Assembly (NCBI RefSeq): GCF_023498005.1
Contig: NZ_CP097289.1
Span: 2,418,001 to 2,482,000 of the forward strand
Direction: 5' to 3'
Length of the DNA stretch: 64,000 nucleotides
DNA from: Streptomyces durmitorensis
GTDB lineage: Bacteria > Actinomycetota > Actinomycetes > Streptomycetales > Streptomycetaceae
A program made the position numbers and the translations under genes. Shown piece after piece: positions 1 through 64,000 of this stretch; position 1 is the first letter of the stretch; each line of letters opens with the position of its first letter. The notes beneath the pieces were generated by a model. It saw only the letters and a program-made list of their open reading frames with translations, did no database searches and was not told where the DNA came from.

Positions 1-10
1 CGAACTCCAC

Positions 11-3000
11 GTGGCCGAGGCCTTCGCAGCCGCCGAGCGGGCCCGCCACCGCACCGACTGGGCGACCGCCGCAGCCGCGTACGCCGATGTCGTCGCCCGG
101 CGCTCCGGCCATGAGGGTGCCAGGGCGGGCGCCGAGTACGTGGGCGGCCGGGTCGCGCAGGACGCCGGGGAGTGGGGCACGGCTGAGGCGGGGTACGTGG
201 CGTGCGCGGGGCTCGCGGATTCCGTGGCGCGGGTGGCGTACGTCCGGGGGCGGGGGGCGGCCGAGGCGGGGGATTGGGGGGCAGCGTACGAGGGGTTCGC
301 TGAGGCGGAGGCGCTGAGGGCGGAGGCACTGAGGGCGGAGGGTGGCGACCTGCGGCCGACCGTCGAGAACCCCGGAGAGAACGCCGGAGAGAGCCCCGGA
401 GAAGACCCCCAAGAGGCCCCTGAGGAGAGCCCCGGCCCCGACCTCCCCTCCTGGCACGCCTACGCCTCCGGGCGAGTCGCCGAGGGTGAGCGTGCCTGGG
501 CCGAAGCCGTCGAGGGGTTCGCCGGCGCCGACGGCTTCCTGGACGCGGGCGTACGGCTGCTGTACGCGCGGGGCCGGGGTGCCGCGGACCGGGAAGCCTG
601 GCCCGAGGCGCTTGTCGACCTGGAGGCCGCCGCCGCTCAAGGGTGGGACACGGAGCCGTGGTTGAGCGGGCTGCGGGAGCGGACCTACCGAGGGGCTCTG
701 GACGCGGCGGCGGTCGGGAACTGGGCGGACGCGCTGGCGAACCTCGACCTGTTGCCCCCTGGCTACCGCGATGTGGGGCCACGCAAGTGCTACGTCCAGG
801 GCCAGGTCGCGGCCTCCGGCGGCGACTGGCCGAAGGCGGCGGACGCGTTCGGTGAGTGTGTCGCGGCGGGCCCGGCCGATGCGGGCTGCGGATTCGACGA
901 CGCCGACGCGCTGCGGACGTACGCCGAGGGGCGCCGCTGCCAGGACGAGTCGCGCTGGCAGGACGCGCTCGCCTGCTTCACCCGGCTGTCGTCGGACCTC
1001 CTCGACGTGCCCGACCGCCTCCTGTACGCACGCGGCCGGGCAGCCGACGCCCGCGCCGAGTGGGCCGGCGTGATCGACGGCTTCGGCCGACTGCCCGACA
1101 CCTACGCCCATGGCGAGGTCCGCGACCGCCGCCGCTACGCCCGCGCCCGCGTCGCCGCCGAACTGCGCGGCGACTGGGGAGCGGTCCTGAGCCTGCTCAC
1201 GGACGTACCGGACACGGGCCGCGCCGGCGCGGTCGGCGCCCTGCGCCGCAAGGCGGAGGGCCGCCTCGCGGAGGCGGCGGGCGACTGGGCCGGAGCGTGC
1301 GAGATCTATGCAGGGGCGCTTGCCGCAGACGCGGAAGGGGGCGGCGATTGCGCGGGGGATGTCCGCGCGGAGGGGACGCACACGGAGGACTCCCCAACGG
1401 CGTACGGCGACGCGGAGAGCGCCCACGCGACGTACGCCGACGCGGCGACCGCTGACGCGCAGGGCAGCGGCGGTCACACGGCCGATGCGCAGTACACCGA
1501 CACGACGGGCACCGAAGCCGAGGACAGCAGCACGGCGGACGCCGCCACGACGGCCACTGACGCGCAGGACAGCCACGCACAGCACACCGACACGACGGAC
1601 GCCGAAGCAGAGGACGGCGGCGGCACGCAGCGCGACGGCAACCGGGCCAGTGGCACGCCGGGGGTCCGCGCGCAGGACACCGAAGCGAAGGACGACAGCA
1701 CGCCGGACGGCGACACGCGGGCCGCTGACGCGCGAGACAGCGGTACACACGATCGCGGCACGCCGGACCGCCTCACGCACCCCCCCGACATGCACGCCCC
1801 CGACACGCAGGACGCCAACGCACAGGACAGCACCCCGCACTCCCCCACCACGCGAGACAGCAACCCCGACCCCTGCCCAACCGGCCCCCACGACGCCCCC
1901 CACCAAGAGCTCCACCACCTCCACCGCTACGCCCTCGCCCGCACCCACGAGCTCGCCGGTGCGTGGGAGGACGTCTGTCGTGCCTACGAGGCGCTGCCCG
2001 ACAGCTGGGCCGATGTCGTGGTGCGGCGGCGGTACGCGCGGGCGCGGATCGCCGAGGGTGGCGCCGTGAGTGCCGTGGAGTGGCGTGCCGTCGTGGCCGC
2101 CTTCAGTGCCGTGGAACCCGGGGCTTTCGAGGACGCCGCCGCCCGCCGGAAGTACGCCCTGGTGCGGCTCGCCGAGGCCGAGGGGGACTGGGGCCGCGTC
2201 CAGGAGGAGGCCGCCTCGCTCGGGGATCACCGGGATGCCGCGGCGCTCGGCTCCTACGCCCGCGGGCGCCTGGCCGACGCCCACCAGGAGTGGCGGCAGG
2301 CCGTCGACGCCTTCCGTGCGTGCCTGCGACATCGGGACGCGGAGGCCCATCTTGCCTATGCGCAGGGGCGGTTGCTGGAGACGGACGGGCGATGGAGCGA
2401 TGCCGTCGCCGCGTACGAGCGGGCCGGTGGCGGACTCGACCGAGCCGACGCCCGGTGCCGCAGGCTTCGACGGCTCCTCGAACTGCTGCCGTGGGCCGAC
2501 GGGTTGACCAGTGCCCCGCTGGTGGCCGACCCCTTCGCGTCGAGCGACCGCACGTACCCGTACTTCGCGCTGCGTGACGCGGGCGTCGACCCCGGCGCCA
2601 CCATGGACGTCGTCAACGACGCCTCGTACACGCTCCTCGAACGCGGCGGCATGACCTGGTCCGAGCGCGTCGCCTGGGACCGGCTGCGCCTTCCGGGGCG
2701 GCGGCTCCAGCTGGACGCCCTCCTGTACCGGTGGCACTCCCCCGCCGCGCTGCGCGACGCGATGGCCGGGCTCTCGCCGGACGAGGGGGCGGGGGCGGGG
2801 CTCATCGGCGACCTGTGCGAGCGGTTTCCGCAGGACGCGCCCCTCCTGCTGCTGCTCGCCCGGGACCGGGAAGCGGCCGCCGCCGAGTGGGAGCGGCGGC
2901 TCGCGGCGGCTCCGGGGGACATGGCCGTCGTGCACGGACTGGCCGCCGCCCGGTTCTGGCAGGCCCAGGAGCTGGAGCAGAGCGGGGCCTGGGAGCACGC

Positions 3001-4642
3001 CGTCACCGCCTGGGAGTCGGCGCTCGCCTACTGGGCGACACTGCTGAGCGACGACGAGTACTGGGACGGCTGGCGCGCCGAGCGCGCCGCCTGCTACGCA
3101 CGGGACCTGCCGGGCGAGGACATGGCCCAGCTGCGCCTCGAACTGAGCCAGCACCTCTTCGGGCAGCTGTCCGTCTGCGAACAGCGCCACACCGAGCAGG
3201 ATCGCCCCGAACAGGCCGCCGCTTACCAGGAGTTGGCCGCCCTCCTGGAGGCCGAGCTGGGCGCGGCCCGCGTCCTGAAGGACATGGGCGGCCTGCGTGA
3301 CGTGCCGGGCGCGGGCGCCGCACCGCTCGCCTGCGGCCCCCGCTATTTGCGCCTGCTCCACCTGGAGGCACCGCTCGGCGCGCTCGCCGCCGCTCTGGAC
3401 GCGGCGGCCGAGCAGGGCAAGGACCCCGGCGTCTACGCGGTACGCGAACTGCGCTGGGCCTTCTCGGAGTTGGCGCAGAGCTTCGTCCTCTCCGAAGTCC
3501 ACAAGTTCGGGCCCGCCCTGCGCGCACTGCCCGCCTTCGCCACCCTGACCACGCTGCCCGCCGACTGCGCGGGCCCGACGGCGGGACCCACGCCGTCCGC
3601 GCACATCGAGGCCTGCGCGCACTGCGAGGACTTCCTGCGCCGCAATCCCGCGTACGTCCAACTGCCCGATCGACGGACCAAGTTGCTCCAGGACGGCGTC
3701 GAGCTCGCCGTGCGCGTGCGGCTCTCCCTCGCCCGCACCGCCCTCACCGACGGCGCGGGCGGCCTCGCGCGCGCTCTGGAGGAGTGGTCCGAGCTCGTCA
3801 AGGTGTCCCGGCGGGCCGGGATGCAGGCCCGCAGCAAGAAGGCGGTGGTCACCGCCGTGCTCGGCCGCGTCGAGGCTCTGGTCGACCGGGGCGGCGCCCA
3901 GCGCGGCGACTGCCTGGACGAGGCCGTCACGCTCGTCGAGGCGGTGCCGCCGGTCCTGCATCCGCTCGACCGCGACCTGGTGGACCAACTGAACACCAAA
4001 CTCTCGGCGTTGCTGTCGATGCGCGGCGTGTGGCGCGGCTACACCCGCACCAAGTACGGCATGCGCTCCGACGCCTATGGGGCGGAGGCCGACCTGCGCC
4101 GCGCCCTGAAGCTCAACCCGGCGTCCAGCCACGCCCGCGACAACCTGGCGCGCGCCCTGGTCTTCACCCTCGACGCGCACACGCACACGATCCCGGGCCG
4201 CCTGAAGATCCTCCACGAGGCGCTCGGCCTCCTCGACGTGGGCCTCGGGCAGGCCCTGACGCACGGCTACCGCGAGACGCTCGGCGAGGCCCTCGACGAG
4301 CTGGAGCGGCTGCTCGCCCGGGATCTCGGGGTGGACGGACTGCGCGACCTGATGCGCAGCGACAGCGAGGAGACGCCGCCCGACGAGAGCGAACTGGCCG
4401 CCTGGGCACGTCTGTTGACGGACCGCGCCGAGGACTCCCTCGGCGCGGGCGACATCCAGCGCACCCTGCACCATCTGATCCGCGCCACCCGCGCCGACCC
4501 GACGAACAGCCGCATCCGGCGCGCACTGCTCGACGCCGTCCAGCGCAGGCTCGACGCGCTGACGGACGGCGACGGGCCGCAGGACACGGACGGGCAGCAG
4601 GACACGGACGGGCAGCAGGACACACAGGAGGAGGCTCCGTGA
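11..4642 (+). CDS. Giant TPR-like repeat protein, 5' end possibly outside the window
   Basis: Product of about 1543 aa if it starts at the GTG at 11. The frame is open to the left edge, so the true start may lie upstream. It is built of many degenerate helical repeats of the form Y-A-x-G-R-x-A-(5-7)-W-x-x-A, about 40-50 residues apart, which resemble TPR repeats and suggest a scaffold. Residues about 444-632 are a Thr/Asp/Ala/Gln-rich low-complexity insert. Residues about 847-906 (from DRTYPYFALRDAGVDP) resemble the small protein encoded next at 4639. The C-terminus ends in a short DGQQDT repeat. The stop overlaps the next start, so the downstream genes are probably translationally coupled. 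Exact function is unknown. I infer a client- or partner-binding scaffold for the chaperone-like genes that follow. Confidence 0.85.
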   Translation: MAEAFAAAERARHRTDWATAAAAYADVVARRSGHEGARAGAEYVGGRVAQDAGEWGTAEAGYVACAGLADSVARVAYVRGRGAAEAGDWGAAYEGFAEAEALRAEALRAEGGDLRPTVENPGENAGESPGEDPQEAPEESPGPDLPSWHAYASGRVAEGERAWAEAVEGFAGADGFLDAGVRLLYARGRGAADREAWPEALVDLEAAAAQGWDTEPWLSGLRERTYRGALDAAAVGNWADALANLDLLPPGYRDVGPRKCYVQGQVAASGGDWPKAADAFGECVAAGPADAGCGFDDADALRTYAEGRRCQDESRWQDALACFTRLSSDLLDVPDRLLYARGRAADARAEWAGVIDGFGRLPDTYAHGEVRDRRRYARARVAAELRGDWGAVLSLLTDVPDTGRAGAVGALRRKAEGRLAEAAGDWAGACEIYAGALAADAEGGGDCAGDVRAEGTHTEDSPTAYGDAESAHATYADAATADAQGSGGHTADAQYTDTTGTEAEDSSTADAATTATDAQDSHAQHTDTTDAEAEDGGGTQRDGNRASGTPGVRAQDTEAKDDSTPDGDTRAADARDSGTHDRGTPDRLTHPPDMHAPDTQDANAQDSTPHSPTTRDSNPDPCPTGPHDAPHQELHHLHRYALARTHELAGAWEDVCRAYEALPDSWADVVVRRRYARARIAEGGAVSAVEWRAVVAAFSAVEPGAFEDAAARRKYALVRLAEAEGDWGRVQEEAASLGDHRDAAALGSYARGRLADAHQEWRQAVDAFRACLRHRDAEAHLAYAQGRLLETDGRWSDAVAAYERAGGGLDRADARCRRLRRLLELLPWADGLTSAPLVADPFASSDRTYPYFALRDAGVDPGATMDVVNDASYTLLERGGMTWSERVAWDRLRLPGRRLQLDALLYRWHSPAALRDAMAGLSPDEGAGAGLIGDLCERFPQDAPLLLLLARDREAAAAEWERRLAAAPGDMAVVHGLAAARFWQAQELEQSGAWEHAVTAWESALAYWATLLSDDEYWDGWRAERAACYARDLPGEDMAQLRLELSQHLFGQLSVCEQRHTEQDRPEQAAAYQELAALLEAELGAARVLKDMGGLRDVPGAGAAPLACGPRYLRLLHLEAPLGALAAALDAAAEQGKDPGVYAVRELRWAFSELAQSFVLSEVHKFGPALRALPAFATLTTLPADCAGPTAGPTPSAHIEACAHCEDFLRRNPAYVQLPDRRTKLLQDGVELAVRVRLSLARTALTDGAGGLARALEEWSELVKVSRRAGMQARSKKAVVTAVLGRVEALVDRGGAQRGDCLDEAVTLVEAVPPVLHPLDRDLVDQLNTKLSALLSMRGVWRGYTRTKYGMRSDAYGAEADLRRALKLNPASSHARDNLARALVFTLDAHTHTIPGRLKILHEALGLLDVGLGQALTHGYRETLGEALDELERLLARDLGVDGLRDLMRSDSEETPPDESELAAWARLLTDRAEDSLGAGDIQRTLHHLIRATRADPTNSRIRRALLDAVQRRLDALTDGDGPQDTDGQQDTDGQQDTQEEAP
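1340..1905 (+). repeat. Low-complexity Asp/Thr-rich coding segment
   Basis: Within the TPR-like gene, imperfect short units built around GACACG, GACGC and CAGGAC encode a run rich in Thr, Asp, Ala and Gln between two blocks of helical repeats. The units are too diverged for a clean period. It is probably a disordered linker. Confidence 0.7.
4564..4626 (+). repeat. 18-bp tandem repeat at the 3' end of the TPR-like gene
   Basis: Near-identical units with the core GACACGGACGGGCAGCAG recur in direct order and encode DTDGQQ repeats just before the stop codon. The last unit runs into the ribosome-binding site (GGAGG) of the next gene. Confidence 0.7.
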
Positions 4643-4998
4643 TCAAGGACCCGTCGACAGGCTGGGACGGCGGCCCGTTCCCCTACGACGCGCTCGCCGA
4701 GGTGGGCGTCACCCCCAGGACGTCGCACGCCGACCTCCAGGACGCCTCCTTCGAGCTGCTCGCCCGGCGCCTGATGACCCCGGTCACCCAGCAGGCATGG
4801 GACGAACTGCGCGTCGTACGCCGCCGGATGGTGGTGGAACTCCTTCTGCACGACGTGGACTTGGAGTCGGCCGTCCCCGCAGCAGAGGCCGCGCTCGACC
4901 GCGCACTCGCCGCCGCCGAGCACCCCGAACCGACCGCCATCCCGCTCCCGGAGGAAACCGCCCGCCTCCTCGACGACCTCATCACCTTCGACACGTGA
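4639..4998 (+). CDS. Small J-domain-like protein without HPD motif
   Basis: 119 aa from a GTG that overlaps the preceding TGA (GTGA). An AGGAGG lies just upstream and decides the start. The segment PYDALAEVGVTPRTS, then LQDASFELLARRLMT and QAWDELR, has the outline of helices I-III of a J domain (compare PYxxLGVxPxA and AWDxLR). No His-Pro-Asp triad is visible. A similar segment lies inside the upstream TPR protein. The position directly before GrpE- and DnaK-like genes supports a co-chaperone role, which is inference. Without HPD it could not stimulate Hsp70 in the classical way. Confidence 0.7.
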   Translation: MIKDPSTGWDGGPFPYDALAEVGVTPRTSHADLQDASFELLARRLMTPVTQQAWDELRVVRRRMVVELLLHDVDLESAVPAAEAALDRALAAAEHPEPTAIPLPEETARLLDDLITFDT

Positions 4999-5029
4999 CG
5001 CCCCCGCGACACCGAGGAGCCCGCCTTCG

Positions 5030-5491
5030 ATGAGCACGCAGGACCCGCACCCGCACCCCGCGACGACGGCCACCGCCGCACGCCTCGCCTACGAGAACTC
5101 CCTGGCCCTGACCGCGCGGGACGCCGCCCACCGGGCGCTGACCGAACAGCTGCTCCTCGTGCTCGCCGACACCCTGGACTCCTTCGACCGGCTGCTCGCC
5201 GAAGGGGCGGACGTCGACCCGAATTCGTACCGCAGAAGCCTGGAACTGATCGCCCGGCAGCTGGAGACGGCCCTGACGGGACAGGGGGTCGAGCCCGTGG
5301 GCCGGGTCGGCGAGCGCGCCGATCCCGCGACCCATCACGTCACCGAGGTCCGCACCGCCCCCGGAGCGGCCGACGACGAGGTCCTGGAGATTGTGCAGCG
5401 CGGATATCGATACCGGGGGCACGTCCTGCGCGCCGCCCGGGTAGTTGTCGCCGTGACCGGCGGCGCCGAGCAGGGAACGGAGCGTTCATGA
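5030..5491 (+). CDS. GrpE-like nucleotide exchange factor (short paralogue)
   Basis: 153 aa from an ATG at 5030. The N-terminal two thirds are predicted helical. The C-terminal third carries the GrpE head signature: GERADPATHHVTEVR, then VLEIVQRGYRYRGHVLRAARV, which matches the family pattern of a DP-x-x-H-x-A/V stretch followed by a beta-rich GYxxxGxVLRxAxV. It is shorter than canonical GrpE (about 180-220 aa), mainly at the acidic N-terminus. The next gene, a DnaK-type Hsp70, starts 4 bases before this stop (ATGA). GrpE proteins release ADP from Hsp70, so this is most simply the dedicated exchange factor for the neighbouring chaperone rather than the genome's main GrpE. Confidence 0.8.
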   Translation: MSTQDPHPHPATTATAARLAYENSLALTARDAAHRALTEQLLLVLADTLDSFDRLLAEGADVDPNSYRRSLELIARQLETALTGQGVEPVGRVGERADPATHHVTEVRTAPGAADDEVLEIVQRGYRYRGHVLRAARVVVAVTGGAEQGTERS

Positions 5492-7632
5492 AGGCCATCG
5501 GCATCGATCTCGGCACCACGAACAGCGCGGTGGCGGCCCACGACCCGCACCGCGCGGACATCGCGGTGCTCACCAACAGCAAGGGCGAGCGGCTCACCCC
5601 GTCCGTGGTGGGCCTGGCCCGGCAGGACCGCCCGCACCAGCCGCTGGTCGGCGAGGACGCGCTGAACTGGGCGATCAGGCAGCCCAAGGACACCGTGGTG
5701 TCCGTGAAGCGCCTGATGGGCCGCGACTTCGCGGACACCTCGGTGGCCGAGGCGCGCGGCAGGCTGAGCTACGAGATCGTCGCGGGCCCCGACGACGACC
5801 CGCGCGCGCACGTGGTGCTCGGCGAGAGGACGCTGACGCCCGCCGACGTCTCGCGGATGATCCTGGAGAAACTCGTCCAGGACGCGACGCGGACCCTGGG
5901 CGAGCAGGTGACGCACGCCGTGATCACCGTGCCCGCGTACTTCCGCGACGCCCAGCGGGCCGCGACCCGTGAGGCGGCCGAGCGTGCGGGCCTGGTGGTG
6001 AAGAAGATCGTGGACGAGCCGACGGCCGCCGCGGTCGCCTTCGGCCTGCACAAGCCGGGCGGCGAGCGCAGCCGCGTCCTGGTCTACGACCTGGGCGGCG
6101 GCACCTTCGACATCTCGGTCCTGAACGCGGTCAAGGACCGCGATGGCAACAGCCAGTTCCAGGTGCTGCGTTCGGCCGGCGACATCTGGCTCGGCGGCGA
6201 CGACTTCGATCTCGCGATCGTCGAGCGGATCATCCAGTGGATGAAGGACGAGCACCAGGTCGACCCGTCGGGCGACAAGGCGTTCCTCTTCCAGGCGAAG
6301 AAGGCGGCCGAGCGCGCCAAGCGGGAGCTGAACGACCTCGACGAGACGTACATCGTGATCCCGGCGGCCCACCGCAGCCACAAGGGTGTCCTCGTCGACG
6401 TCGAGATGACGCTCTCCCAGGGCGAGTTCAACGCGATGATCGCACCCCTTGTGTCCCGGACGATGGGCCTGGTGACGGAGACCCTCGGCCGCTACGAACT
6501 GGCGCCCACGGATATCTCCGACGTCCTCCTGGTGGGCGGCGGCACGCTCACGCGGCCCGTCTACGAGGCGGTCGAGGCGTACTTCGGCAAGGACAAGGTC
6601 CGCAGGAACATCAACCCCATGGAGTGCGTCGCGTTCGGGGCGGGTGTGCTCGCCGAGACCCTGGACGGCGTGGAGTGCCCCGACCCGCAGTGCGCGAAGG
6701 TCAACGACGACGCGGCGCAGACCTGTGAGGACTGCGCGGAGAGCCTGGTCAACGCCCGCCCCGTCGGCTCGACCGGTCTCTACGAGTCGACGCCCATGGC
6801 GATGGGGATCGCCGCGGTCAAGGGCGATCAGCGTGATGTGTTCGTCGAGATCATTCCGGCGGGTTCGCCGTATCCGCTGCCCGAACCGCGCCGGCGCACC
6901 TTCCACGCGACCGACAGCCGCCGCATCCGCGTCCCGGTCTACGAGGGCGACAGCCAGGTGGCGAGCGAGAACCACGAGCAGGGCGTCGTCGAGTTCGACC
7001 TCCCGCAGGAGATCGAGGTCAACCGGCACGTGGACGTGTCGTTCAACTACTCCGCCGACCGCATCATCACCGTACGCATCAGTGTGCGCGGCACGGACAT
7101 GACGCTTGAGGCGACCCCGAACCGCGAACGGCCGAGGACCCCGCCGCCGGAGACGGGCGCGGAGGTCGACAGCCATGTACTGCGCGAGGAGCTGGGGTAC
7201 GCCGAGCGGGAGGCCGATCACTTCCTGAAGCGGTACGGCACGTACATCGAGCCGGTGCAGGCGATGAAGGTGCGCCGCGACATCGAGCAGGCCCAGCGGG
7301 CGGCGGCGATGGGCGACAGCGGCGAGTACAAGCGGCTCACCGAGCTGCTGCTCGACGACGTGTTCCACCAGTGCGGTCTGGCCAGCCAGTTCCGGCAGGC
7401 GGAGCTGGCGTCGGAGGGCGCGCCGCCGGACACGGTGCGGCAGATCAACGAGGCGGTCGACTACGTCAAGCAGGCCCACCGGCAGGGCAACCGGGTGCAG
7501 ACGGCGCAGCAGGCCCGCAACCTCCGCAGTCTGGTGGCGGTGGCCCAGTCGGAGCGCCGGGTGCAGTCGCTGCCCGACCGGCCCGACTACGGCGGCATCC
7601 TCCAGGTCGGGGAAGACACGGTCGACGGATGA
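5488..7632 (+). CDS. DnaK-type Hsp70 with inserted four-cysteine motif
   Basis: 714 aa, longer than usual DnaK (about 610-640). The ATPase domain (about 1-390) has phosphate-1 IGIDLGTTNSAVA at residue 4, phosphate-2 VYDLGGGTFDISVL near 199, and the adenosine motif LLVGGGT near 347. Immediately after it, C397, C402, C413 and C416 (CPDPQC and CEDC) form a zinc-ribbon-like insert not found in ordinary DnaK. A beta substrate-binding domain follows (about 440-550), then a helical lid to about residue 690. It overlaps the GrpE-like gene upstream and the second Hsp70-like gene downstream by 4 bases each. It is likely an active ATP-dependent chaperone dedicated to this operon. The insert may serve redox or metal sensing, or partner docking. 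Confidence 0.92.
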   Translation: MKAIGIDLGTTNSAVAAHDPHRADIAVLTNSKGERLTPSVVGLARQDRPHQPLVGEDALNWAIRQPKDTVVSVKRLMGRDFADTSVAEARGRLSYEIVAGPDDDPRAHVVLGERTLTPADVSRMILEKLVQDATRTLGEQVTHAVITVPAYFRDAQRAATREAAERAGLVVKKIVDEPTAAAVAFGLHKPGGERSRVLVYDLGGGTFDISVLNAVKDRDGNSQFQVLRSAGDIWLGGDDFDLAIVERIIQWMKDEHQVDPSGDKAFLFQAKKAAERAKRELNDLDETYIVIPAAHRSHKGVLVDVEMTLSQGEFNAMIAPLVSRTMGLVTETLGRYELAPTDISDVLLVGGGTLTRPVYEAVEAYFGKDKVRRNINPMECVAFGAGVLAETLDGVECPDPQCAKVNDDAAQTCEDCAESLVNARPVGSTGLYESTPMAMGIAAVKGDQRDVFVEIIPAGSPYPLPEPRRRTFHATDSRRIRVPVYEGDSQVASENHEQGVVEFDLPQEIEVNRHVDVSFNYSADRIITVRISVRGTDMTLEATPNRERPRTPPPETGAEVDSHVLREELGYAEREADHFLKRYGTYIEPVQAMKVRRDIEQAQRAAAMGDSGEYKRLTELLLDDVFHQCGLASQFRQAELASEGAPPDTVRQINEAVDYVKQAHRQGNRVQTAQQARNLRSLVAVAQSERRVQSLPDRPDYGGILQVGEDTVDG
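6676..6738 (+). other. Cys4 zinc-ribbon-like insert in the Hsp70
   Basis: Codes for CPDPQC, eleven residues, then CEDC (residues 397-416 of the 5488 gene), exactly at the junction of nucleotide-binding and substrate-binding domains where the interdomain linker of Hsp70 lies. Confidence 0.75.
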
Positions 7633-9524
7633 CCGCGGCGGTGGGGCGCACCCCTGTGTGCCTCGGGCTCGACTTCGGCAGCACGGGCGTGCGCGCGCTG
7701 TTCGCGCTGCCCGGAGAGGCAGCGCGACGGCTCGACGACGCGGCCGGCGACTGGCCGTGGCCGCTGTGCGAGCCCGCCCCTGCGGGCGTACTGCCCGTCA
7801 CCTTCCCCAGCGTGAAGAGCCGGCTCGGCAGCGGGCGGCCCGTCCTGGTGCGCGGGGCGTCGCTCCCGCCGGAGCATCTGGTGGTCCCGATGCTGCGGGT
7901 GCTGCGGGAGCGTGTCGAGGCCCGGACGTCGGGGACGGTCGCGCAGACCGTGATCAGCGTGCCCGCGGCCTACCGGTCGGCGCAGCGTTCGGCGCTGCGG
8001 GACGCGGCGCGGGAGGCGGGGCTCGCGCCCGCGCGGCTGATCAGCGACGCGATGGCCGCGGTCGTCGGGCACGCGTCGGAGCGGGAGAGCGGCACCTTCC
8101 TCGTGTACGGGATGGGGTACGAGGGGTTCGAGATCGGCCTGGTCCGCGGTGTGCGGGGCCACTACCGCGCGCTCGGCCACGAGGGGGCGGTCACCTCGGG
8201 CGGGCGCGCCTTCGACGGGGAGGTGCTCTCGTCGGCGGTACGGCTGCTGCGCAGGCACCGCGGCCCCGGATCGGTGTCGGGGGTCGCCCCGGAGGTGTGG
8301 CTCGCGCTGCGGGCGCGGGCGCAGGAGGCGCGGGAGGCGCTGAGCACGCCGGGGAGCGCGGGGGCCGCCGAGCTGTCCCTGGACGTGGGCACGGGGCCGC
8401 CGCTGGAAGTACGGATCACCCGGCCCCATCTGGACGCCTTCCTCGCCCTGCATGTGCGGCGCACGGTGGACCGGGCACGGTCGCTCCTGGACCAGTCGGG
8501 GATGACACCGGCGGACGTGGATACGCTGCTTCTGACCGGCGGCAACACCCTGATGGAGCAGGTGAGTTCGGGGGTGGCGGAGCTCGGCGGCCACCGGGTG
8601 CAGGCACCGCCCGAGCTGCTCGCCCTGGGGGCGCTGAAGCACGCGGTGCGGCTCGCGGGCGGTGCGGCGGCCGGGTCCGCCGCCCTGGAGGAGGGCCCAC
8701 TTCAGCCCGCCGACCCCGCCGAGGACACGCTCTCGGACCCGCCTGCCCTGACGGCCACGCTGGTCGGGGGCGCGGGCGGGAGCGGGGGCGCGGAGCCGGT
8801 GCGGGGCGCGCCGCCCAGCAGGGACGTGGAGCGGGCGCGGGTACTCGCGGGGCAGGGGCGCACGGATGAGGCGGTGGCGCTGCTGCGGGGGATCGTCGCG
8901 GAGGCGGGGGCGCTGCTCGACACGCTCACGTCGAAGGCGGCGCGGGCCGCGCAGGCATCGCAAGCACCGCAGGCACCGCAGGCATCGCAGGCACCGCAGG
9001 CATCGCTGGACGCACCGCCGAACGCGCTGCCGGTTCCGCCACCGGTGGCCGCCGAGTCCGACACCCCGCCTCCCGCCGACCGGATCGCGATGCGGCAACT
9101 CGCCCGAGCCGAGAGCCTGTTGGAACTCGGGCGGTACGACGATGCCGTGCAGGCCTCGCACGCGGCGTGGCTCGGGGCGGCCACCAAGGCCGCGGGCGCC
9201 GACGTGCTCGACGCGATGATCGACGTGCACTGCGCGGCCGCGATGGCCGACTCCGCGCCCGGTCACTTCCCCGACGCCGAGCGGTGGCTGCGGTGCGCGT
9301 ACAGCCATGACCCGACCAGCGAACGCGTGCGCGGGCTCCTCGCCGAGCGCACCTACCGGCACGCGGTCGAAGTGCAGCGCCTCGGGGGACGCGATGAGGC
9401 GATTGAGGCCCTGGGGAAGTGCCTCACATGGGATCCTGAACACGCCGATGCCGAGGCCTTGTTGCGGCGGTTGAACCGCGACGGAAGGAGCCGGCGAGGC
9501 CCGAGAGCAGGGGGAAGCGTTTGA
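7629..9524 (+). CDS. Hsp70/actin-fold protein with lost phosphate-2 loop and helical C-terminus
   Basis: 631 aa from the ATG at 7629, overlapping the DnaK stop (ATGA). The N-terminal half is Hsp70-like: LGLDFGSTGVRALF matches phosphate-1, TVISVPAAYRSAQRSALRDA matches the connect-1 region, and LLLTGGNTLMEQV matches the adenosine motif. Where DnaK has DLGGGT this protein has GMGYEG, so the Asp and Gly-Gly-Thr of phosphate-2 are missing and normal ATP hydrolysis is unlikely. There is no substrate-binding domain. An Ala/Pro/Gln/Ser repeat stretch (8947-9010) links to a C-terminal helical, TPR-like region (about 490-620). I infer a regulatory or scaffold pseudo-chaperone paired with the upstream Hsp70. 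Confidence 0.8.
   Translation: MTAAVGRTPVCLGLDFGSTGVRALFALPGEAARRLDDAAGDWPWPLCEPAPAGVLPVTFPSVKSRLGSGRPVLVRGASLPPEHLVVPMLRVLRERVEARTSGTVAQTVISVPAAYRSAQRSALRDAAREAGLAPARLISDAMAAVVGHASERESGTFLVYGMGYEGFEIGLVRGVRGHYRALGHEGAVTSGGRAFDGEVLSSAVRLLRRHRGPGSVSGVAPEVWLALRARAQEAREALSTPGSAGAAELSLDVGTGPPLEVRITRPHLDAFLALHVRRTVDRARSLLDQSGMTPADVDTLLLTGGNTLMEQVSSGVAELGGHRVQAPPELLALGALKHAVRLAGGAAAGSAALEEGPLQPADPAEDTLSDPPALTATLVGGAGGSGGAEPVRGAPPSRDVERARVLAGQGRTDEAVALLRGIVAEAGALLDTLTSKAARAAQASQAPQAPQASQAPQASLDAPPNALPVPPPVAAESDTPPPADRIAMRQLARAESLLELGRYDDAVQASHAAWLGAATKAAGADVLDAMIDVHCAAAMADSAPGHFPDAERWLRCAYSHDPTSERVRGLLAERTYRHAVEVQRLGGRDEAIEALGKCLTWDPEHADAEALLRRLNRDGRSRRGPRAGGSV
8947..9010 (+). repeat. Short GCA/TCG-CAG-type tandem repeat in coding sequence
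   Basis: Alternating 6-9 base units (core GCACCGCAGGC) encode repeated QAPQAPQAS in the degenerate Hsp70-like gene. It is likely a flexible linker and prone to length variation. Confidence 0.7.
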
Positions 9525-11017
9525 CGCCCGCAGAACTGCTGGACAAGCAGAAACTCGTCGACGAGTTGCAGCGTCTGGCAGCCCATCCATCACTCGCACC
9601 CCGCTCGGCCGAACTTGCGGTACTTGCACAGGACTTGAAACCGGCCCACCAGCTCGACCGGTGGGCCGAGGTGGACCTCGTGGACGCCTACGTACGCCCA
9701 GAGAGCGTGGTCACCCCGCCCGTCGGGCAGGCGGGGCGGCACGACGGCCGCCTCGAAGCCGCGCTGGGGATCCTCGTCTTCATCCCGCTCCTGGTGACGT
9801 GGTTCGGACTGCGGGAGGCGGTGCGCGCGTACGGGGAGCTGAGCAAGGAAGACCCCAAGGAGTCGACGCGGCCCTTCCTCCAGCTGTGGCAGTCCGGCTT
9901 CGGCGGGCATCTGTCGGCCCTCGGCCGCTTCGAGAACGTCGCGCTGATGGCGGTGCTCCTGATCGCCCTCCTCGTGCTGCTCTCGGTGTGGCACGCGCGG
10001 GTACGGGCGCGCACGGAGCGGGAGGAGGTGGAGCAGCAGAGCGAGCGCGAGCGCCTGCTCGCCGAGCTGGCGTCCGTCCTCACGCGTACGCAGATGGTGC
10101 TCGCCCCGCACCGCAGCGCGTCGCCCCAGCAGTTCACCTCCGAGCTGACCAAGGCGGCCACCCAGATGCAGTTGCTCGCGTCGAAGGCGGAGACCAGCCA
10201 CAAGGCGCTCACCGGCACGACGACGGCGGTGAGCAGGTCCATCGACGCGCTGAAGGCCGCGGCGGACGCACTCACCGTCGAAGTGCCGAAGCTGGGCGTC
10301 GCGGCGTCCCGCATCGAGCAGACCTTGCGCGACGGCAGGACGGCGGCGGACAAGGCGAGCGTGGCAGGCACGGACGCGGCGCGCGGCATCGCCGATCGCG
10401 TCAAGGCGGCGGGCGACACGGTCGAGGCCTCCCTGAAGTCCCTGATCGCGGCCCAGCAGTCACTTGTCACCAAGTCGGAGTCGGTGGCGGCGGCCACCGA
10501 CCGGGCGTCGCAGGCGCTGGTCGCCAGCACGGGGCGCACGGGCGACGCGGTGGAGGGGATGCGCGAGGCGACGGAGCGGTGGGACGCGGCGGCGGCGCAC
10601 TGGCAGGACGCGGCGGCGCGGCTCGACGCACGGATCGGGGCGCTGGTGGGGGCGTCGGGCCTGCCGGGCTCTGCCACCGTGCCCGCGTCGGCCTCACTGG
10701 GGACGCGGACCGTGCCCGCGTCGGCCGGGGCCGACGGGAACGGACATGCGTGGGGCGGCTCGAACGGCGATCCGGCCGGTGGCCATGGCGATCCGACCGG
10801 TGGCCACGGCTACCCGGCCAACGGGCACGGCGGCGGCGACGGACGGACCGCCGCTGACCCCCGCAACACCGACGGCCCGGACGGCCCGGACGACGATCTC
10901 CGGAGCGAGGCGACCCGCGTGCTGCCCGCCCGCGGACGTCACATCCCCTCCCCAGCGGGCCCTGTCGACGCGCCGCCGCAACCCCGGCACCAGCCGCCCG
11001 GCGGGAGCGACGCGTGA
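9521..11017 (+). CDS. Membrane protein: two TM helices, long coiled coil, Gly-rich tail
   Basis: 498 aa from a TTG at 9521, whose TGA-overlapping position (TTGA) and upstream GGGGGAAG support this rare start. Hydrophobic helices lie at about 80-97 (LGILVFIPLLVTWFG) and 139-157 (NVALMAVLLIALLVLLSVW). A charged, Ala-rich heptad region spans about 160-350. A Gly/Asp/His/Pro-rich disordered tail follows from about 350. No enzymatic motif is seen. A membrane pair with a long cytoplasmic coiled coil, followed directly by a single-TM protein with a buried Asp, is reminiscent of MotA/MotB-type pairs such as ZorA/ZorB. That is inference from layout only; the canonical MotA fold has more helices. Confidence 0.75.
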   Translation: MTPAELLDKQKLVDELQRLAAHPSLAPRSAELAVLAQDLKPAHQLDRWAEVDLVDAYVRPESVVTPPVGQAGRHDGRLEAALGILVFIPLLVTWFGLREAVRAYGELSKEDPKESTRPFLQLWQSGFGGHLSALGRFENVALMAVLLIALLVLLSVWHARVRARTEREEVEQQSERERLLAELASVLTRTQMVLAPHRSASPQQFTSELTKAATQMQLLASKAETSHKALTGTTTAVSRSIDALKAAADALTVEVPKLGVAASRIEQTLRDGRTAADKASVAGTDAARGIADRVKAAGDTVEASLKSLIAAQQSLVTKSESVAAATDRASQALVASTGRTGDAVEGMREATERWDAAAAHWQDAAARLDARIGALVGASGLPGSATVPASASLGTRTVPASAGADGNGHAWGGSNGDPAGGHGDPTGGHGYPANGHGGGDGRTAADPRNTDGPDGPDDDLRSEATRVLPARGRHIPSPAGPVDAPPQPRHQPPGGSDA

Positions 11018-11493
11018 GCCGACCGCGGCGCCGGGGGCGGATCAGCGTGGTGGTCCTCGCGGGGTGGCTCTTCGCCGATCTGCTCCTCGTCCTCGCCCTG
11101 GTGTCGATGGCCGACCGCCCCGACCCCCTGGCCGACCGCCCCAAGGCGTCCGAGAGGGAGTCGAAGCCGCCGCCGTCCAAGCCCCCCACGGGCCCGCGCT
11201 CGGTCGAGCTGAAACCGGAGGAGTTCCGGGTCAAAGGCGCGGACAAGGGTGATCTCACCCGGCAGATCCACAAGAACACAGGGAAGTGGGCGGGCCGTGA
11301 GGCGGCGCTGGTGCTGACGTTCGGCGGTTCCCGCAACGGCGAGGCGTACGCGCACCGCGTCAACTCGCTGCTCGGCAAGGGCCGTCCGGACATGTTCACC
11401 AAGAAGACGGCGACGGACGACTTCCACAACCTGGGCGACCCCGCGTCGACGGCGAAGGTCCGGGTGTACTTCTACACGACGCCGGGCGGCTGA
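11014..11493 (+). CDS. Single-TM protein with intramembrane Asp (MotB/ZorB-like layout)
   Basis: 159 aa from a GTG overlapping the previous stop. A basic N-terminus (RPRRRGR) precedes one helix, residues 11-32 (SVVVLAGWLFADLLLVLALV), with Asp22 in its middle. A Pro/Lys-rich linker and a C-terminal alpha/beta domain (about 75-159) follow, with ALVLTFGGSRNGEAYAHRV. MotB, ExbD and ZorB proteins share an N-in topology, one helix with an essential Asp, and a periplasmic or OmpA-like end. Similarity here is only in outline. It is translationally coupled to the coiled-coil membrane protein and is probably its partner. Confidence 0.65.
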   Translation: MSRPRRRGRISVVVLAGWLFADLLLVLALVSMADRPDPLADRPKASERESKPPPSKPPTGPRSVELKPEEFRVKGADKGDLTRQIHKNTGKWAGREAALVLTFGGSRNGEAYAHRVNSLLGKGRPDMFTKKTATDDFHNLGDPASTAKVRVYFYTTPGG

Positions 11494-11496
11494 ACC

Positions 11497-13647
11497 ATGA
11501 CGAACTGGCACCCTGGCGAGCGCCCGCCGGACGACGCGGCGGGCCTGCCCCTGCCCGTGCTGCCCGCCACCCCGGCGATGAGCGGCTATCAGGCGCTGCG
11601 CGACGTCCTGCAGAAGCTGAGCTTCCGTCACGCGGCCGACGCCCTCCGTGCCCCAGCGCCCCAGCAGTCGACGCAGGCCCTGTTCGGGACCCTGCCGAAG
11701 GCGGCGGCCGACGACGGGTTCCGCGTCCTCGACGGCCTGTGGCTCCCCGCCCGCGGCGGCCTGTGGCAGCGGGTCGACCGGGCGTACGTCCAGGACTGCG
11801 GCGCCCGGTGGATCGCCTCCAGCCATCCGCGCGCCATGGACGCGGCCGCCGTCGTGAACGTCCTGGAATCCGTCCTGCTCGAAGACCCGATGGGCCTGCG
11901 CCGCATCGTGCTGTGGGAACTGTGCTGCCGCCTGAGCGACGGCGCCGCTGAGCGGGGGGCCAAGGACGGGCGAGGGGCCACGACCGGGAAAGGCGCCAAG
12001 GACGGGCGAGGGGCCAAGGCCGCCTACCCGCCGCCATCCGCCGCGCACGCCGTGGCCCTCGGCGTCCACCGCAGCGAGGCCGACCTGCTCGTGGCCGCCA
12101 TCACCGCCGTCCGTTTCCCCGCGGCCGGTGCCGCACGGCACGCCGCCGAGACCCTCCACGACATCTGGCCGGGCACCCGGCTGCGCGAGGCCGAGCGGCT
12201 CGCGCAGCTGATCCCTCCGGCGCCCACGGATCACGTACTGGCCGCGGCGCTCGGCACGCTCCACGCCCGGTCCGATGCGGTCCGTCAACTGACGCTCACC
12301 GCAGAGCAGTTGGCGGACCGGGGCGACCTCCGTGCCGCGGCGGCCGCCTGGCTCGGCGCGCTGCGGCAGGCCCGCGACGACGTGGACGCGCAGGCGGGCC
12401 TCCTGCGCGTGGCCGCGCTCCTGGCCGACGACCCCCTGGCCGCCGAGGAGTCGGAGGTGACGGCCGCCGTCGAGGACCGGACCGTACGGCTGTCCTGGCA
12501 CGCCCCGGGCCACGGCCGGGACGCGGTGACGTACCGCGTGCTGCGGTACCTCGAAGACGCTCCCGAGCTCGCCGTCGAGGTGACGGAGGGCAACGCCGCC
12601 CGCACGGCGGTCGACCTCGACGCCCCCACCGGACGCCCCCTGCGCTACGCCGTGTTCCCGGTGCGCCGAGGCCGCATCGCCGGGGTGCCGCGCGTCACCC
12701 GGCAGGTACTGCTCACCCCTGACGTCTCGGAGCTGCGCGTCGAAGCGGTGCCGGACGGCGTGCGGCTGCGGTGGCGGCCCGACCCCTCGGCCCTGGAAGT
12801 CCATGTCGTGCGGAAGGCCGACGGCGACGACGGCCCCGGGCAGCGGGTGTTCTGCGAGCACGACCAGCTCCTGGACGCGCCGCTCGCCGTCGGCCCGTAC
12901 GTCTACGAGGTCCGCTGCTGCTACTCGGGGCCCGCCGGCCGCCTGGTCAAGTCGCCGGGGCGCACCATCACCGCCCGCGTCGAGCGCTGGCCCTCACCGG
13001 TGGAGGAGCTCAGTGTGCGGCGCCTCGACGACGGCCGCGTCCGCATCGCGTGGCGGCCGCCGTCGCGCGGTGAGGGCCACCTGGTGCCGTGGTTCGCGCA
13101 TCCCGTGCCGCCGGGCGCGGACGTGTCCGAGCACCTCGGCAGGCTGGCACCGCCCGCCGGCGCCCCGCCGACCTCCGTCGACGTGCTGCCGCCGCCCCGT
13201 GAGCGGCTGCGGATGACGGCGGTGAGCGTGCTCGGCGACCGCGCCGTCTCGGGGCCGAACGTAGTCGTCGAACACCAGGGGGAGGTACGGGACCTGGAGG
13301 TGCGGCGGGTGGCCGCCGACCGCGCGGAGCTTCGGTTCGCGTGGCCCGAGCCCGCCGTGCTCACGCTGATCTCCTGGGAGGACGGCGCGCGGGGCAGTGA
13401 GCGGCGCGTGGCGCGCAGCCAGCATGTCGCGGGGCAGGCCGTGGCGCTCCAGGTCTCCCCGGCGGAGTGCCGGTTCACCGTGACCGCGCTGCCACGCCCT
13501 GATGCCGTGGCCATCGGGGCGCCGTCGGCGCGGGCCGTGCTGCCCGCCGAGCCGCCACCGGCGCCGACACTCCCGCCGGTGGCCGCCCCCTGGTGGCGGA
13601 CGTGGTGGCAGCGGTGGCGTTCGAAGCGAACGCCCGCCCCCTTCTAG
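11497..13647 (+). CDS. Fibronectin type III repeat protein
   Basis: 716 aa, ATG at 11497, 3 bp after the previous stop. The N-terminal 310 residues form an unrecognised mostly helical region. From about 315 onward there are at least three beta-sandwich repeats of FnIII type (for example DRTVRLSWHAPGHGRDAVTYRVLR, and DGRVRIAWRPPSRGE near 505), ending in a Pro/Trp-rich tail. No signal peptide or TM helix is evident, so it is probably cytoplasmic. It is the last gene of the chaperone operon and stops 16 bp from the stop of the convergent kinase gene. FnIII repeats usually mediate protein contacts, so an adaptor role is likely. Confidence 0.8.
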   Translation: MTNWHPGERPPDDAAGLPLPVLPATPAMSGYQALRDVLQKLSFRHAADALRAPAPQQSTQALFGTLPKAAADDGFRVLDGLWLPARGGLWQRVDRAYVQDCGARWIASSHPRAMDAAAVVNVLESVLLEDPMGLRRIVLWELCCRLSDGAAERGAKDGRGATTGKGAKDGRGAKAAYPPPSAAHAVALGVHRSEADLLVAAITAVRFPAAGAARHAAETLHDIWPGTRLREAERLAQLIPPAPTDHVLAAALGTLHARSDAVRQLTLTAEQLADRGDLRAAAAAWLGALRQARDDVDAQAGLLRVAALLADDPLAAEESEVTAAVEDRTVRLSWHAPGHGRDAVTYRVLRYLEDAPELAVEVTEGNAARTAVDLDAPTGRPLRYAVFPVRRGRIAGVPRVTRQVLLTPDVSELRVEAVPDGVRLRWRPDPSALEVHVVRKADGDDGPGQRVFCEHDQLLDAPLAVGPYVYEVRCCYSGPAGRLVKSPGRTITARVERWPSPVEELSVRRLDDGRVRIAWRPPSRGEGHLVPWFAHPVPPGADVSEHLGRLAPPAGAPPTSVDVLPPPRERLRMTAVSVLGDRAVSGPNVVVEHQGEVRDLEVRRVAADRAELRFAWPEPAVLTLISWEDGARGSERRVARSQHVAGQAVALQVSPAECRFTVTALPRPDAVAIGAPSARAVLPAEPPPAPTLPPVAAPWWRTWWQRWRSKRTPAPF

Positions 13648-13663
13648 CCCAGCACCTGCGCTT

Positions 13664-15022
13664 CTAGTCCCGCACCTCCGCCTCCGCCCCACCCCCGAAC
13701 TCCAGGAGCAGACCCGCCCGCAGCGCGATCGTCCGGCCCGGCTCCACGTCCCGCACCGTCCCGTCGTCCTTCCGCGCGGTCCACACGTCCTTGGTGTGGT
13801 TGGTGAGTCCGAACCTGCCCCGGTTCTGGGGGTGTTCGGTCACCTCGCCCACGACGGCCCGGAAGTCGTGCCGGTCGGGGTACTCGACCAGGTGATGGGC
13901 GTAGACCCGCGCGCTCGGGGCGAGCCTGATGCCGCGCCGGGTGCGCGACGTCCCGGTGCCGGTGACCAGTTCGAGCCGCGGCGGAAGCACCAGCGTACGG
14001 CCGCACTTCCAGCAGTCGGGGGCCGCGCCGTCCGGCTGCGTGAGGTTCTGCTTGCCGCACGAGCCGCACTGGGTGATGGCGTCGAGGACCTGGCTCAGGG
14101 CGTCGCACCACTGCGACTCGCGCACCCGCTTGACCGGCGTCCGTACCCCCTCCGTGAAGGTACGGACGAACAGGTCGCGCAGGATCTGCGGCAGCGCGCC
14201 CCAGGTGGCCACCACGGTCGGCTGCTCGCCGGGCACGGGGCGGTTGCGGGCGTCGGAAGGGTCGTAGATGAAGACCGGGTCGGTGCCGTACAGACGCCGC
14301 TTGGCCGCCTCGTCCATGCAGCGGATCTGCAGGGCCTGCGCGCCGTTGAACGGGTGGTCGTTCATGAGGAGCAGGAAGAGCAGCACCGCGAGCGAGTGCA
14401 GGTCGGTCTGCGTGCCGGGCTGGGCCCCCTTGTCGCGGCGGACCAGTTCTGGCGCCATGAAGTCCATGGTCCCGGCGACGGCGGCGGACTCGCCCTCCAC
14501 CACCGCGTTGTCGTTGTCGCACACCAGGACGTCCCCGGTGCGCGGGTCGAAGAAGATGTTGCCCCAGTTGATGTCGCGGTAGGCGATGCCCCTGGAGTGC
14601 AGCGACCGGTACGCCTCGACGGTGTGCAGCGCCACGGTGACCAGCGTGCGCATCGTCGCGGCGGACACCGAGGGGTCGCGGCGGAACAGCGCGGGCAGGT
14701 CCTGGAAGCGTCCGGGGCGTACGTCCATCAGATAGCCGAAGCCCGGCGCACCGCTCTTGGGGCCCTCCGGATCGAGGACTATGGCGGTGGGCCACAGGAA
14801 GCGGTCGTCGCTCCAGCCCCGCGCGATGAGCCCTTCGAGGATCTGGCGCTGGCGGGCGTCGGCCAGCTGCGGGTAGTACCACTTCAGCGCGCGATCGCCC
14901 TGCGGCGTCGTCACGCGGTAGACCTCGCCCTGGCCGCCGGAGCCGAAGAGCTCGGCGACCGTGACCTTCTCCCCCGACTCGGCCACCAGGGTCTTTCCGG
15001 CGGCGAGCATGCCGTTCACCAT
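13664..15022 (-). CDS. Ser/Thr kinase with zinc ribbon, third gene of a TerY-P triad
   Basis: 452 aa. The kinase domain (about 15-300) has the Gly-loop GSGGQGEVY, Lys47 (ALKWYY), catalytic loop YRDINWGN (Asp150, Asn154) and DND (169-171) in place of DFG. HRD and DFG are therefore altered, but the catalytic acids remain. A zinc ribbon CGSC-(x17)-CWKC (about 317-340) follows, then a C-terminal beta-rich domain (about 345-450) that could be FHA-like. The ATG overlaps the PP2C stop. In the Ter-linked phosphorylation triad, a vWA protein, a PP2C phosphatase and exactly such a kinase are encoded together. Here the order is vWA, PP2C, kinase. Confidence 0.88.
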   Translation of the reverse strand: MVNGMLAAGKTLVAESGEKVTVAELFGSGGQGEVYRVTTPQGDRALKWYYPQLADARQRQILEGLIARGWSDDRFLWPTAIVLDPEGPKSGAPGFGYLMDVRPGRFQDLPALFRRDPSVSAATMRTLVTVALHTVEAYRSLHSRGIAYRDINWGNIFFDPRTGDVLVCDNDNAVVEGESAAVAGTMDFMAPELVRRDKGAQPGTQTDLHSLAVLLFLLLMNDHPFNGAQALQIRCMDEAAKRRLYGTDPVFIYDPSDARNRPVPGEQPTVVATWGALPQILRDLFVRTFTEGVRTPVKRVRESQWCDALSQVLDAITQCGSCGKQNLTQPDGAAPDCWKCGRTLVLPPRLELVTGTGTSRTRRGIRLAPSARVYAHHLVEYPDRHDFRAVVGEVTEHPQNRGRFGLTNHTKDVWTARKDDGTVRDVEPGRTIALRAGLLLEFGGGAEAEVRD

Positions 15023-15948
15023 GCGGTTCCTTTCTCGGCTTCCTGTTCGGCTGAGCCATCGGCTGAGCCATCGACTGCGCTTTTGGGCTCAGCGGGTGCC
15101 GTGGCCGCGAGAGCGCCCACGAACGTCGTGTCGTCACCGGAGTACTTGGCGGCGCGCTCCAGCCAGTCCGCGAGCTGTGCCTGCACCGCGGGCACGCCCT
15201 GCCCCGCGGCGCGCTCGGTGACGCCGGTGGCGAAGTCCAGGAACCCCTGGTGGTCGGCGAAGCTCTTGGAGAGCCCGTCGGTGGAGATGAGCACGGCCGG
15301 CGGCGGGCCCGTGGTGAAGGGCTCCCAGTGCGACCGCATCTTGCGCCATGGCTCCGGCTCGCACAGCGAGTCCGTCTCGTCCCCCATGTCGGGCCCCGTC
15401 GAGAGCGGTGTGCGCGGGGTGCCGTCCGCGTCGACGAGGACGATGTCCCCGTCGCCCAACTGCCAGCAGAAGAGCATGTGTTCGGTGAGCACGGCACCGA
15501 TGAGGGTGCTGCCGTACACGGCGAGGTCGGGCGCACCGCCGACCGCGCCCGGCAGCCGGAGTCCACCGTGCGCAGGGGAGTTCCAGTCGTGCAGCAGCGC
15601 GCGCTCGCGCCAGCGGTGCGCCACCTGCTGCGGCAGCCTGCGGGCCTCGGCGCGCAGGCCGGTCCAGCCCTTCGCGTCGTCGCCGACGCGCACCGCTTCC
15701 CGCGCGAAGCCCTCCGCGCACGCGGTGAACTCCTCGACGGCCCACCAGGATCCGAGGTCGCTGCGGAAGTGCGCGGCGGAACCGTGCCCGTCGGCCACCG
15801 TGAGCACCGCGGCGCGCCCCTGGGCCACGGAGAGGGTGCCGCAGCTGTCCTGGCTGTACTTCTTGCCGACTCCCTTGACGGTGGCGCCGAGGATGGCAAA
15901 GCCGCCGGTCGTGGCCCGTGTCCGTGCCGGTGTCGATGGCCCGCTCAC
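15016..15948 (-). CDS. PP2C-family Ser/Thr phosphatase of the TerY-P triad
   Basis: 310 aa from a GTG at 15948 that overlaps the vWA stop (GTGA). An upstream extension of the frame is out-of-frame vWA coding and is not used. Metal-binding PP2C motifs are present: SQDS near 32-35, VLTVADGHGS (Asp53, Gly54), WQLGDGDIVL, LISTDGLSKS and SGDDTTFV. The enzyme should remove phosphate from Ser/Thr, presumably opposing the adjacent kinase. The C-terminal 25 residues are acidic and Ala/Ser-rich. Confidence 0.9.
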   Translation of the reverse strand: MSGPSTPARTRATTGGFAILGATVKGVGKKYSQDSCGTLSVAQGRAAVLTVADGHGSAAHFRSDLGSWWAVEEFTACAEGFAREAVRVGDDAKGWTGLRAEARRLPQQVAHRWRERALLHDWNSPAHGGLRLPGAVGGAPDLAVYGSTLIGAVLTEHMLFCWQLGDGDIVLVDADGTPRTPLSTGPDMGDETDSLCEPEPWRKMRSHWEPFTTGPPPAVLISTDGLSKSFADHQGFLDFATGVTERAAGQGVPAVQAQLADWLERAAKYSGDDTTFVGALAATAPAEPKSAVDGSADGSAEQEAEKGTAW

Positions 15949-16685
15949 CAGATGTCGTCTTCGTCGTCCTTGGTCAGCGGCGCCGGTCCGAGCGGGGACG
16001 CGGGCCTGGCGTCCTCGACCTTCGGCGTCGACGCGTCCTTCACGACGGCCGTCGACATCCAGCGGATGGCCGCGGCGAGCTGGCGGGGGTTCTTGGCCTG
16101 AAGGGGCTCGAGCTCCGGGTTGGCGAGGAACTCCTTGAGCATGCTCTTGTCCGCGTCGTCCCCGATGGCCACGGCGACCCGCACGGCACGCTTGCCCCAC
16201 GGCGTCGCGTCGATCTCCCGCAGGCCCGCGCGCCAGTCGTCGGTGGGCTGACCGTCGGAGGCGAGCGCGAGCACCGGGGGCAGCGCGCGCTGCGGCATCG
16301 GCGGGGTCTGGAGCGCACCCGCGGCGAGCTTGAACGCCGCGCCCATGTCGGTGCCGCCGTACGTGTGCACGTCCTCCCAGGCGAAGCGGTCCACCGGGGT
16401 GGGCTCACTCACATGCCAACTGGCGCCGCTGGCAAAGGAGATGGCGCGTACGAGCAGGGAGGCGGCCGGGTTGGACTCGGCGGCCTGCTGCATCTCGGGG
16501 ATGGCCTCGCGGATGGCGAAGTTCAGTTCGCCGATCTTGCCGTTCACGCCCATGGAGCCCGAACAGTCGAGCATCCAGATGAAGTGGACGGGGCGGTTGG
16601 CCATGCTGCCGCCGGGGAAATTGTCGGCGGCGGCATGGGCCTTGACGGTCACACTGGTGTCGCTGGTGTCGCTGGTGTTCCTCAC
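15945..16685 (-). CDS. TerY-like von Willebrand factor A domain protein
   Basis: 246 aa. The vWA domain carries an intact MIDAS: MLDCSGSMG (Asp40, Ser42, Ser44), a Thr in GGTDMG near 110, and ALASDGQPTD as the third loop. The N-terminus before MANRPVHFIW is a Ser/Thr/Asp-rich tail, so the ATG for MANRP is a possible alternative start. The C-terminal 40 residues are disordered and end DDEDDIW. Single-domain vWA proteins of this type (TerY) bind divalent metal and are proposed to assemble partner proteins. This is the first gene of the vWA-PP2C-kinase triad. No terD-family gene is present in the window. Confidence 0.9.
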   Translation of the reverse strand: MRNTSDTSDTSVTVKAHAAADNFPGGSMANRPVHFIWMLDCSGSMGVNGKIGELNFAIREAIPEMQQAAESNPAASLLVRAISFASGASWHVSEPTPVDRFAWEDVHTYGGTDMGAAFKLAAGALQTPPMPQRALPPVLALASDGQPTDDWRAGLREIDATPWGKRAVRVAVAIGDDADKSMLKEFLANPELEPLQAKNPRQLAAAIRWMSTAVVKDASTPKVEDARPASPLGPAPLTKDDEDDIW

Positions 16686-16823
16686 GCTGGTCCTCTCGCG
16701 CGTCTGTGGATCGGTGGATCGGGAGGTCGGTGGCTCAGGAGGTCGGTGGCTCAGGAGGTCGATGGCTCGGGGGCGGTGGCTCGGGGCGGTGGCCCAGGTG
16801 TGCGGCCGGTCCGGGCTGCCGGG
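16686..16823. repeat. Intergenic GGTGGCTC/GGAGGTCG repeats upstream of the vWA gene
   Basis: Tandem short units with the core GTGGCTCAGGAGGTCG occur two to four times in diverged form between the GAP1-like stop and the vWA start. No clear promoter was found. The vWA gene may be read through from the gene upstream. Confidence 0.5.
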
Positions 16824-19172
16824 TCAGCGGCCGCGGTCAGGACCGTGGCCAGGGATGTGGCCAGGGCCGTGCCCAGGACCGGAGCCGGGTCTTGGTGGCC
16901 CTTGCGCCCCCGCCTGCCTGCTGCGCCAGGCGTTCCATTCCTGGACCCGCTGCGACCCCCGCCCGTGCGGCTGCCGGGCGATCTCCGTGGCGACCTGGCC
17001 GAGCGTCCAGGAGTCCAGGTACGGCACCACGGGAGCGAGGACGCGGGTGAGCAGCTCGTCGGCGACCCGCTGCCACTCCTTCGTGATCGGTTGCCCGTGG
17101 CGGGGGCGCCAGATGTTGTAGAACGCGGCGACATCGGCCGGTCGGCCCGGCAGTTCGCGGAACCGCCGCTCCCATGCGCCTTCGTCGAGGAACATCTCGC
17201 GATAGGGCCGCAGTACGTCTTCGCCCGTGCTCATCAGGAAGTCCAGGGCGGGACGGTGGCACAACTCGACGGGAGCCGCCAGGGCGAACCCCCGGCCGAC
17301 CCAGGCACCGGTCCCTTCCCGCAGGACGGCACCGAGCCGCGCGGCCTGCTCGGACTGGACGCGCAGGCGCTCGACGGCGGTGCGCAGGGAGAGGTGCCCG
17401 TCGGCGAACTCGTACGACGTCATGAGGAGTTCGGCCGTGGCGCGCTGGAGCGCGGTCAGCTGACCCGTCGCCCGCAGGTCCCTCGCGAACTCGACCAGGT
17501 CGCGGTCGACCCGCTCCGGCGACCTGAGCAGGACGGCGAGCGGGACGGCGTATCCCGCCTCGACGAACAGCCGCGTCGGGCAGGTGCGGGCGAGCTCCGC
17601 CAGGTCGGCGGGGTCGGGCTGCTTGCCGCCCCACACGATCCGCCACAGCCACTTCAGCGTCACGGGGTCGGTCACCTTCCGGCCCGGCACCAGCTCCACG
17701 AGCGCGGCGAAGAGCCGGGCGCCCCGCAGGCAGTGCGGCTGCCGCTGGAAGCGGGCACCGGCCTCGGCGAGATGGAGCACGAGCGGCGCCTCGCCGGCCT
17801 CGACGCGCCGCCGGAGCCACTCCCCCTGGGGCGAGTTGGCGAAGTCGCGGAGCTTGCCCAGCTTGCCCTCGGTGAGTCCCCCGCCGAGCAGACTCAGGAC
17901 CTGCCGGTTCAGCCCCGTGTGGCCGAGCGCCTCCAGGACCTCGACGGCCTCCGCGCACGCCCGCCGCCCGGGGTTGAGCAGCGCGTTGGCGAGCCGTTCC
18001 GTCGCCTTCTCCAGGCCGCGCCCGGCGCCCGCACCCAGGTCGAGCACCAGCCGCAGCCGTTCGGTCCAGGCGCCGATGGGTTCATGGAGGCTGCGCCGCA
18101 GGGTGTCGTCCGCGCGGCTGCCGAAGTCCCCGCACAGCCGCTGCCAGGCGTCGGCGTCCAGCGGGAGCCGCCGGCACGCGGCGAGGTCGGGCAGCGTGCC
18201 CTGCTGCTCGGCCACCGCCACGTAGTGCCGGACCAGGGCGAGGGCCAGCGGTTCGGCCGCCGCGGGGTCCTCGGCCCCGAGCGCGCGGCAGAGTCCGTAC
18301 AGCTCGTCGACGAGAGGGCTGCCCGCATCCTCCTGCGCCACGGACGCCGCATGGGCGCGCACGACGTCCCGGCGGGTGTCGCCCGAAAGGGCCGCCAACT
18401 GCCGCATGTCGAGGGGCGGGTGGGTCAAGGCGAACGGGTCGTCGCCCTCGCACGGCGGCTCGGGCGGTGTCCCCTCGATCCACTGCCGGGCGGTCACCTC
18501 GGCCCATGGGTCGGGGATCGGGGTGCTTCCCTGGCCGCCGAGCCCGTCGTGCACGCGGTAGAAGTGGTCGAGCGTGGGCCCGTCGAACCGGTCGAAGTCC
18601 GCGTCGGGCCCGATGCCGAGGATCTGCTGCGGCGCTCTGCGCGGCTGCGCGGTCCAGGTGCTGAACGTCAGCGATGCGGCGTACGCGTCGGGCAGCGAGG
18701 CGCAGGCGAGGGCGATCCAGCAGGCCACGGTCTCGGGGGCGGACTCGGCGACGACGATCTGCCGCCCGGCCCGCTCGTCGAACAGACGGCGCACGTCGGC
18801 GAGGAAGGGTGCGACGCGGGGAGCGTGCGCGCGGGCGAAGACGACCAGCCCCTCGGGGGCGACGTCACCCAGGGTCAGGGACAGGGGCAGTTCATCGGTG
18901 CCGTCCGCGTACGCCACGTCGACGCGGTGCTCGGCGGGCGTGCTTCCGGGTGGCCCGGCCACGGTGTGGCACAGGAGCCCCGCGCCGTCCGGAAGCCTGC
19001 TGCGGCTGAGACCTTGACGCTGTCCGACGGCCAGCGCGAACGCCGCCAACTCCGGGGATTCGAGGGTGTGTTCCTTCTCCTGCTCCTGCGGTCCCGCCGG
19101 TGCGGGGATCAGACGGACGGCTCCGGTGTCCGGCTCCTCGTCGAGCCGGTAGCTGAGTCGGCGGATGGCCAT
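16824..19172 (-). CDS. GTPase-associated protein 1 (GAP1)-like large protein
   Basis: 782 aa from the ATG at 19172 (MAIRRLSYRLDEE). The N-terminal 200 residues are alpha/beta with SLPDAYAASLTFSTW followed by QPRRAPQQILGIGPD. This resembles the middle region of actinobacterial GAP1 proteins (LPxxxAxxLTFTTYxxxPRRxxxxIVG). The remaining 500 residues are helical and rich in Leu/Ala/Arg, with a basic Gly/Pro/His-rich tail. GAP1 proteins were described in predicted NTP-dependent conflict systems. No Ras-like GTPase is nearby, so the family call is tentative. It is transcribed toward the TerY-P triad and likely belongs to the same system. Confidence 0.6.
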   Translation of the reverse strand: MAIRRLSYRLDEEPDTGAVRLIPAPAGPQEQEKEHTLESPELAAFALAVGQRQGLSRSRLPDGAGLLCHTVAGPPGSTPAEHRVDVAYADGTDELPLSLTLGDVAPEGLVVFARAHAPRVAPFLADVRRLFDERAGRQIVVAESAPETVACWIALACASLPDAYAASLTFSTWTAQPRRAPQQILGIGPDADFDRFDGPTLDHFYRVHDGLGGQGSTPIPDPWAEVTARQWIEGTPPEPPCEGDDPFALTHPPLDMRQLAALSGDTRRDVVRAHAASVAQEDAGSPLVDELYGLCRALGAEDPAAAEPLALALVRHYVAVAEQQGTLPDLAACRRLPLDADAWQRLCGDFGSRADDTLRRSLHEPIGAWTERLRLVLDLGAGAGRGLEKATERLANALLNPGRRACAEAVEVLEALGHTGLNRQVLSLLGGGLTEGKLGKLRDFANSPQGEWLRRRVEAGEAPLVLHLAEAGARFQRQPHCLRGARLFAALVELVPGRKVTDPVTLKWLWRIVWGGKQPDPADLAELARTCPTRLFVEAGYAVPLAVLLRSPERVDRDLVEFARDLRATGQLTALQRATAELLMTSYEFADGHLSLRTAVERLRVQSEQAARLGAVLREGTGAWVGRGFALAAPVELCHRPALDFLMSTGEDVLRPYREMFLDEGAWERRFRELPGRPADVAAFYNIWRPRHGQPITKEWQRVADELLTRVLAPVVPYLDSWTLGQVATEIARQPHGRGSQRVQEWNAWRSRQAGAQGPPRPGSGPGHGPGHIPGHGPDRGR

Positions 19173-19270
19173 GCCACATTCTGACCAACCGCATGCCCCG
19201 ATCGCAGGCCGTCCGCCAAGTTTCCCCTCTTCACGGGGATTCACCCGGCTCCCCCGTGCCCCGCATCCGG

Positions 19271-19298
19271 TTGACGCCGTGCGCTCTTGCGGTACGGG
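19271..19298 (+). promoter_or_regulatory. Possible promoter for the hydrolase/P450 pair
   Basis: TTGACG at 19271-19276, then after 16-17 bases a weak TACGGG. It lies in the 202-bp divergent gap and about 75 bp before the hydrolase GTG. The -10 match is poor. Confidence 0.35.
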
Positions 19299-19374
19299 GG
19301 AGTTGAGGCCACGGTGGTGCGCGGGCCGCCACCGAACGGCCCGTCTCCTGACGCTGACCCTGATCGGAGTCGAC

Positions 19375-20163
19375 GTGGCCTCCTTCGCACTCCCCCATGT
19401 CCTGCTGGGCGACGGCCCGCACAAGGTGATCGCCGTGCACGGCTGGCTGGCCGACCGCTCGGCGTACGCGCCGGTGCTCGCGGACCTCGACCTCGCCTCG
19501 TTCCGGTACGCGGTGCCCGACCTGCGCGGGTACGGGGAGGCGAAGGACGCGGTCGGCGCGTACACGGCCTCCGAGGGGGCGGCCGATGTCGTCGCCCTGG
19601 CCGATCGCCTCGGCTGGGACCGGTTCTCGCTGATCGGCCACTCGATGGGCGCGAGCGTCGCCCAGCGGGTCCTCGCGATCGCCCCGCACCGGATCCGCAG
19701 GCTGGTCGGCGTCTCGCCCGTGCCCGCGTCCGGACTCGACCTCCCGCCCGAGCAGTGGGAGCTGTTCTCCGAGGCGGACCGGCTTCCGGAGAACCGCCGC
19801 GCGATCATCGACATCACCACCGGCGGGGTGCGGCCCGCGGCCTGGCTCGACCGCATGGTGGCGCGCTCGCTGGAGGTCAGCGACGCCAAGGCCTTCCGCA
19901 CCTGGCTCGACTCCTGGGCGCGGGAGGACTTCCACGACCGGATCGAGGGCTCGACCGTGCCGGCGCTCGCGGTGGTCGGGGCCCTCGACCCCGCGCTCGG
20001 TGCGGATCTGATGCGCCGGACGTGGCTGCGCTGGTACGCGCGCGCCGAACTCACCGAACTCCCCGCGTCGGGCCACTACGCGATGGACGAGACGCCGCTC
20101 GCCCTCATCCGCGCGGTGGAGGACTTCTTGCGGGCGGACGGCGGGGGCAGCGGCGCGTCATGA
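19375..20163 (+). CDS. Alpha/beta hydrolase
   Basis: 262 aa from a GTG at 19375, chosen because CGGAG lies 6 bases upstream and the first strand (FALPHVLLGDGPHKVIAVHG) follows directly. A longer open frame upstream has basic, non-conserved codons. Catalytic Ser is in GHSMGAS, acid in GALDPALG and His in SGHYAMDE. The oxyanion-side HGW motif is present. It overlaps the P450 start by 4 bases (ATGA), so hydrolase and P450 are probably made together for one catabolic or tailoring step. The substrate is unknown. Confidence 0.85.
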   Translation: MASFALPHVLLGDGPHKVIAVHGWLADRSAYAPVLADLDLASFRYAVPDLRGYGEAKDAVGAYTASEGAADVVALADRLGWDRFSLIGHSMGASVAQRVLAIAPHRIRRLVGVSPVPASGLDLPPEQWELFSEADRLPENRRAIIDITTGGVRPAAWLDRMVARSLEVSDAKAFRTWLDSWAREDFHDRIEGSTVPALAVVGALDPALGADLMRRTWLRWYARAELTELPASGHYAMDETPLALIRAVEDFLRADGGGSGAS

Positions 20164-21437
20164 ACGCGGGCACCTCGTCCCGAGGCGGTGAAATCGCCGC
20201 GGTCCCCGACGTGTTCGACCCGCGGCAGTACGCGGCCGGGGTCCCGCACGACCGCTACCGCCTGCTCCGGGATCTGCACCCCGTCGCCTGGCAGGAGGAG
20301 CCACGGGTGCTCGACTGGCCGTCCGGACCCGGCTTCTGGGCGGTCACACGGCACGCGGACGTCGTCCGTGTCCTGCGGGACTCCACCACGTTCTCCTCGC
20401 ACCTGGGCGCCACGCAGATCCGCGATCCCGCCCCGGACGACCTGCCGTTCATCCGCCGCATGATGCTCAACCAGGACCGCCCGGACCACGGCAGGCTGCG
20501 GCGCCTGGTCAGCCGGGCCTTCACGCCGAGGCGCGTGGAGCGCTTCGAGTCCCTGGTCCGCGACCGGGCCCGGACCCTGCTCGCGACGGCGGCGGACCGG
20601 GCCCGTGACGCCGACGGCACCTGCGATCTCGTCACCGCCGTCACCGACGACTACGCCCTGCTCAATCTCGCCGATCTCCTCGGCGTTCCCGAGAGCGACC
20701 GCGGCCTGCTCCTGCACTGGACGCAGCGCGTCATCGGCTACCAGGACCCCGACGAGGCGGGCGAGGCGGTCCGCGGCCCGGACGGCAGGCCGGTCGATCC
20801 GCGCTCACCCGCGATGCTGCGTGACATGTTCGCCTACGCGCAGGACCTGGCGGCACACAAGCGCCGCGCGCCCGCCGACATCATGACCACCCTCGCGACG
20901 GACCCCGAACTGACGGACCCGGAGCTGGAGATGTTCTTCTTCCTGCTCACCGTCGCGGGCAACGACACCGTGCGCGGCGCGGCGCCCGGCGGGCTGCTCG
21001 CGTTCGCCGAGCACCCGGACGCGTACCGCCGCTTCCACGCGGGCGACGCCACGACCGCCACGACCGTGGACGAACTCCTGCGCCATCACCCGCCCGTCCT
21101 CACGTTCCGCCGCACGGCCACCCGGGACACCACCCTGGCGGGCCGGGCGATTGGCGCCGGGGACAAGGTGGTCGTCTTCCACGCCTCCGCCAACCACGAC
21201 GAACGCGTCTTCACGGACCCCCACCGCCTGGACCTGTCCCGCTCCCCCAACCCCCATGTCTCGTTCGGCGACGGACCGCACGTCTGTCTGGGCGCACACT
21301 TCGCCCGTCTCCAACTCTCCATCCTGTACGAGGAGTTCCGCGCCACACGGCCCACACCTCCCCAACTGGCGGGCCCGCCCAGGCGCCTGGTCTCCAATTT
21401 CATCAACGGTCTGAAGTCGGTGCCGGTACAGATGTAG
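20160..21437 (+). CDS. Cytochrome P450
   Basis: 425 aa. All core motifs are visible: I-helix LLTVAGNDTVRGA with the oxygen-activating Asn-Asp-Thr near residue 266, ExxR in VDELLRHHPP, and the heme loop FGDGPHVCLGAHFARL with Cys376 as thiolate ligand. The pattern with VAGND/ET-VR-GA and VCLGAHFAR is like the CYP125/CYP142/CYP124 group, which hydroxylates steroid side chains or fatty chains; that assignment is tentative. It needs a ferredoxin and reductase, not found nearby. It is a soluble bacterial P450 without a membrane anchor. Confidence 0.92.
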   Translation: MNAGTSSRGGEIAAVPDVFDPRQYAAGVPHDRYRLLRDLHPVAWQEEPRVLDWPSGPGFWAVTRHADVVRVLRDSTTFSSHLGATQIRDPAPDDLPFIRRMMLNQDRPDHGRLRRLVSRAFTPRRVERFESLVRDRARTLLATAADRARDADGTCDLVTAVTDDYALLNLADLLGVPESDRGLLLHWTQRVIGYQDPDEAGEAVRGPDGRPVDPRSPAMLRDMFAYAQDLAAHKRRAPADIMTTLATDPELTDPELEMFFFLLTVAGNDTVRGAAPGGLLAFAEHPDAYRRFHAGDATTATTVDELLRHHPPVLTFRRTATRDTTLAGRAIGAGDKVVVFHASANHDERVFTDPHRLDLSRSPNPHVSFGDGPHVCLGAHFARLQLSILYEEFRATRPTPPQLAGPPRRLVSNFINGLKSVPVQM

Positions 21438-21548
21438 ACGCGGGTGCGGGCACGCGAACGGCCGCTCGGAGACATCGGATACGGTTCAAGATCCGCCCCG
21501 ATGTCCTCCCCGCGCACCCGCGCGCGCCACCCCCGACGGAGACCCCGC

Positions 21549-22823
21549 ATGCACGGCGCAGTCGCCCCCGAAGCCGAGGACGAGTACCACGACGACGTCT
21601 TCCCGAACGTCGACGCCCCCGACGACGGCACCCCCTGGCAGGCGCCCGCCGACCTCGAAGAGCACCTGTACGAACTGTGCGAGGCCGACGACGGGTACAC
21701 ATATCTGCGGGCGATAGCCATTACCGGCCTGTACCGCCCGGTGTCGGTGGCCGACATCGAGCCGGGCGCGACCGACCGCCCGGTCCTCACCGTCGAACTC
21801 CCCGACGGCCGCCGCATCGCACAGATGTACACCGTCGGACTGCTCCCCCGCCCGCACCCCGAGGTGGTGTACGAGTTCGTCACGCTCGGCACGCTCGCGG
21901 CCGAACTGCCGGACGACATAGACATCTTGGTGGTCAACGCGGCCACGCCCTGCCAGCAGTTCTACCTGACGACCGAGGAGGAGCGGGACGTCTGGGCGGA
22001 CCTGCACGCGGACCACTACGTCGACGGCCGCCTGCACGACCGCATCGACACGCGCCGCACCGGCGCCCCCGAATCCCCGGTCCTCCTGCACGGCCTGGCC
22101 TGTGGCGCCCATCTCTGCTTCGCCAACGGCGACGCCTGGAACACCCTCGACTGGCACGGCGCGGGCCACAACTCCGAGGTCGAGCGCCTTGCGGAGTGGT
22201 GGGGCGTGCACAGCCGCGAGGACTGGCTAGGCACGCAGGAGCGGCTCCTGAGCCGTGAAGTCAGCCCGTGGTACTGGGACTTCGTGCTCGGCGCCCGTAC
22301 GTCGCTGATCGAGCAGTTCGGCCCGCGCGTCGACGCCGAGCTGTGGCGCCAGTGCGTGGAGGTGACGATCCGCAACCGCATGGCCGAGAGCGGCGGGCCC
22401 GAATCGGCGCACAAGCCGGGCGACGACCCCGAGCTGGACGACTTCGTCGCGGCGCTGCGCGGTCTCGTCGGGAAGGTCATCCGCTACGAGTCCCGGTTCC
22501 GCGCCGACGATCTCCTGCCGCCCGACGGCCATGTCCGCACCGTCGCGGCCTGGGACATCGGCCGCGCGTCGAAGATGGCCCGCTGGGGCCGGGGCGCGCG
22601 GTACGCGTCCCACGCGGAGCTGGAGAGGGCGATCGAGCGCGCGAGCCGCGAGGCACGGTCGTCGTACACGTCGTGGGAGGAGTTCTCCGCGGGTTACGTA
22701 CTCGGCCGCTGCCTCCACTTCGACGAGGAGCAGTTCGGCGACTGGTACACGACGGTGCTCCAGGCCCATCGCGAGCTGGTCTCGGATCCGGACAGCCCGT
22801 GGCTGACGGTGCCGTTCGCATGA
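21549..22823 (+). CDS. DUF1266 domain protein
   Basis: 424 aa from ATG 21549, with GGAGA 6 bases upstream. The N-terminal 180 residues are acidic and unrecognised. The C-terminal 230 residues match DUF1266: WGVHSREDWLGTQERLL, then AAWDIGRASKMARWGRGARY, a helix, and SSYTSWEEFSAGYVLGR. Function is unknown. The family is common in actinobacteria and is sometimes found near secretion or conflict loci. It starts 111 bp after the P450 and may be a separate unit. Confidence 0.8.
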   Translation: MHGAVAPEAEDEYHDDVFPNVDAPDDGTPWQAPADLEEHLYELCEADDGYTYLRAIAITGLYRPVSVADIEPGATDRPVLTVELPDGRRIAQMYTVGLLPRPHPEVVYEFVTLGTLAAELPDDIDILVVNAATPCQQFYLTTEEERDVWADLHADHYVDGRLHDRIDTRRTGAPESPVLLHGLACGAHLCFANGDAWNTLDWHGAGHNSEVERLAEWWGVHSREDWLGTQERLLSREVSPWYWDFVLGARTSLIEQFGPRVDAELWRQCVEVTIRNRMAESGGPESAHKPGDDPELDDFVAALRGLVGKVIRYESRFRADDLLPPDGHVRTVAAWDIGRASKMARWGRGARYASHAELERAIERASREARSSYTSWEEFSAGYVLGRCLHFDEEQFGDWYTTVLQAHRELVSDPDSPWLTVPFA

Positions 22824-22937
22824 TCCGGTGACCCTCTGACCCGGTGACCCTCCGCCGCCGAGCGTGACCACTCCGCTCACCTGAGCACCCCGCATCACAA
22901 TCTGGTCTCACTGCCCCTCCAGGGTCTTGCCACCCAC

Positions 22938-22976
22938 CCGTGTAATCGATTCCAATCCTCCGTGTAATCGATTCCA
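22938..22976 (+). promoter_or_regulatory. Two tandem LacI-type operators
   Basis: A 17-base sequence ending in TGTAATCGATTCCA occurs twice, at 22938-22954 and 22960-22976, with a 22-bp period, two helical turns. Each is a near-palindrome TGNAATCGATTNCA with a central CG, typical of LacI/GalR operators. The second copy lies directly before the GTG-rich leader and SD (AAGGAGG, 22978-22984) of the repressor gene, implying autoregulation of the whole ribose operon. Confidence 0.85.
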
Positions 22977-22994
22977 CAAGGAGGTGGACCGGCG

Positions 22995-24011
22995 ATGGCG
23001 AGCATCAAGGACGTCGCGGCCGAGGCAGGCGTATCCGTCGCCACGGTCTCGCGCGTCCTGAACGATCACCCCTCGGTCAGCCCGGCCGCGCGGGCCCGCG
23101 TGCTCGCCGCGACGGAGAGCCTCGGCTACCGCCCCAACGCCGTCGCCCGCTCGCTGCGCACCGACCGGACCCGCACTCTCGGCCTGGTCATCAGCGACGT
23201 GCTGAACCCGTACTTCACGGCCCTGGCCCGCTCCGTCGAGGAGGCGGCCCGCACACTCGGCTACAGCGTGATCATCGGCAACGCCGACGAGCGGCCCGAG
23301 CTCCAGGACCACCACGTCCGCACGCTCCTCGACCGCCGGATCGACGGGCTCCTGGTCTCCCCCACCGACGGCGGCTCCCCGCTGATGCTCGACACCGCGC
23401 GCTCCAGCACCCCGATGGTCTTCGTGGACCGCTGGATCCCGGGCGTGGACGTCCCCGTCGTCCGCGCCGACGGCCGCGCGGCCGTCCGTGACCTGGTCGC
23501 CCACCTGCACGGCATCGGCCACCGCAGGCTCGCGATCATCGCCGGGCCCGCGGCCACCACCACGGGCAGTGAGCGCGTCGAGGCCTTCCGTGAGGCGCTC
23601 GGGGCGTACGGGCTGCCCCTGCCCGACGACCACATCGGGCAGGGCGACTTCCAGGCCGACAGCGGGCGCCGGGCCACCGAGCGGTTCCTCGCGCTGCCCG
23701 AGCCGCCCCACGTCATCTTCGCCGCGGACAACCTGATGGCGCTCGGCGCGCTCGACGCGATCCGCGCGCGCGGCCTGAGCGTCCCGCACGACATCGGGCT
23801 CGCCGCCTTCGACGACATCCCGTGGTTCGTGCACACCGATCCGCCGATCACCGCCATCGCCCAGCCGACCGGCGATCTGGGCCGGGCCGCCGTGCAGGCC
23901 CTGGTCGACCTGATCGAGGGCAGAAGCCCGCGGTCCGTCACCCTGCCCGCACGTCTCGTCGTACGCCGCTCCTGCGGCGAGTCCCCCACCGACCAGAGGA
24001 GCACCACGTGA
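22995..24011 (+). CDS. rbsR: LacI-family repressor of the ribose operon
   Basis: 338 aa, ATG at 22995 with AAGGAGG 11 bases upstream. The N-terminal HTH (SIKDVAAEAGVSVATVSRVLN) and hinge (LGYRPNAVARSL) are classic. The periplasmic-binding-protein-like effector domain follows, with LGLVISDVLNPYFTAL and a VFVDR signature. As first gene of the operon, next to two matching operators, it probably represses rbsA-rbsCB-rbsK-rbsD until ribose or a derivative binds. The stop overlaps the rbsA start. Confidence 0.92.
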   Translation: MASIKDVAAEAGVSVATVSRVLNDHPSVSPAARARVLAATESLGYRPNAVARSLRTDRTRTLGLVISDVLNPYFTALARSVEEAARTLGYSVIIGNADERPELQDHHVRTLLDRRIDGLLVSPTDGGSPLMLDTARSSTPMVFVDRWIPGVDVPVVRADGRAAVRDLVAHLHGIGHRRLAIIAGPAATTTGSERVEAFREALGAYGLPLPDDHIGQGDFQADSGRRATERFLALPEPPHVIFAADNLMALGALDAIRARGLSVPHDIGLAAFDDIPWFVHTDPPITAIAQPTGDLGRAAVQALVDLIEGRSPRSVTLPARLVVRRSCGESPTDQRSTT

Positions 24012-25588
24012 GCAACCAGGACGAGTTGCCGCGCGCCACAGAGCACGACGCGGCCGAACTGCTGCGGATCGAAGGCATACGCAAGACCTTCCCCGGCGTC
24101 GTCGCGCTCGACTCCGTGGACTTCGACCTCCGCCGCGGCGAGGTGCACGTCCTGCTCGGCGAGAACGGCGCGGGCAAGAGCACGCTCATCAAGATGCTCT
24201 CCGGCGCCTACCGCCCCGACAGCGGCCGCATCCTCGTGGACGGGAAGGAGACCCGCATCCACGGGGCTCAGGACGCCGAGCGGCTCGGCATCGCCACGAT
24301 CTACCAGGAGTTCAACCTCGTACCCGACCTCACCGTCGCCGAGAACATCTTCCTGGGCCGCCAGCCCCGCCGCTTCGGGATGATCGACCGGAAGGCGATG
24401 GAGGAGGCCGCCGAGAAGCTCCTGAAGCGCGTCGGCGTCCAGGTGTCGCCGCGCGCCAAGGTGCGCGAACTGGGCATCGCCCGGCTCCAGATGGTGGAGA
24501 TCGCCAAGGCGCTCAGCCTTCAGGCCCGCGTCCTGATCATGGACGAGCCGACGGCCGTCCTGACGAGCGAGGAGGTCGACAAACTCTTCGCGATCGTGCG
24601 GCAGTTGCGCGCGGACGGCGTCGGCGTCGTCTTCATCACCCACCACCTGGAGGAGATCGCGGCGCTCGGCGACCGCGTCACCGTCCTGCGCGACGGCCGC
24701 AGCGTCGACCAGGTGCCCGCGTCGACCCCGGAGGACGAGCTCGTCCGCCTGATGGTGGGCCGGAGCATCGAGCAGCAGTACCCGCGCGAACGCCCGGACA
24801 CCGGGGGCGCGTTGCTCACCGTGCAGGGCCTGACCCGCGAGGGCGTCTTCCGCGACGTCAGCTTCGAGGTGCGGGCCGGTGAGGTCGTCGGCCTCGCGGG
24901 GCTCGTCGGCGCGGGACGGACCGAGGTGGCGCGCGCCGTCTTCGGCGCCGATCCGTACGACGCGGGCTCCGTCGACGTACGCGGTGAGCGGCTGCCCCGG
25001 CATGACGTGATCGCCGCGATGGGCGCGGGCATCGGCCTCGTACCGGAGGACCGCAAGGGGCAGGGGCTCCTGCTCGACGCCTCCGTGCAGGAGAACCTCG
25101 GTCTGGTGACGCTGCGTTCGGCGACCCGGTCCGGGCTCGTGGACCTCAAGGGGCAGCGCGTGGCGGCGGCCCGGATCGCCGAGCAGCTGGGCGTGCGGAT
25201 GGCCGGGATCGGCCAGCACGTGCGCACGCTGTCCGGCGGCAACCAGCAGAAGGTCGTCATCGGCAAGTGGCTGCTCGCCGACACCAAGGTCCTGATCCTC
25301 GACGAGCCGACGCGCGGCATCGACGTGGGCGCGAAGGTCGAGATCTACCAACTCATCAACGAACTGACGGCCTCGGGCCACGCGGTCCTGATGATCTCCA
25401 GCGATCTGCCCGAGGTCCTCGGCATGAGCGACCGCGTGCTCGTCATGGCGCAGGGCCGCATCGCGGGCGAACTCGCGGCGGACGACGCGACACAGGACGC
25501 GGTGATGGCACTCGCCGTCAGCAGTCCGGCAGTTCAGGCAGCAGTCGAGAACGGAACAACCGAAGGGGAGGCCTCCCGTGGCCACTGA
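24008..25588 (+). CDS. rbsA: Ribose ABC transporter, duplicated ATP-binding protein
   Basis: 526 aa from a GTG overlapping the repressor stop. Two ABC domains: the first has Walker [10 protein letters not shown] near 52 and Walker B VLIMDEPT near 176. The second has the degenerate Walker [13 protein letters not shown], signature [15 protein letters not shown] near 408 and [15 protein letters not shown]. This is the standard layout of sugar ABC ATPases (RbsA, MglA, XylG), in which one P-loop is weak. It powers import of ribose through the fused permease encoded next, overlapping by 11 bases. Confidence 0.93.
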
Positions 25589-27524
25589 AACGCTGAAGAG
25601 CAACGCGGGTGGCGCCACCGGTCTGCGCCGCGTGCTGCTCGACAACGGCGCCCTGAGCGCCCTGGTCGTCCTCCTGGTGGCGATGTCGCTGCTCTCGGGC
25701 GACTTCCTCACCACCCAAAACCTGCTCAACGTGGGCGTGCAGGCCGCCGTCACGGCGATCCTGGCGTTCGGCGTCACCTTCGTCATCGTCTCGGCGGGCA
25801 TCGACCTGTCGGTCGGTTCGGTGGCCGCGCTCTCGGCCACCGTCCTTGCCTGGACGGCGACTTCGCAGGGCCTTCCGGTCTGGCTGGCGATCATCTTCGC
25901 CGTCGGCACCGGCATAGCGTGCGGTTTCGTCAACGGCCTGCTCGTCTCGTACGGCAAACTCCCGCCGTTCATCGCGACGTTGGCGATGCTCTCGGTGGCC
26001 CGCGGCCTCTCCCTGGTCATCTCGCAGGGCAGCCCGATCCCGTTCCCCGACTCGGTCTCCAACCTCGGTGACACGATCGGCGGCTGGCTGCCGGTCCCGG
26101 TCATCGTGATGATCGTGATGGGGCTCGTCACCGCGCTGATCCTGGCCCGTACGTACATCGGCCGCTCCATGTACGCGATCGGCGGCAACGAAGAGGCCGC
26201 CCGCCTCTCCGGCCTGCGCGTCAAGCGGCAGAAGCTCGTCATCTACGGCCTGTCCGGCCTCTTCGCCGCCGTCGCGGGCATCGTCCTGGCGTCCCGTCTG
26301 GTCTCCGCGCAGCCGCAGGCCGCGCAGGGTTACGAGCTGGACGCGATCGCCGCGGTCGTCATCGGCGGCGCGAGCCTCGCGGGCGGTGTCGGCAAGGCGT
26401 CGGGCACCCTGATCGGCGCACTGATCCTCGCGGTCCTGCGCAACGGCCTCAACCTGCTCTCCGTGTCCGCCTTCTGGCAGCAGGTCGTGATCGGCGTCGT
26501 CATCGCGCTCGCGGTCCTGCTCGATACGTTGCGCAGGAAGGCGGGGGCGACTCCTGGAGCCTCCACCGGCGCAGCGGCCGGGGGCGGCAAGAAGGGGCCG
26601 CAGGTCCTGAAGCTCGGGATCGCCGCCGTGCTCGTGGCGGCCGTGATCGGCGCCGTCTCCTTCTTCAACAACGGTTCGTCCGGTACGTCGACGAAGATCG
26701 GCATGTCGCTCTCCACTCTCAACAACCCCTTCTTCGTCCAGATGAAGGAGGGCGCGCAGGCGGAGGCCAAGAAGGCCGGGATCGACCTGACGGTCACGGA
26801 CGCGCAGAACGACGCGTCGCAGCAGACCAACCAGTTGCAGAACTTCACCGGCGAAGGCATGAAGTCGATCATCGTCAACCCGGTCGACTCGGACGCGGTG
26901 GGCCCGGCGGTGCGCGGCGCCAACAAGTCCGACATCCCGGTGATCGCCGCCGACCGCGGCGTGAACAAGGCGAAGGCGGCGACCCTCGTCGCCTCCGACA
27001 ACGTCGCGGGCGGCAAGCTGGCAGCGAAGACCCTCGCGGAGAAGCTGGGCGGCAAGGGCAAGATCGTCACGCTCCAGGGCGTCGCCGGCACCTCGGCGAG
27101 CCGTGAGCGCGGCAAGGGCTTCGCCGAGGGCATCAAGGAGTACCCCGGCATCAAGGTCGTCGCCTCCCAGCCCGCGGACTTCGACCGCACCAAGGGCCTT
27201 GACGTCATGACGAACCTGATCCAGTCCAACCCCGGCATCGACGGCGTCTTCGCCGAGAACGACGAGATGGCCCTCGGCGCAGCCAAGGCGCTCGGCGGCA
27301 AGGCGGGCAAGTCGGTCTCGGTGGTCGGCTTCGACGGAACTCCCGACGGTCTCAAGGCAGTTGAGGCGGGCACGCTGTACGCGTCCGTGGCGCAGCAGCC
27401 GAAGGAGCTGGGCAGGATCGCCGTGCGGAACGCGGTGAAGGCGGTGCGCGGCAAGGACGTCGAGTCGATGGTGAAGGTCCCGGTGAAGGTGGTCACGAAG
27501 AAGAACGTGGCCGACTTCTCCTGA
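25578..27524 (+). CDS. rbsCB: Fused ribose permease and substrate-binding protein (RbsC-RbsB)
   Basis: 648 aa from a GTG with AAGGGGAGG upstream. Residues 1-325 are an RbsC permease (GVTFVIVSAGIDLSVGS, YAIGGNEEAARLSGL, GGASLAGGVGKASGT). A Gly/Ala/Lys linker leads into one more helix at about 345-362 (IAAVLVAAVIGAVSFF). Residues 370-648 are a complete type I sugar-binding protein (STKIGMSLSTLNNPFFVQM, VVGFDGTPDGL). Usually RbsB is a separate lipoprotein; here it is tethered to the permease on the outer face by the extra helix. There is no internal stop, so this is a true fusion. Confidence 0.93.
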   Translation: MATETLKSNAGGATGLRRVLLDNGALSALVVLLVAMSLLSGDFLTTQNLLNVGVQAAVTAILAFGVTFVIVSAGIDLSVGSVAALSATVLAWTATSQGLPVWLAIIFAVGTGIACGFVNGLLVSYGKLPPFIATLAMLSVARGLSLVISQGSPIPFPDSVSNLGDTIGGWLPVPVIVMIVMGLVTALILARTYIGRSMYAIGGNEEAARLSGLRVKRQKLVIYGLSGLFAAVAGIVLASRLVSAQPQAAQGYELDAIAAVVIGGASLAGGVGKASGTLIGALILAVLRNGLNLLSVSAFWQQVVIGVVIALAVLLDTLRRKAGATPGASTGAAAGGGKKGPQVLKLGIAAVLVAAVIGAVSFFNNGSSGTSTKIGMSLSTLNNPFFVQMKEGAQAEAKKAGIDLTVTDAQNDASQQTNQLQNFTGEGMKSIIVNPVDSDAVGPAVRGANKSDIPVIAADRGVNKAKAATLVASDNVAGGKLAAKTLAEKLGGKGKIVTLQGVAGTSASRERGKGFAEGIKEYPGIKVVASQPADFDRTKGLDVMTNLIQSNPGIDGVFAENDEMALGAAKALGGKAGKSVSVVGFDGTPDGLKAVEAGTLYASVAQQPKELGRIAVRNAVKAVRGKDVESMVKVPVKVVTKKNVADFS

Positions 27525-27592
27525 AGCCCACCCCCGGGGCACGCAGCCCCGCCGTCGCCGTCACCCCGTACGAGCAGGAGCTGGATCCACAG

Positions 27593-28558
27593 ATGCACGA
27601 CCACGACCGCGACCACGACGACGCCACGTACGACCTCCTGGTCGTCGGGTCGGCCAACGCCGACCTGGTGATCGGCGTCGAGCGCCGCCCCGCCCCCGGC
27701 GAGACGGTCCTCGGCTCCGACCTCGCCACGCATCCCGGTGGCAAGGGCGCCAACCAGTCGGTCGCGGCGGCCCGCCTGGGCGCCCGCACCGCCCTGCTCG
27801 CGCGGGTCGGCGACGACGCCCACGGCCGGCTCCTGCTCGCATCGCAGCGCGCGGCGGGCGCGGACACGGTCGGCGTCCTGGTCGGCGGGGCGCCCACGGG
27901 CGTCGCGCTGATCACCGTCGACCCGTCGGGCGACAACAGCATCGTGGTCTCGCCGGGCGCCAACGCCCGGCTGACCCCCGAGGACATCCGCGCGGCGGGC
28001 AGCCTGCTCGCCGCGTCCCGGGTGATCTCGACCCAGCTGGAGATCCCGATCGAGACGGTCACGGAGGTGGTACGCACCCTGCCGGCGGCCACCCGCTTCG
28101 TCCTCAACCCGTCGCCTCCGGCGCCCGTGCCCTCCGAAGTCCTCGCCGCCTGCGACCCGTTGGTGGTGAACGAACACGAGGCGCGCTACATCCTGGGCGA
28201 CGACGCGTCCGCCACGGACTCCCCCGCCGACTGGGCGCGCGCGTTGCTGGCCCTCGGCCCCCGCTCGGTGGTGATCACCCTGGGCGCCGAGGGAGCGCTG
28301 ACGGCGGACGGCGACAGCTCCCCCGTCGCCGTCCCCAGCCCGAAGGTGGACGCCGTGGACACGACCGGCGCGGGCGACGCGTTCACGGCGGCCCTGGCTT
28401 GGCGCCTCGGCCTGGGCGACGACCTCCCCACGGCGGCGGCGTACGCGGCGCGCGTCGGGGCGGCGTCGGTCACCCGGCGGGGCGCGCAGGAGTCGTACCC
28501 CACGTCCGACGAGGTCGAGGCCGAGCCCGAGGCCGAGACCGAGGTGCCGTCCGCATGA
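27593..28558 (+). CDS. rbsK: Ribokinase
   Basis: 321 aa, ATG at 27593, 68 bp after rbsCB. PfkB-family motifs: VVGSANADLVIGV at the N-terminus, HPGGKGANQSVAAARLG (ribokinase signature 1) and DTTGAGDAFTAALAWRLG (signature 2 with the catalytic Asp). It phosphorylates imported ribose to ribose 5-phosphate. The N-terminus is His/Asp-rich (HDHDRDHDD), so a slightly later start cannot be excluded. The C-terminal tail is Glu-rich. Confidence 0.93.
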   Translation: MHDHDRDHDDATYDLLVVGSANADLVIGVERRPAPGETVLGSDLATHPGGKGANQSVAAARLGARTALLARVGDDAHGRLLLASQRAAGADTVGVLVGGAPTGVALITVDPSGDNSIVVSPGANARLTPEDIRAAGSLLAASRVISTQLEIPIETVTEVVRTLPAATRFVLNPSPPAPVPSEVLAACDPLVVNEHEARYILGDDASATDSPADWARALLALGPRSVVITLGAEGALTADGDSSPVAVPSPKVDAVDTTGAGDAFTAALAWRLGLGDDLPTAAAYAARVGAASVTRRGAQESYPTSDEVEAEPEAETEVPSA

Positions 28559-28944
28559 AGAAGACCGGCATCCTCAACCGCCATCTCTCCGGCGCCCTGG
28601 CCGAGTTGGGCCACGGGGACACGGTCCTGATCTGCGACGCGGGCATGCCCATACCGCCGGGGCCGCGCGTCGTCGACCTGGCGTTCCGCGCGGGCGTCCC
28701 GTCCTTCGCCGAGGTCCTTGACGGGCTGCTCGCCGAGCTGGTGACGGAGGGCGGCACGGCGGCGGCCGAGGTCCGCGATTCGAACCCGGCGACGGCCGCG
28801 CTCCTGGCCTCCCGCGTCACGCCTCTCACTCTGATCCCGCACGAGGAGCTCAAGCTGCGCACGGCGAAGGCCCGCCTGGTGGTGCGCACCGGCGAGGCCA
28901 CTCCGTACGCGAACGTGCTGCTGCGGTGCGGGGTGTTCTTCTAG
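28555..28944 (+). CDS. rbsD: D-ribose pyranase
   Basis: 129 aa, normal length, from an ATG overlapping the rbsK stop. KKTGILNRHLSGALAELGHGD and ICDAGMPIPPG are the RbsD signature (catalytic His20-type and Asp). It converts beta-pyranose ribose to the furanose form used by ribokinase. Last gene of the ribose operon; 28 bp separates it from the convergent GHMP kinase gene. Confidence 0.93.
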   Translation: MKKTGILNRHLSGALAELGHGDTVLICDAGMPIPPGPRVVDLAFRAGVPSFAEVLDGLLAELVTEGGTAAAEVRDSNPATAALLASRVTPLTLIPHEELKLRTAKARLVVRTGEATPYANVLLRCGVFF

Positions 28945-28972
28945 CTCCGTGTTCTTCTAGCCCCGGGCCGTT

Positions 28973-29956
28973 CTAGCCACGGGCCCTTCCCCCACCCCCG
29001 GGGAAACTCAGCGTCCGGTACACCGTCACCCCGCCCGCGAGCTCCCCGCACGCCTGCGCCGCCGCACTGACGCGCTGCGTGTACGAGGGGTCGCCGGTGT
29101 CGAGGAGGATGCCGAGCGTCGTGCCGCTGTGCGCGACGGCGACGCCCAGGCCGCCGACCTCCCGGCAGATCTCCCGCATCGGCTCCAACGACCATTTGTC
29201 GCGCAGGAGTTGGTTCATCTGGGCACTGCGGGTCGCGACCCTGCCGACCTCCGCCAGGTCGCGGCGGCGGACGGCGCAGGCGAGGCGGTCGAGCAGGCGC
29301 GCGTACTCGTGACGGTCGGCCAGGGTGAATGGCTTGGGGATGCGGTTGAAGTCGACCGTGTCGACCGAACCGCCCTCGTCGATCCCCACCACGGCCATGA
29401 CCGGGAGTGATCCAAGGACCCCGCGCAGGCGCACGGTGCGGTGGTGGAAGGCGACGATCGCGGGGTAGAGCACCCCGTCCGTGGGCTCGATGTCCGCGAG
29501 CAGCCGCTCGATCCGGGACGGCGGCATCTCGACCCGCAGCGCCTGCCCGACCGCCCGCGCGGTCGCGACCAGGTCGGCCGACGAGCTCGCCAGGCCCTTG
29601 CCCTCGGGGATGACGCTGTTGACGTGGAGGGTTCCTCCCACGGCCGGAACTCCGGTCTGACGCTCGGCCAACTCACCGATCGTACGGGCGAGTCTGAGCG
29701 CCTTGGTCTTCCCGGCGGGACGCACCACTACGTCTTCGAGGCCGGGCTCCCGCCGATAGGTGGCCATCGTCCACCGCGCGACGGGCAACGTCACCAGGAA
29801 GTCCCCGTCCTCCTCCGGCAGCACGCCCTGAAGCAGCTCGCCGAAGGTCCCGAAGGCGGTGCCCACTCCGGTTCCGGCCACTCCCGCGTCCGGCCCCGCA
29901 CCCGGCCTCCCGCCCGCCGGGCGGGGCCGCGGTCCGACCTCCTGGGACAGCTTCAC
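28973..29956 (-). CDS. GHMP kinase related to L-threonine kinase (PduX type)
   Basis: 327 aa from a GTG at 29956, chosen because GAGGAGA lies about 5 bases upstream. A start at 30025 would fall inside the Zur-like box. The GHMP ATP loop is VIPEGKGLASSSADLVAT (PxGKGxxSSSAD), the form typical of PduX, which makes O-phospho-L-threonine. GTAFGTFGELLQG at the N-terminus and GVAVAHSGTTLGILLD as motif 3 also fit. It diverges from the SbnA-like operon across 131 bp. I infer that it makes O-phospho-serine or -threonine for the PLP enzyme next door. A role in cobalamin assembly is possible but no cob genes are nearby. Confidence 0.78.
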   Translation of the reverse strand: MKLSQEVGPRPRPAGGRPGAGPDAGVAGTGVGTAFGTFGELLQGVLPEEDGDFLVTLPVARWTMATYRREPGLEDVVVRPAGKTKALRLARTIGELAERQTGVPAVGGTLHVNSVIPEGKGLASSSADLVATARAVGQALRVEMPPSRIERLLADIEPTDGVLYPAIVAFHHRTVRLRGVLGSLPVMAVVGIDEGGSVDTVDFNRIPKPFTLADRHEYARLLDRLACAVRRRDLAEVGRVATRSAQMNQLLRDKWSLEPMREICREVGGLGVAVAHSGTTLGILLDTGDPSYTQRVSAAAQACGELAGGVTVYRTLSFPGGGGRARG

Positions 29957-30018
29957 GGGTCTCCTCTCGTCGTCCGGCATCCCCTGCGGACCCACAGGCT
30001 GCCACAGCCCTAACCGTC

Positions 30019-30047
30019 TTGACAATCATTTTCATCTAGTGTGATGC
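30019..30047 (+). promoter_or_regulatory. Promoter overlapping the Zur-like box
   Basis: TTGACA at 30019-30024, then 17 bases, then TGATGC at 30042-30047 (weak -10). The Zur-like box covers the -35 and spacer, so a bound repressor would block this promoter. It reads toward the PLP enzyme gene at 30088. Confidence 0.5.
30020..30034. promoter_or_regulatory. Zur-like (zinc uptake regulator) box
   Basis: TGACAATCATTTTCA is a 7-1-7 near-palindrome (6 of 7 pairs). It differs at one position from TGAAAATCATTTTCA, the complement of the actinobacterial Zur box TGAAAATGATTTTCA as I recall it. It does not resemble the DmdR/IdeR iron box. It sits between the divergent GHMP kinase and PLP enzyme genes and could control both. 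Confidence 0.72.
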
Positions 30048-30087
30048 TCTCGGCTCGGCGACCGAACACAGGGGGCAGAGGGCAGAC

Positions 30088-31077
30088 ATGCACGACCACA
30101 TAGCCGAAGCGGTGAAGAAACCCGATCTCATATCCCTGGAGCCGGACTTGGTCTGTCTCCGATTCGAGACGATGAAGATCTATTCGGCTCTGGGAGCAGT
30201 CCGTCACCTGCTGGATTCAGGTGCCGTGAAACCCGGCGACACCCTCATCGACAGTTCCAGCGGCATCTACGCACAGGCCCTGGCTCTCGCCTGTCACCGC
30301 TACGGAATGAAATGCCACATCGTGGGTTCCACGACCGTGGACCGCACCCTGCGCATCCAGCTGGAGATACTCGGCGCCACGCTGGAACAGGTGCGGCCGT
30401 CCAAGAATCTCCGGCTCGACCAGGAGCTGAGAGTGCGGCGCATCGCCGAGATACTCGAGGCGAATCCGTCGTACCACTGGATGCGGCAGTACCACGACAG
30501 CATTCATTACCTCGGATACCGCGATGTGGCCCAGACCATCGAGGCCGAGGTCCCCGAAGGGCCGCTCGCCCTGGTGGGCGGGGTCGGCTCCGGGGCGTCG
30601 ACCGGCGCCATCGCCGGATATCTGCGGGACGCGGGCCGCGACGTGTCGCTCGTCGGCGTGCAGCCCTTCGGCAGCGTCACCTTCGGCTCGGAGCACGTGG
30701 CCGACCCCGACATGATCATCGCCGGGATCGGCAGCGCCATCGAATTCAGGAATGTCAGGCACAAGGCCTACGACCGCGTGCACTGGGTGAATTTCGACTG
30801 CGCGGTGTCCGGCGCGGTCTCGCTTCTCAGGACCAGCGGCATCTTCGCCGGGCTTTCCACCGGGGCCGCCTATCTGACCACTTTGTGGGAAAAGCGCCGC
30901 GACGACTCCCGTACGTACGTCTTCATCGCGGCGGACACGGGCCACCGCTATGTCGAGAGCGCTTACGCGCAACACGCCAAGGCACCGGACATCGACACCT
31001 TGAAGCCGCACGAGATCACCTCGCTCGACGAGCTGAGGCACCCCTGGTCGACCACTTCCTGGCCCGACCTTCCCTGA
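30088..31077 (+). CDS. PLP-dependent cysteine-synthase-like enzyme (SbnA-like)
   Basis: 329 aa, fold-type II PLP enzyme. RFETMKIYSALGAVRHLL holds the likely Schiff-base Lys (about residue 30). DSSSGIYAQALALA is the substrate loop, with GIY replacing the usual GNTG. GGVGSGASTGAIAGYLR binds the PLP phosphate. The altered substrate loop argues against ordinary cysteine synthesis. SbnA of staphyloferrin B uses O-phospho-L-serine to build a diaminopropionate precursor, so this is a candidate first step of a metallophore pathway. It lies directly downstream of the Zur-like box and heads the operon with DUF364 and MFS genes. Confidence 0.8.
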   Translation: MHDHIAEAVKKPDLISLEPDLVCLRFETMKIYSALGAVRHLLDSGAVKPGDTLIDSSSGIYAQALALACHRYGMKCHIVGSTTVDRTLRIQLEILGATLEQVRPSKNLRLDQELRVRRIAEILEANPSYHWMRQYHDSIHYLGYRDVAQTIEAEVPEGPLALVGGVGSGASTGAIAGYLRDAGRDVSLVGVQPFGSVTFGSEHVADPDMIIAGIGSAIEFRNVRHKAYDRVHWVNFDCAVSGAVSLLRTSGIFAGLSTGAAYLTTLWEKRRDDSRTYVFIAADTGHRYVESAYAQHAKAPDIDTLKPHEITSLDELRHPWSTTSWPDLP

Positions 31078-31082
31078 CCGCG

Positions 31083-31137
31083 TCACCACCGCATGCCGCC
31101 TCACCACCGCGTACGGCCTCACCACCGCGTACCGCGT
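31083..31137. repeat. 18-bp intergenic tandem repeat
   Basis: TCACCACCGC starts at 31083, 31101 and 31119 (period 18; units end in ATGCCGCC, GTACGGCC, GTACCGCG). It separates the PLP enzyme stop from the DUF364 gene. Function unknown. Confidence 0.7.
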
Positions 31138-31163
31138 CCACCACCACTCTGAAAGCACTCCAC

Positions 31164-31991
31164 ATGTCACACCCCGAGCCGCGTACGCCCCACAACGTCG
31201 CGGAGCTCATCGACGCCGTCCTGGCGGGCGATTACGGACCCGACCCCAAGGACCTCTCCGTCACCAGCGCGTTCTGGCTGTACAACACCACCCGCCTCGC
31301 GGGCAGCCAAGTGACGTACCACAACCACTACTTGCTGCTCCGGGTCGGCACGGCGTTCGGTGCCTGCTCCTTCGAGGCCGGTGAACTCGCCCCGGACTTC
31401 TGCGAGAACGCCTCGGGCCACACCCTCGACAAGCTCCTGCGCGCCGAGTCCACCCCCGTACGCATCGCCGCGCTCGACGCCTATCTCGCGCAGGTGAGCC
31501 CGCACCGTGACGCCGCGGGAGCCGAGCGCGTCACGCTGCCCACCGGCACCCCCGAGGTCCGGGCCATGGCCCGCGACGCCGCCATCGCCGGGCTGCTCGA
31601 CATCGAGCCGGGCGCGAAGGTGGCCCTCATCGGCGTGGTCAACCCGCTCGTCGCGGCGATACGTGAGCGGGGCGGCGTCTGTCTGCCCTGCGACCTCAAT
31701 CTCCGCACGACCCAGTGGGGCGACCAGATCACCGACGACATGACCGAGGTCTTGAAGGAAGCCGACGCCGTGGTCGCCACCGGCATGACACTGAGCAACG
31801 GCACCTTCGACCTGATCCTCGCGCACTGCCGCGAGCACGAGGTGCCGCTGGTGGTGTACGCGCAGAGCGGCAGCGCCGTGGCCCGCGCGTTCCTGCCCGC
31901 GGGGGTCACCGGCCTGTCCGCCGAGCCCTTCGCGTTCTCCCAGTTCAGCGCCGACGAGACGCCCCTCTACCGCTACCGGGAGGCGGCGTGA
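31164..31991 (+). CDS. DUF4213/DUF364 putative heavy-metal chelation protein
   Basis: 275 aa from ATG 31164. The N-terminal half is DUF4213-like, with a Cys in GACSFEAGELAPDFCEN. The C-terminal half matches DUF364 (Pfam name: putative heavy-metal chelation): VALIGVVNPLVAAI, CLPCDLN, then EADAVVATGMTLSNGTFDLIL and VPLVVYAQSGSAVARAFLPAGVTGLS. The fold is Rossmann-like, and the TG-T-x-x-NGT loop is its hallmark. No reaction is established for the family. The genomic partners here, an SbnA-like enzyme and a FecCD importer, suggest a role in making or handling a metal ligand. The stop overlaps the MFS start (GTGA). Confidence 0.8.
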   Translation: MSHPEPRTPHNVAELIDAVLAGDYGPDPKDLSVTSAFWLYNTTRLAGSQVTYHNHYLLLRVGTAFGACSFEAGELAPDFCENASGHTLDKLLRAESTPVRIAALDAYLAQVSPHRDAAGAERVTLPTGTPEVRAMARDAAIAGLLDIEPGAKVALIGVVNPLVAAIRERGGVCLPCDLNLRTTQWGDQITDDMTEVLKEADAVVATGMTLSNGTFDLILAHCREHEVPLVVYAQSGSAVARAFLPAGVTGLSAEPFAFSQFSADETPLYRYREAA

Positions 31992-33283
31992 GCGTCGACT
32001 CCAAGGGCTCCGACGTGGCTTCCCGGGCCCCTGCCGACGACGAGGCGATACCGGGCGACCTGCGGATGGCCCGCGCGCTGTGGCCGGTCCTGGTCGCGTC
32101 CGCGGTCGGTCTGCTGCCGTTCACCGTTTTCAGCACCTACCTCGTCCCCATGGCCAAGGACGCCGACAGCAGCGTCGCCACGCTGGGCGGCCTGCGCGGA
32201 CTCGGCGGTCTCGCCGCCCTGTTGGTGGGCACCGCGCTCGCCCCGCTGATCGACCGGGTGCGCAAGGAGTGGGCCGCCGCGGGCGGACTCGCCGCGCTGG
32301 GCGTGTCCGCCGCCCTCGGCGCGAGCGGGGACTTCATCCTGCTGGCCGTGTTCTGCCTGCTCGTCGGCGCGAGTACGTCGGTCCTGAACCCGGCGCTGAC
32401 GGCGGCCGCCGCCGACCGCTTCGGCTCCGGGAAGGCCGCAGGCCGCGCGGCGACGCTCGTCACGGCGACCCAGTCGATGACGGCGATGCTGGCGGCGCCT
32501 GTCATCGCGCTGCCCGCCCTGTTCTGGGGCTGGCAGGGCGACCTGTTCGCCGTGACCGCGGTGTCGCTGCTCCTGGCCGCCGTCTTCTTCGTACGCGGCA
32601 AGGACAAGCCGGTCGAGGAGCAGGACGCGGGTCAACGCCTGGGCTACATAGCCTCGTTCAAGGCGCTCGGGGCGCTCCCCGGAGTCGTGCCGCTGCTGCT
32701 CATCGCCCTGCTGCGCACGGCCGTGTTCATGGGCTACCTCTCCTACCTCGCGGCCTACTACGACGACCGGTTCGCACTCGACCCCGGGCTCTTCGCGTTC
32801 GTGTGGACGCTCAGCGGAGCCTCGTTCTTCGTGAGCAATCTCCTCACGGGACGGATCACGAACTCCGCCGAGCCGCGGATCGGCACCGAACGGATGCTGG
32901 CCATCGGCCTGGTCGCCGCGCTCGTCTCGGTCGTGGGCTTCTACTTCACGCACTGGCTGCCGCTCGCGCTCGCCATGACGTCCCTGCACGCGGCCAGCCA
33001 CGCCGTGGTGGCCGCGTGCGTGGTCAGCCTGCTCGTCCGGCGCTGCGGAACCCAGCGGGGCGCGGCCCTGAGCGTGAACGCCGCGGGGATGAGCCTCGGG
33101 GTCTTCGTGGGCGCGGGCCTGGGCGGACTCGGCCTCGGCCTCGCCGGCTATCCGGGGATCGCAGCGGCCTTCGGGGCGCTGGTGGTCGCGGCGCTGGTGG
33201 CGGCGGGACTCGTGCTGAGGGCAGGGCCGGTGGATGGGGACCCGGCGGACGGAAGTTCGGCGGACGGGGCCCCGCCGGACTGA
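31988..33283 (+). CDS. MFS transporter, likely metallophore exporter, truncated in a repeat tail
   Basis: 431 aa from a GTG overlapping the DUF364 stop. About 12 hydrophobic helices lie between residues 25 and 410, with the MFS loop after helix 2 (APLIDRVRKEW). The C-terminus GDPADGSSADGAPPD is the start of a 30-bp tandem-repeat array. The TGA at 33281 corresponds to GGA in other repeat units. Beyond it the same frame stays open for 140 codons of ADGSSADEAP repeats to a TGA at 33704. The gene may therefore have lost a long hydrophilic tail by one base change. Position in the operon suggests export of the product made by its neighbours. Confidence 0.85.
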   Translation: MSVDSKGSDVASRAPADDEAIPGDLRMARALWPVLVASAVGLLPFTVFSTYLVPMAKDADSSVATLGGLRGLGGLAALLVGTALAPLIDRVRKEWAAAGGLAALGVSAALGASGDFILLAVFCLLVGASTSVLNPALTAAAADRFGSGKAAGRAATLVTATQSMTAMLAAPVIALPALFWGWQGDLFAVTAVSLLLAAVFFVRGKDKPVEEQDAGQRLGYIASFKALGALPGVVPLLLIALLRTAVFMGYLSYLAAYYDDRFALDPGLFAFVWTLSGASFFVSNLLTGRITNSAEPRIGTERMLAIGLVAALVSVVGFYFTHWLPLALAMTSLHAASHAVVAACVVSLLVRRCGTQRGAALSVNAAGMSLGVFVGAGLGGLGLGLAGYPGIAAAFGALVVAALVAAGLVLRAGPVDGDPADGSSADGAPPD

Positions 33284-33682
33284 GGTTCAGCGGACGGGGC
33301 TCTGGCGGACGGGGCTCCGGCTGACGGGAGTTCGGCGGACGGGACCCTGGCGGACGGAAGTTCGGCTGACGAGGCTCCGGCCGACGGGAATTCGGCTGAC
33401 GAGGCTCCGGCCGACGGAAGTTCGGCTGACGAGGCTCCGGCCGACGGGAATTCGGCTGACGAGGCTCCGGCCGACGGAGGTTCAGCGGACGAGGCCCCGG
33501 CGGACGGAAGTTCGGCGGACGGGGCCCCGGCGGACGGAAGTTCACCTGACGAGGCCCCGGCGGACGGGAATTCGGCTGACGAGGCCCCGGCGGACGGGAA
33601 TTCGGCTGACGAGGCCCCGGCGGACGGAAGTTCACCTGACGAGGCCCCGGCGGACGGGAATTCGGCTGACGAGGCTCCGGCG
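33229..33682 (+). repeat. 30-bp tandem repeat array (about 15 units) at the MFS 3' end
   Basis: Units of the form GACGGAAGTTCGGCTGACGA plus GGCTCCGGCC follow one another without spacers, alternating subtly (AAGTTCG or AATTCG; GCTCCGGCC or GCCCCGGCG). In the MFS frame they encode ADG(S/N)SADEAP. Five reading frames are open because the unit is GC-rich and stop-poor. It is not CRISPR, as there are no unique spacers. Confidence 0.9.
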
Positions 33683-33706
33683 AAGGGAGCCGGGGCCACC
33701 GCTTGA

Positions 33707-33923
33707 CCCTCGCGGGCGGCCGTCCACCCCCTGTCCTGGCAGCGGGCGAACGGCCTCGTCCAAGACTGCCGCGCTCCGGCCACCTCGCTCCGGCCACCTC
33801 ACCGAGCCGCTTCGAACCGACCCGTCTCACCCGTCTCGCCCGTCCCACCCGGCTCACCCACCCCCTGGGTCCACCCCATAGCGCCGCCCATTGATCCCGC
33901 CCGACTCGAAAGGCGCGACCACC
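33707..33923. other. Gene-free stretch before the FecCD gene
   Basis: About 217 bases with short CCGTCTCACCCG-type repeats near 33823-33860 and no convincing gene. A weak SD (AAAGG, 33909) precedes the permease start. No Zur-like box was found here, so the importer genes may depend on read-through from the upstream operon. Confidence 0.5.
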
Positions 33924-35063
33924 ATGACCCCGCCGCCCGCGATCTCCTCTACGGCCGCCGTTGCCCTGGCGCCCGAAACGCCCCCTCCGGATCCCCCGGC
34001 CAAGGGCGTGCGGACCCGGCTCGCCTCGCGGGCGGGCCTGGCAACAGCGTGCGCCGTACTGCTCGTCGCCCTCCTCGTCTCCGTCGTCGTGGCCATCGGC
34101 CTCGGCTCCGCCGTCGTCACGCCGGGCGACACCGCCCGGCTGCTGTGGGCCGCGATGAGCGGCGGGAGCATCGATGCCGATGAGGTGACGACGTATCAGA
34201 TCATCTGGCAGATCCGCACACCTCGCGTGCTCCTGGCGGCACTTGTGGGCGCGGGCCTCAGCGCGGTCGGCGTCGCCATCCAGGCGTTGGTGCGCAATGC
34301 CCTCGCCGATCCCTTCGTCCTGGGCGTCTCCTCCGGGGCGTCGGTCGGCGCGGTCGGCGTCACGGTCACGGGCGGGCTCGCGGCGCTCGGCATCTACGCG
34401 GTGTCGGCGGGGGCGTTCATCGGCGCGCTCGTCGCCTCCGTTCTCGTGTACGTCGCCTCCGCGAGCCGCGGCGGCGGGCTCTCGCCGCTGCGGCTCGTCC
34501 TGACGGGCGTGGCCATGGCGCTCGGCTTCCAGGCCGTGATGAGCGTGATCATCTACTTCGCGCCGGACAGCGAGGCGACCAGCATGGTCCTGTACTGGAC
34601 GATGGGCAGCTTCGGCGCCGCCAGTTGGGGCGCCCTACCCGTCGTGGCCGCCTGCGTGCTGCTCGGCCTCGCCGTGCTGTACCGGTACAGCCGGGCGCTC
34701 GACGTCCTGGCGCTCGGCGACGAGACCGCGACGAGCCTGGGCATCAGCCCCGACCGGCACCGCAAGGGCCTGCTCCTGCTCGCCTCCCTCATCACCGGGG
34801 TGATGGTCGCCGTGAGCGGGGCGATCAGCTTCGTCGGCCTGGTCATGCCCCATCTCGTACGCATGGTGGTCGGCGCCACGCATGCGCGGGTCCTTGCCGT
34901 CGCACCGCTGGTCGGAGCGGTGTTCATGGTCTGGGTCGACCTCGTGTCGCGGACGCTCGTGGCGCCGCGCGAGCTGCCGCTCGGGGTCATCACGGCGCTG
35001 GTCGGGGTGCCGGTGTTCATCGCGCTGATGCGGCGCAAGGGCTATATGTTCGGGGGTCGTTGA
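33924..35063 (+). CDS. FecCD-type metallophore ABC permease
   Basis: 379 aa from ATG 33924. Nine to ten helices are visible. Family motifs: YQIIWQIRTPRVLLAALVGAGL, then VRNALADPFVLGVSSGASVGA, LGDETATSLGIS, and the coupling region GAISFVGLVMPHLVRMVVG. Members form the channel for import of iron-siderophores, cobalamin or other metal chelates. The N-terminal 35 residues are Pro-rich and cytoplasmic. One base separates it from the ATPase gene. Confidence 0.93.
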   Translation: MTPPPAISSTAAVALAPETPPPDPPAKGVRTRLASRAGLATACAVLLVALLVSVVVAIGLGSAVVTPGDTARLLWAAMSGGSIDADEVTTYQIIWQIRTPRVLLAALVGAGLSAVGVAIQALVRNALADPFVLGVSSGASVGAVGVTVTGGLAALGIYAVSAGAFIGALVASVLVYVASASRGGGLSPLRLVLTGVAMALGFQAVMSVIIYFAPDSEATSMVLYWTMGSFGAASWGALPVVAACVLLGLAVLYRYSRALDVLALGDETATSLGISPDRHRKGLLLLASLITGVMVAVSGAISFVGLVMPHLVRMVVGATHARVLAVAPLVGAVFMVWVDLVSRTLVAPRELPLGVITALVGVPVFIALMRRKGYMFGGR

Positions 35064-35064
35064 G

Positions 35065-35844
35065 ATGGAACTCGCACTCGACGGGCTGTCCGTGACGATC
35101 GACGGCAAACTCCTCGTCCGCGACCTGTCCCTCGCGGTGGGCGACGGCCAGATCGTGGGCCTGGTCGGCCCGAACGGCAGCGGGAAGTCCACCGCCCTCA
35201 AATGCGTCTACCGCGCGCTCCGCCCCAGCTCCGGCGTGGTCAGGGTGGGCGACGACGACCTCTCACGGCTGACCCCACGCCGCAGCGCGCAGGTCGTCGC
35301 CGCGATGGCCCAGGACGGCGCGGTGGACCTCGACTTCACGGTGGCGGAGGTCGTGGCCCTGGGCCGCGCGCCCCATCTGCGCGGGAACCAGGCACTCGGC
35401 GCGCGCGAACGGGACCTGTGCGCGCGGACGATGGCCCGTCTCGACCTGACCCGCCTCGCCGACCGCGGCGTACTCACCCTGTCGGGCGGTGAACGCCAAC
35501 GCGTTCTCCTTGCAAGGGCGTTGGTGCAGGAGCCGCGGATCCTGGTCCTCGACGAACCGACCAACCACCTCGACGTGCGCCACCAGATCGAGCTCCTCTC
35601 GCTCCTGAAGGGCTCGGGCCTCACCGTCCTCGTGGTGCTGCACGACCTGAACCTCGCGGCGGCCGCGTGCGACCGCATCGGGGTGCTGTCCCAGGGTGCG
35701 CTGGTGGCCGCCGGAACGCCGGAAGAGGTGCTGACCACGGGGCTCGTCGACGAGGTGTTCGGCGTCAAGGCCAGCGTGATCAGCCACCCCCTGACCGGCG
35801 ACCCCCAGCTCCTCTACGCACTGAGCCCCTCGCCCCCCCTCTGA
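35065..35844 (+). CDS. Metallophore ABC transporter ATP-binding protein
   Basis: 259 aa. Walker A GPNGSGKSTALK near 37, Q-loop MAQDGAVD, signature LSGGERQRVLLARAL, Walker B ILVLDEPTNHLD and H-loop VVLHDLNLAAAACDRI are all intact. FecE/BtuD type. It couples ATP hydrolysis to the FecCD permease directly upstream; the binding protein is 23 bp downstream. Confidence 0.95.
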   Translation: MELALDGLSVTIDGKLLVRDLSLAVGDGQIVGLVGPNGSGKSTALKCVYRALRPSSGVVRVGDDDLSRLTPRRSAQVVAAMAQDGAVDLDFTVAEVVALGRAPHLRGNQALGARERDLCARTMARLDLTRLADRGVLTLSGGERQRVLLARALVQEPRILVLDEPTNHLDVRHQIELLSLLKGSGLTVLVVLHDLNLAAAACDRIGVLSQGALVAAGTPEEVLTTGLVDEVFGVKASVISHPLTGDPQLLYALSPSPPL

Positions 35845-35867
35845 ACACCGAAAGGCACCACCAGGCC

Positions 35868-36896
35868 ATGCCCAGAACCCGTACACGCACACATACACGC
35901 ACACGTACACGCACCGCCGTCGGATCCGCGCTCGCGGCCGCCCTGCTGCTCGGCGGCTGCGGCGCCGAGGTCGACGCGGACCCCAAGTCCGCGGGCCCCT
36001 CCGAGAAGACCACCGTCAAGCGCTGCGGCGAGCCGGTCACGTACAAGACCCCGCAGCGCGCGGTGGTCTACGAGGGCGGCAGCGCGGACAAGATGTTCAG
36101 CCTCGGCCTGACCGAGCACGTCCAGGGTTATGTGATGCCACCGGCCAACCCGCCGGTGAGCGAGTCCCCTTGGGCGTCGGAGTACGCCAAGGTGAAGATG
36201 CTCAGCGACGACCTGCTCAACAAGGAGCTCGTCGTGGAGGCCAAGTCGGACTTCGTGGTCGCCGGCTGGAACTCGGGCTTCAGCGACCAGCGGGGCATCA
36301 CCCCGCAGATCCTGGACAAGCTCGGCATCCAGAGCTTCATGCACACGGAGAGCTGCTTCAACTACCCCAAGTACCCGCAGAAGGTCACCCCGTTCAAGGC
36401 CCTGTACTCGGACCTGGACCGTCTGGGCAGGATCTTCCACGTCGAGAAGAAGGCGGACGAGGTCGTGGGCGACCTCAAGAAGCGCGTGACGGCCGTAGAG
36501 TCCAAGGCCCCCAAGGGCGGCGCCCCGGTCCCGGTCTTCCTCTACGACTCCGGCACGGACCAGCCCTTCACGGCGGGCAGCCAGGTCCCGCCCAACGACA
36601 TCATCAAGTCCGCGGGCGGCAAGAACATCTTCGACGGCCTGGACGAGCGGTGGACCCAGGTGAACTGGGAGGCCGTCGCCAAGGCCGAGCCCGAGGTCGT
36701 CATCATCTTCGACTACGGCGACATGCCCGCCAAGAAGAAGATCGACTTCCTGAAGAAGTCCCCGCACACCAAGGAACTGCCCGCCGTGAAGAAGAACAAC
36801 TTCTTCGTGCTCGACTACAACGAGGGCATCAGCGGGCCGCGCAACATCGACGGCCTGGAGAAGTTCGGGAAGTACGTGCGGGAACTGAAGCGGTGA
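35868..36896 (+). CDS. Metallophore-binding lipoprotein of the ABC importer
   Basis: 342 aa from ATG 35868. The signal peptide has an odd Thr/Arg repeat n-region (RTRTHTRTRTRT, from an ACACGC/ACACGT microsatellite), a hydrophobic core and the lipobox LLLGGC with Cys31. The mature part is a helical-backbone (FecB/BtuF-type) binding protein: QRAVVYEGGSADKMFSLGL, FVVAGWNSGF, and EAVAKAEPEVVIIFDYGD. It presents the metal chelate to the FecCD permease on the outer membrane face. Last gene of the importer. Confidence 0.92.
   Translation: MPRTRTRTHTRTRTRTAVGSALAAALLLGGCGAEVDADPKSAGPSEKTTVKRCGEPVTYKTPQRAVVYEGGSADKMFSLGLTEHVQGYVMPPANPPVSESPWASEYAKVKMLSDDLLNKELVVEAKSDFVVAGWNSGFSDQRGITPQILDKLGIQSFMHTESCFNYPKYPQKVTPFKALYSDLDRLGRIFHVEKKADEVVGDLKKRVTAVESKAPKGGAPVPVFLYDSGTDQPFTAGSQVPPNDIIKSAGGKNIFDGLDERWTQVNWEAVAKAEPEVVIIFDYGDMPAKKKIDFLKKSPHTKELPAVKKNNFFVLDYNEGISGPRNIDGLEKFGKYVRELKR
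35883..35914 (+). repeat. ACACG dinucleotide-like microsatellite in a signal peptide
   Basis: Alternating CACACA/TACACGCA units encode RTRTHTRTRTRT in the n-region of the lipoprotein signal. Each 6-base slip would add or remove one Arg-Thr pair without a frameshift. Confidence 0.7.
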
Positions 36897-36903
36897 AGCC
36901 GGC

Positions 36904-36937
36904 CGCGACTCACTGAGCCTCGTCTCACCGAGTCGCG
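36904..36937. terminator. Convergent hairpin between lipoprotein and ohrR genes
   Basis: Arms CGCGACTC (36904-36911) and GAGTCGCG (36930-36937) are perfect complements with an 18-base loop. There is no T run. A 16-base direct repeat (CTCACTGAGCCTCGTC at 36909 and 36939) overlaps it. Confidence 0.5.
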
Positions 36938-36939
36938 CC

Positions 36940-37410
36940 TCACTGAGCCTCGTCGAGGGCGCCCGTCAGGCGGCCGAGGAGGCCCTGCAGGACAAGGACC
37001 TCCTCGACCGTCATGCCGGTCGAGGCGAGGATCCGGCGCGGCACGGGCAGGGCACGCTCACGCAGCTCCACTCCGCCCTCGGTCAGCTGGACGGTGACGG
37101 AGCGCTCATCGGCGGCACTGCGCTCACGCCGTACGAGCCCCGCGGTCTCCAGCCGCTTCAGGAGCGGTGAGAGCGTCCCGGAGTCCAGGCGCAGCCGCTC
37201 GCCGATCGCCTTGACGGGCTGCGGGCCGCTCTCCCAGAGCACCAGCATCACCAGGTACTGGGGATAGGTGAGGCCCAGGTCCTTGAGGGCATCGCGGTAG
37301 ACGCCGCCGAAGGCGCGCGAGGCGGCGTGCAGCGAGAAGCAGACCTGGTGGTCGAGGCGGAGGAGCTCGGCGTCGGGCAGTCCCGGTTCCGTGGTCGGCG
37401 ATGGCGTCAT
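36940..37410 (-). CDS. ohrR: OhrR, MarR-family organic peroxide sensor
   Basis: 156 aa from ATG 37410. The peroxide-sensing Cys lies in LDHQVCFSLHAASRAFGGVYRD near residue 22, the OhrR hallmark. The winged HTH follows (PVKAIGERLRLDSGTLSPLLKRLETAGLVRRERSAADERS). Reduced OhrR represses ohr; oxidation of the Cys by organic hydroperoxide releases it. It is divergent from ohr across 127 bp holding a palindrome that fits its binding site. A start further upstream would run into that palindrome. Confidence 0.93.
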   Translation of the reverse strand: MTPSPTTEPGLPDAELLRLDHQVCFSLHAASRAFGGVYRDALKDLGLTYPQYLVMLVLWESGPQPVKAIGERLRLDSGTLSPLLKRLETAGLVRRERSAADERSVTVQLTEGGVELRERALPVPRRILASTGMTVEEVLVLQGLLGRLTGALDEAQ

Positions 37411-37439
37411 GGATCCAGGGTACCTGCCACACGCCATTC

Positions 37440-37467
37440 AGTTGTGCACAACTAAATCGTGTGCAAC
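37440..37467. promoter_or_regulatory. Likely OhrR operator
   Basis: Perfect 14-bp palindrome AGTTGTGCACAACT at 37440-37453, followed at 37459-37467 by a half-site GTGTGCAAC that resembles the inverse of the first. It lies 30 bp before ohrR and 85 bp before ohr, suited to repress both. Confidence 0.75.
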
Positions 37468-37537
37468 CATTACTGACGTGACCGAGCGAACGAACCCCGT
37501 TCATCTCGTTCGTCGACCGAGGGAAGAGGACACCCCC

Positions 37538-37948
<411 letters not shown>

Positions 37949-38000
37949 GGATCGAACAAGAGAGGGCCGGACGGCGGGTACCGTAGAGGTACCGATCTCA

Positions 38001-38039
38001 TGGGCCTCCTGGTGGGCTGCGTGAACCCCAGGAGGCCCA
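38001..38039 (+). promoter_or_regulatory. Hairpin sequestering a ribosome-binding site
   Basis: TGGGCCTCCTGG (38001-38012) pairs perfectly with CCAGGAGGCCCA (38028-38039), 12 bp with a 15-base loop. The 3' arm contains the whole AGGAGG of the gene starting at 38042. An upstream in-frame ATG at 38000 would make a 14-codon N-terminal extension whose translation would melt the hairpin. Two GGTACC hexamers lie just upstream (37977-37993). Confidence 0.75.
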
Positions 38040-38041
38040 GC

Positions 38042-38503
38042 ATGACGACGAACCGCGGACGCAAGGACGTGATCCGGAACCGGATGACGTCGACCGGCGA
38101 GTCGTACAACGTCGCCGCCCGCAACCTCAAGGCCATGAAGGACATGGGCGCCACCCGCGAGGCCGTCGTCACGCAGCGCTGGCAGCCCGCCGAGACCCTG
38201 GACGTGCCGTGCCCCTGCGGCGGCACCTGCGAGCCCGGCGAGAAGTGCGACCACTGCCACGCCCGCCACCGCCACGTGGCCCGCTACCCCGGCAGCCGCA
38301 CCGAGGTCGAGACCTGGGTCGACTGCTACGACTGCATGGGCTGCTCGTCCTCGTACACGATCACCGTCGTCCTGCCCGGCCGCCCGTGGGGCGTCGCCGA
38401 GACGGTGATCCAGGGCGCGTCCGCCGAGCCGGTGATCCGCGCCACGGTCTTCCCGGGCGTGAAGCACCCGCTGCTGCGTCCCGAGACGCCGGACGAGGAC
38501 TGA
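38042..38503 (+). CDS. Small Cys-rich, probably zinc-binding protein
   Basis: 153 aa from ATG 38042 (AGGAGG 7 bases upstream; in-frame ATG at 38000 is an alternative). The N-terminus RKDVIRNRMTSTGESYNVAARNLKAM is a short helix motif common in actinobacterial accessory proteins (RMxxTGESYxxARR). The middle has CPCGGTCEPGEKCDHC, seven His/Cys within 25 residues, then CYDCMGC. This suggests one or two bound zinc ions. No enzyme motif is seen. Function unknown. Confidence 0.75.
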   Translation: MTTNRGRKDVIRNRMTSTGESYNVAARNLKAMKDMGATREAVVTQRWQPAETLDVPCPCGGTCEPGEKCDHCHARHRHVARYPGSRTEVETWVDCYDCMGCSSSYTITVVLPGRPWGVAETVIQGASAEPVIRATVFPGVKHPLLRPETPDED

Positions 38504-38572
38504 GCCCCGCCGGGCTCCCTGAGCGGGGTCCGGAGCGTGTCCGGTATCCGAATATGGCTGACCGGCATCTGA

Positions 38573-40069
<1,497 letters not shown>

Positions 40070-40099
40070 CCCCGCTCCGTCCGGCGGTGGCTCCCGCGT

Positions 40100-43000
40100 C
40101 TACCCGGCGTCGGGAGCTCCCGCCTCCCGCGGACCCGACACGACCCGCGCCGCCAGATCCAGGAACGCCTCCGCCGTGCGTCCTCTGAGGCGGGCGAGTT
40201 CCTTGGCGCGGTGTTCGGAGAGGTGGAGGTCGAAGGGGATGAGGACGGTGCCGGCGCACGCGTCGGTGAAGCGCTCCTCGACCTCCGTGTCCCGCAGGGG
40301 CTTGTCGATGCCGCCGAGGCGGGACGCGACGATCAGGGCCTGGCCGGCCAGTTCCTCGCGACCCCGCTCGCGCAGGTCGTCGAGGAGCTCGGCGGCGGCC
40401 GTCACGGAGTAGGTCGAGGTCGTGCAGCAGACGATCAGACGGTCGGCCATGTCCAGGGCCACGTCGAGCGCCGGGTCCCGCGGCGGCGCCGCCCAGTCGG
40501 TCAGCATCACGGGGTAGTGGCGGGCCGTCATCGTGAGGATGCGGCGGTACTCCTCGGCGTAGGCCGGGCTGCGGACGGCGTAGCTGGCCCGGTGCGCGAG
40601 GATTTCAAGGCCCGAGGGGGCGAGGCTGGTCAGGCGGCGGATGTCGGCGTGGCCCGCGTCCATCGGCAGCCTGGTGAGATCGCGGGGTGTCGCGGTGTTC
40701 TGCCGGACCAGGTAGCCGTTCAGGTCACCGCTGACCGGGGCGCCGTCCATGGCGAGGACCGGCTCGCCGCGCACCGCCACGAACAGCGAGCCCAGCATGA
40801 ACGTGGTGGTGGACCGGCCGCAGCTCGGGTGGGCGCCGACCACGATGACGCGTCTGCTGTACGTGAGGGGGCGGCGGGCCAGGGACAGGCGGTTCTCGTG
40901 CGCGGCGCGGGCGCCTCCGATCCCCAGGTCCACGCGGAGGCTGCGACGGCCGATCCGGGAAGCGGCCGGAGCGCTCTGCTCGCTCGCCGTGGTCTGCAGG
41001 GGCGGGCGCGGAGGCACGCGGCCGGAGGAGGCCGCCGGCTGTCCGGAGGGCTTCCCGTCGCCGCGCATGGCCTGCGCGATCGCGACGTACCGGGCCAGCC
41101 TGTCGGCGACCGAGGCTGCGGTGGGCCGCCTGCCCGGGTCCGCGTCCAGGCACTGCTTGACCATGTCGCGAAGGGGCTGCCAGGTGGTGCCCTGCCAGAG
41201 CTGCATGCCGTCGGGCAGGCCGGGCAGGGAGGTCTGCCGCTTGCTGCTGATCAACCGCAGCAGTTCGCCGAGGGACTTGACGTTGTCCTCTCGCGTCGGC
41301 GCGGCTCCCGCACCGGAGAACTCACCGTCCACGACGCAGTCCGAGAGGCCGACGAGCACCACGGACCGTTCCAGGACCATCACCGAGTCCGGGGTGAGAC
41401 CGGCCGGAACCAGCCCGTTGAGATGGCAGATGCTCAGCGCGCTCGCCAGGTGCCAGGCGAGCAGCAGGCTGGTGAGGATGTCGAACGCGGAGGTGCCTTC
41501 CGGCGTTTCGTACGCGAGGAGTTCATTGAGCCGGGGCGGCTGCAGATCCGTGTTCCCGGGGGCCGCGACCAGCCGCATGGCGAGCCAGGCGGGGCGGTCG
41601 TCGAGTCCGGAGGCCAGGAGCTCGGGGGCGTAGCGCCCGTTCATCCGGCGCAGCGCCTCGGCCTCGGTGATCAGCAACTGCTCGGTGGCCACGGGCAGAT
41701 CGGGACGTGCCACCCGCAGGGCCGCCTCGCCGCCGCTGTCGTCCCGGCCTCGGTAGACCAAGGTGCGGGTGCCTGCCCTGCGGCCGAGCAGCTGAAAGCG
41801 GCCGAGGCGCTTGGGATCCTGCGGGGTCAAGGGTGCCCACGGCTCCGCACGGGGCCCGTCCGGCGCGTCGAAGGCCGGGACACGGGGCTGCGCCGCCACG
41901 CCGAACCGTGCGAGGAGCCGGCGTTCGACCGCGGTGAAGGAATGGAAGGCGGCGGGCACCGTGTCCGCTCCTTCGGGGTGGGTGAGCCAGGCGGGGAAGT
42001 CCGGTGAGCGGCCGGCCAGTTGTTCCAGGCGCCGGCCGATGGCCCGCCCGGTGCGGAGCAGTTCGGAGCTGGGCACGGCGTCGAGGAGCGCGGTCTTGCT
42101 CTCCTCCGTGAAGTCGAAGATGCGGTGCTTCGCGGGCAGCGGCCCCGGCACGGGAGCCGGGTACGGGTGCATCAGACCCCCCAGGAAGACCTCGGCCAGC
42201 TGCGCGGCCGGGGCCCGCCAGGGCACGGCGGACTGCACGAGCCGCATGACGGGCACGGACAGCGGGGAGACGGCGGCCAGATGCGCGGCCAGCCGGTACG
42301 CCTCCGGGGATGCCGCGTCACGGAAGTGCTGGATGCCGCGGACCTCGCGCCCCGGGGTGATCGGCGCGAGCCGCTGCGGGCGGGCCAGGAGGGGCAGTTC
42401 GACGGTGGTGCCCGGCGAGGTGAGCAGCAGCGACCAGTCCCGCAGCGACTCCGCCACCGGTTCGAGGACGGGGATGGGCACGCCGGAGAAGTCGGCGACG
42501 CCCACGGGCAGCACCCGGTCGGTGATCTCCCACGACGTGTTGGCGCCGCCGGTCCTGCGGGTGGTGGCCTGCCAGCGGTCGGCCTGGATGCCGGAGCCGT
42601 CCCACAGCGCGGGCGGCAGGGTGTGGAGCACCGCCACCGGACCTCTGGTGGCCCACTCCAGCAGAGTGTCGTGCATGGTGCCGCGCCGCCAGGCGCTGCC
42701 GAGGCCGTCGCTGACGACGAGGACCAGTGTCTGTCCGGTCGGGTCGAGCAGGGTGCTCGGCGACATGGTGGAGCCGCCGCTGTCGAAGGGCCTGCCGTGC
42801 AGGACCGGGGTGTCGGCGCCACGGGTGTCGAGACCGAGGACCCGGATGGAGCGGAAGGCGGCCAGGCGTTGCAGCGCGGTGCGCAGATCGGCGGCGAGCC
42901 GGTGCCACAGGAGCATCGAGAGGCCGCCGTCGACGACAAGGGCCAGATGCAGCCAGCGTTCACGCGCCGGACGCATGACCACATCGGGCAGCCGCGTCTC

Positions 43001-43489
43001 GGCCAGCGCCGCCGCGGTGGCTGCCTCGTCCAGTTCCTGACGCCACCTGCTGGGCCGCTTGCGCTTCAGCGGGCGCAGCGCGCGTCCGATGAGCAGCTCC
43101 TGCCGCAGCGCCTTGTCCTCGGGGACACGCAGGGGAAGGGCGGGCTGTTCCTCGTCCGCCGGCAGGGGCGCGGGGCGGTCGGGAACAAGAGGGGGCAGGG
43201 ACGCGGCGTGCAGCTCGGGCGTGGTGAGGTCGGGCAGGTCGTCGTCGGGCGTGGCCGGTTCGGGGGGTTCGCCGTCGTCCTCGGCCGGTTCGGACGCCTC
43301 GCCGTGCGGGGACGGCTCCGGGCGGCTGTGCGCGCGGCGGCTCGCACGTTCCAGCGGCAGCTCTCCGGGGCCGTCGGTCAGGCGGTGGGCCAGCCACAGC
43401 ACGTCCAGGACTTCTTGCGCGTCGAGGCTCTGCCCAGCCGCCTTGAGGACCCGCAGGGCGGTGGCCAGGGTGTCGTCCCTGCGGTCCAC
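40100..43489 (-). CDS. Multidomain SAV_2336-N / vWA / pseudokinase / ParA-like protein of a VMAP system
   Basis: 1129 aa from a GTG at 43489, 2 bp after the MoxR stop; a longer frame upstream is MoxR shadow. Domains: 1-60 SAV_2336 N-terminal type (LRVLKAAGQSLDAQEVLDVLWLAHRL); Pro/Glu-rich linker; vWA-like 180-330 with MIDAS reduced to DGGLS; helical region; kinase-like 560-800 (LGRFQLLGRRAGTRTLVYRG) without HRD or DFG; and a CobQ/MinD/ParA-type domain 875-1115 with VVGAHPSCGRSTTT, where Arg replaces the signature Walker A Lys. The vWA and kinase parts look inactive, so the protein is probably a platform. It belongs with MoxR and the trypsin-VMAP protein encoded upstream. Confidence 0.85.
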   Translation of the reverse strand: MDRRDDTLATALRVLKAAGQSLDAQEVLDVLWLAHRLTDGPGELPLERASRRAHSRPEPSPHGEASEPAEDDGEPPEPATPDDDLPDLTTPELHAASLPPLVPDRPAPLPADEEQPALPLRVPEDKALRQELLIGRALRPLKRKRPSRWRQELDEAATAAALAETRLPDVVMRPARERWLHLALVVDGGLSMLLWHRLAADLRTALQRLAAFRSIRVLGLDTRGADTPVLHGRPFDSGGSTMSPSTLLDPTGQTLVLVVSDGLGSAWRRGTMHDTLLEWATRGPVAVLHTLPPALWDGSGIQADRWQATTRRTGGANTSWEITDRVLPVGVADFSGVPIPVLEPVAESLRDWSLLLTSPGTTVELPLLARPQRLAPITPGREVRGIQHFRDAASPEAYRLAAHLAAVSPLSVPVMRLVQSAVPWRAPAAQLAEVFLGGLMHPYPAPVPGPLPAKHRIFDFTEESKTALLDAVPSSELLRTGRAIGRRLEQLAGRSPDFPAWLTHPEGADTVPAAFHSFTAVERRLLARFGVAAQPRVPAFDAPDGPRAEPWAPLTPQDPKRLGRFQLLGRRAGTRTLVYRGRDDSGGEAALRVARPDLPVATEQLLITEAEALRRMNGRYAPELLASGLDDRPAWLAMRLVAAPGNTDLQPPRLNELLAYETPEGTSAFDILTSLLLAWHLASALSICHLNGLVPAGLTPDSVMVLERSVVLVGLSDCVVDGEFSGAGAAPTREDNVKSLGELLRLISSKRQTSLPGLPDGMQLWQGTTWQPLRDMVKQCLDADPGRRPTAASVADRLARYVAIAQAMRGDGKPSGQPAASSGRVPPRPPLQTTASEQSAPAASRIGRRSLRVDLGIGGARAAHENRLSLARRPLTYSRRVIVVGAHPSCGRSTTTFMLGSLFVAVRGEPVLAMDGAPVSGDLNGYLVRQNTATPRDLTRLPMDAGHADIRRLTSLAPSGLEILAHRASYAVRSPAYAEEYRRILTMTARHYPVMLTDWAAPPRDPALDVALDMADRLIVCCTTSTYSVTAAAELLDDLRERGREELAGQALIVASRLGGIDKPLRDTEVEERFTDACAGTVLIPFDLHLSEHRAKELARLRGRTAEAFLDLAARVVSGPREAGAPDAG

Positions 43490-43491
43490 GG

Positions 43492-44442
43492 TCAGAGGGT
43501 TCCCGTCAGCTGGTGGAGCACCGCGTCCAGCAGCCCTTCGGCGTCCAGGTCCACTCCCCCTGCCCGCAGGAACACCGCGTTGAGCAGCTGGTCGGTGGCG
43601 AGTTCGCCGGGTGCCCGGCGGCGCAGGAACGCCTGTAGCAGGTCGTCGACCTCCAGGAGCGCTCCGTCCCCCAGGTGCGCCGAGACGATGGCGCGCAGCC
43701 GGTCCTCGTCCGGGACCGGAAGGTCGAGCCGGATGCAGCGGCGCAGGAAGGCGGGCGGGAAGTCGCGCTCGCCGTTGCTGGTGATGACGACGACGGGGAA
43801 CTCGACGCACTGCACCCGGCCCTGCTCGACGGCGACCGAGCCGTGGTGGTCCGCCGTCAGGACGTCGACGGTCGCCATCTCCTCGGGCAGCCGGGCCAGT
43901 TCGGGTATCTCGAAGACGCCCTCCTCGAAGACGGTCAGCAGATCGTTCGGCAGGTCGACGTCGCCCTTGTCCATCTCGTCGACGAGCAGCGCCCGAGGTG
44001 TGCCGGTCGGGGCGAGGGCCGTGCCCAGAGCACCGAGCCGGATGAAGTTGCCGATGGAGGGCTCGCGGTCTCCGCGGTCACGGCTGAGGGTGGTCTCCCT
44101 CAGGCGTCCGATGGCGTCGTACTGGTAGAGGGCGTCCTGCACGCTGGAGCGGCTGTTGACCGGCCAGCGCAACAGCTCGCCGAGGCTGAGTTCGTGCGCG
44201 ACGGCCCGCGCGAGCGAGGACTTGCCGGTGCCCGCGGGACCTGTCACCAGGAGCGGCCTGCGCAGATGCAGTGCCGCGTTGACCACGTCCGCGTGCTCCC
44301 GGGCGATCAGATAGGGCAGCGGCGCCGCCGATCCGTCCGGCGGGCTGAACCGGCGCCAGGGCGGGGCGGGCGGCATGGTGACGGGGCGCGGCATGCCGTC
44401 GCCGCGGAAGATCCGCCAGCTGCCGTTGGAGTCCGTGCTCAT
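43492..44442 (-). CDS. MoxR-type AAA+ ATPase of a vWA-MoxR-VMAP system
   Basis: 316 aa. Walker A TGPAGTGKSSLARAVA (Lys74), Walker B ALLVDEMDKGDVDLP (Asp155, Glu156), sensor 1 VVITSNGERDFPPAFLRRC with the Arg finger region, and a lid domain. MoxR ATPases remodel or activate partner complexes together with vWA proteins. The ATG overlaps the stop of the trypsin-VMAP gene and the stop is followed after 2 bp by the vWA-type gene, so stoichiometric expression is likely. Confidence 0.92.
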   Translation of the reverse strand: MSTDSNGSWRIFRGDGMPRPVTMPPAPPWRRFSPPDGSAAPLPYLIAREHADVVNAALHLRRPLLVTGPAGTGKSSLARAVAHELSLGELLRWPVNSRSSVQDALYQYDAIGRLRETTLSRDRGDREPSIGNFIRLGALGTALAPTGTPRALLVDEMDKGDVDLPNDLLTVFEEGVFEIPELARLPEEMATVDVLTADHHGSVAVEQGRVQCVEFPVVVITSNGERDFPPAFLRRCIRLDLPVPDEDRLRAIVSAHLGDGALLEVDDLLQAFLRRRAPGELATDQLLNAVFLRAGGVDLDAEGLLDAVLHQLTGTL

Positions 44443-46595
44443 GTTCCCTCCTGGGGCTCGGACAGATGCAGTTGCGGAACCGTGCGGTCCGGGTCGGCCC
44501 AGGCGAGGACCGGTCGTCCGGGAAAGGCGCGGGGCTGGTGCACCGTCTTGGCGCGGTACGACCGCACGCCTTCGGGGAGTTCACGGGTGGTCACGCCGCT
44601 CATCCGCTCCACGGCGTGGGACTCGCGCCCGAGGCCCCGGTCCCACACGACCACCGGGATCCCGACCACCAGGCATGCCTGCACGACCTCGTCGCGCAGC
44701 CGCGGCGGGACGTCCACCGCGACGCGCACGGCGTCCGCGTGGTCCATCAACGCGCCGTAGATCTCGCGCCGTCCCAGCGACTCGTCGGCGAACAACAGGG
44801 AGACGCCCGTGTCGAGCTGGCGCCAGCGGCGGCGCCAGTCAGGGAGAAAACGTTCGTTGCGGCGCAGGAGTTCCGGACAGTTGACGACCAGTGGGTACTC
44901 CGCGCCGATGACCCCCGGCACCAGATCGTCGGGCCCGAAGCTCTCCCACTCGTCTATCGGCAGGTTCAGACCCGCCCGGTCGACCAGCGCCTCCACGAGG
45001 GGTCTTCGGTCGCTCGGCGAGGCCTGGTGCAGCGACTCCAGGACCCGCAGCAGCTCCCGCGCGGCCAGCGCCGCGCTGAACGTGACATCGCCCTCCGTCG
45101 ACACCTGCCGGGGCCCGGCGCCCTCGTCGCACCAGACGCGCAGCCGGTAGCGGTCCTCACCGCTGCGGCTCACCTGCACCAACACCCGCAGTGGCACGTC
45201 CCGTTGACCCTGTGTCCTGGACCAGTCCACCGCGTCGGAACGGCGTTCGGCGAGGGCCGAGCGGGGGATGCCGAGCCGTTTGGCGACGCCGTCCGACCAC
45301 ATCCGCAGCCGTGCGCACTGCGCGGGCAGGCACAGGGCCGCCATGTACTCCATCACCCGCAGCAGGGCCGGAACCCGGAACCCCTCCCCGTCCGTGCGGC
45401 TGTCGCCCGGCAGGCATTCCAGGTGATCGAGATAGGCGTCGGTGGAGTCCGCCCCGGGGAAGGCGGCCGCCAGGGGCAGTGCGGCGCGCACCGCTTCCGG
45501 CAGCCGGGCCAGGGTGGCCGCGGGGACCCCCTTCAGCGCCTGGTGGAGTCTGCGGTGCTCGTCGGGCGAGAGCAGCCGGGGCACCGGGGAGAACTGTCCG
45601 GCGTCCAACAGCGGGCGGACGGCGGCGGGTTCGGGGCGCCGCAGCACTTCGGCGAGCGCCGCGAGCGCGCGGGGTTCGGTGACCAGGAGCTGGGCGAACT
45701 CCGCGGGAGTGGGGGCGGATTCGCCGCCCGGGTGGCCATATCCGCACCGGCGCGCGACGGCCCGCGCGTGGTCCCCGCGCAGCTCGGGTGAGGGCATGAT
45801 GCCCTCGAGGAGTTCGGTGAGCACCGGTAACGCGGGATCGTCCGGGTCGGCCACGGCGACGTCGAGGAGGTCATCGGCGCCGACGGCCCGCAGTTCGGCC
45901 TCGATGCGCTGCCAGGGGATGCCCCAGCTGCGGCGCGAGAGGTGCTGGGAGCTGAAGGGCCTGGCCGCCCCGGTGACGGGGTCGGCGGGCGGCATGATGT
46001 GGGCGACCACCAGGCCCACGGCGGCATTGTCGGTGACCGACCAGAGCGGGCCGCCGCTGAAGGCGGGGCCGATGGCCATCCCGGTGGGCTCTCCGTCCAC
46101 GTAACCGAGCAGGTCGTCACAGGTCTTGACCCGTACGTCGGCGAAGGAACTGCTCATGCCGCTGCCGTGCCAGGCCCGCAGCGACTGCCCCTGCACCATG
46201 GGCTGCCACAACGGCGAGGGGACAGCCTCGTGGGGCATCGAGTCGAGGCGCAGCACCGCGAGGTCGCCGAGCCATTCGTGATCGCTCTTCTCCTGCACCT
46301 CCGCCGCGCCGTCGAGACGGCGTGGCGGCACCCAATGGACCACCCTGGTCTCGTGGTTGACGGAGGCGGACGGCCCGCGCAGGGTCACGTGCACCGTCTC
46401 GCGACCGGGGTGCCGGGTCTCGAACGGCCTGCGCCCCAGGGCGTCGTTGACGACATGAGCACAGGTCAGCAGCCGGGTCGGGGTCAACAACACCCCGGCT
46501 CCCGCGGTCTTGACGTCGCGGGTGCGCAGCACCGAGACGACGCAGTGCCGCGGGTCGGCCGAGGGGGACCCGGCCTCGGTCAGGAACCAGCCCAT
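44439..46595 (-). CDS. Trypsin-like protease fused to VMAP-C domain (predicted effector)
   Basis: 718 aa. The N-terminal 240 residues are a trypsin-fold protease with an intact triad: His47 (LLTCAHVV), Asp111 (GDLAVLRL), Ser180 (GPAFSGGPLW). A helical middle region (240-460) with VMAP-M-like features follows. From about 465 (VLVQVSRSGEDRYRLRVWCDEG) to the end is a VMAP-C domain, with LPIDEWESFGPDDLVPGVIG and the PVVVWDRGLGR strand. In predicted NTP-dependent conflict systems, VMAP proteins couple MoxR and vWA sensing to a protease or other effector. No signal peptide is present, so it acts in the cytoplasm. Confidence 0.88.
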   Translation of the reverse strand: MGWFLTEAGSPSADPRHCVVSVLRTRDVKTAGAGVLLTPTRLLTCAHVVNDALGRRPFETRHPGRETVHVTLRGPSASVNHETRVVHWVPPRRLDGAAEVQEKSDHEWLGDLAVLRLDSMPHEAVPSPLWQPMVQGQSLRAWHGSGMSSSFADVRVKTCDDLLGYVDGEPTGMAIGPAFSGGPLWSVTDNAAVGLVVAHIMPPADPVTGAARPFSSQHLSRRSWGIPWQRIEAELRAVGADDLLDVAVADPDDPALPVLTELLEGIMPSPELRGDHARAVARRCGYGHPGGESAPTPAEFAQLLVTEPRALAALAEVLRRPEPAAVRPLLDAGQFSPVPRLLSPDEHRRLHQALKGVPAATLARLPEAVRAALPLAAAFPGADSTDAYLDHLECLPGDSRTDGEGFRVPALLRVMEYMAALCLPAQCARLRMWSDGVAKRLGIPRSALAERRSDAVDWSRTQGQRDVPLRVLVQVSRSGEDRYRLRVWCDEGAGPRQVSTEGDVTFSAALAARELLRVLESLHQASPSDRRPLVEALVDRAGLNLPIDEWESFGPDDLVPGVIGAEYPLVVNCPELLRRNERFLPDWRRRWRQLDTGVSLLFADESLGRREIYGALMDHADAVRVAVDVPPRLRDEVVQACLVVGIPVVVWDRGLGRESHAVERMSGVTTRELPEGVRSYRAKTVHQPRAFPGRPVLAWADPDRTVPQLHLSEPQEGT

Positions 46596-46596
46596 G

Positions 46597-46989
46597 TCAG
46601 CCGGCCGACGCAGGGCGCTGCCACGTCGCCGAGACGGTGAGGTGGGCCTGCGCGCTGCCGCCGACGATGCCGAGCTTGAGATCCTGCCCGACCTGCACCC
46701 CGAACGTCACGCTCGCCTCCTGCGGGGGCCGTTCGGACTCCATCACCGCGTCATGGACCTCGCGGATGAGGGGACCCAGCGGGCGCAGGGTGGTGCGCAG
46801 CGCCTCGACGGCGAACGCGGCCACCGCGTCGCCGCCCCGTGACACCGGAACGCTGTGGCCCATGCCGTCGGGCAGGTCCCCGTCCGACTCCGGTTCCGGC
46901 ACGGGCGGCTGTCCCTGGGCGGGGAACACCTCGAAACGGATGGCGGTCCCGTCGGCGAGTTCGAGCTCAGTGAAGTTGGGCACCTTCAC
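46597..46989 (-). CDS. Trypsin-co-occurring (Trypco1/CU044_2847) family protein
   Basis: 130 aa. Begins with strands (FTELELADGTAIRFEVFP), has a Gly/Pro/Asp linker, a helix (AVAAFAVEALRTTLRPLGPLIREVHDAVM) and ends with SVTFGVQVGQDLKLGIVGGSAQAHLTVSATW, the family signature. These small proteins are encoded next to trypsin-like effectors in conflict systems and may regulate or be cleaved by them. One base separates its stop from the protease ATG. It is the first gene of this four-gene operon. Confidence 0.85.
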   Translation of the reverse strand: MKVPNFTELELADGTAIRFEVFPAQGQPPVPEPESDGDLPDGMGHSVPVSRGGDAVAAFAVEALRTTLRPLGPLIREVHDAVMESERPPQEASVTFGVQVGQDLKLGIVGGSAQAHLTVSATWQRPASAG

Positions 46990-47083
46990 ATTGTGCCGAT
47001 CAGCGACGACGGCGTACCGGGTTCGGCGGAAGCGGAGCAGTCGCCGCGGTTCTCGGCTCCCGAGCGGGCGACGACCCGGTGGC

Positions 47084-47491
47084 TCAGCCCTCCTCGGGCG
47101 CCAGCGTCAACGAGATCGAGTTGATGCAGTACCGCTGGTCCGTAGGCGTGGCATACCCCTCGCCCTCGAAGACGTGACCGAGGTGCGACCCGCACCGCGC
47201 GCAGCGGACCTCCGTGCGCACCATGCCGTGCGAGGAGTCCTGGAGCAGCTCGACCGCGTCCGTGTCCTTGGGGTCGAAGAAGCTCGGCCAGCCGCAGTGC
47301 GACTCGAACTTCTCCTCCGAGGTGAACAGCTCCGCCCCGCACGCACGACAGGAGTAGACACCCTTCGTCTTCGTGTCGGTGTACTCACCCACGAAGGCCG
47401 GTTCCGTCCCGGCCTGGCGCAGGACCGCGTACTCCGAGGGGCTGAGCTCCGCGCGCCACTGCTCGTCCGGCTTCTCGACGTCGTACGACAT
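47084..47491 (-). CDS. msrB: Peptide-methionine (R)-S-oxide reductase
   Basis: 135 aa. Structural zinc cysteines in CRACGAEL and CARCGSHLGHVF, substrate loop ESHCGWPSF and the catalytic Cys in QRYCINSISL are all present. It repairs methionine-R-sulfoxide in proteins with thioredoxin. It lies 29 bp downstream of murC on the same strand. Confidence 0.96.
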   Translation of the reverse strand: MSYDVEKPDEQWRAELSPSEYAVLRQAGTEPAFVGEYTDTKTKGVYSCRACGAELFTSEEKFESHCGWPSFFDPKDTDAVELLQDSSHGMVRTEVRCARCGSHLGHVFEGEGYATPTDQRYCINSISLTLAPEEG

Positions 47492-47520
47492 GAGACTGAA
47501 CCCCTTAATGCTTCGACTTG

Positions 47521-48915
47521 CTACTTCGACAGCTCTGCCAGGATCTGCGGGCCGAGGTCCGTGACGTCGCCCGCTCCCATGGTGAGAACGAGATCGCCGG
47601 GCCTCGTCATTCCCGCGACGACCGCCGCTGCCTCCGTCTTGTCGTGCACGGCCCGTACGTCGGCGCCCGCCGCCACGGCCGCGTCGATGATCAGGGCGCT
47701 GGTGATGCCGGGGATCGGGTCCTCGCGGGCGGGGTAGATGTCGAGGACCACGGAGGCGTCCGCGAGGGCCAGGGCCTGGCCCATCTCCTTGCCCAGCTCC
47801 TGCGTGCGGGAGAAGAGGTGCGGCTGGAAGAGGACCAGGAGGCGCGAGTCGCCCGCGGAGGAGCGCATCGCCTCCAGGTCCGCGGTCATCTCCGTGGGGT
47901 GGTGCGCGTACGAGTCGATGACCTGGACGCCCTTCGCCTCGCCCTTGAGCTGGAGGCGGCGCTTGACGCCGGTGTACGAGCCGAGGGCGGACGCGAGGTT
48001 GTGCGCCGGGATGCCGAGCGCGATGCCCGCGGCCAGGGCGGCCACCGCGTTGTGGGCGTAGTGGCGGCCGGGGACCGAGACCGTGAAGGTCAGGAACTTG
48101 CCGTTGAGGATGACCGTGACCTCGCTGGTCAGGCCGCGCGGGGTGACCTTGTGGATCCGGAGGTCGGAGCCCTCGGACTCGCCGTACGTGACGACCTTCA
48201 GCTCGCCCAGGTCGCGCACGCGCCGCGTCAGCTCGGCCGCGCCGGACTGGTCCGCCGCGATCACCAGGGTGCCGCCGGGGACGATCTTGCCCGCGAAGGT
48301 CTCGAAGGACTCGTAGATCTCGTCCATCGACGCGTAGTTGGCGTGGTGGTCGAGCTCCACGTTCAGGACGATGGCGACCTCGGGCGCGTACTTGTGGAAG
48401 CTGCGGTCGCTCTCGTCCGCCTCGGCCACGAAGATGTCGCCCACGCCGTGCAGCGCGTTCGAGCCCGGGGCGTCCAGGTCGCCGCCGATCGCGTACGAGG
48501 GGTCGAGGCCGAGGGTGGAGAGGGTGACCGCGAGCATCGACGTCGTCGTGGTCTTGCCGTGCGTGCCGGCCACCGCGATCGGGCGCAGGCCCTCCATCAG
48601 GGAGGCCAGGGCGTCCGAGCGGTGCACGACCGGGATGCCGAGCTCGGTGGCGCGGGCCAGCTCGGGGTTGTCGGCGCGGATCGCGGAGGAGACGACCACG
48701 CAGGTCGCGTCGGAGGCGAGGTGCGCGGCGTCGTGGCCGATGTGGACCGTGGCGCCCAGGGTCCGCAGGGCCTCGGCCGTGGCCGACTCCCGCGCGTCAC
48801 TGCCCGCGACCTTGGCGCCGCGCTGGGCGAGGATCTTGGCGATGCCCGACATTCCGGCGCCGCCGATGCCGATGAAGTGCGGTCGGTCCATGGCGGTGGG
48901 CAGGCCGGGTGCCAT
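47521..48915 (-). CDS. murC: UDP-N-acetylmuramate--L-alanine ligase
   Basis: 464 aa, normal length. UDP-binding HFIGIGGAGMSGIAKIL at residue 13, ATP loop GTHGKTTTTSMLAV, the VLNVELDHHANY region and YAHHPTEM are conserved. It adds L-Ala to UDP-MurNAc, the first peptide step of peptidoglycan synthesis in the cytoplasm. It is isolated here from the main division/cell-wall cluster, as in other streptomycetes. Confidence 0.97.
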   Translation of the reverse strand: MAPGLPTAMDRPHFIGIGGAGMSGIAKILAQRGAKVAGSDARESATAEALRTLGATVHIGHDAAHLASDATCVVVSSAIRADNPELARATELGIPVVHRSDALASLMEGLRPIAVAGTHGKTTTTSMLAVTLSTLGLDPSYAIGGDLDAPGSNALHGVGDIFVAEADESDRSFHKYAPEVAIVLNVELDHHANYASMDEIYESFETFAGKIVPGGTLVIAADQSGAAELTRRVRDLGELKVVTYGESEGSDLRIHKVTPRGLTSEVTVILNGKFLTFTVSVPGRHYAHNAVAALAAGIALGIPAHNLASALGSYTGVKRRLQLKGEAKGVQVIDSYAHHPTEMTADLEAMRSSAGDSRLLVLFQPHLFSRTQELGKEMGQALALADASVVLDIYPAREDPIPGITSALIIDAAVAAGADVRAVHDKTEAAAVVAGMTRPGDLVLTMGAGDVTDLGPQILAELSK

Positions 48916-49005
48916 ACGTGTGTCTCCCCAAGATCCAAGAGTTACGGCAGCTGAGCTGCTGAGCAGGGCCCAGACTATTGCCTCGGGCGGACAGCGGGCA
49001 CATCT

Positions 49006-49058
49006 GCGCCCCGTAAGGGGCGCGGGGAACTGCGCGACCAGCCCCCACCGGCCCGCAG
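49006..49058. repeat. Streptomyces-type interspersed intergenic element
   Basis: Starts with the hairpin GCGCCCC-GTAA-GGGGCGC (49006-49023), followed by GGGGAACTGCGCGACCAGCC and CCCACCGGCCCGCAG. I recognise this as a sequence repeated many times between genes in streptomycete chromosomes. Its role is not established; it may act as a terminator. Confidence 0.7.
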
Positions 49059-49086
49059 AGCCGTCACCGCAATTCCAGCGAAGCGC

Positions 49087-49560
49087 TCAGTCCTCCGTGT
49101 GCGAGAACAGCTTCAGGACGGGAACGCCCACCTTGTGCCGGGCACGAGACGCCCAGTCACGGTGGAAGAACTCTTCCACGTAGTGCGGGTCCGTCAGGAC
49201 GATGACCTCGTCCGCGTCTGCCTCGTCGACCAGCTGCTTGAGCGCGTCGAGGGGGTGGTCCTCGATCAGCTGTCCCGTCGCCTCGCAGCCCGCCGCGTGC
49301 AGCGCCATCAGAGAGACCTCCAGCGCCTTCTGCGCGGGGGCCGTCGCGTCCTGCCCCTCCGGGACGTCCCCTTCCCTCGCCGCCTCGTCGAGCTCCCCCA
49401 GAGCCACGTCGTCGATGGCCCGCAGCAGGCGGTCAGCCTGATCGCCACGGGGCTGGAGCAGCACCCGGAAGGTGACCGTCTCGTCGCCGTGCAAGGTGGT
49501 GACGAACTCCACGTCGGCGGAGGTCAGGGCCTTCTCGATCATCAATACGCTTGTGAACAC
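49087..49560 (-). CDS. Conserved actinobacterial protein, often mislabelled indole-3-glycerol phosphate synthase
   Basis: 157 aa from a GTG at 49560 (VFTSVLMIEKALTSADVEFV), with GAAGGG about 9 bases upstream. Highly conserved stretch: FRVLLQPRGDQADRLLRAIDDVALGELDEA. The C-terminal ALKQLVDEADADEVIVLTDPHYVEEFFHRDWASRAR resembles the end of a universal-stress-type nucleotide-binding fold. No TrpC TIM-barrel motif is present, so the common database name is not supported. Function unknown. Confidence 0.85.
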   Translation of the reverse strand: MFTSVLMIEKALTSADVEFVTTLHGDETVTFRVLLQPRGDQADRLLRAIDDVALGELDEAAREGDVPEGQDATAPAQKALEVSLMALHAAGCEATGQLIEDHPLDALKQLVDEADADEVIVLTDPHYVEEFFHRDWASRARHKVGVPVLKLFSHTED

Positions 49561-49629
49561 GACAGGCGCCCTTCTCATCCGTGGGCTGCCGAGAGTCTGT
49601 CTCGACAGGCCCCTGCGGAAACCATCCTG

Positions 49630-49647
49630 CCCCGTGGCCGCACGGGG
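49630..49647. other. Short perfect hairpin between two minus-strand genes
   Basis: CCCCGTG-GCCG-CACGGGG, 7-bp stem with 4-base loop, followed on the plus strand by TCTGCGACTTTTAG. It could be a weak terminator for the reductase gene or a 5'-leader structure of the 49560 gene. Confidence 0.4.
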
Positions 49648-49705
49648 TCTGCGACTTTTAGTGTGCCCAGCGGAAGCGAAACGGAACGGTCGATTCCGCT
49701 GATTG

Positions 49706-50470
49706 TCAGGTTCGACGGTATCGGGTGAAGAGGAACCCGGCCTCCTCCAGTACGGAAGCCAGAGCGAATCGTTCCGGCACCGCCACCGCGGACCCCCAGG
49801 CGATCCGCTGCGCGTCCCCCGCGGTGAGCATCGGGGACACCGTCCAGCAGAGCTCGTCCAGGGCGCCCGCCGCCACGAACTGGCCGAGCAGCCGGGGCCC
49901 GCCCTCCGTGAGCAGCCGGGTCAGGCCGCGCTCGGCCAGGGCGGGTGCGACCCGCTCGGGCTCGACCGCTGCCCCCTCCCCCGCGATCACCACCACGGCG
50001 CCCGCCTTCTCGGCCGCGGCGACCCGCTCGGCGGGCGCCGCCGCACCGGTCACCACGAGCGTGGGCACCGGCGGCGCGGTGAAGAGCGGAAGAGTGAAAT
50101 CCAGGTCGAGGCTCGCGCTGACCACGGCGATCGCGGGCGCCACCGTCTGCCCGGCGGCCGCCCTGCGCTCGGCGAAGGCCTCACGCGCGCGTGCCGGGCG
50201 GTAACCCTCCTGGCGGACCGTTTCCGCACCCACGACCACGGCGTCGGCGATCCCGCGCAGGGTGCCGAAGATCCGCATGTCCGTGGCGTTCGAGATGGGC
50301 TGCGACCGGCCGTCGTGCTGGGCCGCCCCGTCGAGCGTGGACACCATGTTGGCGCGCAGCCAGGCGCCGCCGCCCGAGGGATAGGCATACGCGTCGGCCA
50401 GCTCCCCCAGCCCCCACTCTCGTACTGATGTTTCGTCTGTCTGGTCGGTCACAGGGAACAGGCGTCGCAT
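49706..50470 (-). CDS. RibD C-terminal-like (dihydrofolate reductase fold) pyrimidine reductase family
   Basis: 254 aa from ATG 50470 (MRRLFPVTDQTDE), the usual start in this family; the longer open frame is not coding. Motifs: WLRANMVSTLDGAAQ, MRIFGTLRGIADAVVVGAETVRQEGY, LLTEGGPRLLGQFVAAGALDELCWTVSPMLTAG. These match the NADPH-dependent reductase domain of RibD. No deaminase domain is present. It may act in riboflavin-type pyrimidine reduction or on an unknown substrate. It is divergent from zapE across 37 bp. Confidence 0.88.
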   Translation of the reverse strand: MRRLFPVTDQTDETSVREWGLGELADAYAYPSGGGAWLRANMVSTLDGAAQHDGRSQPISNATDMRIFGTLRGIADAVVVGAETVRQEGYRPARAREAFAERRAAAGQTVAPAIAVVSASLDLDFTLPLFTAPPVPTLVVTGAAAPAERVAAAEKAGAVVVIAGEGAAVEPERVAPALAERGLTRLLTEGGPRLLGQFVAAGALDELCWTVSPMLTAGDAQRIAWGSAVAVPERFALASVLEEAGFLFTRYRRT

Positions 50471-50507
50471 GTCCAGCAGTCTTGCACGGCGCTTAGAGTT
50501 AGGAACC

Positions 50508-51599
50508 GTGTCGTCCTCCACCGCCGCCCCCGGGCAGAGCCCCATAGCCGAAGCGGCTCCCCTGTCGCTGTGCGCCCGTGCGCCCCATGTCCCCGCCGAC
50601 CGTCTGGTCGCCGAGATGGTGCCGCCCCCGCGCTTCGACTCCGTCCGCTTCGATACGTACATCCCGGACCCGAACCAGCCGAGCCAGACCGAGGCCGTGC
50701 GGGTCCTGAGCGGCTTCGCGGCCGGGCTCGGCGGGGCGCACGCGTCCGGCGCGGGCAAGCGCCGCTGGTTCCAGAAGAAGGCGGCCGCCCCCACGGGCCC
50801 TCGTGGCGTCTACCTCGACGGCGGCTACGGCGTGGGCAAGACCCACCTCCTCGCCTCCCTCTGGCACGCGACGCCCGCCGCGCCCGAGCAGAAGGCGTTC
50901 GGCACCTTCGTCGAGCTGACGAACCTGGTCGGGGCGCTCGGCTTCCAGCAGACCGTGCGCACGCTCAGCGGGCACCGGCTGCTCTGCATCGACGAGTTCG
51001 AGCTCGACGACCCGGGCGACACGGTGCTCGTGTCCTCGCTGCTCGCGCGGCTCGTCGAGGAGGGCGTCGCGCTCGCCGCGACCTCGAACACGCTGCCGGG
51101 CAAGCTCGGCGAGGGCCGGTTCGCCTCCGCCGACTTCCTGCGCGAGATCCAGGGCCTGTCCACCCACTTCCGGTCGCTGCGCATCGACGGCGAGGACTAC
51201 CGCCACCGGGGTCTTCCGGAGGCTCCGGCTCCGTACTCGGACGAGCAGGTCACCAAGGCCGCGTACGCGACCGAGGGCGCGAGCCTCGACGACTTCCCGC
51301 TGCTGCTCGACCACCTCGCGCGCGTCCACCCCAGCCGGTACGGAGCGCTCACCGACGGGCTCCACGCCGTCTGCCTCACCGATGTGACGCCGGTCCCCGA
51401 CCAGTCGACCGCGCTGCGTCTCGTGGTGCTCGCCGACCGGCTGTACGACCGCGAGGTCCCTGTGCTCGCCTCGGGTGTCCCCTTCGACCAGCTGTTCAGC
51501 GAGGAGATGCTGAACGGCGGCTACCGGAAGAAGTACTTCCGGGCGATCTCGCGGCTCACGGCGCTCGCGCGGGACGCGAAGGGACTCGTGCGGCCGTAG
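50508..51599 (+). CDS. zapE: ZapE/AFG1-type P-loop ATPase
   Basis: 363 aa from GTG 50508 with AGGA close upstream. Walker A LDGGYGVGKTHLLASLW, Walker B LLCIDEFELDDPGD, sensor LAATSNTLPGKLGEGRF, and the C-terminal QLFSEEMLNGGYRKKYFRAISRL are as in ZapE. The family contacts the division ring in proteobacteria and handles protein quality in mitochondria (AFG1). The role in actinobacteria is not established. Confidence 0.92.
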   Translation: MSSSTAAPGQSPIAEAAPLSLCARAPHVPADRLVAEMVPPPRFDSVRFDTYIPDPNQPSQTEAVRVLSGFAAGLGGAHASGAGKRRWFQKKAAAPTGPRGVYLDGGYGVGKTHLLASLWHATPAAPEQKAFGTFVELTNLVGALGFQQTVRTLSGHRLLCIDEFELDDPGDTVLVSSLLARLVEEGVALAATSNTLPGKLGEGRFASADFLREIQGLSTHFRSLRIDGEDYRHRGLPEAPAPYSDEQVTKAAYATEGASLDDFPLLLDHLARVHPSRYGALTDGLHAVCLTDVTPVPDQSTALRLVVLADRLYDREVPVLASGVPFDQLFSEEMLNGGYRKKYFRAISRLTALARDAKGLVRP

Positions 51600-51692
51600 C
51601 GACTCGCCTCTACGCGCGTGGTTCCCGCACGCCTGGGCGCGTGGTACACACATCCGGTCATGTTCCTGTCCGCCAGCAGGAGGTCGACCGTA

Positions 51693-53057
51693 ATGTCCAC
51701 GACACGACGTCAAGTACTAGCTCGTACCGGTGCGGTGGGTGCGGGTATCGCCTTCACCGGCGCGCTCTCGGAGCTCTTCGCCGGGAGCGCGGCCGCTCAG
51801 GGCAAGGCTGGGTACGGGCCGCTTGTGCCCGACCCCGCCGGTCTGCTCGATCTGCCGAAAGGTTTCCGCTACAAGGTCCTCTCGCGCGAGGGCGGCGACC
51901 TGCCGTCCGGTGAGGGAAAGGTGCCGAGCAACTTCGACGGCATGGACGCCTTCCGCGGCAAGCACGGCGGCGTCCACCTCGTCCGCAACCACGAGAACCG
52001 CCACAACGGCAGAACCCCCGTGCCCACGGTCAAGGGCCTCACCTACGACCCGATGGGCAAGGGCGGCTGTACGGCGCTCTCGCTCGACCGCCACAACAAC
52101 GTCCTGAGCGAGCGCGTGGCGATCGCCGGGACCGCGGTCAACTGCGCCGGCGGGCCCACCCCTTGGGGCACCTGGCTCACCTGCGAGGAGACCGAGGACA
52201 AGGCCGGCACGAACGGCTACACCAAGGACCACGGCTTCATCTTCGAGGTCGACCCCGTCGACCCGCACCGCACCGGAGCCGTGCCGCTCACCGCGATGGG
52301 CCGCTTCCAGCACGAGGCGATCGCCGTCGACCCCAGGCGCGGTGTCGTCTACGAGACCGAGGACGCCTTCCTCAAGCCCTTCGGCCTCTTCTACCGCTTC
52401 CTGCCCAAGAAGCCCGAGGGAGGCCGCGGTTCACTCCGCGCGGGCGGCAAGCTCCAGGCCATGCGGGTGCCGGGCGTGCCCGACCTGTCCGCGATCCAGG
52501 AGACGGGGGCGTGCTTCGAGGGCATCGAGTGGGTCGACGTACCTGACCCGCTGGCCGCTCAAACACCCATCAGGAACCAGGACTTCGGCCCCAAGGGCAT
52601 CACGCACGCGCAGAAGCTGGAGGGCTGCTACTGGGGCGGGAAGTCCGTCTACTTCGTGTCGTCGTTCGCGCACAGCGCGGAGGGCTCGGCGGGCGACCAC
52701 TTCGGCCAGATCTGGCGCTACGACCCCTCCGAGCGCCGCCTCACCCTCGTGATCGTCTTCGGCCCGAGCACCGACATCCAGCTGCCCGGCGAGTCCCCGG
52801 ACAACATCTGCCTCGCCCCCAGCGGAGGTCTGATGGTGGCCGAGGACGGTGACGGCGCGCAGCACGTGTACGGCCTGACGCGCCGCGGAGAGGTCTACAC
52901 GATGGCCCGCGGCCGGCAGAACATCGGCACTCCGGAGAAGCCCGAGTGGGGCGAGTTCGCGGGCGTCTCGTTCTCGCCGGACCACGACACGATGTACGTC
53001 AACTGCTACAACCCCGGCACGACGTTCGCCGTGACGGGGCCGTGGCACAGGACCTGA
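51693..53057 (+). CDS. Tat-exported PhoX-family phosphatase
   Basis: 454 aa from ATG 51693 with AGGAGG 9 bases upstream. The Tat signal is TTRRQVLARTGAVGAGIAF, cleaved near SAAAQG. PhoX/DUF839 motifs: NFDGMDAF, HLVRNHENR, NCAGGPTPWGTWLTCEET, GRFQHEAIAVDP, YETEDAF, CFEGIEW and GVSFSPDHDTMYVNCYNPGTTFAVTGPW. PhoX enzymes are calcium/iron-dependent alkaline phosphatases folded in the cytoplasm before export. No PHO box was recognised upstream. Confidence 0.92.
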   Translation: MSTTRRQVLARTGAVGAGIAFTGALSELFAGSAAAQGKAGYGPLVPDPAGLLDLPKGFRYKVLSREGGDLPSGEGKVPSNFDGMDAFRGKHGGVHLVRNHENRHNGRTPVPTVKGLTYDPMGKGGCTALSLDRHNNVLSERVAIAGTAVNCAGGPTPWGTWLTCEETEDKAGTNGYTKDHGFIFEVDPVDPHRTGAVPLTAMGRFQHEAIAVDPRRGVVYETEDAFLKPFGLFYRFLPKKPEGGRGSLRAGGKLQAMRVPGVPDLSAIQETGACFEGIEWVDVPDPLAAQTPIRNQDFGPKGITHAQKLEGCYWGGKSVYFVSSFAHSAEGSAGDHFGQIWRYDPSERRLTLVIVFGPSTDIQLPGESPDNICLAPSGGLMVAEDGDGAQHVYGLTRRGEVYTMARGRQNIGTPEKPEWGEFAGVSFSPDHDTMYVNCYNPGTTFAVTGPWHRT

Positions 53058-53069
53058 CCTGACCTGACG

Positions 53070-53103
53070 CGGGGTGCGTGGCGGTAGGCCGCCACGCACC
53101 CCG
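53070..53103. terminator. Strong bidirectional terminator hairpin
   Basis: Fifteen-bp perfect stem, CGGGGTGCGTGGCGG (53070-53084) against CCGCCACGCACCCCG (53089-53103), loop TAGG. It lies between convergent phoX-like and sphingomyelinase-like genes, 12 bp from the first stop. Confidence 0.9.
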
Positions 53104-53121
53104 TGGGTCGGTCCGCGACCG

Positions 53122-54114
53122 CTAGGAACCGATCAGCGGGTGGTGGTCGGACAGGTTGGTGTACGTGTACTGCTTGCCCCAGCTGGAGACCGTCCAGGGC
53201 GCGCTCTGCTCCTTGACCACCTCGTTGTGCCAGCTCGCGGGGCGGGCGTGGCCCTTGCGGTGCAGGACGTAGTCCAGGTCCTCGCGCGGGTCGTCCGGGT
53301 AGCGCTCGGCGGCGATGGAGTTGTCCTGGGTGTCGAAGGAGTACGGGTGGCCCGTGCGGCCGTCGGCGGGCGCGAAGCCGCCGTCGGCGAGCATGGAGGC
53401 GTACTCGTCGCTGTGCGAGTCGACGTTGAAGTCGCCCGCCACGACGACCTGTTCGCCCGCCGGGATGTTCTTGGCGTCCAGGAAGGCGTCCATCTCCTTG
53501 AACTGCGTGGCACGGGTCGCGGCCGCCTCGCCGGAGCCGCAGCCCGGGTCGGTGGACTGGGTGTGGGTGCCGACGACGTGCACCTTCGTGCCGTTGACGT
53601 CCAACTGGGCATAGACGAAGCCCTTGTTGGAGTAGGAGTCGGAGCCGCAGGCCTCCTTGTAGACGTACTGCTCCTTGCGCACAATCGGCCACTTGCTCAG
53701 GACCGTGACGCCGCCGTCCTCCGGGGACACCGAGGAGTACGCGCCGCCGGTGGCGTCCCAGCCGTCCTTGCTCCGGCCCATGACCGGGGTCTGGTGCGGG
53801 TAGCGGTCCGCGGCGTTGGCCATCAGCGCGGCGGACGAGGAGTTGTCGAAGGCCTCCTGGAGGACGACCACGTCCTTGCCCTGGAAGAAGTCCGCGGCCG
53901 GTATGGCCTTGGCGCGGTGGTCCTGGCCCCAGTTCGGGTAGAGGTTCTTGCTGAAGAGGAACGCGTTGTACGAGAGCACCTTGAGTGCGGGAGTGTCGAC
54001 AGAGGCGGCAGGCGCGTCGGCGGTCGCGGACGGGGCGACGGCGGCGAGCGTGGCCGCGGCGAGCACGGTGGTGATCGCGGCGGCGTGAGTCCTGCGCAGC
54101 GCTGGGTGCGGCAC
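53122..54114 (-). CDS. Secreted sphingomyelin phosphodiesterase-like DNase-I-fold enzyme
   Basis: 330 aa from a GTG at 54114, with AGGAGAT 5-6 bases upstream. A Sec signal of about 34 residues ends SATADA. Exo-endo-phosphatase motifs: VLSYNAFLFSKNLYPNWGQ, DVVVLQEAFDN (Glu metal ligand), GGVTVLSKWPI, GTHTQS, VVAGDFNVDSHSDEY and LSDHHPLIG (catalytic His). The SKNLYPNWGQ and DPGCGSGE features match bacterial neutral sphingomyelinases such as Hlb and SmcL, including a Cys pair. It probably cleaves sphingomyelin or related phospholipids outside the cell. Confidence 0.9.
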   Translation of the reverse strand: MPHPALRRTHAAAITTVLAAATLAAVAPSATADAPAASVDTPALKVLSYNAFLFSKNLYPNWGQDHRAKAIPAADFFQGKDVVVLQEAFDNSSSAALMANAADRYPHQTPVMGRSKDGWDATGGAYSSVSPEDGGVTVLSKWPIVRKEQYVYKEACGSDSYSNKGFVYAQLDVNGTKVHVVGTHTQSTDPGCGSGEAAATRATQFKEMDAFLDAKNIPAGEQVVVAGDFNVDSHSDEYASMLADGGFAPADGRTGHPYSFDTQDNSIAAERYPDDPREDLDYVLHRKGHARPASWHNEVVKEQSAPWTVSSWGKQYTYTNLSDHHPLIGS

Positions 54115-54336
54115 TGAATCTCCTGGGAGTGGGGGGTTGTTGTGCGGATGCACGTGATGTGACGGATGGGGATGTGACTGATGTGGCGCCGCAATCCAAT
54201 CAGCCGTGATTACTTCTGGGGATACTTCACGTGAACAAAGAAGTCGCGGCGGGAGCGTGACGTTTTTGTGTGTCCCGCCAAGACTGAAACGCGCGACCCC
54301 GGTGGCGGCGGGGAGGGGTCCCGCCGGCCCCGGGGA

Positions 54337-54915
54337 TCAGAGATCGGCGAGCGTGCTCTCCACCGTGTCGAGCAGCGCCTGCCGGTCGTCCTGGACGCGG
54401 GCGATGACGCGAAGGCCGTAGTACGTGCTCTGCACGCGGCGCGCTACGGCCGCCGCGTCGGCCGTGGAGCGGAGCTCGCCCGTGCGCCGACCGGTCGCCA
54501 CGACCGTGCGCAGCTCCTCCTCCACCCGGTCGAAGGTGCGCCGGACCGCGTCCTTGACCTCCGGGTCGAGCCCGCCGATCTCGACGGCCGCGTTGATCGC
54601 GAAGCAGCCGCGCCCGTCCGCCTCGTCGAGATCGGCGTCCACGGCGTGGACCATCATGTCCCGCAGCCGCTGCTTCGCCGTTCCTTCGCCTCGCAGGATC
54701 TCGATCTGCTCGGCGGTGCTGGTCTCGTAGTAACGCTGCAGGGCGCGCAGATAGAGCTGACGCTTGCCGCCGAAGGTGTTGTAGAGGCTGGAGGGGCCGA
54801 GCCCGGTGCTGTCGCACAGCGCGCGCGTGGACGTGCCCTCGTAGCCATGACGCCAGAACGTCTCCATGGCCGCGGTGACGACGCGGTCCTCGTCGAACTC
54901 TCGTGGCCTGGCCAT
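54337..54915 (-). CDS. TetR-family regulator of the MFS-RidA cluster
   Basis: 192 aa from ATG 54915 (MARPREFDEDRVVTAAMETFWRHGYEGTSTRALCD). HTH GTSTRALCDSTGLGPSSLYNTFGGKRQLY. The C-terminal ligand domain has CFAINAAVEIGG, like the TetR_C type with GCLxxNxAxE. A palindrome-like site TTTTGGAAC-...-GTACAAAA lies 18 bp upstream, and a perfect related palindrome lies before the MFS gene, implying autoregulation and control of the exporter. Confidence 0.9.
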   Translation of the reverse strand: MARPREFDEDRVVTAAMETFWRHGYEGTSTRALCDSTGLGPSSLYNTFGGKRQLYLRALQRYYETSTAEQIEILRGEGTAKQRLRDMMVHAVDADLDEADGRGCFAINAAVEIGGLDPEVKDAVRRTFDRVEEELRTVVATGRRTGELRSTADAAAVARRVQSTYYGLRVIARVQDDRQALLDTVESTLADL

Positions 54916-54932
54916 GGCCCCCACAGTACGGG

Positions 54933-54953
54933 TTTTGGAACATGCGTACAAAA
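54933..54953. promoter_or_regulatory. Imperfect TetR operator upstream of the tetR gene
   Basis: TTTTGGAAC at 54933-54941 and GTACAAAA at 54946-54953. Outer TTTTG/CAAAA arms match the MFS operator, with one base less between them. Confidence 0.6.
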
Positions 54954-54969
54954 TATCGCCCGTGGCTGG

Positions 54970-55395
54970 CTACGCGAGAGCGCCGATGCCCTCGATCTCG
55001 ATCATCCACTCGGGATCGGCGAGCGCGGCGACCTGGACGAACGACTCCGCCGGGAAGGGCGGTACGTAGAACTCCTGACGGAGAGCGGCGAAGACGTCCT
55101 GATGGGCCATGTCGGTGACGAAGACCGTGAGCTTCACGGCCTTGTCCAGTCGGGATCCGGCGTTCGTCAGGACGATGGACAGATTGGCCAGCGCCCGGCG
55201 GGCCTGCGCCTCGAAGTCCCCGGCGCCCACCGTGACGCCGCGCTCGTCGACCGGGGCCTGCCCCGAGGCGAAGACAAGGTCTCCGACGCGGATGCCGAGC
55301 GAGATTCCGGCGGAGGCGTACCAGTCGGGGTCGGCGGTGACGCGGGTGCGTGCGGCGGTGCCTGCGGAGGTGCCTGGTGCGGGGATCTGCGACAT
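54970..55395 (-). CDS. RidA-family protein
   Basis: 141 aa from ATG 55395 (MSQIPAPGTSAG). DLVFASGQAPVDERG, ARRALANLSIVLTNAGSRLDKAVKLTVFVTDM and PAESFVQVAALADPEWMIEIEGIGAL are the YjgF/YER057c/UK114 pattern. The usual RidA active-site Arg (in the N/P-x-R-x motif) is replaced here by PPFPAESF, so it is probably a Rid paralogue with another substrate rather than an enamine deaminase. It lies between the MFS and tetR genes. Confidence 0.85.
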   Translation of the reverse strand: MSQIPAPGTSAGTAARTRVTADPDWYASAGISLGIRVGDLVFASGQAPVDERGVTVGAGDFEAQARRALANLSIVLTNAGSRLDKAVKLTVFVTDMAHQDVFAALRQEFYVPPFPAESFVQVAALADPEWMIEIEGIGALA

Positions 55396-55462
55396 GTCGT
55401 ATCTCTTGTCTCTCGTCCTGCTCATCGGGTCGTTGTCATGTGGACGCGTCGTGCGGCTTGGG

Positions 55463-56656
55463 TCATGCGGTCACTCGCGTACGTTCCCGGGGCTCCGTCA
55501 CGGCGTCCCGCCCCGCCCGCTGGAGGCGCGCCGCCCAGAGGACGGCCACCGCTCCGGCCGTGGCGAGCGCGGCGCCGACCCAGGCGACCGAGGCGTAGCC
55601 GAGTCCGGCGTCGATCGTCAGGCCCCCGAGGAGCGGGGCCAGGGTGTTGCCGACGTTGAACGCGGCCGTATTGGTGGCGCCGACCAGCGTCGGGGCCTCC
55701 GGGGCGAGGGTGAACACGCGTGACTGGAGCGCCGGATTGGTCACGTATCCGACCAGGCCGAGCAGGAAGACCAGCGCGATCACGACGACGGTGGAGCGCG
55801 CCGTAAGCGCGAGCAGCGCGGAGAAGAGGGCGAGCGCGCCGAGCCCCAGGCCGAGGGTCCGCAGAGGGTGCGCTTCGGCCGTGCGTCCGCCGATGACCAG
55901 ACCCACCATCCCGCCGACGCCGAACAGGGCGAGGACCGCGGGCACCCACCCCTCGGACACTCCGCTCACCTCGGTCAGCAGGGGCGCGAGATAGCTGAAG
56001 GTGACGATGACCGCGCCGAAGGTGAAGGCCGTGACGGCGTACGAGAGCCAGAGCTGGGGACGCGCCATGCCGCGCAGCTCGGCCTTCACCGACGTACGCC
56101 CGGCTTCGGCCCGGCCGCCGGGGACGACGAGCAGCGTGCACACGAGGCTCACCAAGGTGGCCGCGGCCACCGCCCAGAACGCGGCACGCCAGCTGGAGTA
56201 CTGGCTCAGGACGGTCCCCGCCGGTACGCCGACGACCGTGGCCAGCGTGAGCCCGCCCGCCACGACGGCGACCGCCTTCCCCTTGGCCGCCGGCGGCACG
56301 AGGGCGACCACGGTGGCCACGGCCACGCCCCAGTACCCCGCGTAGGCGAGGGCGCTGACCACGCGCGTGACGAAGAGGACCCCGTAGCCGGGGGCGAGCG
56401 CGCCGATCACGTGGGCGGCGACGAAGGCCGCCTGGAGCCAGACGAGGGCGGTCCGCCGGGGCCAGCTCAGGGTGGCCACCGCGAGCAGCGGGGCGCCGAC
56501 GACCATGCCGATCGCGAAGGCCGAGATCAGCAGCCCCGCGTCCGGGATCGACACACCCAGGTCGGCTGCCATGCCCGGCAGGAGGCCGGACAGCATGAAC
56601 TCCGAGGTTCCTTGGGTGAAGATGCCGAGCCCAACTATGTACACCGCAGGTGGCAT
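55463..56656 (-). CDS. MFS drug/solute exporter (DHA1 type)
   Basis: 397 aa, 12 hydrophobic helices. YIVGLGIFTQGTSEFMLSGLLPGMAADLGVS and the conserved VGVPAGTVLSQYSSWRAAFW (motif C/antiporter region) place it with the CmlR/AraJ-like DHA1 exporters. The perfect palindrome 28-50 bp upstream is a likely TetR operator. Its substrate is unknown; it is first in an MFS-RidA-TetR cluster. Confidence 0.9.
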   Translation of the reverse strand: MPPAVYIVGLGIFTQGTSEFMLSGLLPGMAADLGVSIPDAGLLISAFAIGMVVGAPLLAVATLSWPRRTALVWLQAAFVAAHVIGALAPGYGVLFVTRVVSALAYAGYWGVAVATVVALVPPAAKGKAVAVVAGGLTLATVVGVPAGTVLSQYSSWRAAFWAVAAATLVSLVCTLLVVPGGRAEAGRTSVKAELRGMARPQLWLSYAVTAFTFGAVIVTFSYLAPLLTEVSGVSEGWVPAVLALFGVGGMVGLVIGGRTAEAHPLRTLGLGLGALALFSALLALTARSTVVVIALVFLLGLVGYVTNPALQSRVFTLAPEAPTLVGATNTAAFNVGNTLAPLLGGLTIDAGLGYASVAWVGAALATAGAVAVLWAARLQRAGRDAVTEPRERTRVTA

Positions 56657-56684
56657 TGATGCCCCTCATGATCGCGACCCACCT

Positions 56685-56706
56685 TTTGGAGCACCCGCTC
56701 CAAAAC
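56685..56706. promoter_or_regulatory. Perfect TetR-type operator upstream of the MFS gene
   Basis: Arms TTTTGGAGC (56685-56693) and GCTCCAAAA (56698-56706), spacer ACCC. It is matched by the similar site before the tetR gene. Confidence 0.8.
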
Positions 56707-56803
56707 TGACGGTCAGGACGCTAGCACATTCTGAATCGATCGCTTCAGAAGTGGGTGGGGGTGAACTGTGGGGGTGAACCATCCCCCTTGAACCAGTCAG
56801 GAA

Positions 56804-57685
56804 TCAGACCTGGCCGCGCACTCCCGGATGCACCCGCCGCCGCACCGGCACGGCGCCATCGCCGTCGGCCACGAACAGCTCGGGGTGGCGGGCCTGGATC
56901 GTGCCGATGTCGTCGAACACGCCCTGGAGGTGGCCGCGCAGCGCCGCCACGGCCGCCGCGTCGTCCCGGCTCTCCAGCGCGTCGACCACCGAGGCGTGCT
57001 CCTCGATGAGCGTCTCGACCCGGTGCGGCAGCGGCAGGCTGAGCCGGCGGGCTCGGTCGAGGTGGGCCTTGGCCGTGGTCACCGTGCGCCAGAGCGTGCG
57101 ATGCCCGCTGGCCTCCATCAGGCGGCGGTGGAACGCCTCGTCCTGCCCGAAGAACGTATCCGCGTCGCCCGCCTCACAGGCCTCGCGCTGGAGATCGAGG
57201 ATCGCGCGCAGGTCGGCGATGTCCTGCGCGTCGGAGCGCTTGACCGCCTCGTGCAGCGCGGCCAACTCGATGGCCTCGCGCACGAACTGAGCCTCCATCA
57301 CCGCGGGGACGCTGATACGAGAGACGAACGTGCCCAGCTTCGGGAAGACCTCGACCAGCGCCTCCTCGCCGAGCAGGATCAGCGCCTCGCGCACCGGAGT
57401 GCGGCTCACCTGGAGCTCGTTGGCCAGTTCGTTCTCCGACAGCGGGCTGCCCGGGGGCAGTTCGAGCGAGGTGATCTGGCCGCGCAGGATCCCGTGCACG
57501 CGCGTGCGGACCGATTCACGGACGGGCGATGCGGCACCTTCCCGGGACGGCGATGCGGCGCTTTCCCGGACCCGCGGTGCGGCGCCTTCCCGGACCCGCG
57601 GTGCGGCGCCTTCCCGGACCCGCGGTGCGGCGCTTTCGGGCGTGGGCGAGGCGGCGCTGCGGGGCTGTGACGGTCGGCGATCCAT
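56804..57685 (-). CDS. GntR/FCD-family regulator of the sugar-acid operon
   Basis: 293 aa. The N-terminal 55 residues are unusual: four to five near-identical units of REGAAPRV/REGAAP from a 24-bp DNA repeat. The winged HTH follows (SPLSENELANELQVSRTPVREALILLGEEALVEVFPKLGTFVSRIS), then an FCD ligand domain with the metal-binding His residues (DEAFHRRLMEASGH, HASVVDALESRD). It is divergent from the MFS gene over a 25-bp palindrome and probably represses both until a hexuronate-type acid binds. Confidence 0.9.
   Translation of the reverse strand: MDRRPSQPRSAASPTPESAAPRVREGAAPRVREGAAPRVRESAASPSREGAASPVRESVRTRVHGILRGQITSLELPPGSPLSENELANELQVSRTPVREALILLGEEALVEVFPKLGTFVSRISVPAVMEAQFVREAIELAALHEAVKRSDAQDIADLRAILDLQREACEAGDADTFFGQDEAFHRRLMEASGHRTLWRTVTTAKAHLDRARRLSLPLPHRVETLIEEHASVVDALESRDDAAAVAALRGHLQGVFDDIGTIQARHPELFVADGDGAVPVRRRVHPGVRGQV
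57519..57640 (-). repeat. 24-bp tandem repeat in the GntR coding start
   Basis: Exact cores TTCCCGGACCCGCGGTGCGG at 57563, 57587 and 57611 (plus strand, period 24), with diverged copies on both sides. It codes for the repeated EGAAPRVR/ESAASP stretch before the HTH. Confidence 0.85.
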
Positions 57686-57717
57686 GGGGTCAGCTTCTCA
57701 CCCGCGTCTGGAATTCA

Positions 57718-57742
57718 CTACCATACAAGCCTTGTATGGTAG
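57718..57742. promoter_or_regulatory. 25-bp perfect palindromic GntR operator
   Basis: Arms CTACCATACAAG (57718-57729) and CTTGTATGGTAG (57731-57742) about a single central C. The core TNGTATNNTACNA-like half-sites suit FadR-subfamily regulators. It lies 33 bp from the regulator start and 79 bp from the transporter start. Confidence 0.9.
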
Positions 57743-57820
57743 CTCTGTCGCAGGTAGAAAGGGTGCTGCTCCGGGAGCCGCCCGAGCCGCAACTGCCCGT
57801 CCCTCGTACAAAGGAGTCCG

Positions 57821-59227
57821 ATGACGACGACGCCGGCCACCCCGGGCCTCCAGAAGAAATCCGCAGCCGGAACACCCCAGGGACCGACGGACGGGCCCGG
57901 CGAGGACACCGCGCCGCCCCGCCCGCGCGGCCGGGGGAAGAACGTCCGCTGGGGCATCGTGGCGCTCTGCTTCGGAGGCCTCGCGGTCAACTACCTGGAC
58001 CGCTCGACGCTGAGCGTGGCGCTGCCCGCCATGTCCAAGGACCTGGACATAGGCCCGGAGATCCAGGGCTTCGTCCTCAGCGCCTTCTTCATCACGTACG
58101 CGATCTGCCAGCTGCCCGCGGGCGCCGCCCTGGACAAGTTCGGCGTCAAGCGGGTCTTCGCCATCGGGGCGATCTGGTGGTCGCTCGCCACCGTCGCCAT
58201 GGGTCTCGTACGCGGGGTCGGCACCCTGATCGGTGCGCGGATGCTGCTCGGGGCCGGTGAGGCCGCCGGGTATCCGGCGCCCGCCAAGGCGGTGTCCCGC
58301 TGGTTCCCGCGGCGTGAGCGCACGCTGGCCAACAGCGTCTGGGACAACGGTGCGCGCGTGGGCACGGCCATCGCGCTGCCGCTGGTCACGGCGATCGTCT
58401 CCGCCTTCCACTGGCGGGCCGCGTTCATCGTCTGCGGTCTGCTCGGCTTCGTCTGGATCGTCGCCTGGCTGCGCTGGTACCACGAGCCGGAGGACCACCC
58501 GAAGCTGACGACGGAGGAGCGCGCCTACATCGAGGGCGGGGGCGCGCGCTTCGAGCCGGAGGAAGCGGGCGACGCGGCGGAGCGGACGGACGGCGGGGCC
58601 AAGTTGCTGCGCTGGCGGGACCTGTTCCGCTACCGCACCGTCTGGGGCATGATGCTGGGCTTCTTCTGCCTCAACTACGTCATCTACTTCTTCATCACCT
58701 GGTTCCCCAGCTACCTCGTGGACGAGCGCGGCTTCGACCTCCTGAGCCTCGGCTTCTTCGGCACCATCCCCGGCCTCGTCGCCATCGTCGGCAGCCTGAC
58801 CGGCGGCTGGACGGCCGACCGGCTGCTCCGCAAGGGCTGGTCCACCACCAAGGTCCGCAAGACCTGCCTCATCTCCGGCACGCTCTGCTCCTCGGTCATC
58901 GCCCTCACGGTCGTGGTGCCGACGGCGGCGGGCGCCCTCGCCCTGCTCTCGGTCAGTTACGCCTCGCTGACGTTCGCCACGGCGAGCGTCGCCTCGCTGC
59001 CCGCCGATGTGGCGCCGACACCGGGGCACGTCGCCTCGCTGGCCGGCATCCAGAACTTCGCGTCGAACGTCGCGGGTGCGCTCGGGCCGATCGTCACGGG
59101 ATTCCTGCTGGCCGCCTCCGGCGGCTCGTACGTGGTGCCGCTGCTCGTGTCCGGTGCGCTCTCCGTGGTCGGCGCGCTGACGTACGCGTTCGTGATCCAG
59201 CGGGTGGAGCCGCTGCCGATCCGCTGA
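57821..59227 (+). CDS. MFS sugar-acid:cation symporter (ACS/hexuronate type)
   Basis: 468 aa from ATG 57821 with AAGGAG 6 bases upstream. Twelve helices follow a 45-residue hydrophilic N-terminus. YLDRSTLSVALPAMSKDLDIGPEIQGFVLSAFFITYAICQLPAGAALDKFGVK is the anion:cation symporter hallmark, and GEAAGYPAPAKAVSRWFPRRERTLANS is the second signature. It probably imports hexuronate, galactonate or gluconate-like acids for the enzymes encoded downstream. Confidence 0.92.
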   Translation: MTTTPATPGLQKKSAAGTPQGPTDGPGEDTAPPRPRGRGKNVRWGIVALCFGGLAVNYLDRSTLSVALPAMSKDLDIGPEIQGFVLSAFFITYAICQLPAGAALDKFGVKRVFAIGAIWWSLATVAMGLVRGVGTLIGARMLLGAGEAAGYPAPAKAVSRWFPRRERTLANSVWDNGARVGTAIALPLVTAIVSAFHWRAAFIVCGLLGFVWIVAWLRWYHEPEDHPKLTTEERAYIEGGGARFEPEEAGDAAERTDGGAKLLRWRDLFRYRTVWGMMLGFFCLNYVIYFFITWFPSYLVDERGFDLLSLGFFGTIPGLVAIVGSLTGGWTADRLLRKGWSTTKVRKTCLISGTLCSSVIALTVVVPTAAGALALLSVSYASLTFATASVASLPADVAPTPGHVASLAGIQNFASNVAGALGPIVTGFLLAASGGSYVVPLLVSGALSVVGALTYAFVIQRVEPLPIR

Positions 59228-59282
59228 CGCCCCTCCCGCTCGACCGCCCCGCAAGACAACCCGCGAGAGAAATGGACGCCTC

Positions 59283-60425
59283 GTGACCGAGGAGACGAAG
59301 AGCCTGCGAGCAGCGGTGCCGCACGGGCCCGAGACGCAGCGCGCAGCGGTCCTGCACGGGCCGAAGGACCTGCGCGTCGAGGAACGCCCGGTGCCCGCGC
59401 CAGGGCCCGGCGAGGTCCTCGTCCGCATCGCCGCCGTCGGCCTGTGCGGATCGGATCTGCACTACTACGCGCACGGCGAGAACGGCCCGAACGTGCTCCG
59501 CGCCCCGACCGTCCTCGGCCACGAGCCGAGCGGTGTCGTCGTGGCCGCGGGGCCCGGCGCCGGACACCCCGAGCCCGGCACGCCCGTCGCCGTCGAACCC
59601 GCCCACCCCTGCGGCCGGTGCGCGCTGTGCCGGGCCGGGCGCTACAACCTCTGCCCGCGCGGCACGTGCTTCGGCTCACCGCCCACCGACGGCGCCCTGA
59701 CCGAGTACCTCGTCGTCCCGGAGGGCTTCGTCCACCCGCTGCCCGCCTCCATGGACGTACGCCACGGCGCGCTGATCGAGCCGCTGGCCGTCGCCGTGCA
59801 CGCCGTACGCCGGTCGGGGATCGCACCCGGCGACCGGGTCCTCGTCACCGGCGCGGGGCCCATCGGGCTGCTCGTCCTCCAGGTGGCCCTGGCCTCGGGC
59901 GCCGCTTCGGTGACGGTCTCCGACGTGGCCGGTGCCAGGCTGCGGCACGCCGCCGAACTGGGCGCCGAGACCGTCGGCGCTGCGGAGCTGACCCCCGACC
60001 CGGCCAGGGCCACCGCCCTCGCCGACCCGGGCGGCTTCGACGTCGCGCTCGACTGCTCCGGCAACGGCGGCGCCCTCGTCGGTGCGATCCGGGCCCTTCG
60101 CCCCGGCGGCACCGCGGTCGTCGTCGGCAATCCGTCGGCGCCGGTCACCGAGCTGCCGCTCGCGTGGATGCAGCGCCAGGAGATGTCCCTCGTCACCGCC
60201 TTCCGGTACGCGGGTGACTTCCCGGCGGCGATCGCGCTCGCGGGGACGGGGCGGATCCGGCTCGAACCGCTGGTGACGGCGTCGTTCCCGCTCGACCGGG
60301 CGGACGCGGCGCTGACGGCCGCGCTCACCGACCGCTCGCAGCTGAAGGTGCTCGTCGAACCGGGGCTCGCGACGGCCTCCGGAGGGCTTTCCGGAACCTG
60401 GCAGGAGGGACGGGCCCGTGGCTGA
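59283..60425 (+). CDS. Zinc-dependent polyol/sugar-acid dehydrogenase (sorbitol/L-idonate/gulonate type)
   Basis: 380 aa from GTG 59283. The MDR fold has catalytic zinc Cys in GLCGSDLHYYAHG, His-Glu in LGHEPSGVV, and a structural zinc site CGRCALCRAGRYNLC. NAD-binding VLVTGAGPIGLLVLQVALASGA and SDVAGARL with Asp suggest NAD preference. The closest functional types are L-idonate 5-, sorbitol and L-gulonate 5-dehydrogenases. Together with the next two enzymes this fits oxidation of an aldonate to fructuronate; the substrate is inferred. Confidence 0.9.
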   Translation: MTEETKSLRAAVPHGPETQRAAVLHGPKDLRVEERPVPAPGPGEVLVRIAAVGLCGSDLHYYAHGENGPNVLRAPTVLGHEPSGVVVAAGPGAGHPEPGTPVAVEPAHPCGRCALCRAGRYNLCPRGTCFGSPPTDGALTEYLVVPEGFVHPLPASMDVRHGALIEPLAVAVHAVRRSGIAPGDRVLVTGAGPIGLLVLQVALASGAASVTVSDVAGARLRHAAELGAETVGAAELTPDPARATALADPGGFDVALDCSGNGGALVGAIRALRPGGTAVVVGNPSAPVTELPLAWMQRQEMSLVTAFRYAGDFPAAIALAGTGRIRLEPLVTASFPLDRADAALTAALTDRSQLKVLVEPGLATASGGLSGTWQEGRARG

Positions 60426-61956
60426 CCTCCCCGCTCCCGGCAACGCCCTGCCCCGCCTGGCCCGCAGCCGCCTGCCCGTGCCCGGGATCAAGCGTCCGCC
60501 GCGTGCCCCCGAGGCAGGCATCGTCCACCTCGGGCTCGGCAACTTCCACCGCGCGCACCAGGCCGTGTACACCGCCGACGCACTGCGGCACGCCGAGGGC
60601 CCGTGGGGAATCCGGGGTGTGGCCACCGGCCGGGGCCGCAGCGGGCCGCATCCCGTGATCGAGGGTATGTCCCAACAGGACGAGCTCTACACGGTACTGA
60701 CGCTAAGTCAGGGCAGCGGTCCAGCCGCCCAGGTGCCGGGCGTCCATCACCGCGGCCTTGTCGCCGCGCACCAGACGCCCGAAGTGATCGAGGCCATCGC
60801 CTCCGACATCACGCGCATCGTCTCGCTGACCGTCACAGAGAAGGGCTACTCCCTTACTGCTGACGGCAGTTCGCTCGACCTCGACGATCCGGCGGTCCGC
60901 GCGGACCTCGCAGGCCGGGGCGACCCGATGACCGCGATCGGGCTCCTCGTCCGCGGCCTTCAGCACCGGATGCGCGGCCAGGCAGCACCCGTCACCCTGC
61001 TGAGCTGCGACAACCTCATGGACAACGGCGGGCGTCTGCGGGCGCTGCTCGACGCGTTCATCGGGGCTCTGCCCGCCCCCGAACGCACCGATCTCCAGGC
61101 CTACTTGGCCGCATCGGTGTCCACACCGAGCACCATGGTGGACCGCATCGTGCCCGCGACAACGGACGAGCACCGCGCGCTGGCGGCCCGCTGCTTCGGT
61201 GTGCGCGACACCGTGCCGGTGGTCGCGGAGCCGTACCGCCTATGGGTCCTGGAGGACGACTTCCGTGCGTCGCGTCCCGCGTGGGAGGAGGCCGGTGCCG
61301 TCTTCACATCAGACGTGGCCCCGTACGAGCTGATGAAGCTGCGCCTGCTCAACGGCGCCCATTCGCTCCTCGCCTACTTCGGGCTGCTGCGCGGTCTGGC
61401 GCGGATGGACCAGGCGGTGGCCGACGCGTCGGTGGGCGCTGCCGTGCGCGCCGCGATGACCGACGAGATCCTGCCGACCCTGACCCTGCCGGAAGGCGTC
61501 AACGGCCCTGCGTACGTGGCGGAGTTGCTGCGGCGCTTCGCGAATCCCGCCCTGGGGCACCGCACCGCGCAGGTCGGCTCCGACGGCTCGTTGAAGATCC
61601 CGGTGCGCTGGGCGGGCGCCATCGAGGAGAACCTCGCGGCCGGGCGCGTCCCAACGGTCCTCGCGCTCGGGGTCGCGGCGTACATCAAGGTGGTGACCGG
61701 AGGCCCCGACGCGTACGACGAGGCGGCACTCGGCGTGGTGGCCGACCCGGCGGCCGCGCGGCTGCGAAAGCTCGCGGCGCGTGCGGGTGGCCCGGCGGAG
61801 GCGGCGCGGATCCTGATCGAGTCGGGTGGCCTCCTGCCCGAACAGGTCGCCGGGAACGCGGAGTTCACCTCGCTCGTCGCCGAGTACGCGACGGCGCTGG
61901 GGACGCCGAGCGGTATCGAGGCGGCACTGAGAGAAGTGCCGCGTACCGCCCGCTGA
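60418..61956 (+). CDS. Mannitol dehydrogenase family oxidoreductase (fructuronate reductase/mannonate dehydrogenase)
   Basis: 512 aa from a GTG overlapping the previous gene by 8 bases. [23 protein letters not shown] is the Rossmann NAD site of the family; the C-terminal domain holds the catalytic Lys region [17 protein letters not shown] with KxxxxNxxH. UxuB enzymes interconvert fructuronate and mannonate. Context with a mannonate dehydratase supports that role over mannitol. Confidence 0.9.
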
Positions 61957-62026
61957 CCCTCTCCACCCCCTCCCCCTCCCTCTCCCGCACGTCCTTCACT
62001 TCCCCCTATCGAAAGGGAGCCCAGGC

Positions 62027-63241
62027 ATGGCCACCATCGTCGCCGCCGAGGTCTTCGTCACCTGCCCCGGCCGCAACTACGTCACCCTGAAACTCACCAC
62101 GTCCGACGGTGTGACCGGCATCGGCGACGCCACCCTCAACGGCCGTGAACTGTCCGTGGCCTCCTACCTGAGCGACCACGTGTGCCCCGTCCTCATAGGG
62201 CAGGACGCGGACCGCATCGAGCACATCTGGCAGTACCTGTACAAGGGCGCCTACTGGCGGCGCGGTCCGGTCACGATGACCGCGATCGCCGCCGTCGACG
62301 TCGCGCTGTGGGACATCAAGGGCAAGGTGGCCGGGCTCCCCGTCTACCAGCTTCTGGGCGGCGCGGCACGCGACGGCGTCACCGTCTACGGCCACGCGAG
62401 CGGCGACACCGTCCCCCAACTCCTGGACGACGTACAGCGGTTCCTCGACCGCGGCTTCCGCGCGGTGCGCGCGCAGGCCGCTGTGCCGGGCCTGGAGCGG
62501 GTCTACGGCATGCGCAAGGGCGACGGCGTCACCTACGAGCCCGCCGACGGCGCGCTGCCCTCCGAGGAGGACTGGGACACCGGCGCCTACCTGGACTTCG
62601 TCCCCACCTACATGGCGGCGGTACGCGAGCGGTTCGGGTACGGCTTCCAGCTCCTGCACGACGCGCACCACCGTCTTTCCCCGATCGAGGCGGGCCGGCT
62701 CGGCAAGTCCCTCGAGCCGTACCGCATGTTCTGGATCGAGGACCCCACCCCGGCGGAGGACCAGGAGACCTTCCGCCTGATCCGGCAGCACACCACGACG
62801 CCCCTGGCCGTCGGCGAGATCTTCAACTCCATCTGGGACTGCCAGTATCTGATCACCAACCGGCTCATCGACTACATCCGTACGTCGGTCTCGCACGCGG
62901 GCGGCATCAGCCATCTGCGCAAGATCTTCTCGCTGGCCGAGCTGTACGGGGTGCGCACGGGCTCGCACGGCGCGGGCGACCTCTCCCCCGCGTCCTTCGC
63001 CGCCGCGCTCCACGTCGACCTGTCCGTGCCCAACTTCGGCATGCAGGAGTACATGGAGCACCTGCCGGGGTACGAGGAGGTCTTCACGACGTCCTGGCGC
63101 TTCGAGGACGGCTTGATGCACCCCGGTGAACAGCCGGGAATCGGCGTCGAGTTCGACGAGAAGGCGGCGGCACGCTTCCCGTACGAACGCAGGTACCTGC
63201 CGGTGAACCGGCTGCGGGACGGGTCCGTGCACGACTGGTGA
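62027..63241 (+). CDS. manD: Enolase-superfamily D-mannonate dehydratase (ManD/RspA type)
   Basis: 404 aa from ATG 62027 with GAAAGGGAG upstream. Metal ligands Asp/His in [11 protein letters not shown], Glu in [12 protein letters not shown] and Glu in [12 protein letters not shown]; catalytic His in [10 protein letters not shown] and Glu in [17 protein letters not shown] and the 150s loop [12 protein letters not shown] are typical of ManD. It dehydrates D-mannonate to 2-keto-3-deoxygluconate. No KDG kinase or aldolase follows in the window. Confidence 0.92.
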
Positions 63242-63265
63242 GCGGGAGGCCGAGCGACGCCGCAG

Positions 63266-63357
63266 GCACTTGGGTCGCAGGCGCTTGGGGTGCAGGAGCT
63301 TGGGGTGCAGGAGCTTGGGGTGCAGGAGCTTGGGGCGAAGGCGCTTGGGGCGATACA
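63266..63357. repeat. 15-bp tandem repeat downstream of manD
   Basis: Units GCTTGGGGTGCAGGA start at 63283, 63298 and 63313, followed by diverged GCTTGGGGCGAAGGC (63328) and GCTTGGGGCGATAC, with one diverged copy before. A plus-strand frame beginning with the GTG at 63238 is open through it (AWGAG repeats), but I do not consider it a gene. Confidence 0.85.
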
Positions 63358-63377
63358 GTCCGCGTCCGCCGCCCCGC

Positions 63378-63536
63378 TCAGCGGCTCGTCCACCAAGTGA
63401 TCCCGGCGGCAACAGCACTGGTCGCGAGTGAGATCAGCCATGCGGGTATGCGCTTGACCGTCAAGTGCACACCACCCAGGCGTAGTTCGATCTGGGGTGG
63501 TGGCGTGCTGGGTTGATCTTCGCTGCGGTCGGACAC
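63378..63536 (-). CDS. Small conserved streptomycete membrane protein
   Basis: 52 aa from a GTG at 63536, preceded by AGGAGG 5-6 bases upstream. VSDRSEDQPSTPPPQIELRL leads into GGVHLTVKRIPAWL and one hydrophobic helix (LISLATSAVAAGITWW) with a short TSR tail. I recognise the ELRLGGVHLTV...WWTSR pattern as a recurrent hypothetical protein of streptomycetes. Function unknown. Confidence 0.75.
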   Translation of the reverse strand: MSDRSEDQPSTPPPQIELRLGGVHLTVKRIPAWLISLATSAVAAGITWWTSR

Positions 63537-63735
63537 CGGTCCTCCTGAACGCTGGTGTCCCCATACCAACCATCCCGATCCAGTGGCACACCATTTGGCG
63601 GGCCCTGGCGAACCCTGGCGAATAGTCGCGCGGCTACGGCGGAACGGCCGGAGGTCTTGACGCCGGTCGCGAGGTCCGGTGCCGCCTGCCGCGCAGGCGT
63701 CGTCCGTGGCCGGGGCGTTGTCAGTGGTGGGTGTC

Positions 63736-64000
63736 ATGGTGAACGCCATGAACCCGCTTGCCCAGGCCTCCGAGAAGCCCTTGACCCTGCCCGGCCTCCA
63801 CGCGGCACTGCGCGCCGCGTGGTCCGCCGACACCTGCTCCCCCGACGACGTCGCCCGCGCCCCGTGGACCGCCGACAACCCCGCCTGGGGGCACTGCGAC
63901 ATCACCGCGCTCGTCGTGCACGACCTGTTCGGCGGCCAGTTGGTCGTCGGTGAGGTCTGGTCGGCCGATGGCGAGCAGCAGGGGCATCACTGGTGGAACC
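63736..64000 (+). CDS. YunG-like protein, cut by the window end
   Basis: At least 88 codons with no stop; start at ATG 63736, GTG 63739 or ATG 63748 (NPLAQASEKPLTLPGLHAAL). APWTADNPAWGHCDITALVVHDLFGG and GHHWWN match the YunG pattern NPxxGxCxxTALVxxDxxGG...HxWN. The family is of unknown function and found in many bacteria. The rest lies outside the window. Confidence 0.75.
   Translation, partial: MVNAMNPLAQASEKPLTLPGLHAALRAAWSADTCSPDDVARAPWTADNPAWGHCDITALVVHDLFGGQLVVGEVWSADGEQQGHHWWN

Follow-up and report, generated by a model that had tools for sequence, protein, structure and literature searches.

A tail-to-tail Streptomyces locus joins a kinase-phosphatase-vWA triad and GAP1 to a membrane protein pair and an Hsp70-CHAT arm

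Introduction

Most parts of the locus reported here have been described computationally in GAP1-N2 double-GTPase systems, whose themes are called non-overlapping in the consulted text of Kaur et al. 2020 (PMC7159879). Theme 2 comprises HSP70, GrpE, a second HSP70 without substrate-binding domain and FNIII with DnaJ or TPR, and theme 3 comprises a kinase with a zinc ribbon and a beta-rich domain, PP2C and vWA. TerY-P triads, among them those in CoCoNuT systems (PMC11090510), likewise place vWA, PP2C and a kinase with a C-terminal zinc ribbon side by side.

We analysed a window of 64,000 nucleotides from Streptomyces durmitorensis (NZ_CP097289.1, positions 2,418,001 to 2,482,000), in which two of these themes are united in one locus; modules kept apart in the consulted part of the GAP1-N2 survey (PMC7159879) are joined here. 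With theme 2 the locus shares GAP1, FNIII, Hsp70, GrpE, a second truncated Hsp70 and TPRs, but it lacks a double-GTPase, a recognisable GAP1-N2 domain and a recognisable DnaJ, and it adds the triad, a membrane pair (M1-M2) and a putative CHAT protease. With theme 3 it shares the kinase architecture, PP2C, vWA, GAP1 and FNIII; however, theme 3-type loci (n=42) are one-directional and carry double-GTPases, whereas the window locus is tail-to-tail and has none. The triad itself is arranged as in CoCoNuT, which has a McrB-type GTPase and nuclease parts whereas the window locus has GAP1 and FNIII. The locus also resembles the EACC1-caspase two-gene systems of Kaur et al. 2020 in having a small 5' gene and, downstream, a caspase-fold (CHAT) protein with TPRs; here, by contrast, the CHAT gene belongs to a chaperone operon and is separated from the small gene by a TPR gene, and Pfam gives no match for the small gene. 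The preliminary description of this DNA knew of no characterised system with all these parts, which holds for experiments in the literature searched, although most of the parts had been predicted (PMC7159879).

Results

In the window, a chaperone-protease arm and the membrane pair run head-on against an arm of kinase, phosphatase, vWA protein and GAP1 (Table 1). The open reading frames, their order and overlaps, and the 16 bp that separate the two facing stop codons are all as first described. Pfam also bore out the original calls of GrpE, Hsp70 and degenerate Hsp70, each over cut-off, and of kinase, PP2C and GAP1-like protein. The chaperone arm extends outside the window: the CHAT-TPR gene occupies C1:2416334-2422642, and 2 further conserved genes lie upstream of it. 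The small first gene of the arm, which might encode an EACC1 protein, has no match in Pfam. The alpha/beta hydrolase next to GAP1 adjoins it in 4 of 18 loci of the M1-M2 type (class A, below) and is an accessory of the nearest relatives only.

Table 1. Features of the locus, numbered from the first letter of the window
Feature	Position	Strand	Basis
CHAT-TPR protein, C-terminal part	1..4642	+	CHAT PF12770, 75 bits; start outside window
Domain in CHAT-TPR protein common to 119-aa protein (adaptor-like pair)	2522..2770	+	own HMM, blastp
119-aa protein (earlier 'J-like')	4639..4998	+	kept in loci with Hsp70 arm
GrpE	5030..5491	+	PF01025, 72 bits
Hsp70	5488..7632	+	PF00012, 371 bits
Degenerate Hsp70 with C-terminal TPR-like hits	7629..9524	+	PF00012, 101 bits, profile 104-368 only
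M1 membrane protein	9521..11017	+	AlphaFold2 model; alignment
M2 membrane protein	11014..11493	+	alignment; structure model; GWLFAD motif
FNIII-repeat protein	11497..13647	+	homology to FNIII component of related loci; Pfam fn3 below cut-off
Protein kinase + zinc ribbon + C-terminal domain	13664..15022	-	PF00069, 61 bits
PP2C phosphatase	15016..15948	-	PF13672 (PP2C_2), 107 bits
Stand-alone vWA protein, DxSxS motif (DCSGS)	15945..16685	-	motif; own-model homology
GAP1, middle + C-terminal domains	16824..19172	-	PF20014 (GAP1-M), 66 bits; PF20052 (GAP1-C), 185 bits; no recognisable N2 domain
Alpha/beta hydrolase, divergent from GAP1	19294..20163	+	PF00561

What had been read as a TPR-like scaffold does contain TPRs, but it is incomplete: the full protein has 2102 aa, of which the scaffold forms the C-terminal portion and a CHAT domain the N-terminus. 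Its catalytic pair, His239/Cys286, is intact in all six loci read, and the protein is predicted to be a caspase-like protease. The 119-aa protein encoded next matches a domain of this CHAT-TPR protein (own HMM, E 2.2e-15; blastp, 41% over 58 residues). An HPD motif is typical of J domains, and none is visible in the 119-aa protein. The original 'J-like' call was dropped, as no J domain was recognisable: Pfam and NCBIfam assigned the protein to no family, the PDB hits included no J protein, and hhalign against the DnaJ of the same genome gave a probability of 0.1. The arm holds the Hsp70 and GrpE families of a DnaK-GrpE pair and no recognisable J domain with HPD. The Hsp70 has both phosphate motifs and, after the nucleotide-binding domain, an insert of the CX4CX9-10CX2C type that recurs in 7/7 orthologues checked. 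The second Hsp70 has lost the DLGGGT motif, has no recognised substrate-binding domain, and gives TPR hits below the Pfam cut-off at its C-terminus.

On the opposite strand, vWA, PP2C and the zinc-ribbon kinase are adjacent, as in a TerY-P triad. Kinase residues Lys47, Asp150, Asn155 and Asp169, and Cys319, 322, 337 and 340, are invariant in 12 sequences, and kinase and phosphatase both look active as judged from their sequences. The vWA and FNIII assignments of the preliminary description stood by firm homology to the corresponding components of related loci (own models), although the single proteins fall below the Pfam cut-offs (vWA, 18.2 against 23.8; fn3, 18.8 against 25). Like GAP1-N2-type systems, the locus has the GAP1 middle and C-terminal domains and an FNIII-repeat component. 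The GAP1-N2 domain, matched in 13/13 GAP1 proteins of the GTPase type, was not recognised in the window GAP1 and exceeded the 24-bit cut-off in none of 15 class A proteins (best 20.7); a diverged remnant is possible. No double-GTPase was found in the window genome by PF19993 (150 of 152 candidates scored), nor with our own models in 23 class A records representing 18 distinct loci, a count of loci rather than whole genomes. Among the loci read, those that combine GAP1 with an Hsp70-like protein in the absence of the triad (L024, L026-L028, L039, L040) have two GTPases each. In a kinase tree of 42 chosen rows, the window-class kinases and those of theme-3 GTPase loci formed neighbouring groups; support for class A is 99/97 without L122 and 92/91 with it. 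The contig-cut L046 and L047 are unlabelled for Hsp70 in this tree, and the long-branched L030 was left out. A first tree missed 6 of 50 rows (L122, L068, L070, L083, L097, L103).

The two membrane proteins of the preliminary description were recovered in structure models, M1 with two membrane helices and M2 with one, and a membrane location is likely. In the AlphaFold2 model of M1, the helices are accompanied by a predicted coiled coil of ~180-240 residues, mostly at pLDDT 52-66. M2 continues from its helix into a beta-alpha-beta-alpha-beta-beta domain; the transmembrane helix contains an invariant aspartate, and GWLFAD is invariant in 33/33 M2 loci read. In Zorya (PMC11890865), ZorA-ZorB is similarly an adjacent pair: one protein has a coiled tail, and the other combines a single helix that carries a conserved Asp with an outer domain whose topology is OmpA-like. 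M1 has no sequence support as ZorA. We infer that M1-M2 may be a ZorAB/ExbBD-like stator.

Neither in sequence, where one comparison used 10 M1 rows, nor in fold did M1 resemble ExbB, MotA or ZorA to a significant degree; ExbB appeared only among insignificant hits, and a PADLOC match to ZorA1 falls in the coiled coil. Hits of M1 to spike proteins and other coiled coils were taken as composition matches. M2 matched ExbD over 17 columns, the best of 18 comparisons, and did not match MotB. Its structural matches were middling, with CagT above and unrelated chorismate mutases about equal, and Foldseek with the M2 model returned FtsZ; fold searches with M1 and M2 gave no decisive neighbour. PADLOC scans of 15 proteins, covering the locus and the hydrolase beside it, detected none of ZorC, ZorD and ZorE. 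For the gene that diverges from M1 in class D loci, a TerD-like identity was considered and dropped: neither of the 2 proteins scanned had a Pfam match, no TerD was among the PDB hits, and hhalign against TerD proteins of the same genome gave no support.

The arrangement recurs far beyond one genome, in keeping with the original proposal that the two arms are linked. Triad, GAP1 and FNIII occurred together in 60 loci, of which 42 had double-GTPases only, 16 had M1-M2 only, 2, both contig-cut, had neither, and none had both. GTPases and M1-M2 are thus mutually exclusive across this set. In the M1-M2 loci, the membrane pair appears to take the place of the usual GTPase switch of what is predicted to be a bacterial immune system. 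The tail-to-tail order was found in all 16 M1-M2 loci, which is more than chance. Their constant core, smaller than the preliminary description proposed, is GAP1, vWA, PP2C and kinase facing FNIII, M2 and M1, and its gene order is retained over long divergence.

The Hsp70 arm is present in 8 of these 16 loci. All eight chaperone-arm loci with enough contig have the triad; a ninth, G081, is on a 4-kb contig. This association is weaker than it seems, because most arm loci were found through core genes: a search with the second Hsp70 reached only the window, G093 and G081, and the other six were reached via kinase, GAP1 or M2. Independence of the arms, which would have spoken against the proposed link, was seen in one direction. 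Triad relatives lacked the chaperone arm in the remaining 8/16 M1-M2-class loci, in 42/42 GTPase loci that also have FNIII and GAP1, and in 24 loci that have the triad only (2 of them short Streptomyces contigs), and the reverse, an arm without triad, was not seen among the eight. Close triad relatives are often without the chaperone arm, and the Hsp70 arm is therefore an addition; the earlier idea that a phospho-switch controls the Hsp70 is left unsupported by these frequent relatives. Of 101 genomes of the genus, 3, among them that of the window, have a close form of the second Hsp70. Its protein search gave 85 clusters, the weakest at 1e-82 (limit 1e-30; 7997 candidates scored), and the M2 search gave 557, with the best 120 listed. 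At least 23 of the 85 share a contig with an M2 cluster (119 lengths of listed M2 clusters compared, matched by the length of the longest contig). Chaperone and core proteins diverge in step (rank correlations 0.44-0.88; 15 dependent pairs, 6 loci), and GAP1 and FNIII diverge fast.

Discussion

We tentatively favour the reading that the locus is a membrane-anchored surveillance and conflict-type system that descends from the GAP1-N2 systems with double-GTPases, in which M1-M2 replaced the GTPases and the Hsp70-CHAT arm was added. The M2 outer domain would be tied to the cell wall and the M1 coiled coil would reach into the cytoplasm, so that the pair could act as an envelope-facing, possibly ion-driven sensor or motor in place of the double-GTPases. 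A disturbance would alter the M1 tail, on which FNIII and GAP1 may then assemble, with the threshold set by the kinase/phosphatase pair and the vWA adaptor. In the half of the loci with the arm, Hsp70-GrpE and the putatively ATP-incompetent Hsp70-TPR partner would remodel the complex and release the CHAT protease to cut targets, while chaperone and protease might be coupled by the 119-aa protein together with the CHAT-TPR domain that it matches. The stator-like nature of M1-M2, the direction of signalling, the protease as output and an immune role are the presumptive elements of this scheme. The missing similarity of M1 to ExbB, MotA and ZorA, the middling M2 matches, the short ExbD match, the lack of matches to M1-M2 in plasmid records and to M2 in phage records, and the arm's absence from half of the loci count against it.

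A rather unlikely alternative, with no immune role, is a complex through which filamentous actinobacteria respond to envelope or developmental stress; it would sense the state of the cell wall and tune the cell's own proteins via kinase, Hsp70 and protease. M1-M2 had no match in plasmid records and M2 none in phage records, GAP1-N2 systems are tied to a multicellular habit in the consulted text of Kaur et al. (PMC7159879), and the enzymes look active, all of which would suit such a complex. However, a second Hsp70 of accessory distribution, rapidly diverging GAP1 and FNIII, the exchange of modules and the intact CHAT residues fit conflict systems better, and the CHAT part has a weak match (20 bits) to BovA in PADLOC.

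It is improbable that M1 is instead a two-helix pore-forming effector, SLATT-like and closed by M2, whose opening by the switch would kill or silence the cell: SLATT effectors are reported in GAP1-N2 systems (PMC7159879) and the modelled helix number agrees, but M1 matches no SLATT family in Pfam and has a long coiled coil, and the M2 helix with its invariant Asp is ExbD-like. A system of the Kaur et al. type decaying after GTPase loss, beside a chaperone operon adjacent by chance, is quite improbable, since the missing GTPase and unrecognisable GAP1-N2, and an arm absent from 8/16 loci and mostly found via core genes, are set against intact frames in the window, kept catalytic residues, a core order kept over long divergence and the correlated divergence of chaperone and core.

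It is conceivable, if doubtful, that in one branch of these systems the double-GTPase was exchanged for an ion-motive stator-like pair and the GAP1 N-terminus was remodelled alongside, M1-M2 having also been combined with another, distant set of kinase, phosphatase and vWA. Such a signalling device would be of a new kind: under phospho-control, an envelope motor driven by protons or sodium would arm a caspase-like protease assisted by Hsp70. The swap of GTPase switch for membrane pair is clean and is paralleled by loss of a recognisable GAP1 domain whose type tracks the GTPase type; the role of GAP1-N2, and action of the triad through a membrane motor, therefore become testable. M1-M2 occurs in four contexts, with the Hsp70 arm, without it, with a distant triad and with a divergent GTPase, and these allow comparison.

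Organisation and core of the locus

The two arms of the locus meet tail to tail, with 16 bp between their final stop codons, and most adjoining plus-strand genes overlap by a few bases (see table). GrpE, both Hsp70s, the kinase, PP2C and GAP1 score above the Pfam cut-off; the vWA and FNIII (fn3) proteins of the window, scored singly, fall under it and are members of families that are clear in related loci by our own models.

Features of the locus and its surroundings in the window (genome of 9.86 Mb; plus-arm and minus-arm genes in order)
Feature	Coordinates	Strand	Remark
162-aa protein	upstream of window	+	one hydrophobic stretch, judged by eye
773-aa TPR protein	upstream of window	+	
2102-aa protein (CHAT-TPR)	starts upstream of window	+	C-terminal 1546 residues inside window
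119-aa protein	4639-4998	+	
GrpE		+	
Hsp70		+	
Second Hsp70		+	
M1	9521-11017	+	membrane protein
M2	11014-11493	+	membrane protein
FNIII		+	
GAP1		-	
vWA		-	
PP2C		-	
Kinase		-	
Alpha/beta hydrolase	19294-20163		divergent from GAP1
Probable VMAP system	40100-46989		Trypco1, trypsin-VMAP, AAA gene, 1236-aa gene

Related loci were gathered with three anchors. GAP1-C was sought in 394 genomes of the family, with three candidates scored per genome; 87 genomes gave a match, and 17 of the lower-scoring ones were read. G081 and G093 were added from a same-genus search for the second Hsp70. The kinase anchor had at least 570 relatives in GTDB genomes, of which the best 80 were taken. The M2 anchor, run against 391 genomes of the order, matched 34 places in 33 genomes, of which 20 were fetched, 4 were already in the set and 10, all weak matches, lay outside the read set. 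Merging six duplicate records left 116 classed loci, whose counts are not frequencies because each anchor favours its own gene and the sample is non-random; L037 and L050, with identical kinases, may represent one species counted twice.

Class A, the window type, has GAP1, vWA, PP2C and kinase tail to tail with FNIII, M2 and M1, and comprises 16 complete loci and two cut by contig ends (L046 and L047). Fourteen of the complete loci have 6-188 bp between their arms and L043 has 1964 bp; for G407, whose split FNIII gene has an open frame extending beyond the kinase stop, no such distance is defined. The two-arm system proposed in the preliminary description, a chaperone operon facing the triad, is real and recurrent, but its core differs from the one proposed. 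Hsp70-arm genes lie behind M1 in eight complete loci (the window, G093, G407, G304, G189, L042, L089 and G292), and none was found there in the other eight, seven inspected by their neighbours (in L031 over the only 2 kb left) and G454 by models only. One more Hsp70 locus, the ninth, was read from a 4-kb contig (G081). The core is the membrane pair, FNIII, GAP1 and the triad, and the Hsp70-CHAT arm is optional.

Apparent exchange of GTPase and membrane pair

Class B (42 loci) carries FNIII, GTPase, GAP1, GTPase, vWA, PP2C and kinase, all in one direction. Class D (15 loci, L123-L137) carries M1, M2 and distant vWA and PP2C genes without GAP1 or FNIII, and its kinase was recognised by motif in 14 loci. 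A further 24 triad-only loci, mostly from Bacillota and Chloroflexota, have none of the other parts by our models; two of these, L056 and L064, are short Streptomyces contigs. Seen from M2, vWA and PP2C genes adjoin 22 of the 24 places read (7 class A, 15 class D).

Triad, GAP1 and FNIII occur together in 60 loci. GTPases without M1-M2 are present in 42 of them and M1-M2 without a GTPase in 16; two contig-cut loci show neither, and none shows both. Our GTPase models matched in 55 loci; class A (23 records from 18 distinct loci) and class D (15 loci) gave no match. Against a DO-GTPase2 cut-off of 27 bits, the two GTPases of one class B locus scored 39.9 and 53.2 bits. DO-GTPase2 was not found across the whole window genome (150 of 152 candidates scored); in the other class A genomes the GTPase search covered the loci read. 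GAP1-N2 was matched in 13 of 13 GTPase-type GAP1 proteins, at 112-148 bits in the six scanned singly. No class A GAP1 protein exceeded the GAP1-N2 cut-off among the 15 scanned, a set leaving out L122, L046 and L047 (best 20.7 bits against 24), and two of them reached E 1e-3. Judged from gene content, the GTPase has apparently been replaced in class A, beyond merely being missing.

The joint loss of N2 and GTPase agrees with the binding of the GTPase dimer to its GAP1 that the available text of Kaur et al. (2020; PMC7159879) infers from matching GAP1-N and GTPase subtypes. The window locus also unites themes 2 (Hsp70/GrpE) and 3 (kinase/PP2C/vWA), called non-overlapping in that text, and has neither the defining GTPase nor a recognisable GAP1-N2; it is therefore classed as a variant, not a member, of the GAP1-N2 systems.

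L139 and L140, which have other genes too, carry M1-M2 beside a divergent GTPase and are the sole loci read with both; the double-GTPase-like gene of L140 scored 26.7 bits against a cut-off of 27. In class D, whose hosts are Streptomyces or near kin, M1-M2 head the operon, and at least nine of the 15 loci have beside them a conserved gene in divergent orientation, read as 158-287 aa; the two copies scanned matched no Pfam family.

The chaperone arm

The 2102-aa protein begins with a CHAT domain (PF12770, 75 bits), a caspase-like fold in which His239 and Cys286 are present. The same ten-gene order recurs in G093, G292, G304 and G189, and in G407 with the CHAT-TPR frame split. Since the His/Cys pair is retained in 6/6 (the window and these five loci; the sequence read for L042 and L089 stops short of the gene start), what had been described as a TPR-like scaffold is probably a protease. 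Its CHAT part matched BovA (PADLOC) weakly, at 20.4 bits. In G407 (L142, L035) the CHAT-TPR gene forms two overlapping frames and the FNIII and second-Hsp70 frames are likewise split, so this assembly may contain errors.

The 119-aa protein is not recognisable as a J domain. It shares homology with CHAT-TPR residues 1396-1488 (E 2.2e-15), which suggests that the two form an adaptor pair, a pattern reported for other domains of such systems in the available text of Kaur et al. (PMC7159879). Hsp70 retains both phosphate motifs, and a four-cysteine insert directly follows its nucleotide-binding domain in all seven orthologues checked. The second Hsp70 is matched over only part of this domain and no longer has the DLGGGT motif; TPR-like matches stand in place of the substrate-binding domain. 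Across six loci, divergence of the chaperone genes parallels that of the core genes (rank correlations 0.44-0.88; 15 dependent pairs), in keeping with joint inheritance of the two from the time the arm was acquired.

The signalling arm

Kinase residues Lys47, Asp150, Asn155 and Asp169 are invariant across 12 kinases and are followed by a four-cysteine zinc ribbon. The window PP2C retains DGHG and later acidic motifs, and the window vWA protein DCSGS, motifs characteristic of these families. On these grounds the signalling arm looks active. Kinase-vWA-PP2C relatives that lack GAP1 and FNIII, as judged by our models, are found among L095-L120, in Lachnospiraceae, Chloroflexota and other groups; in three of the eight loci listed a further gene lies between kinase and vWA.

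Descent and distribution

In a tree of 42 kinases that includes all class A loci, support is 92/91 for class A and 99/87 for the GTPase type; class A reached 99/97 in a previous tree that lacked L122. The Hsp70 arm takes two changes on the best tree and no fewer on any bootstrap tree; a single gain would be compatible with the well-supported branches alone. Four of the 18 class A loci have the hydrolase gene, and these four make up the window's four-row clade in the kinase tree.

M2 falls into 557 clusters of public proteins; none of the 120 listed has a Pfam domain, and those with names are called hypothetical, secreted or something unrelated. M1-M2 had no match in plasmid records, nor M2 in phage records. 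The second Hsp70 has 85 clusters, the named ones mostly from Streptomyces, with one from Actinomadura and one from Pseudonocardiaceae; of 101 same-genus genomes, only three (G081, G093 and that of the window) have a close relative.

A probable second conflict-type locus

About 21 kb from GAP1 lies a probable VMAP ternary system of conflict type, by its domains: Trypco1, trypsin-VMAP (VMAP-C, PF20028), an AAA gene in the MoxR position and the 1236-aa gene, which has no Pfam match. Tubulin-type GAP1-N2 and VMAP systems are mutually exclusive in actinobacteria according to the available text of Kaur et al. (PMC7159879); the GAP1 locus of the window is not of the tubulin type.
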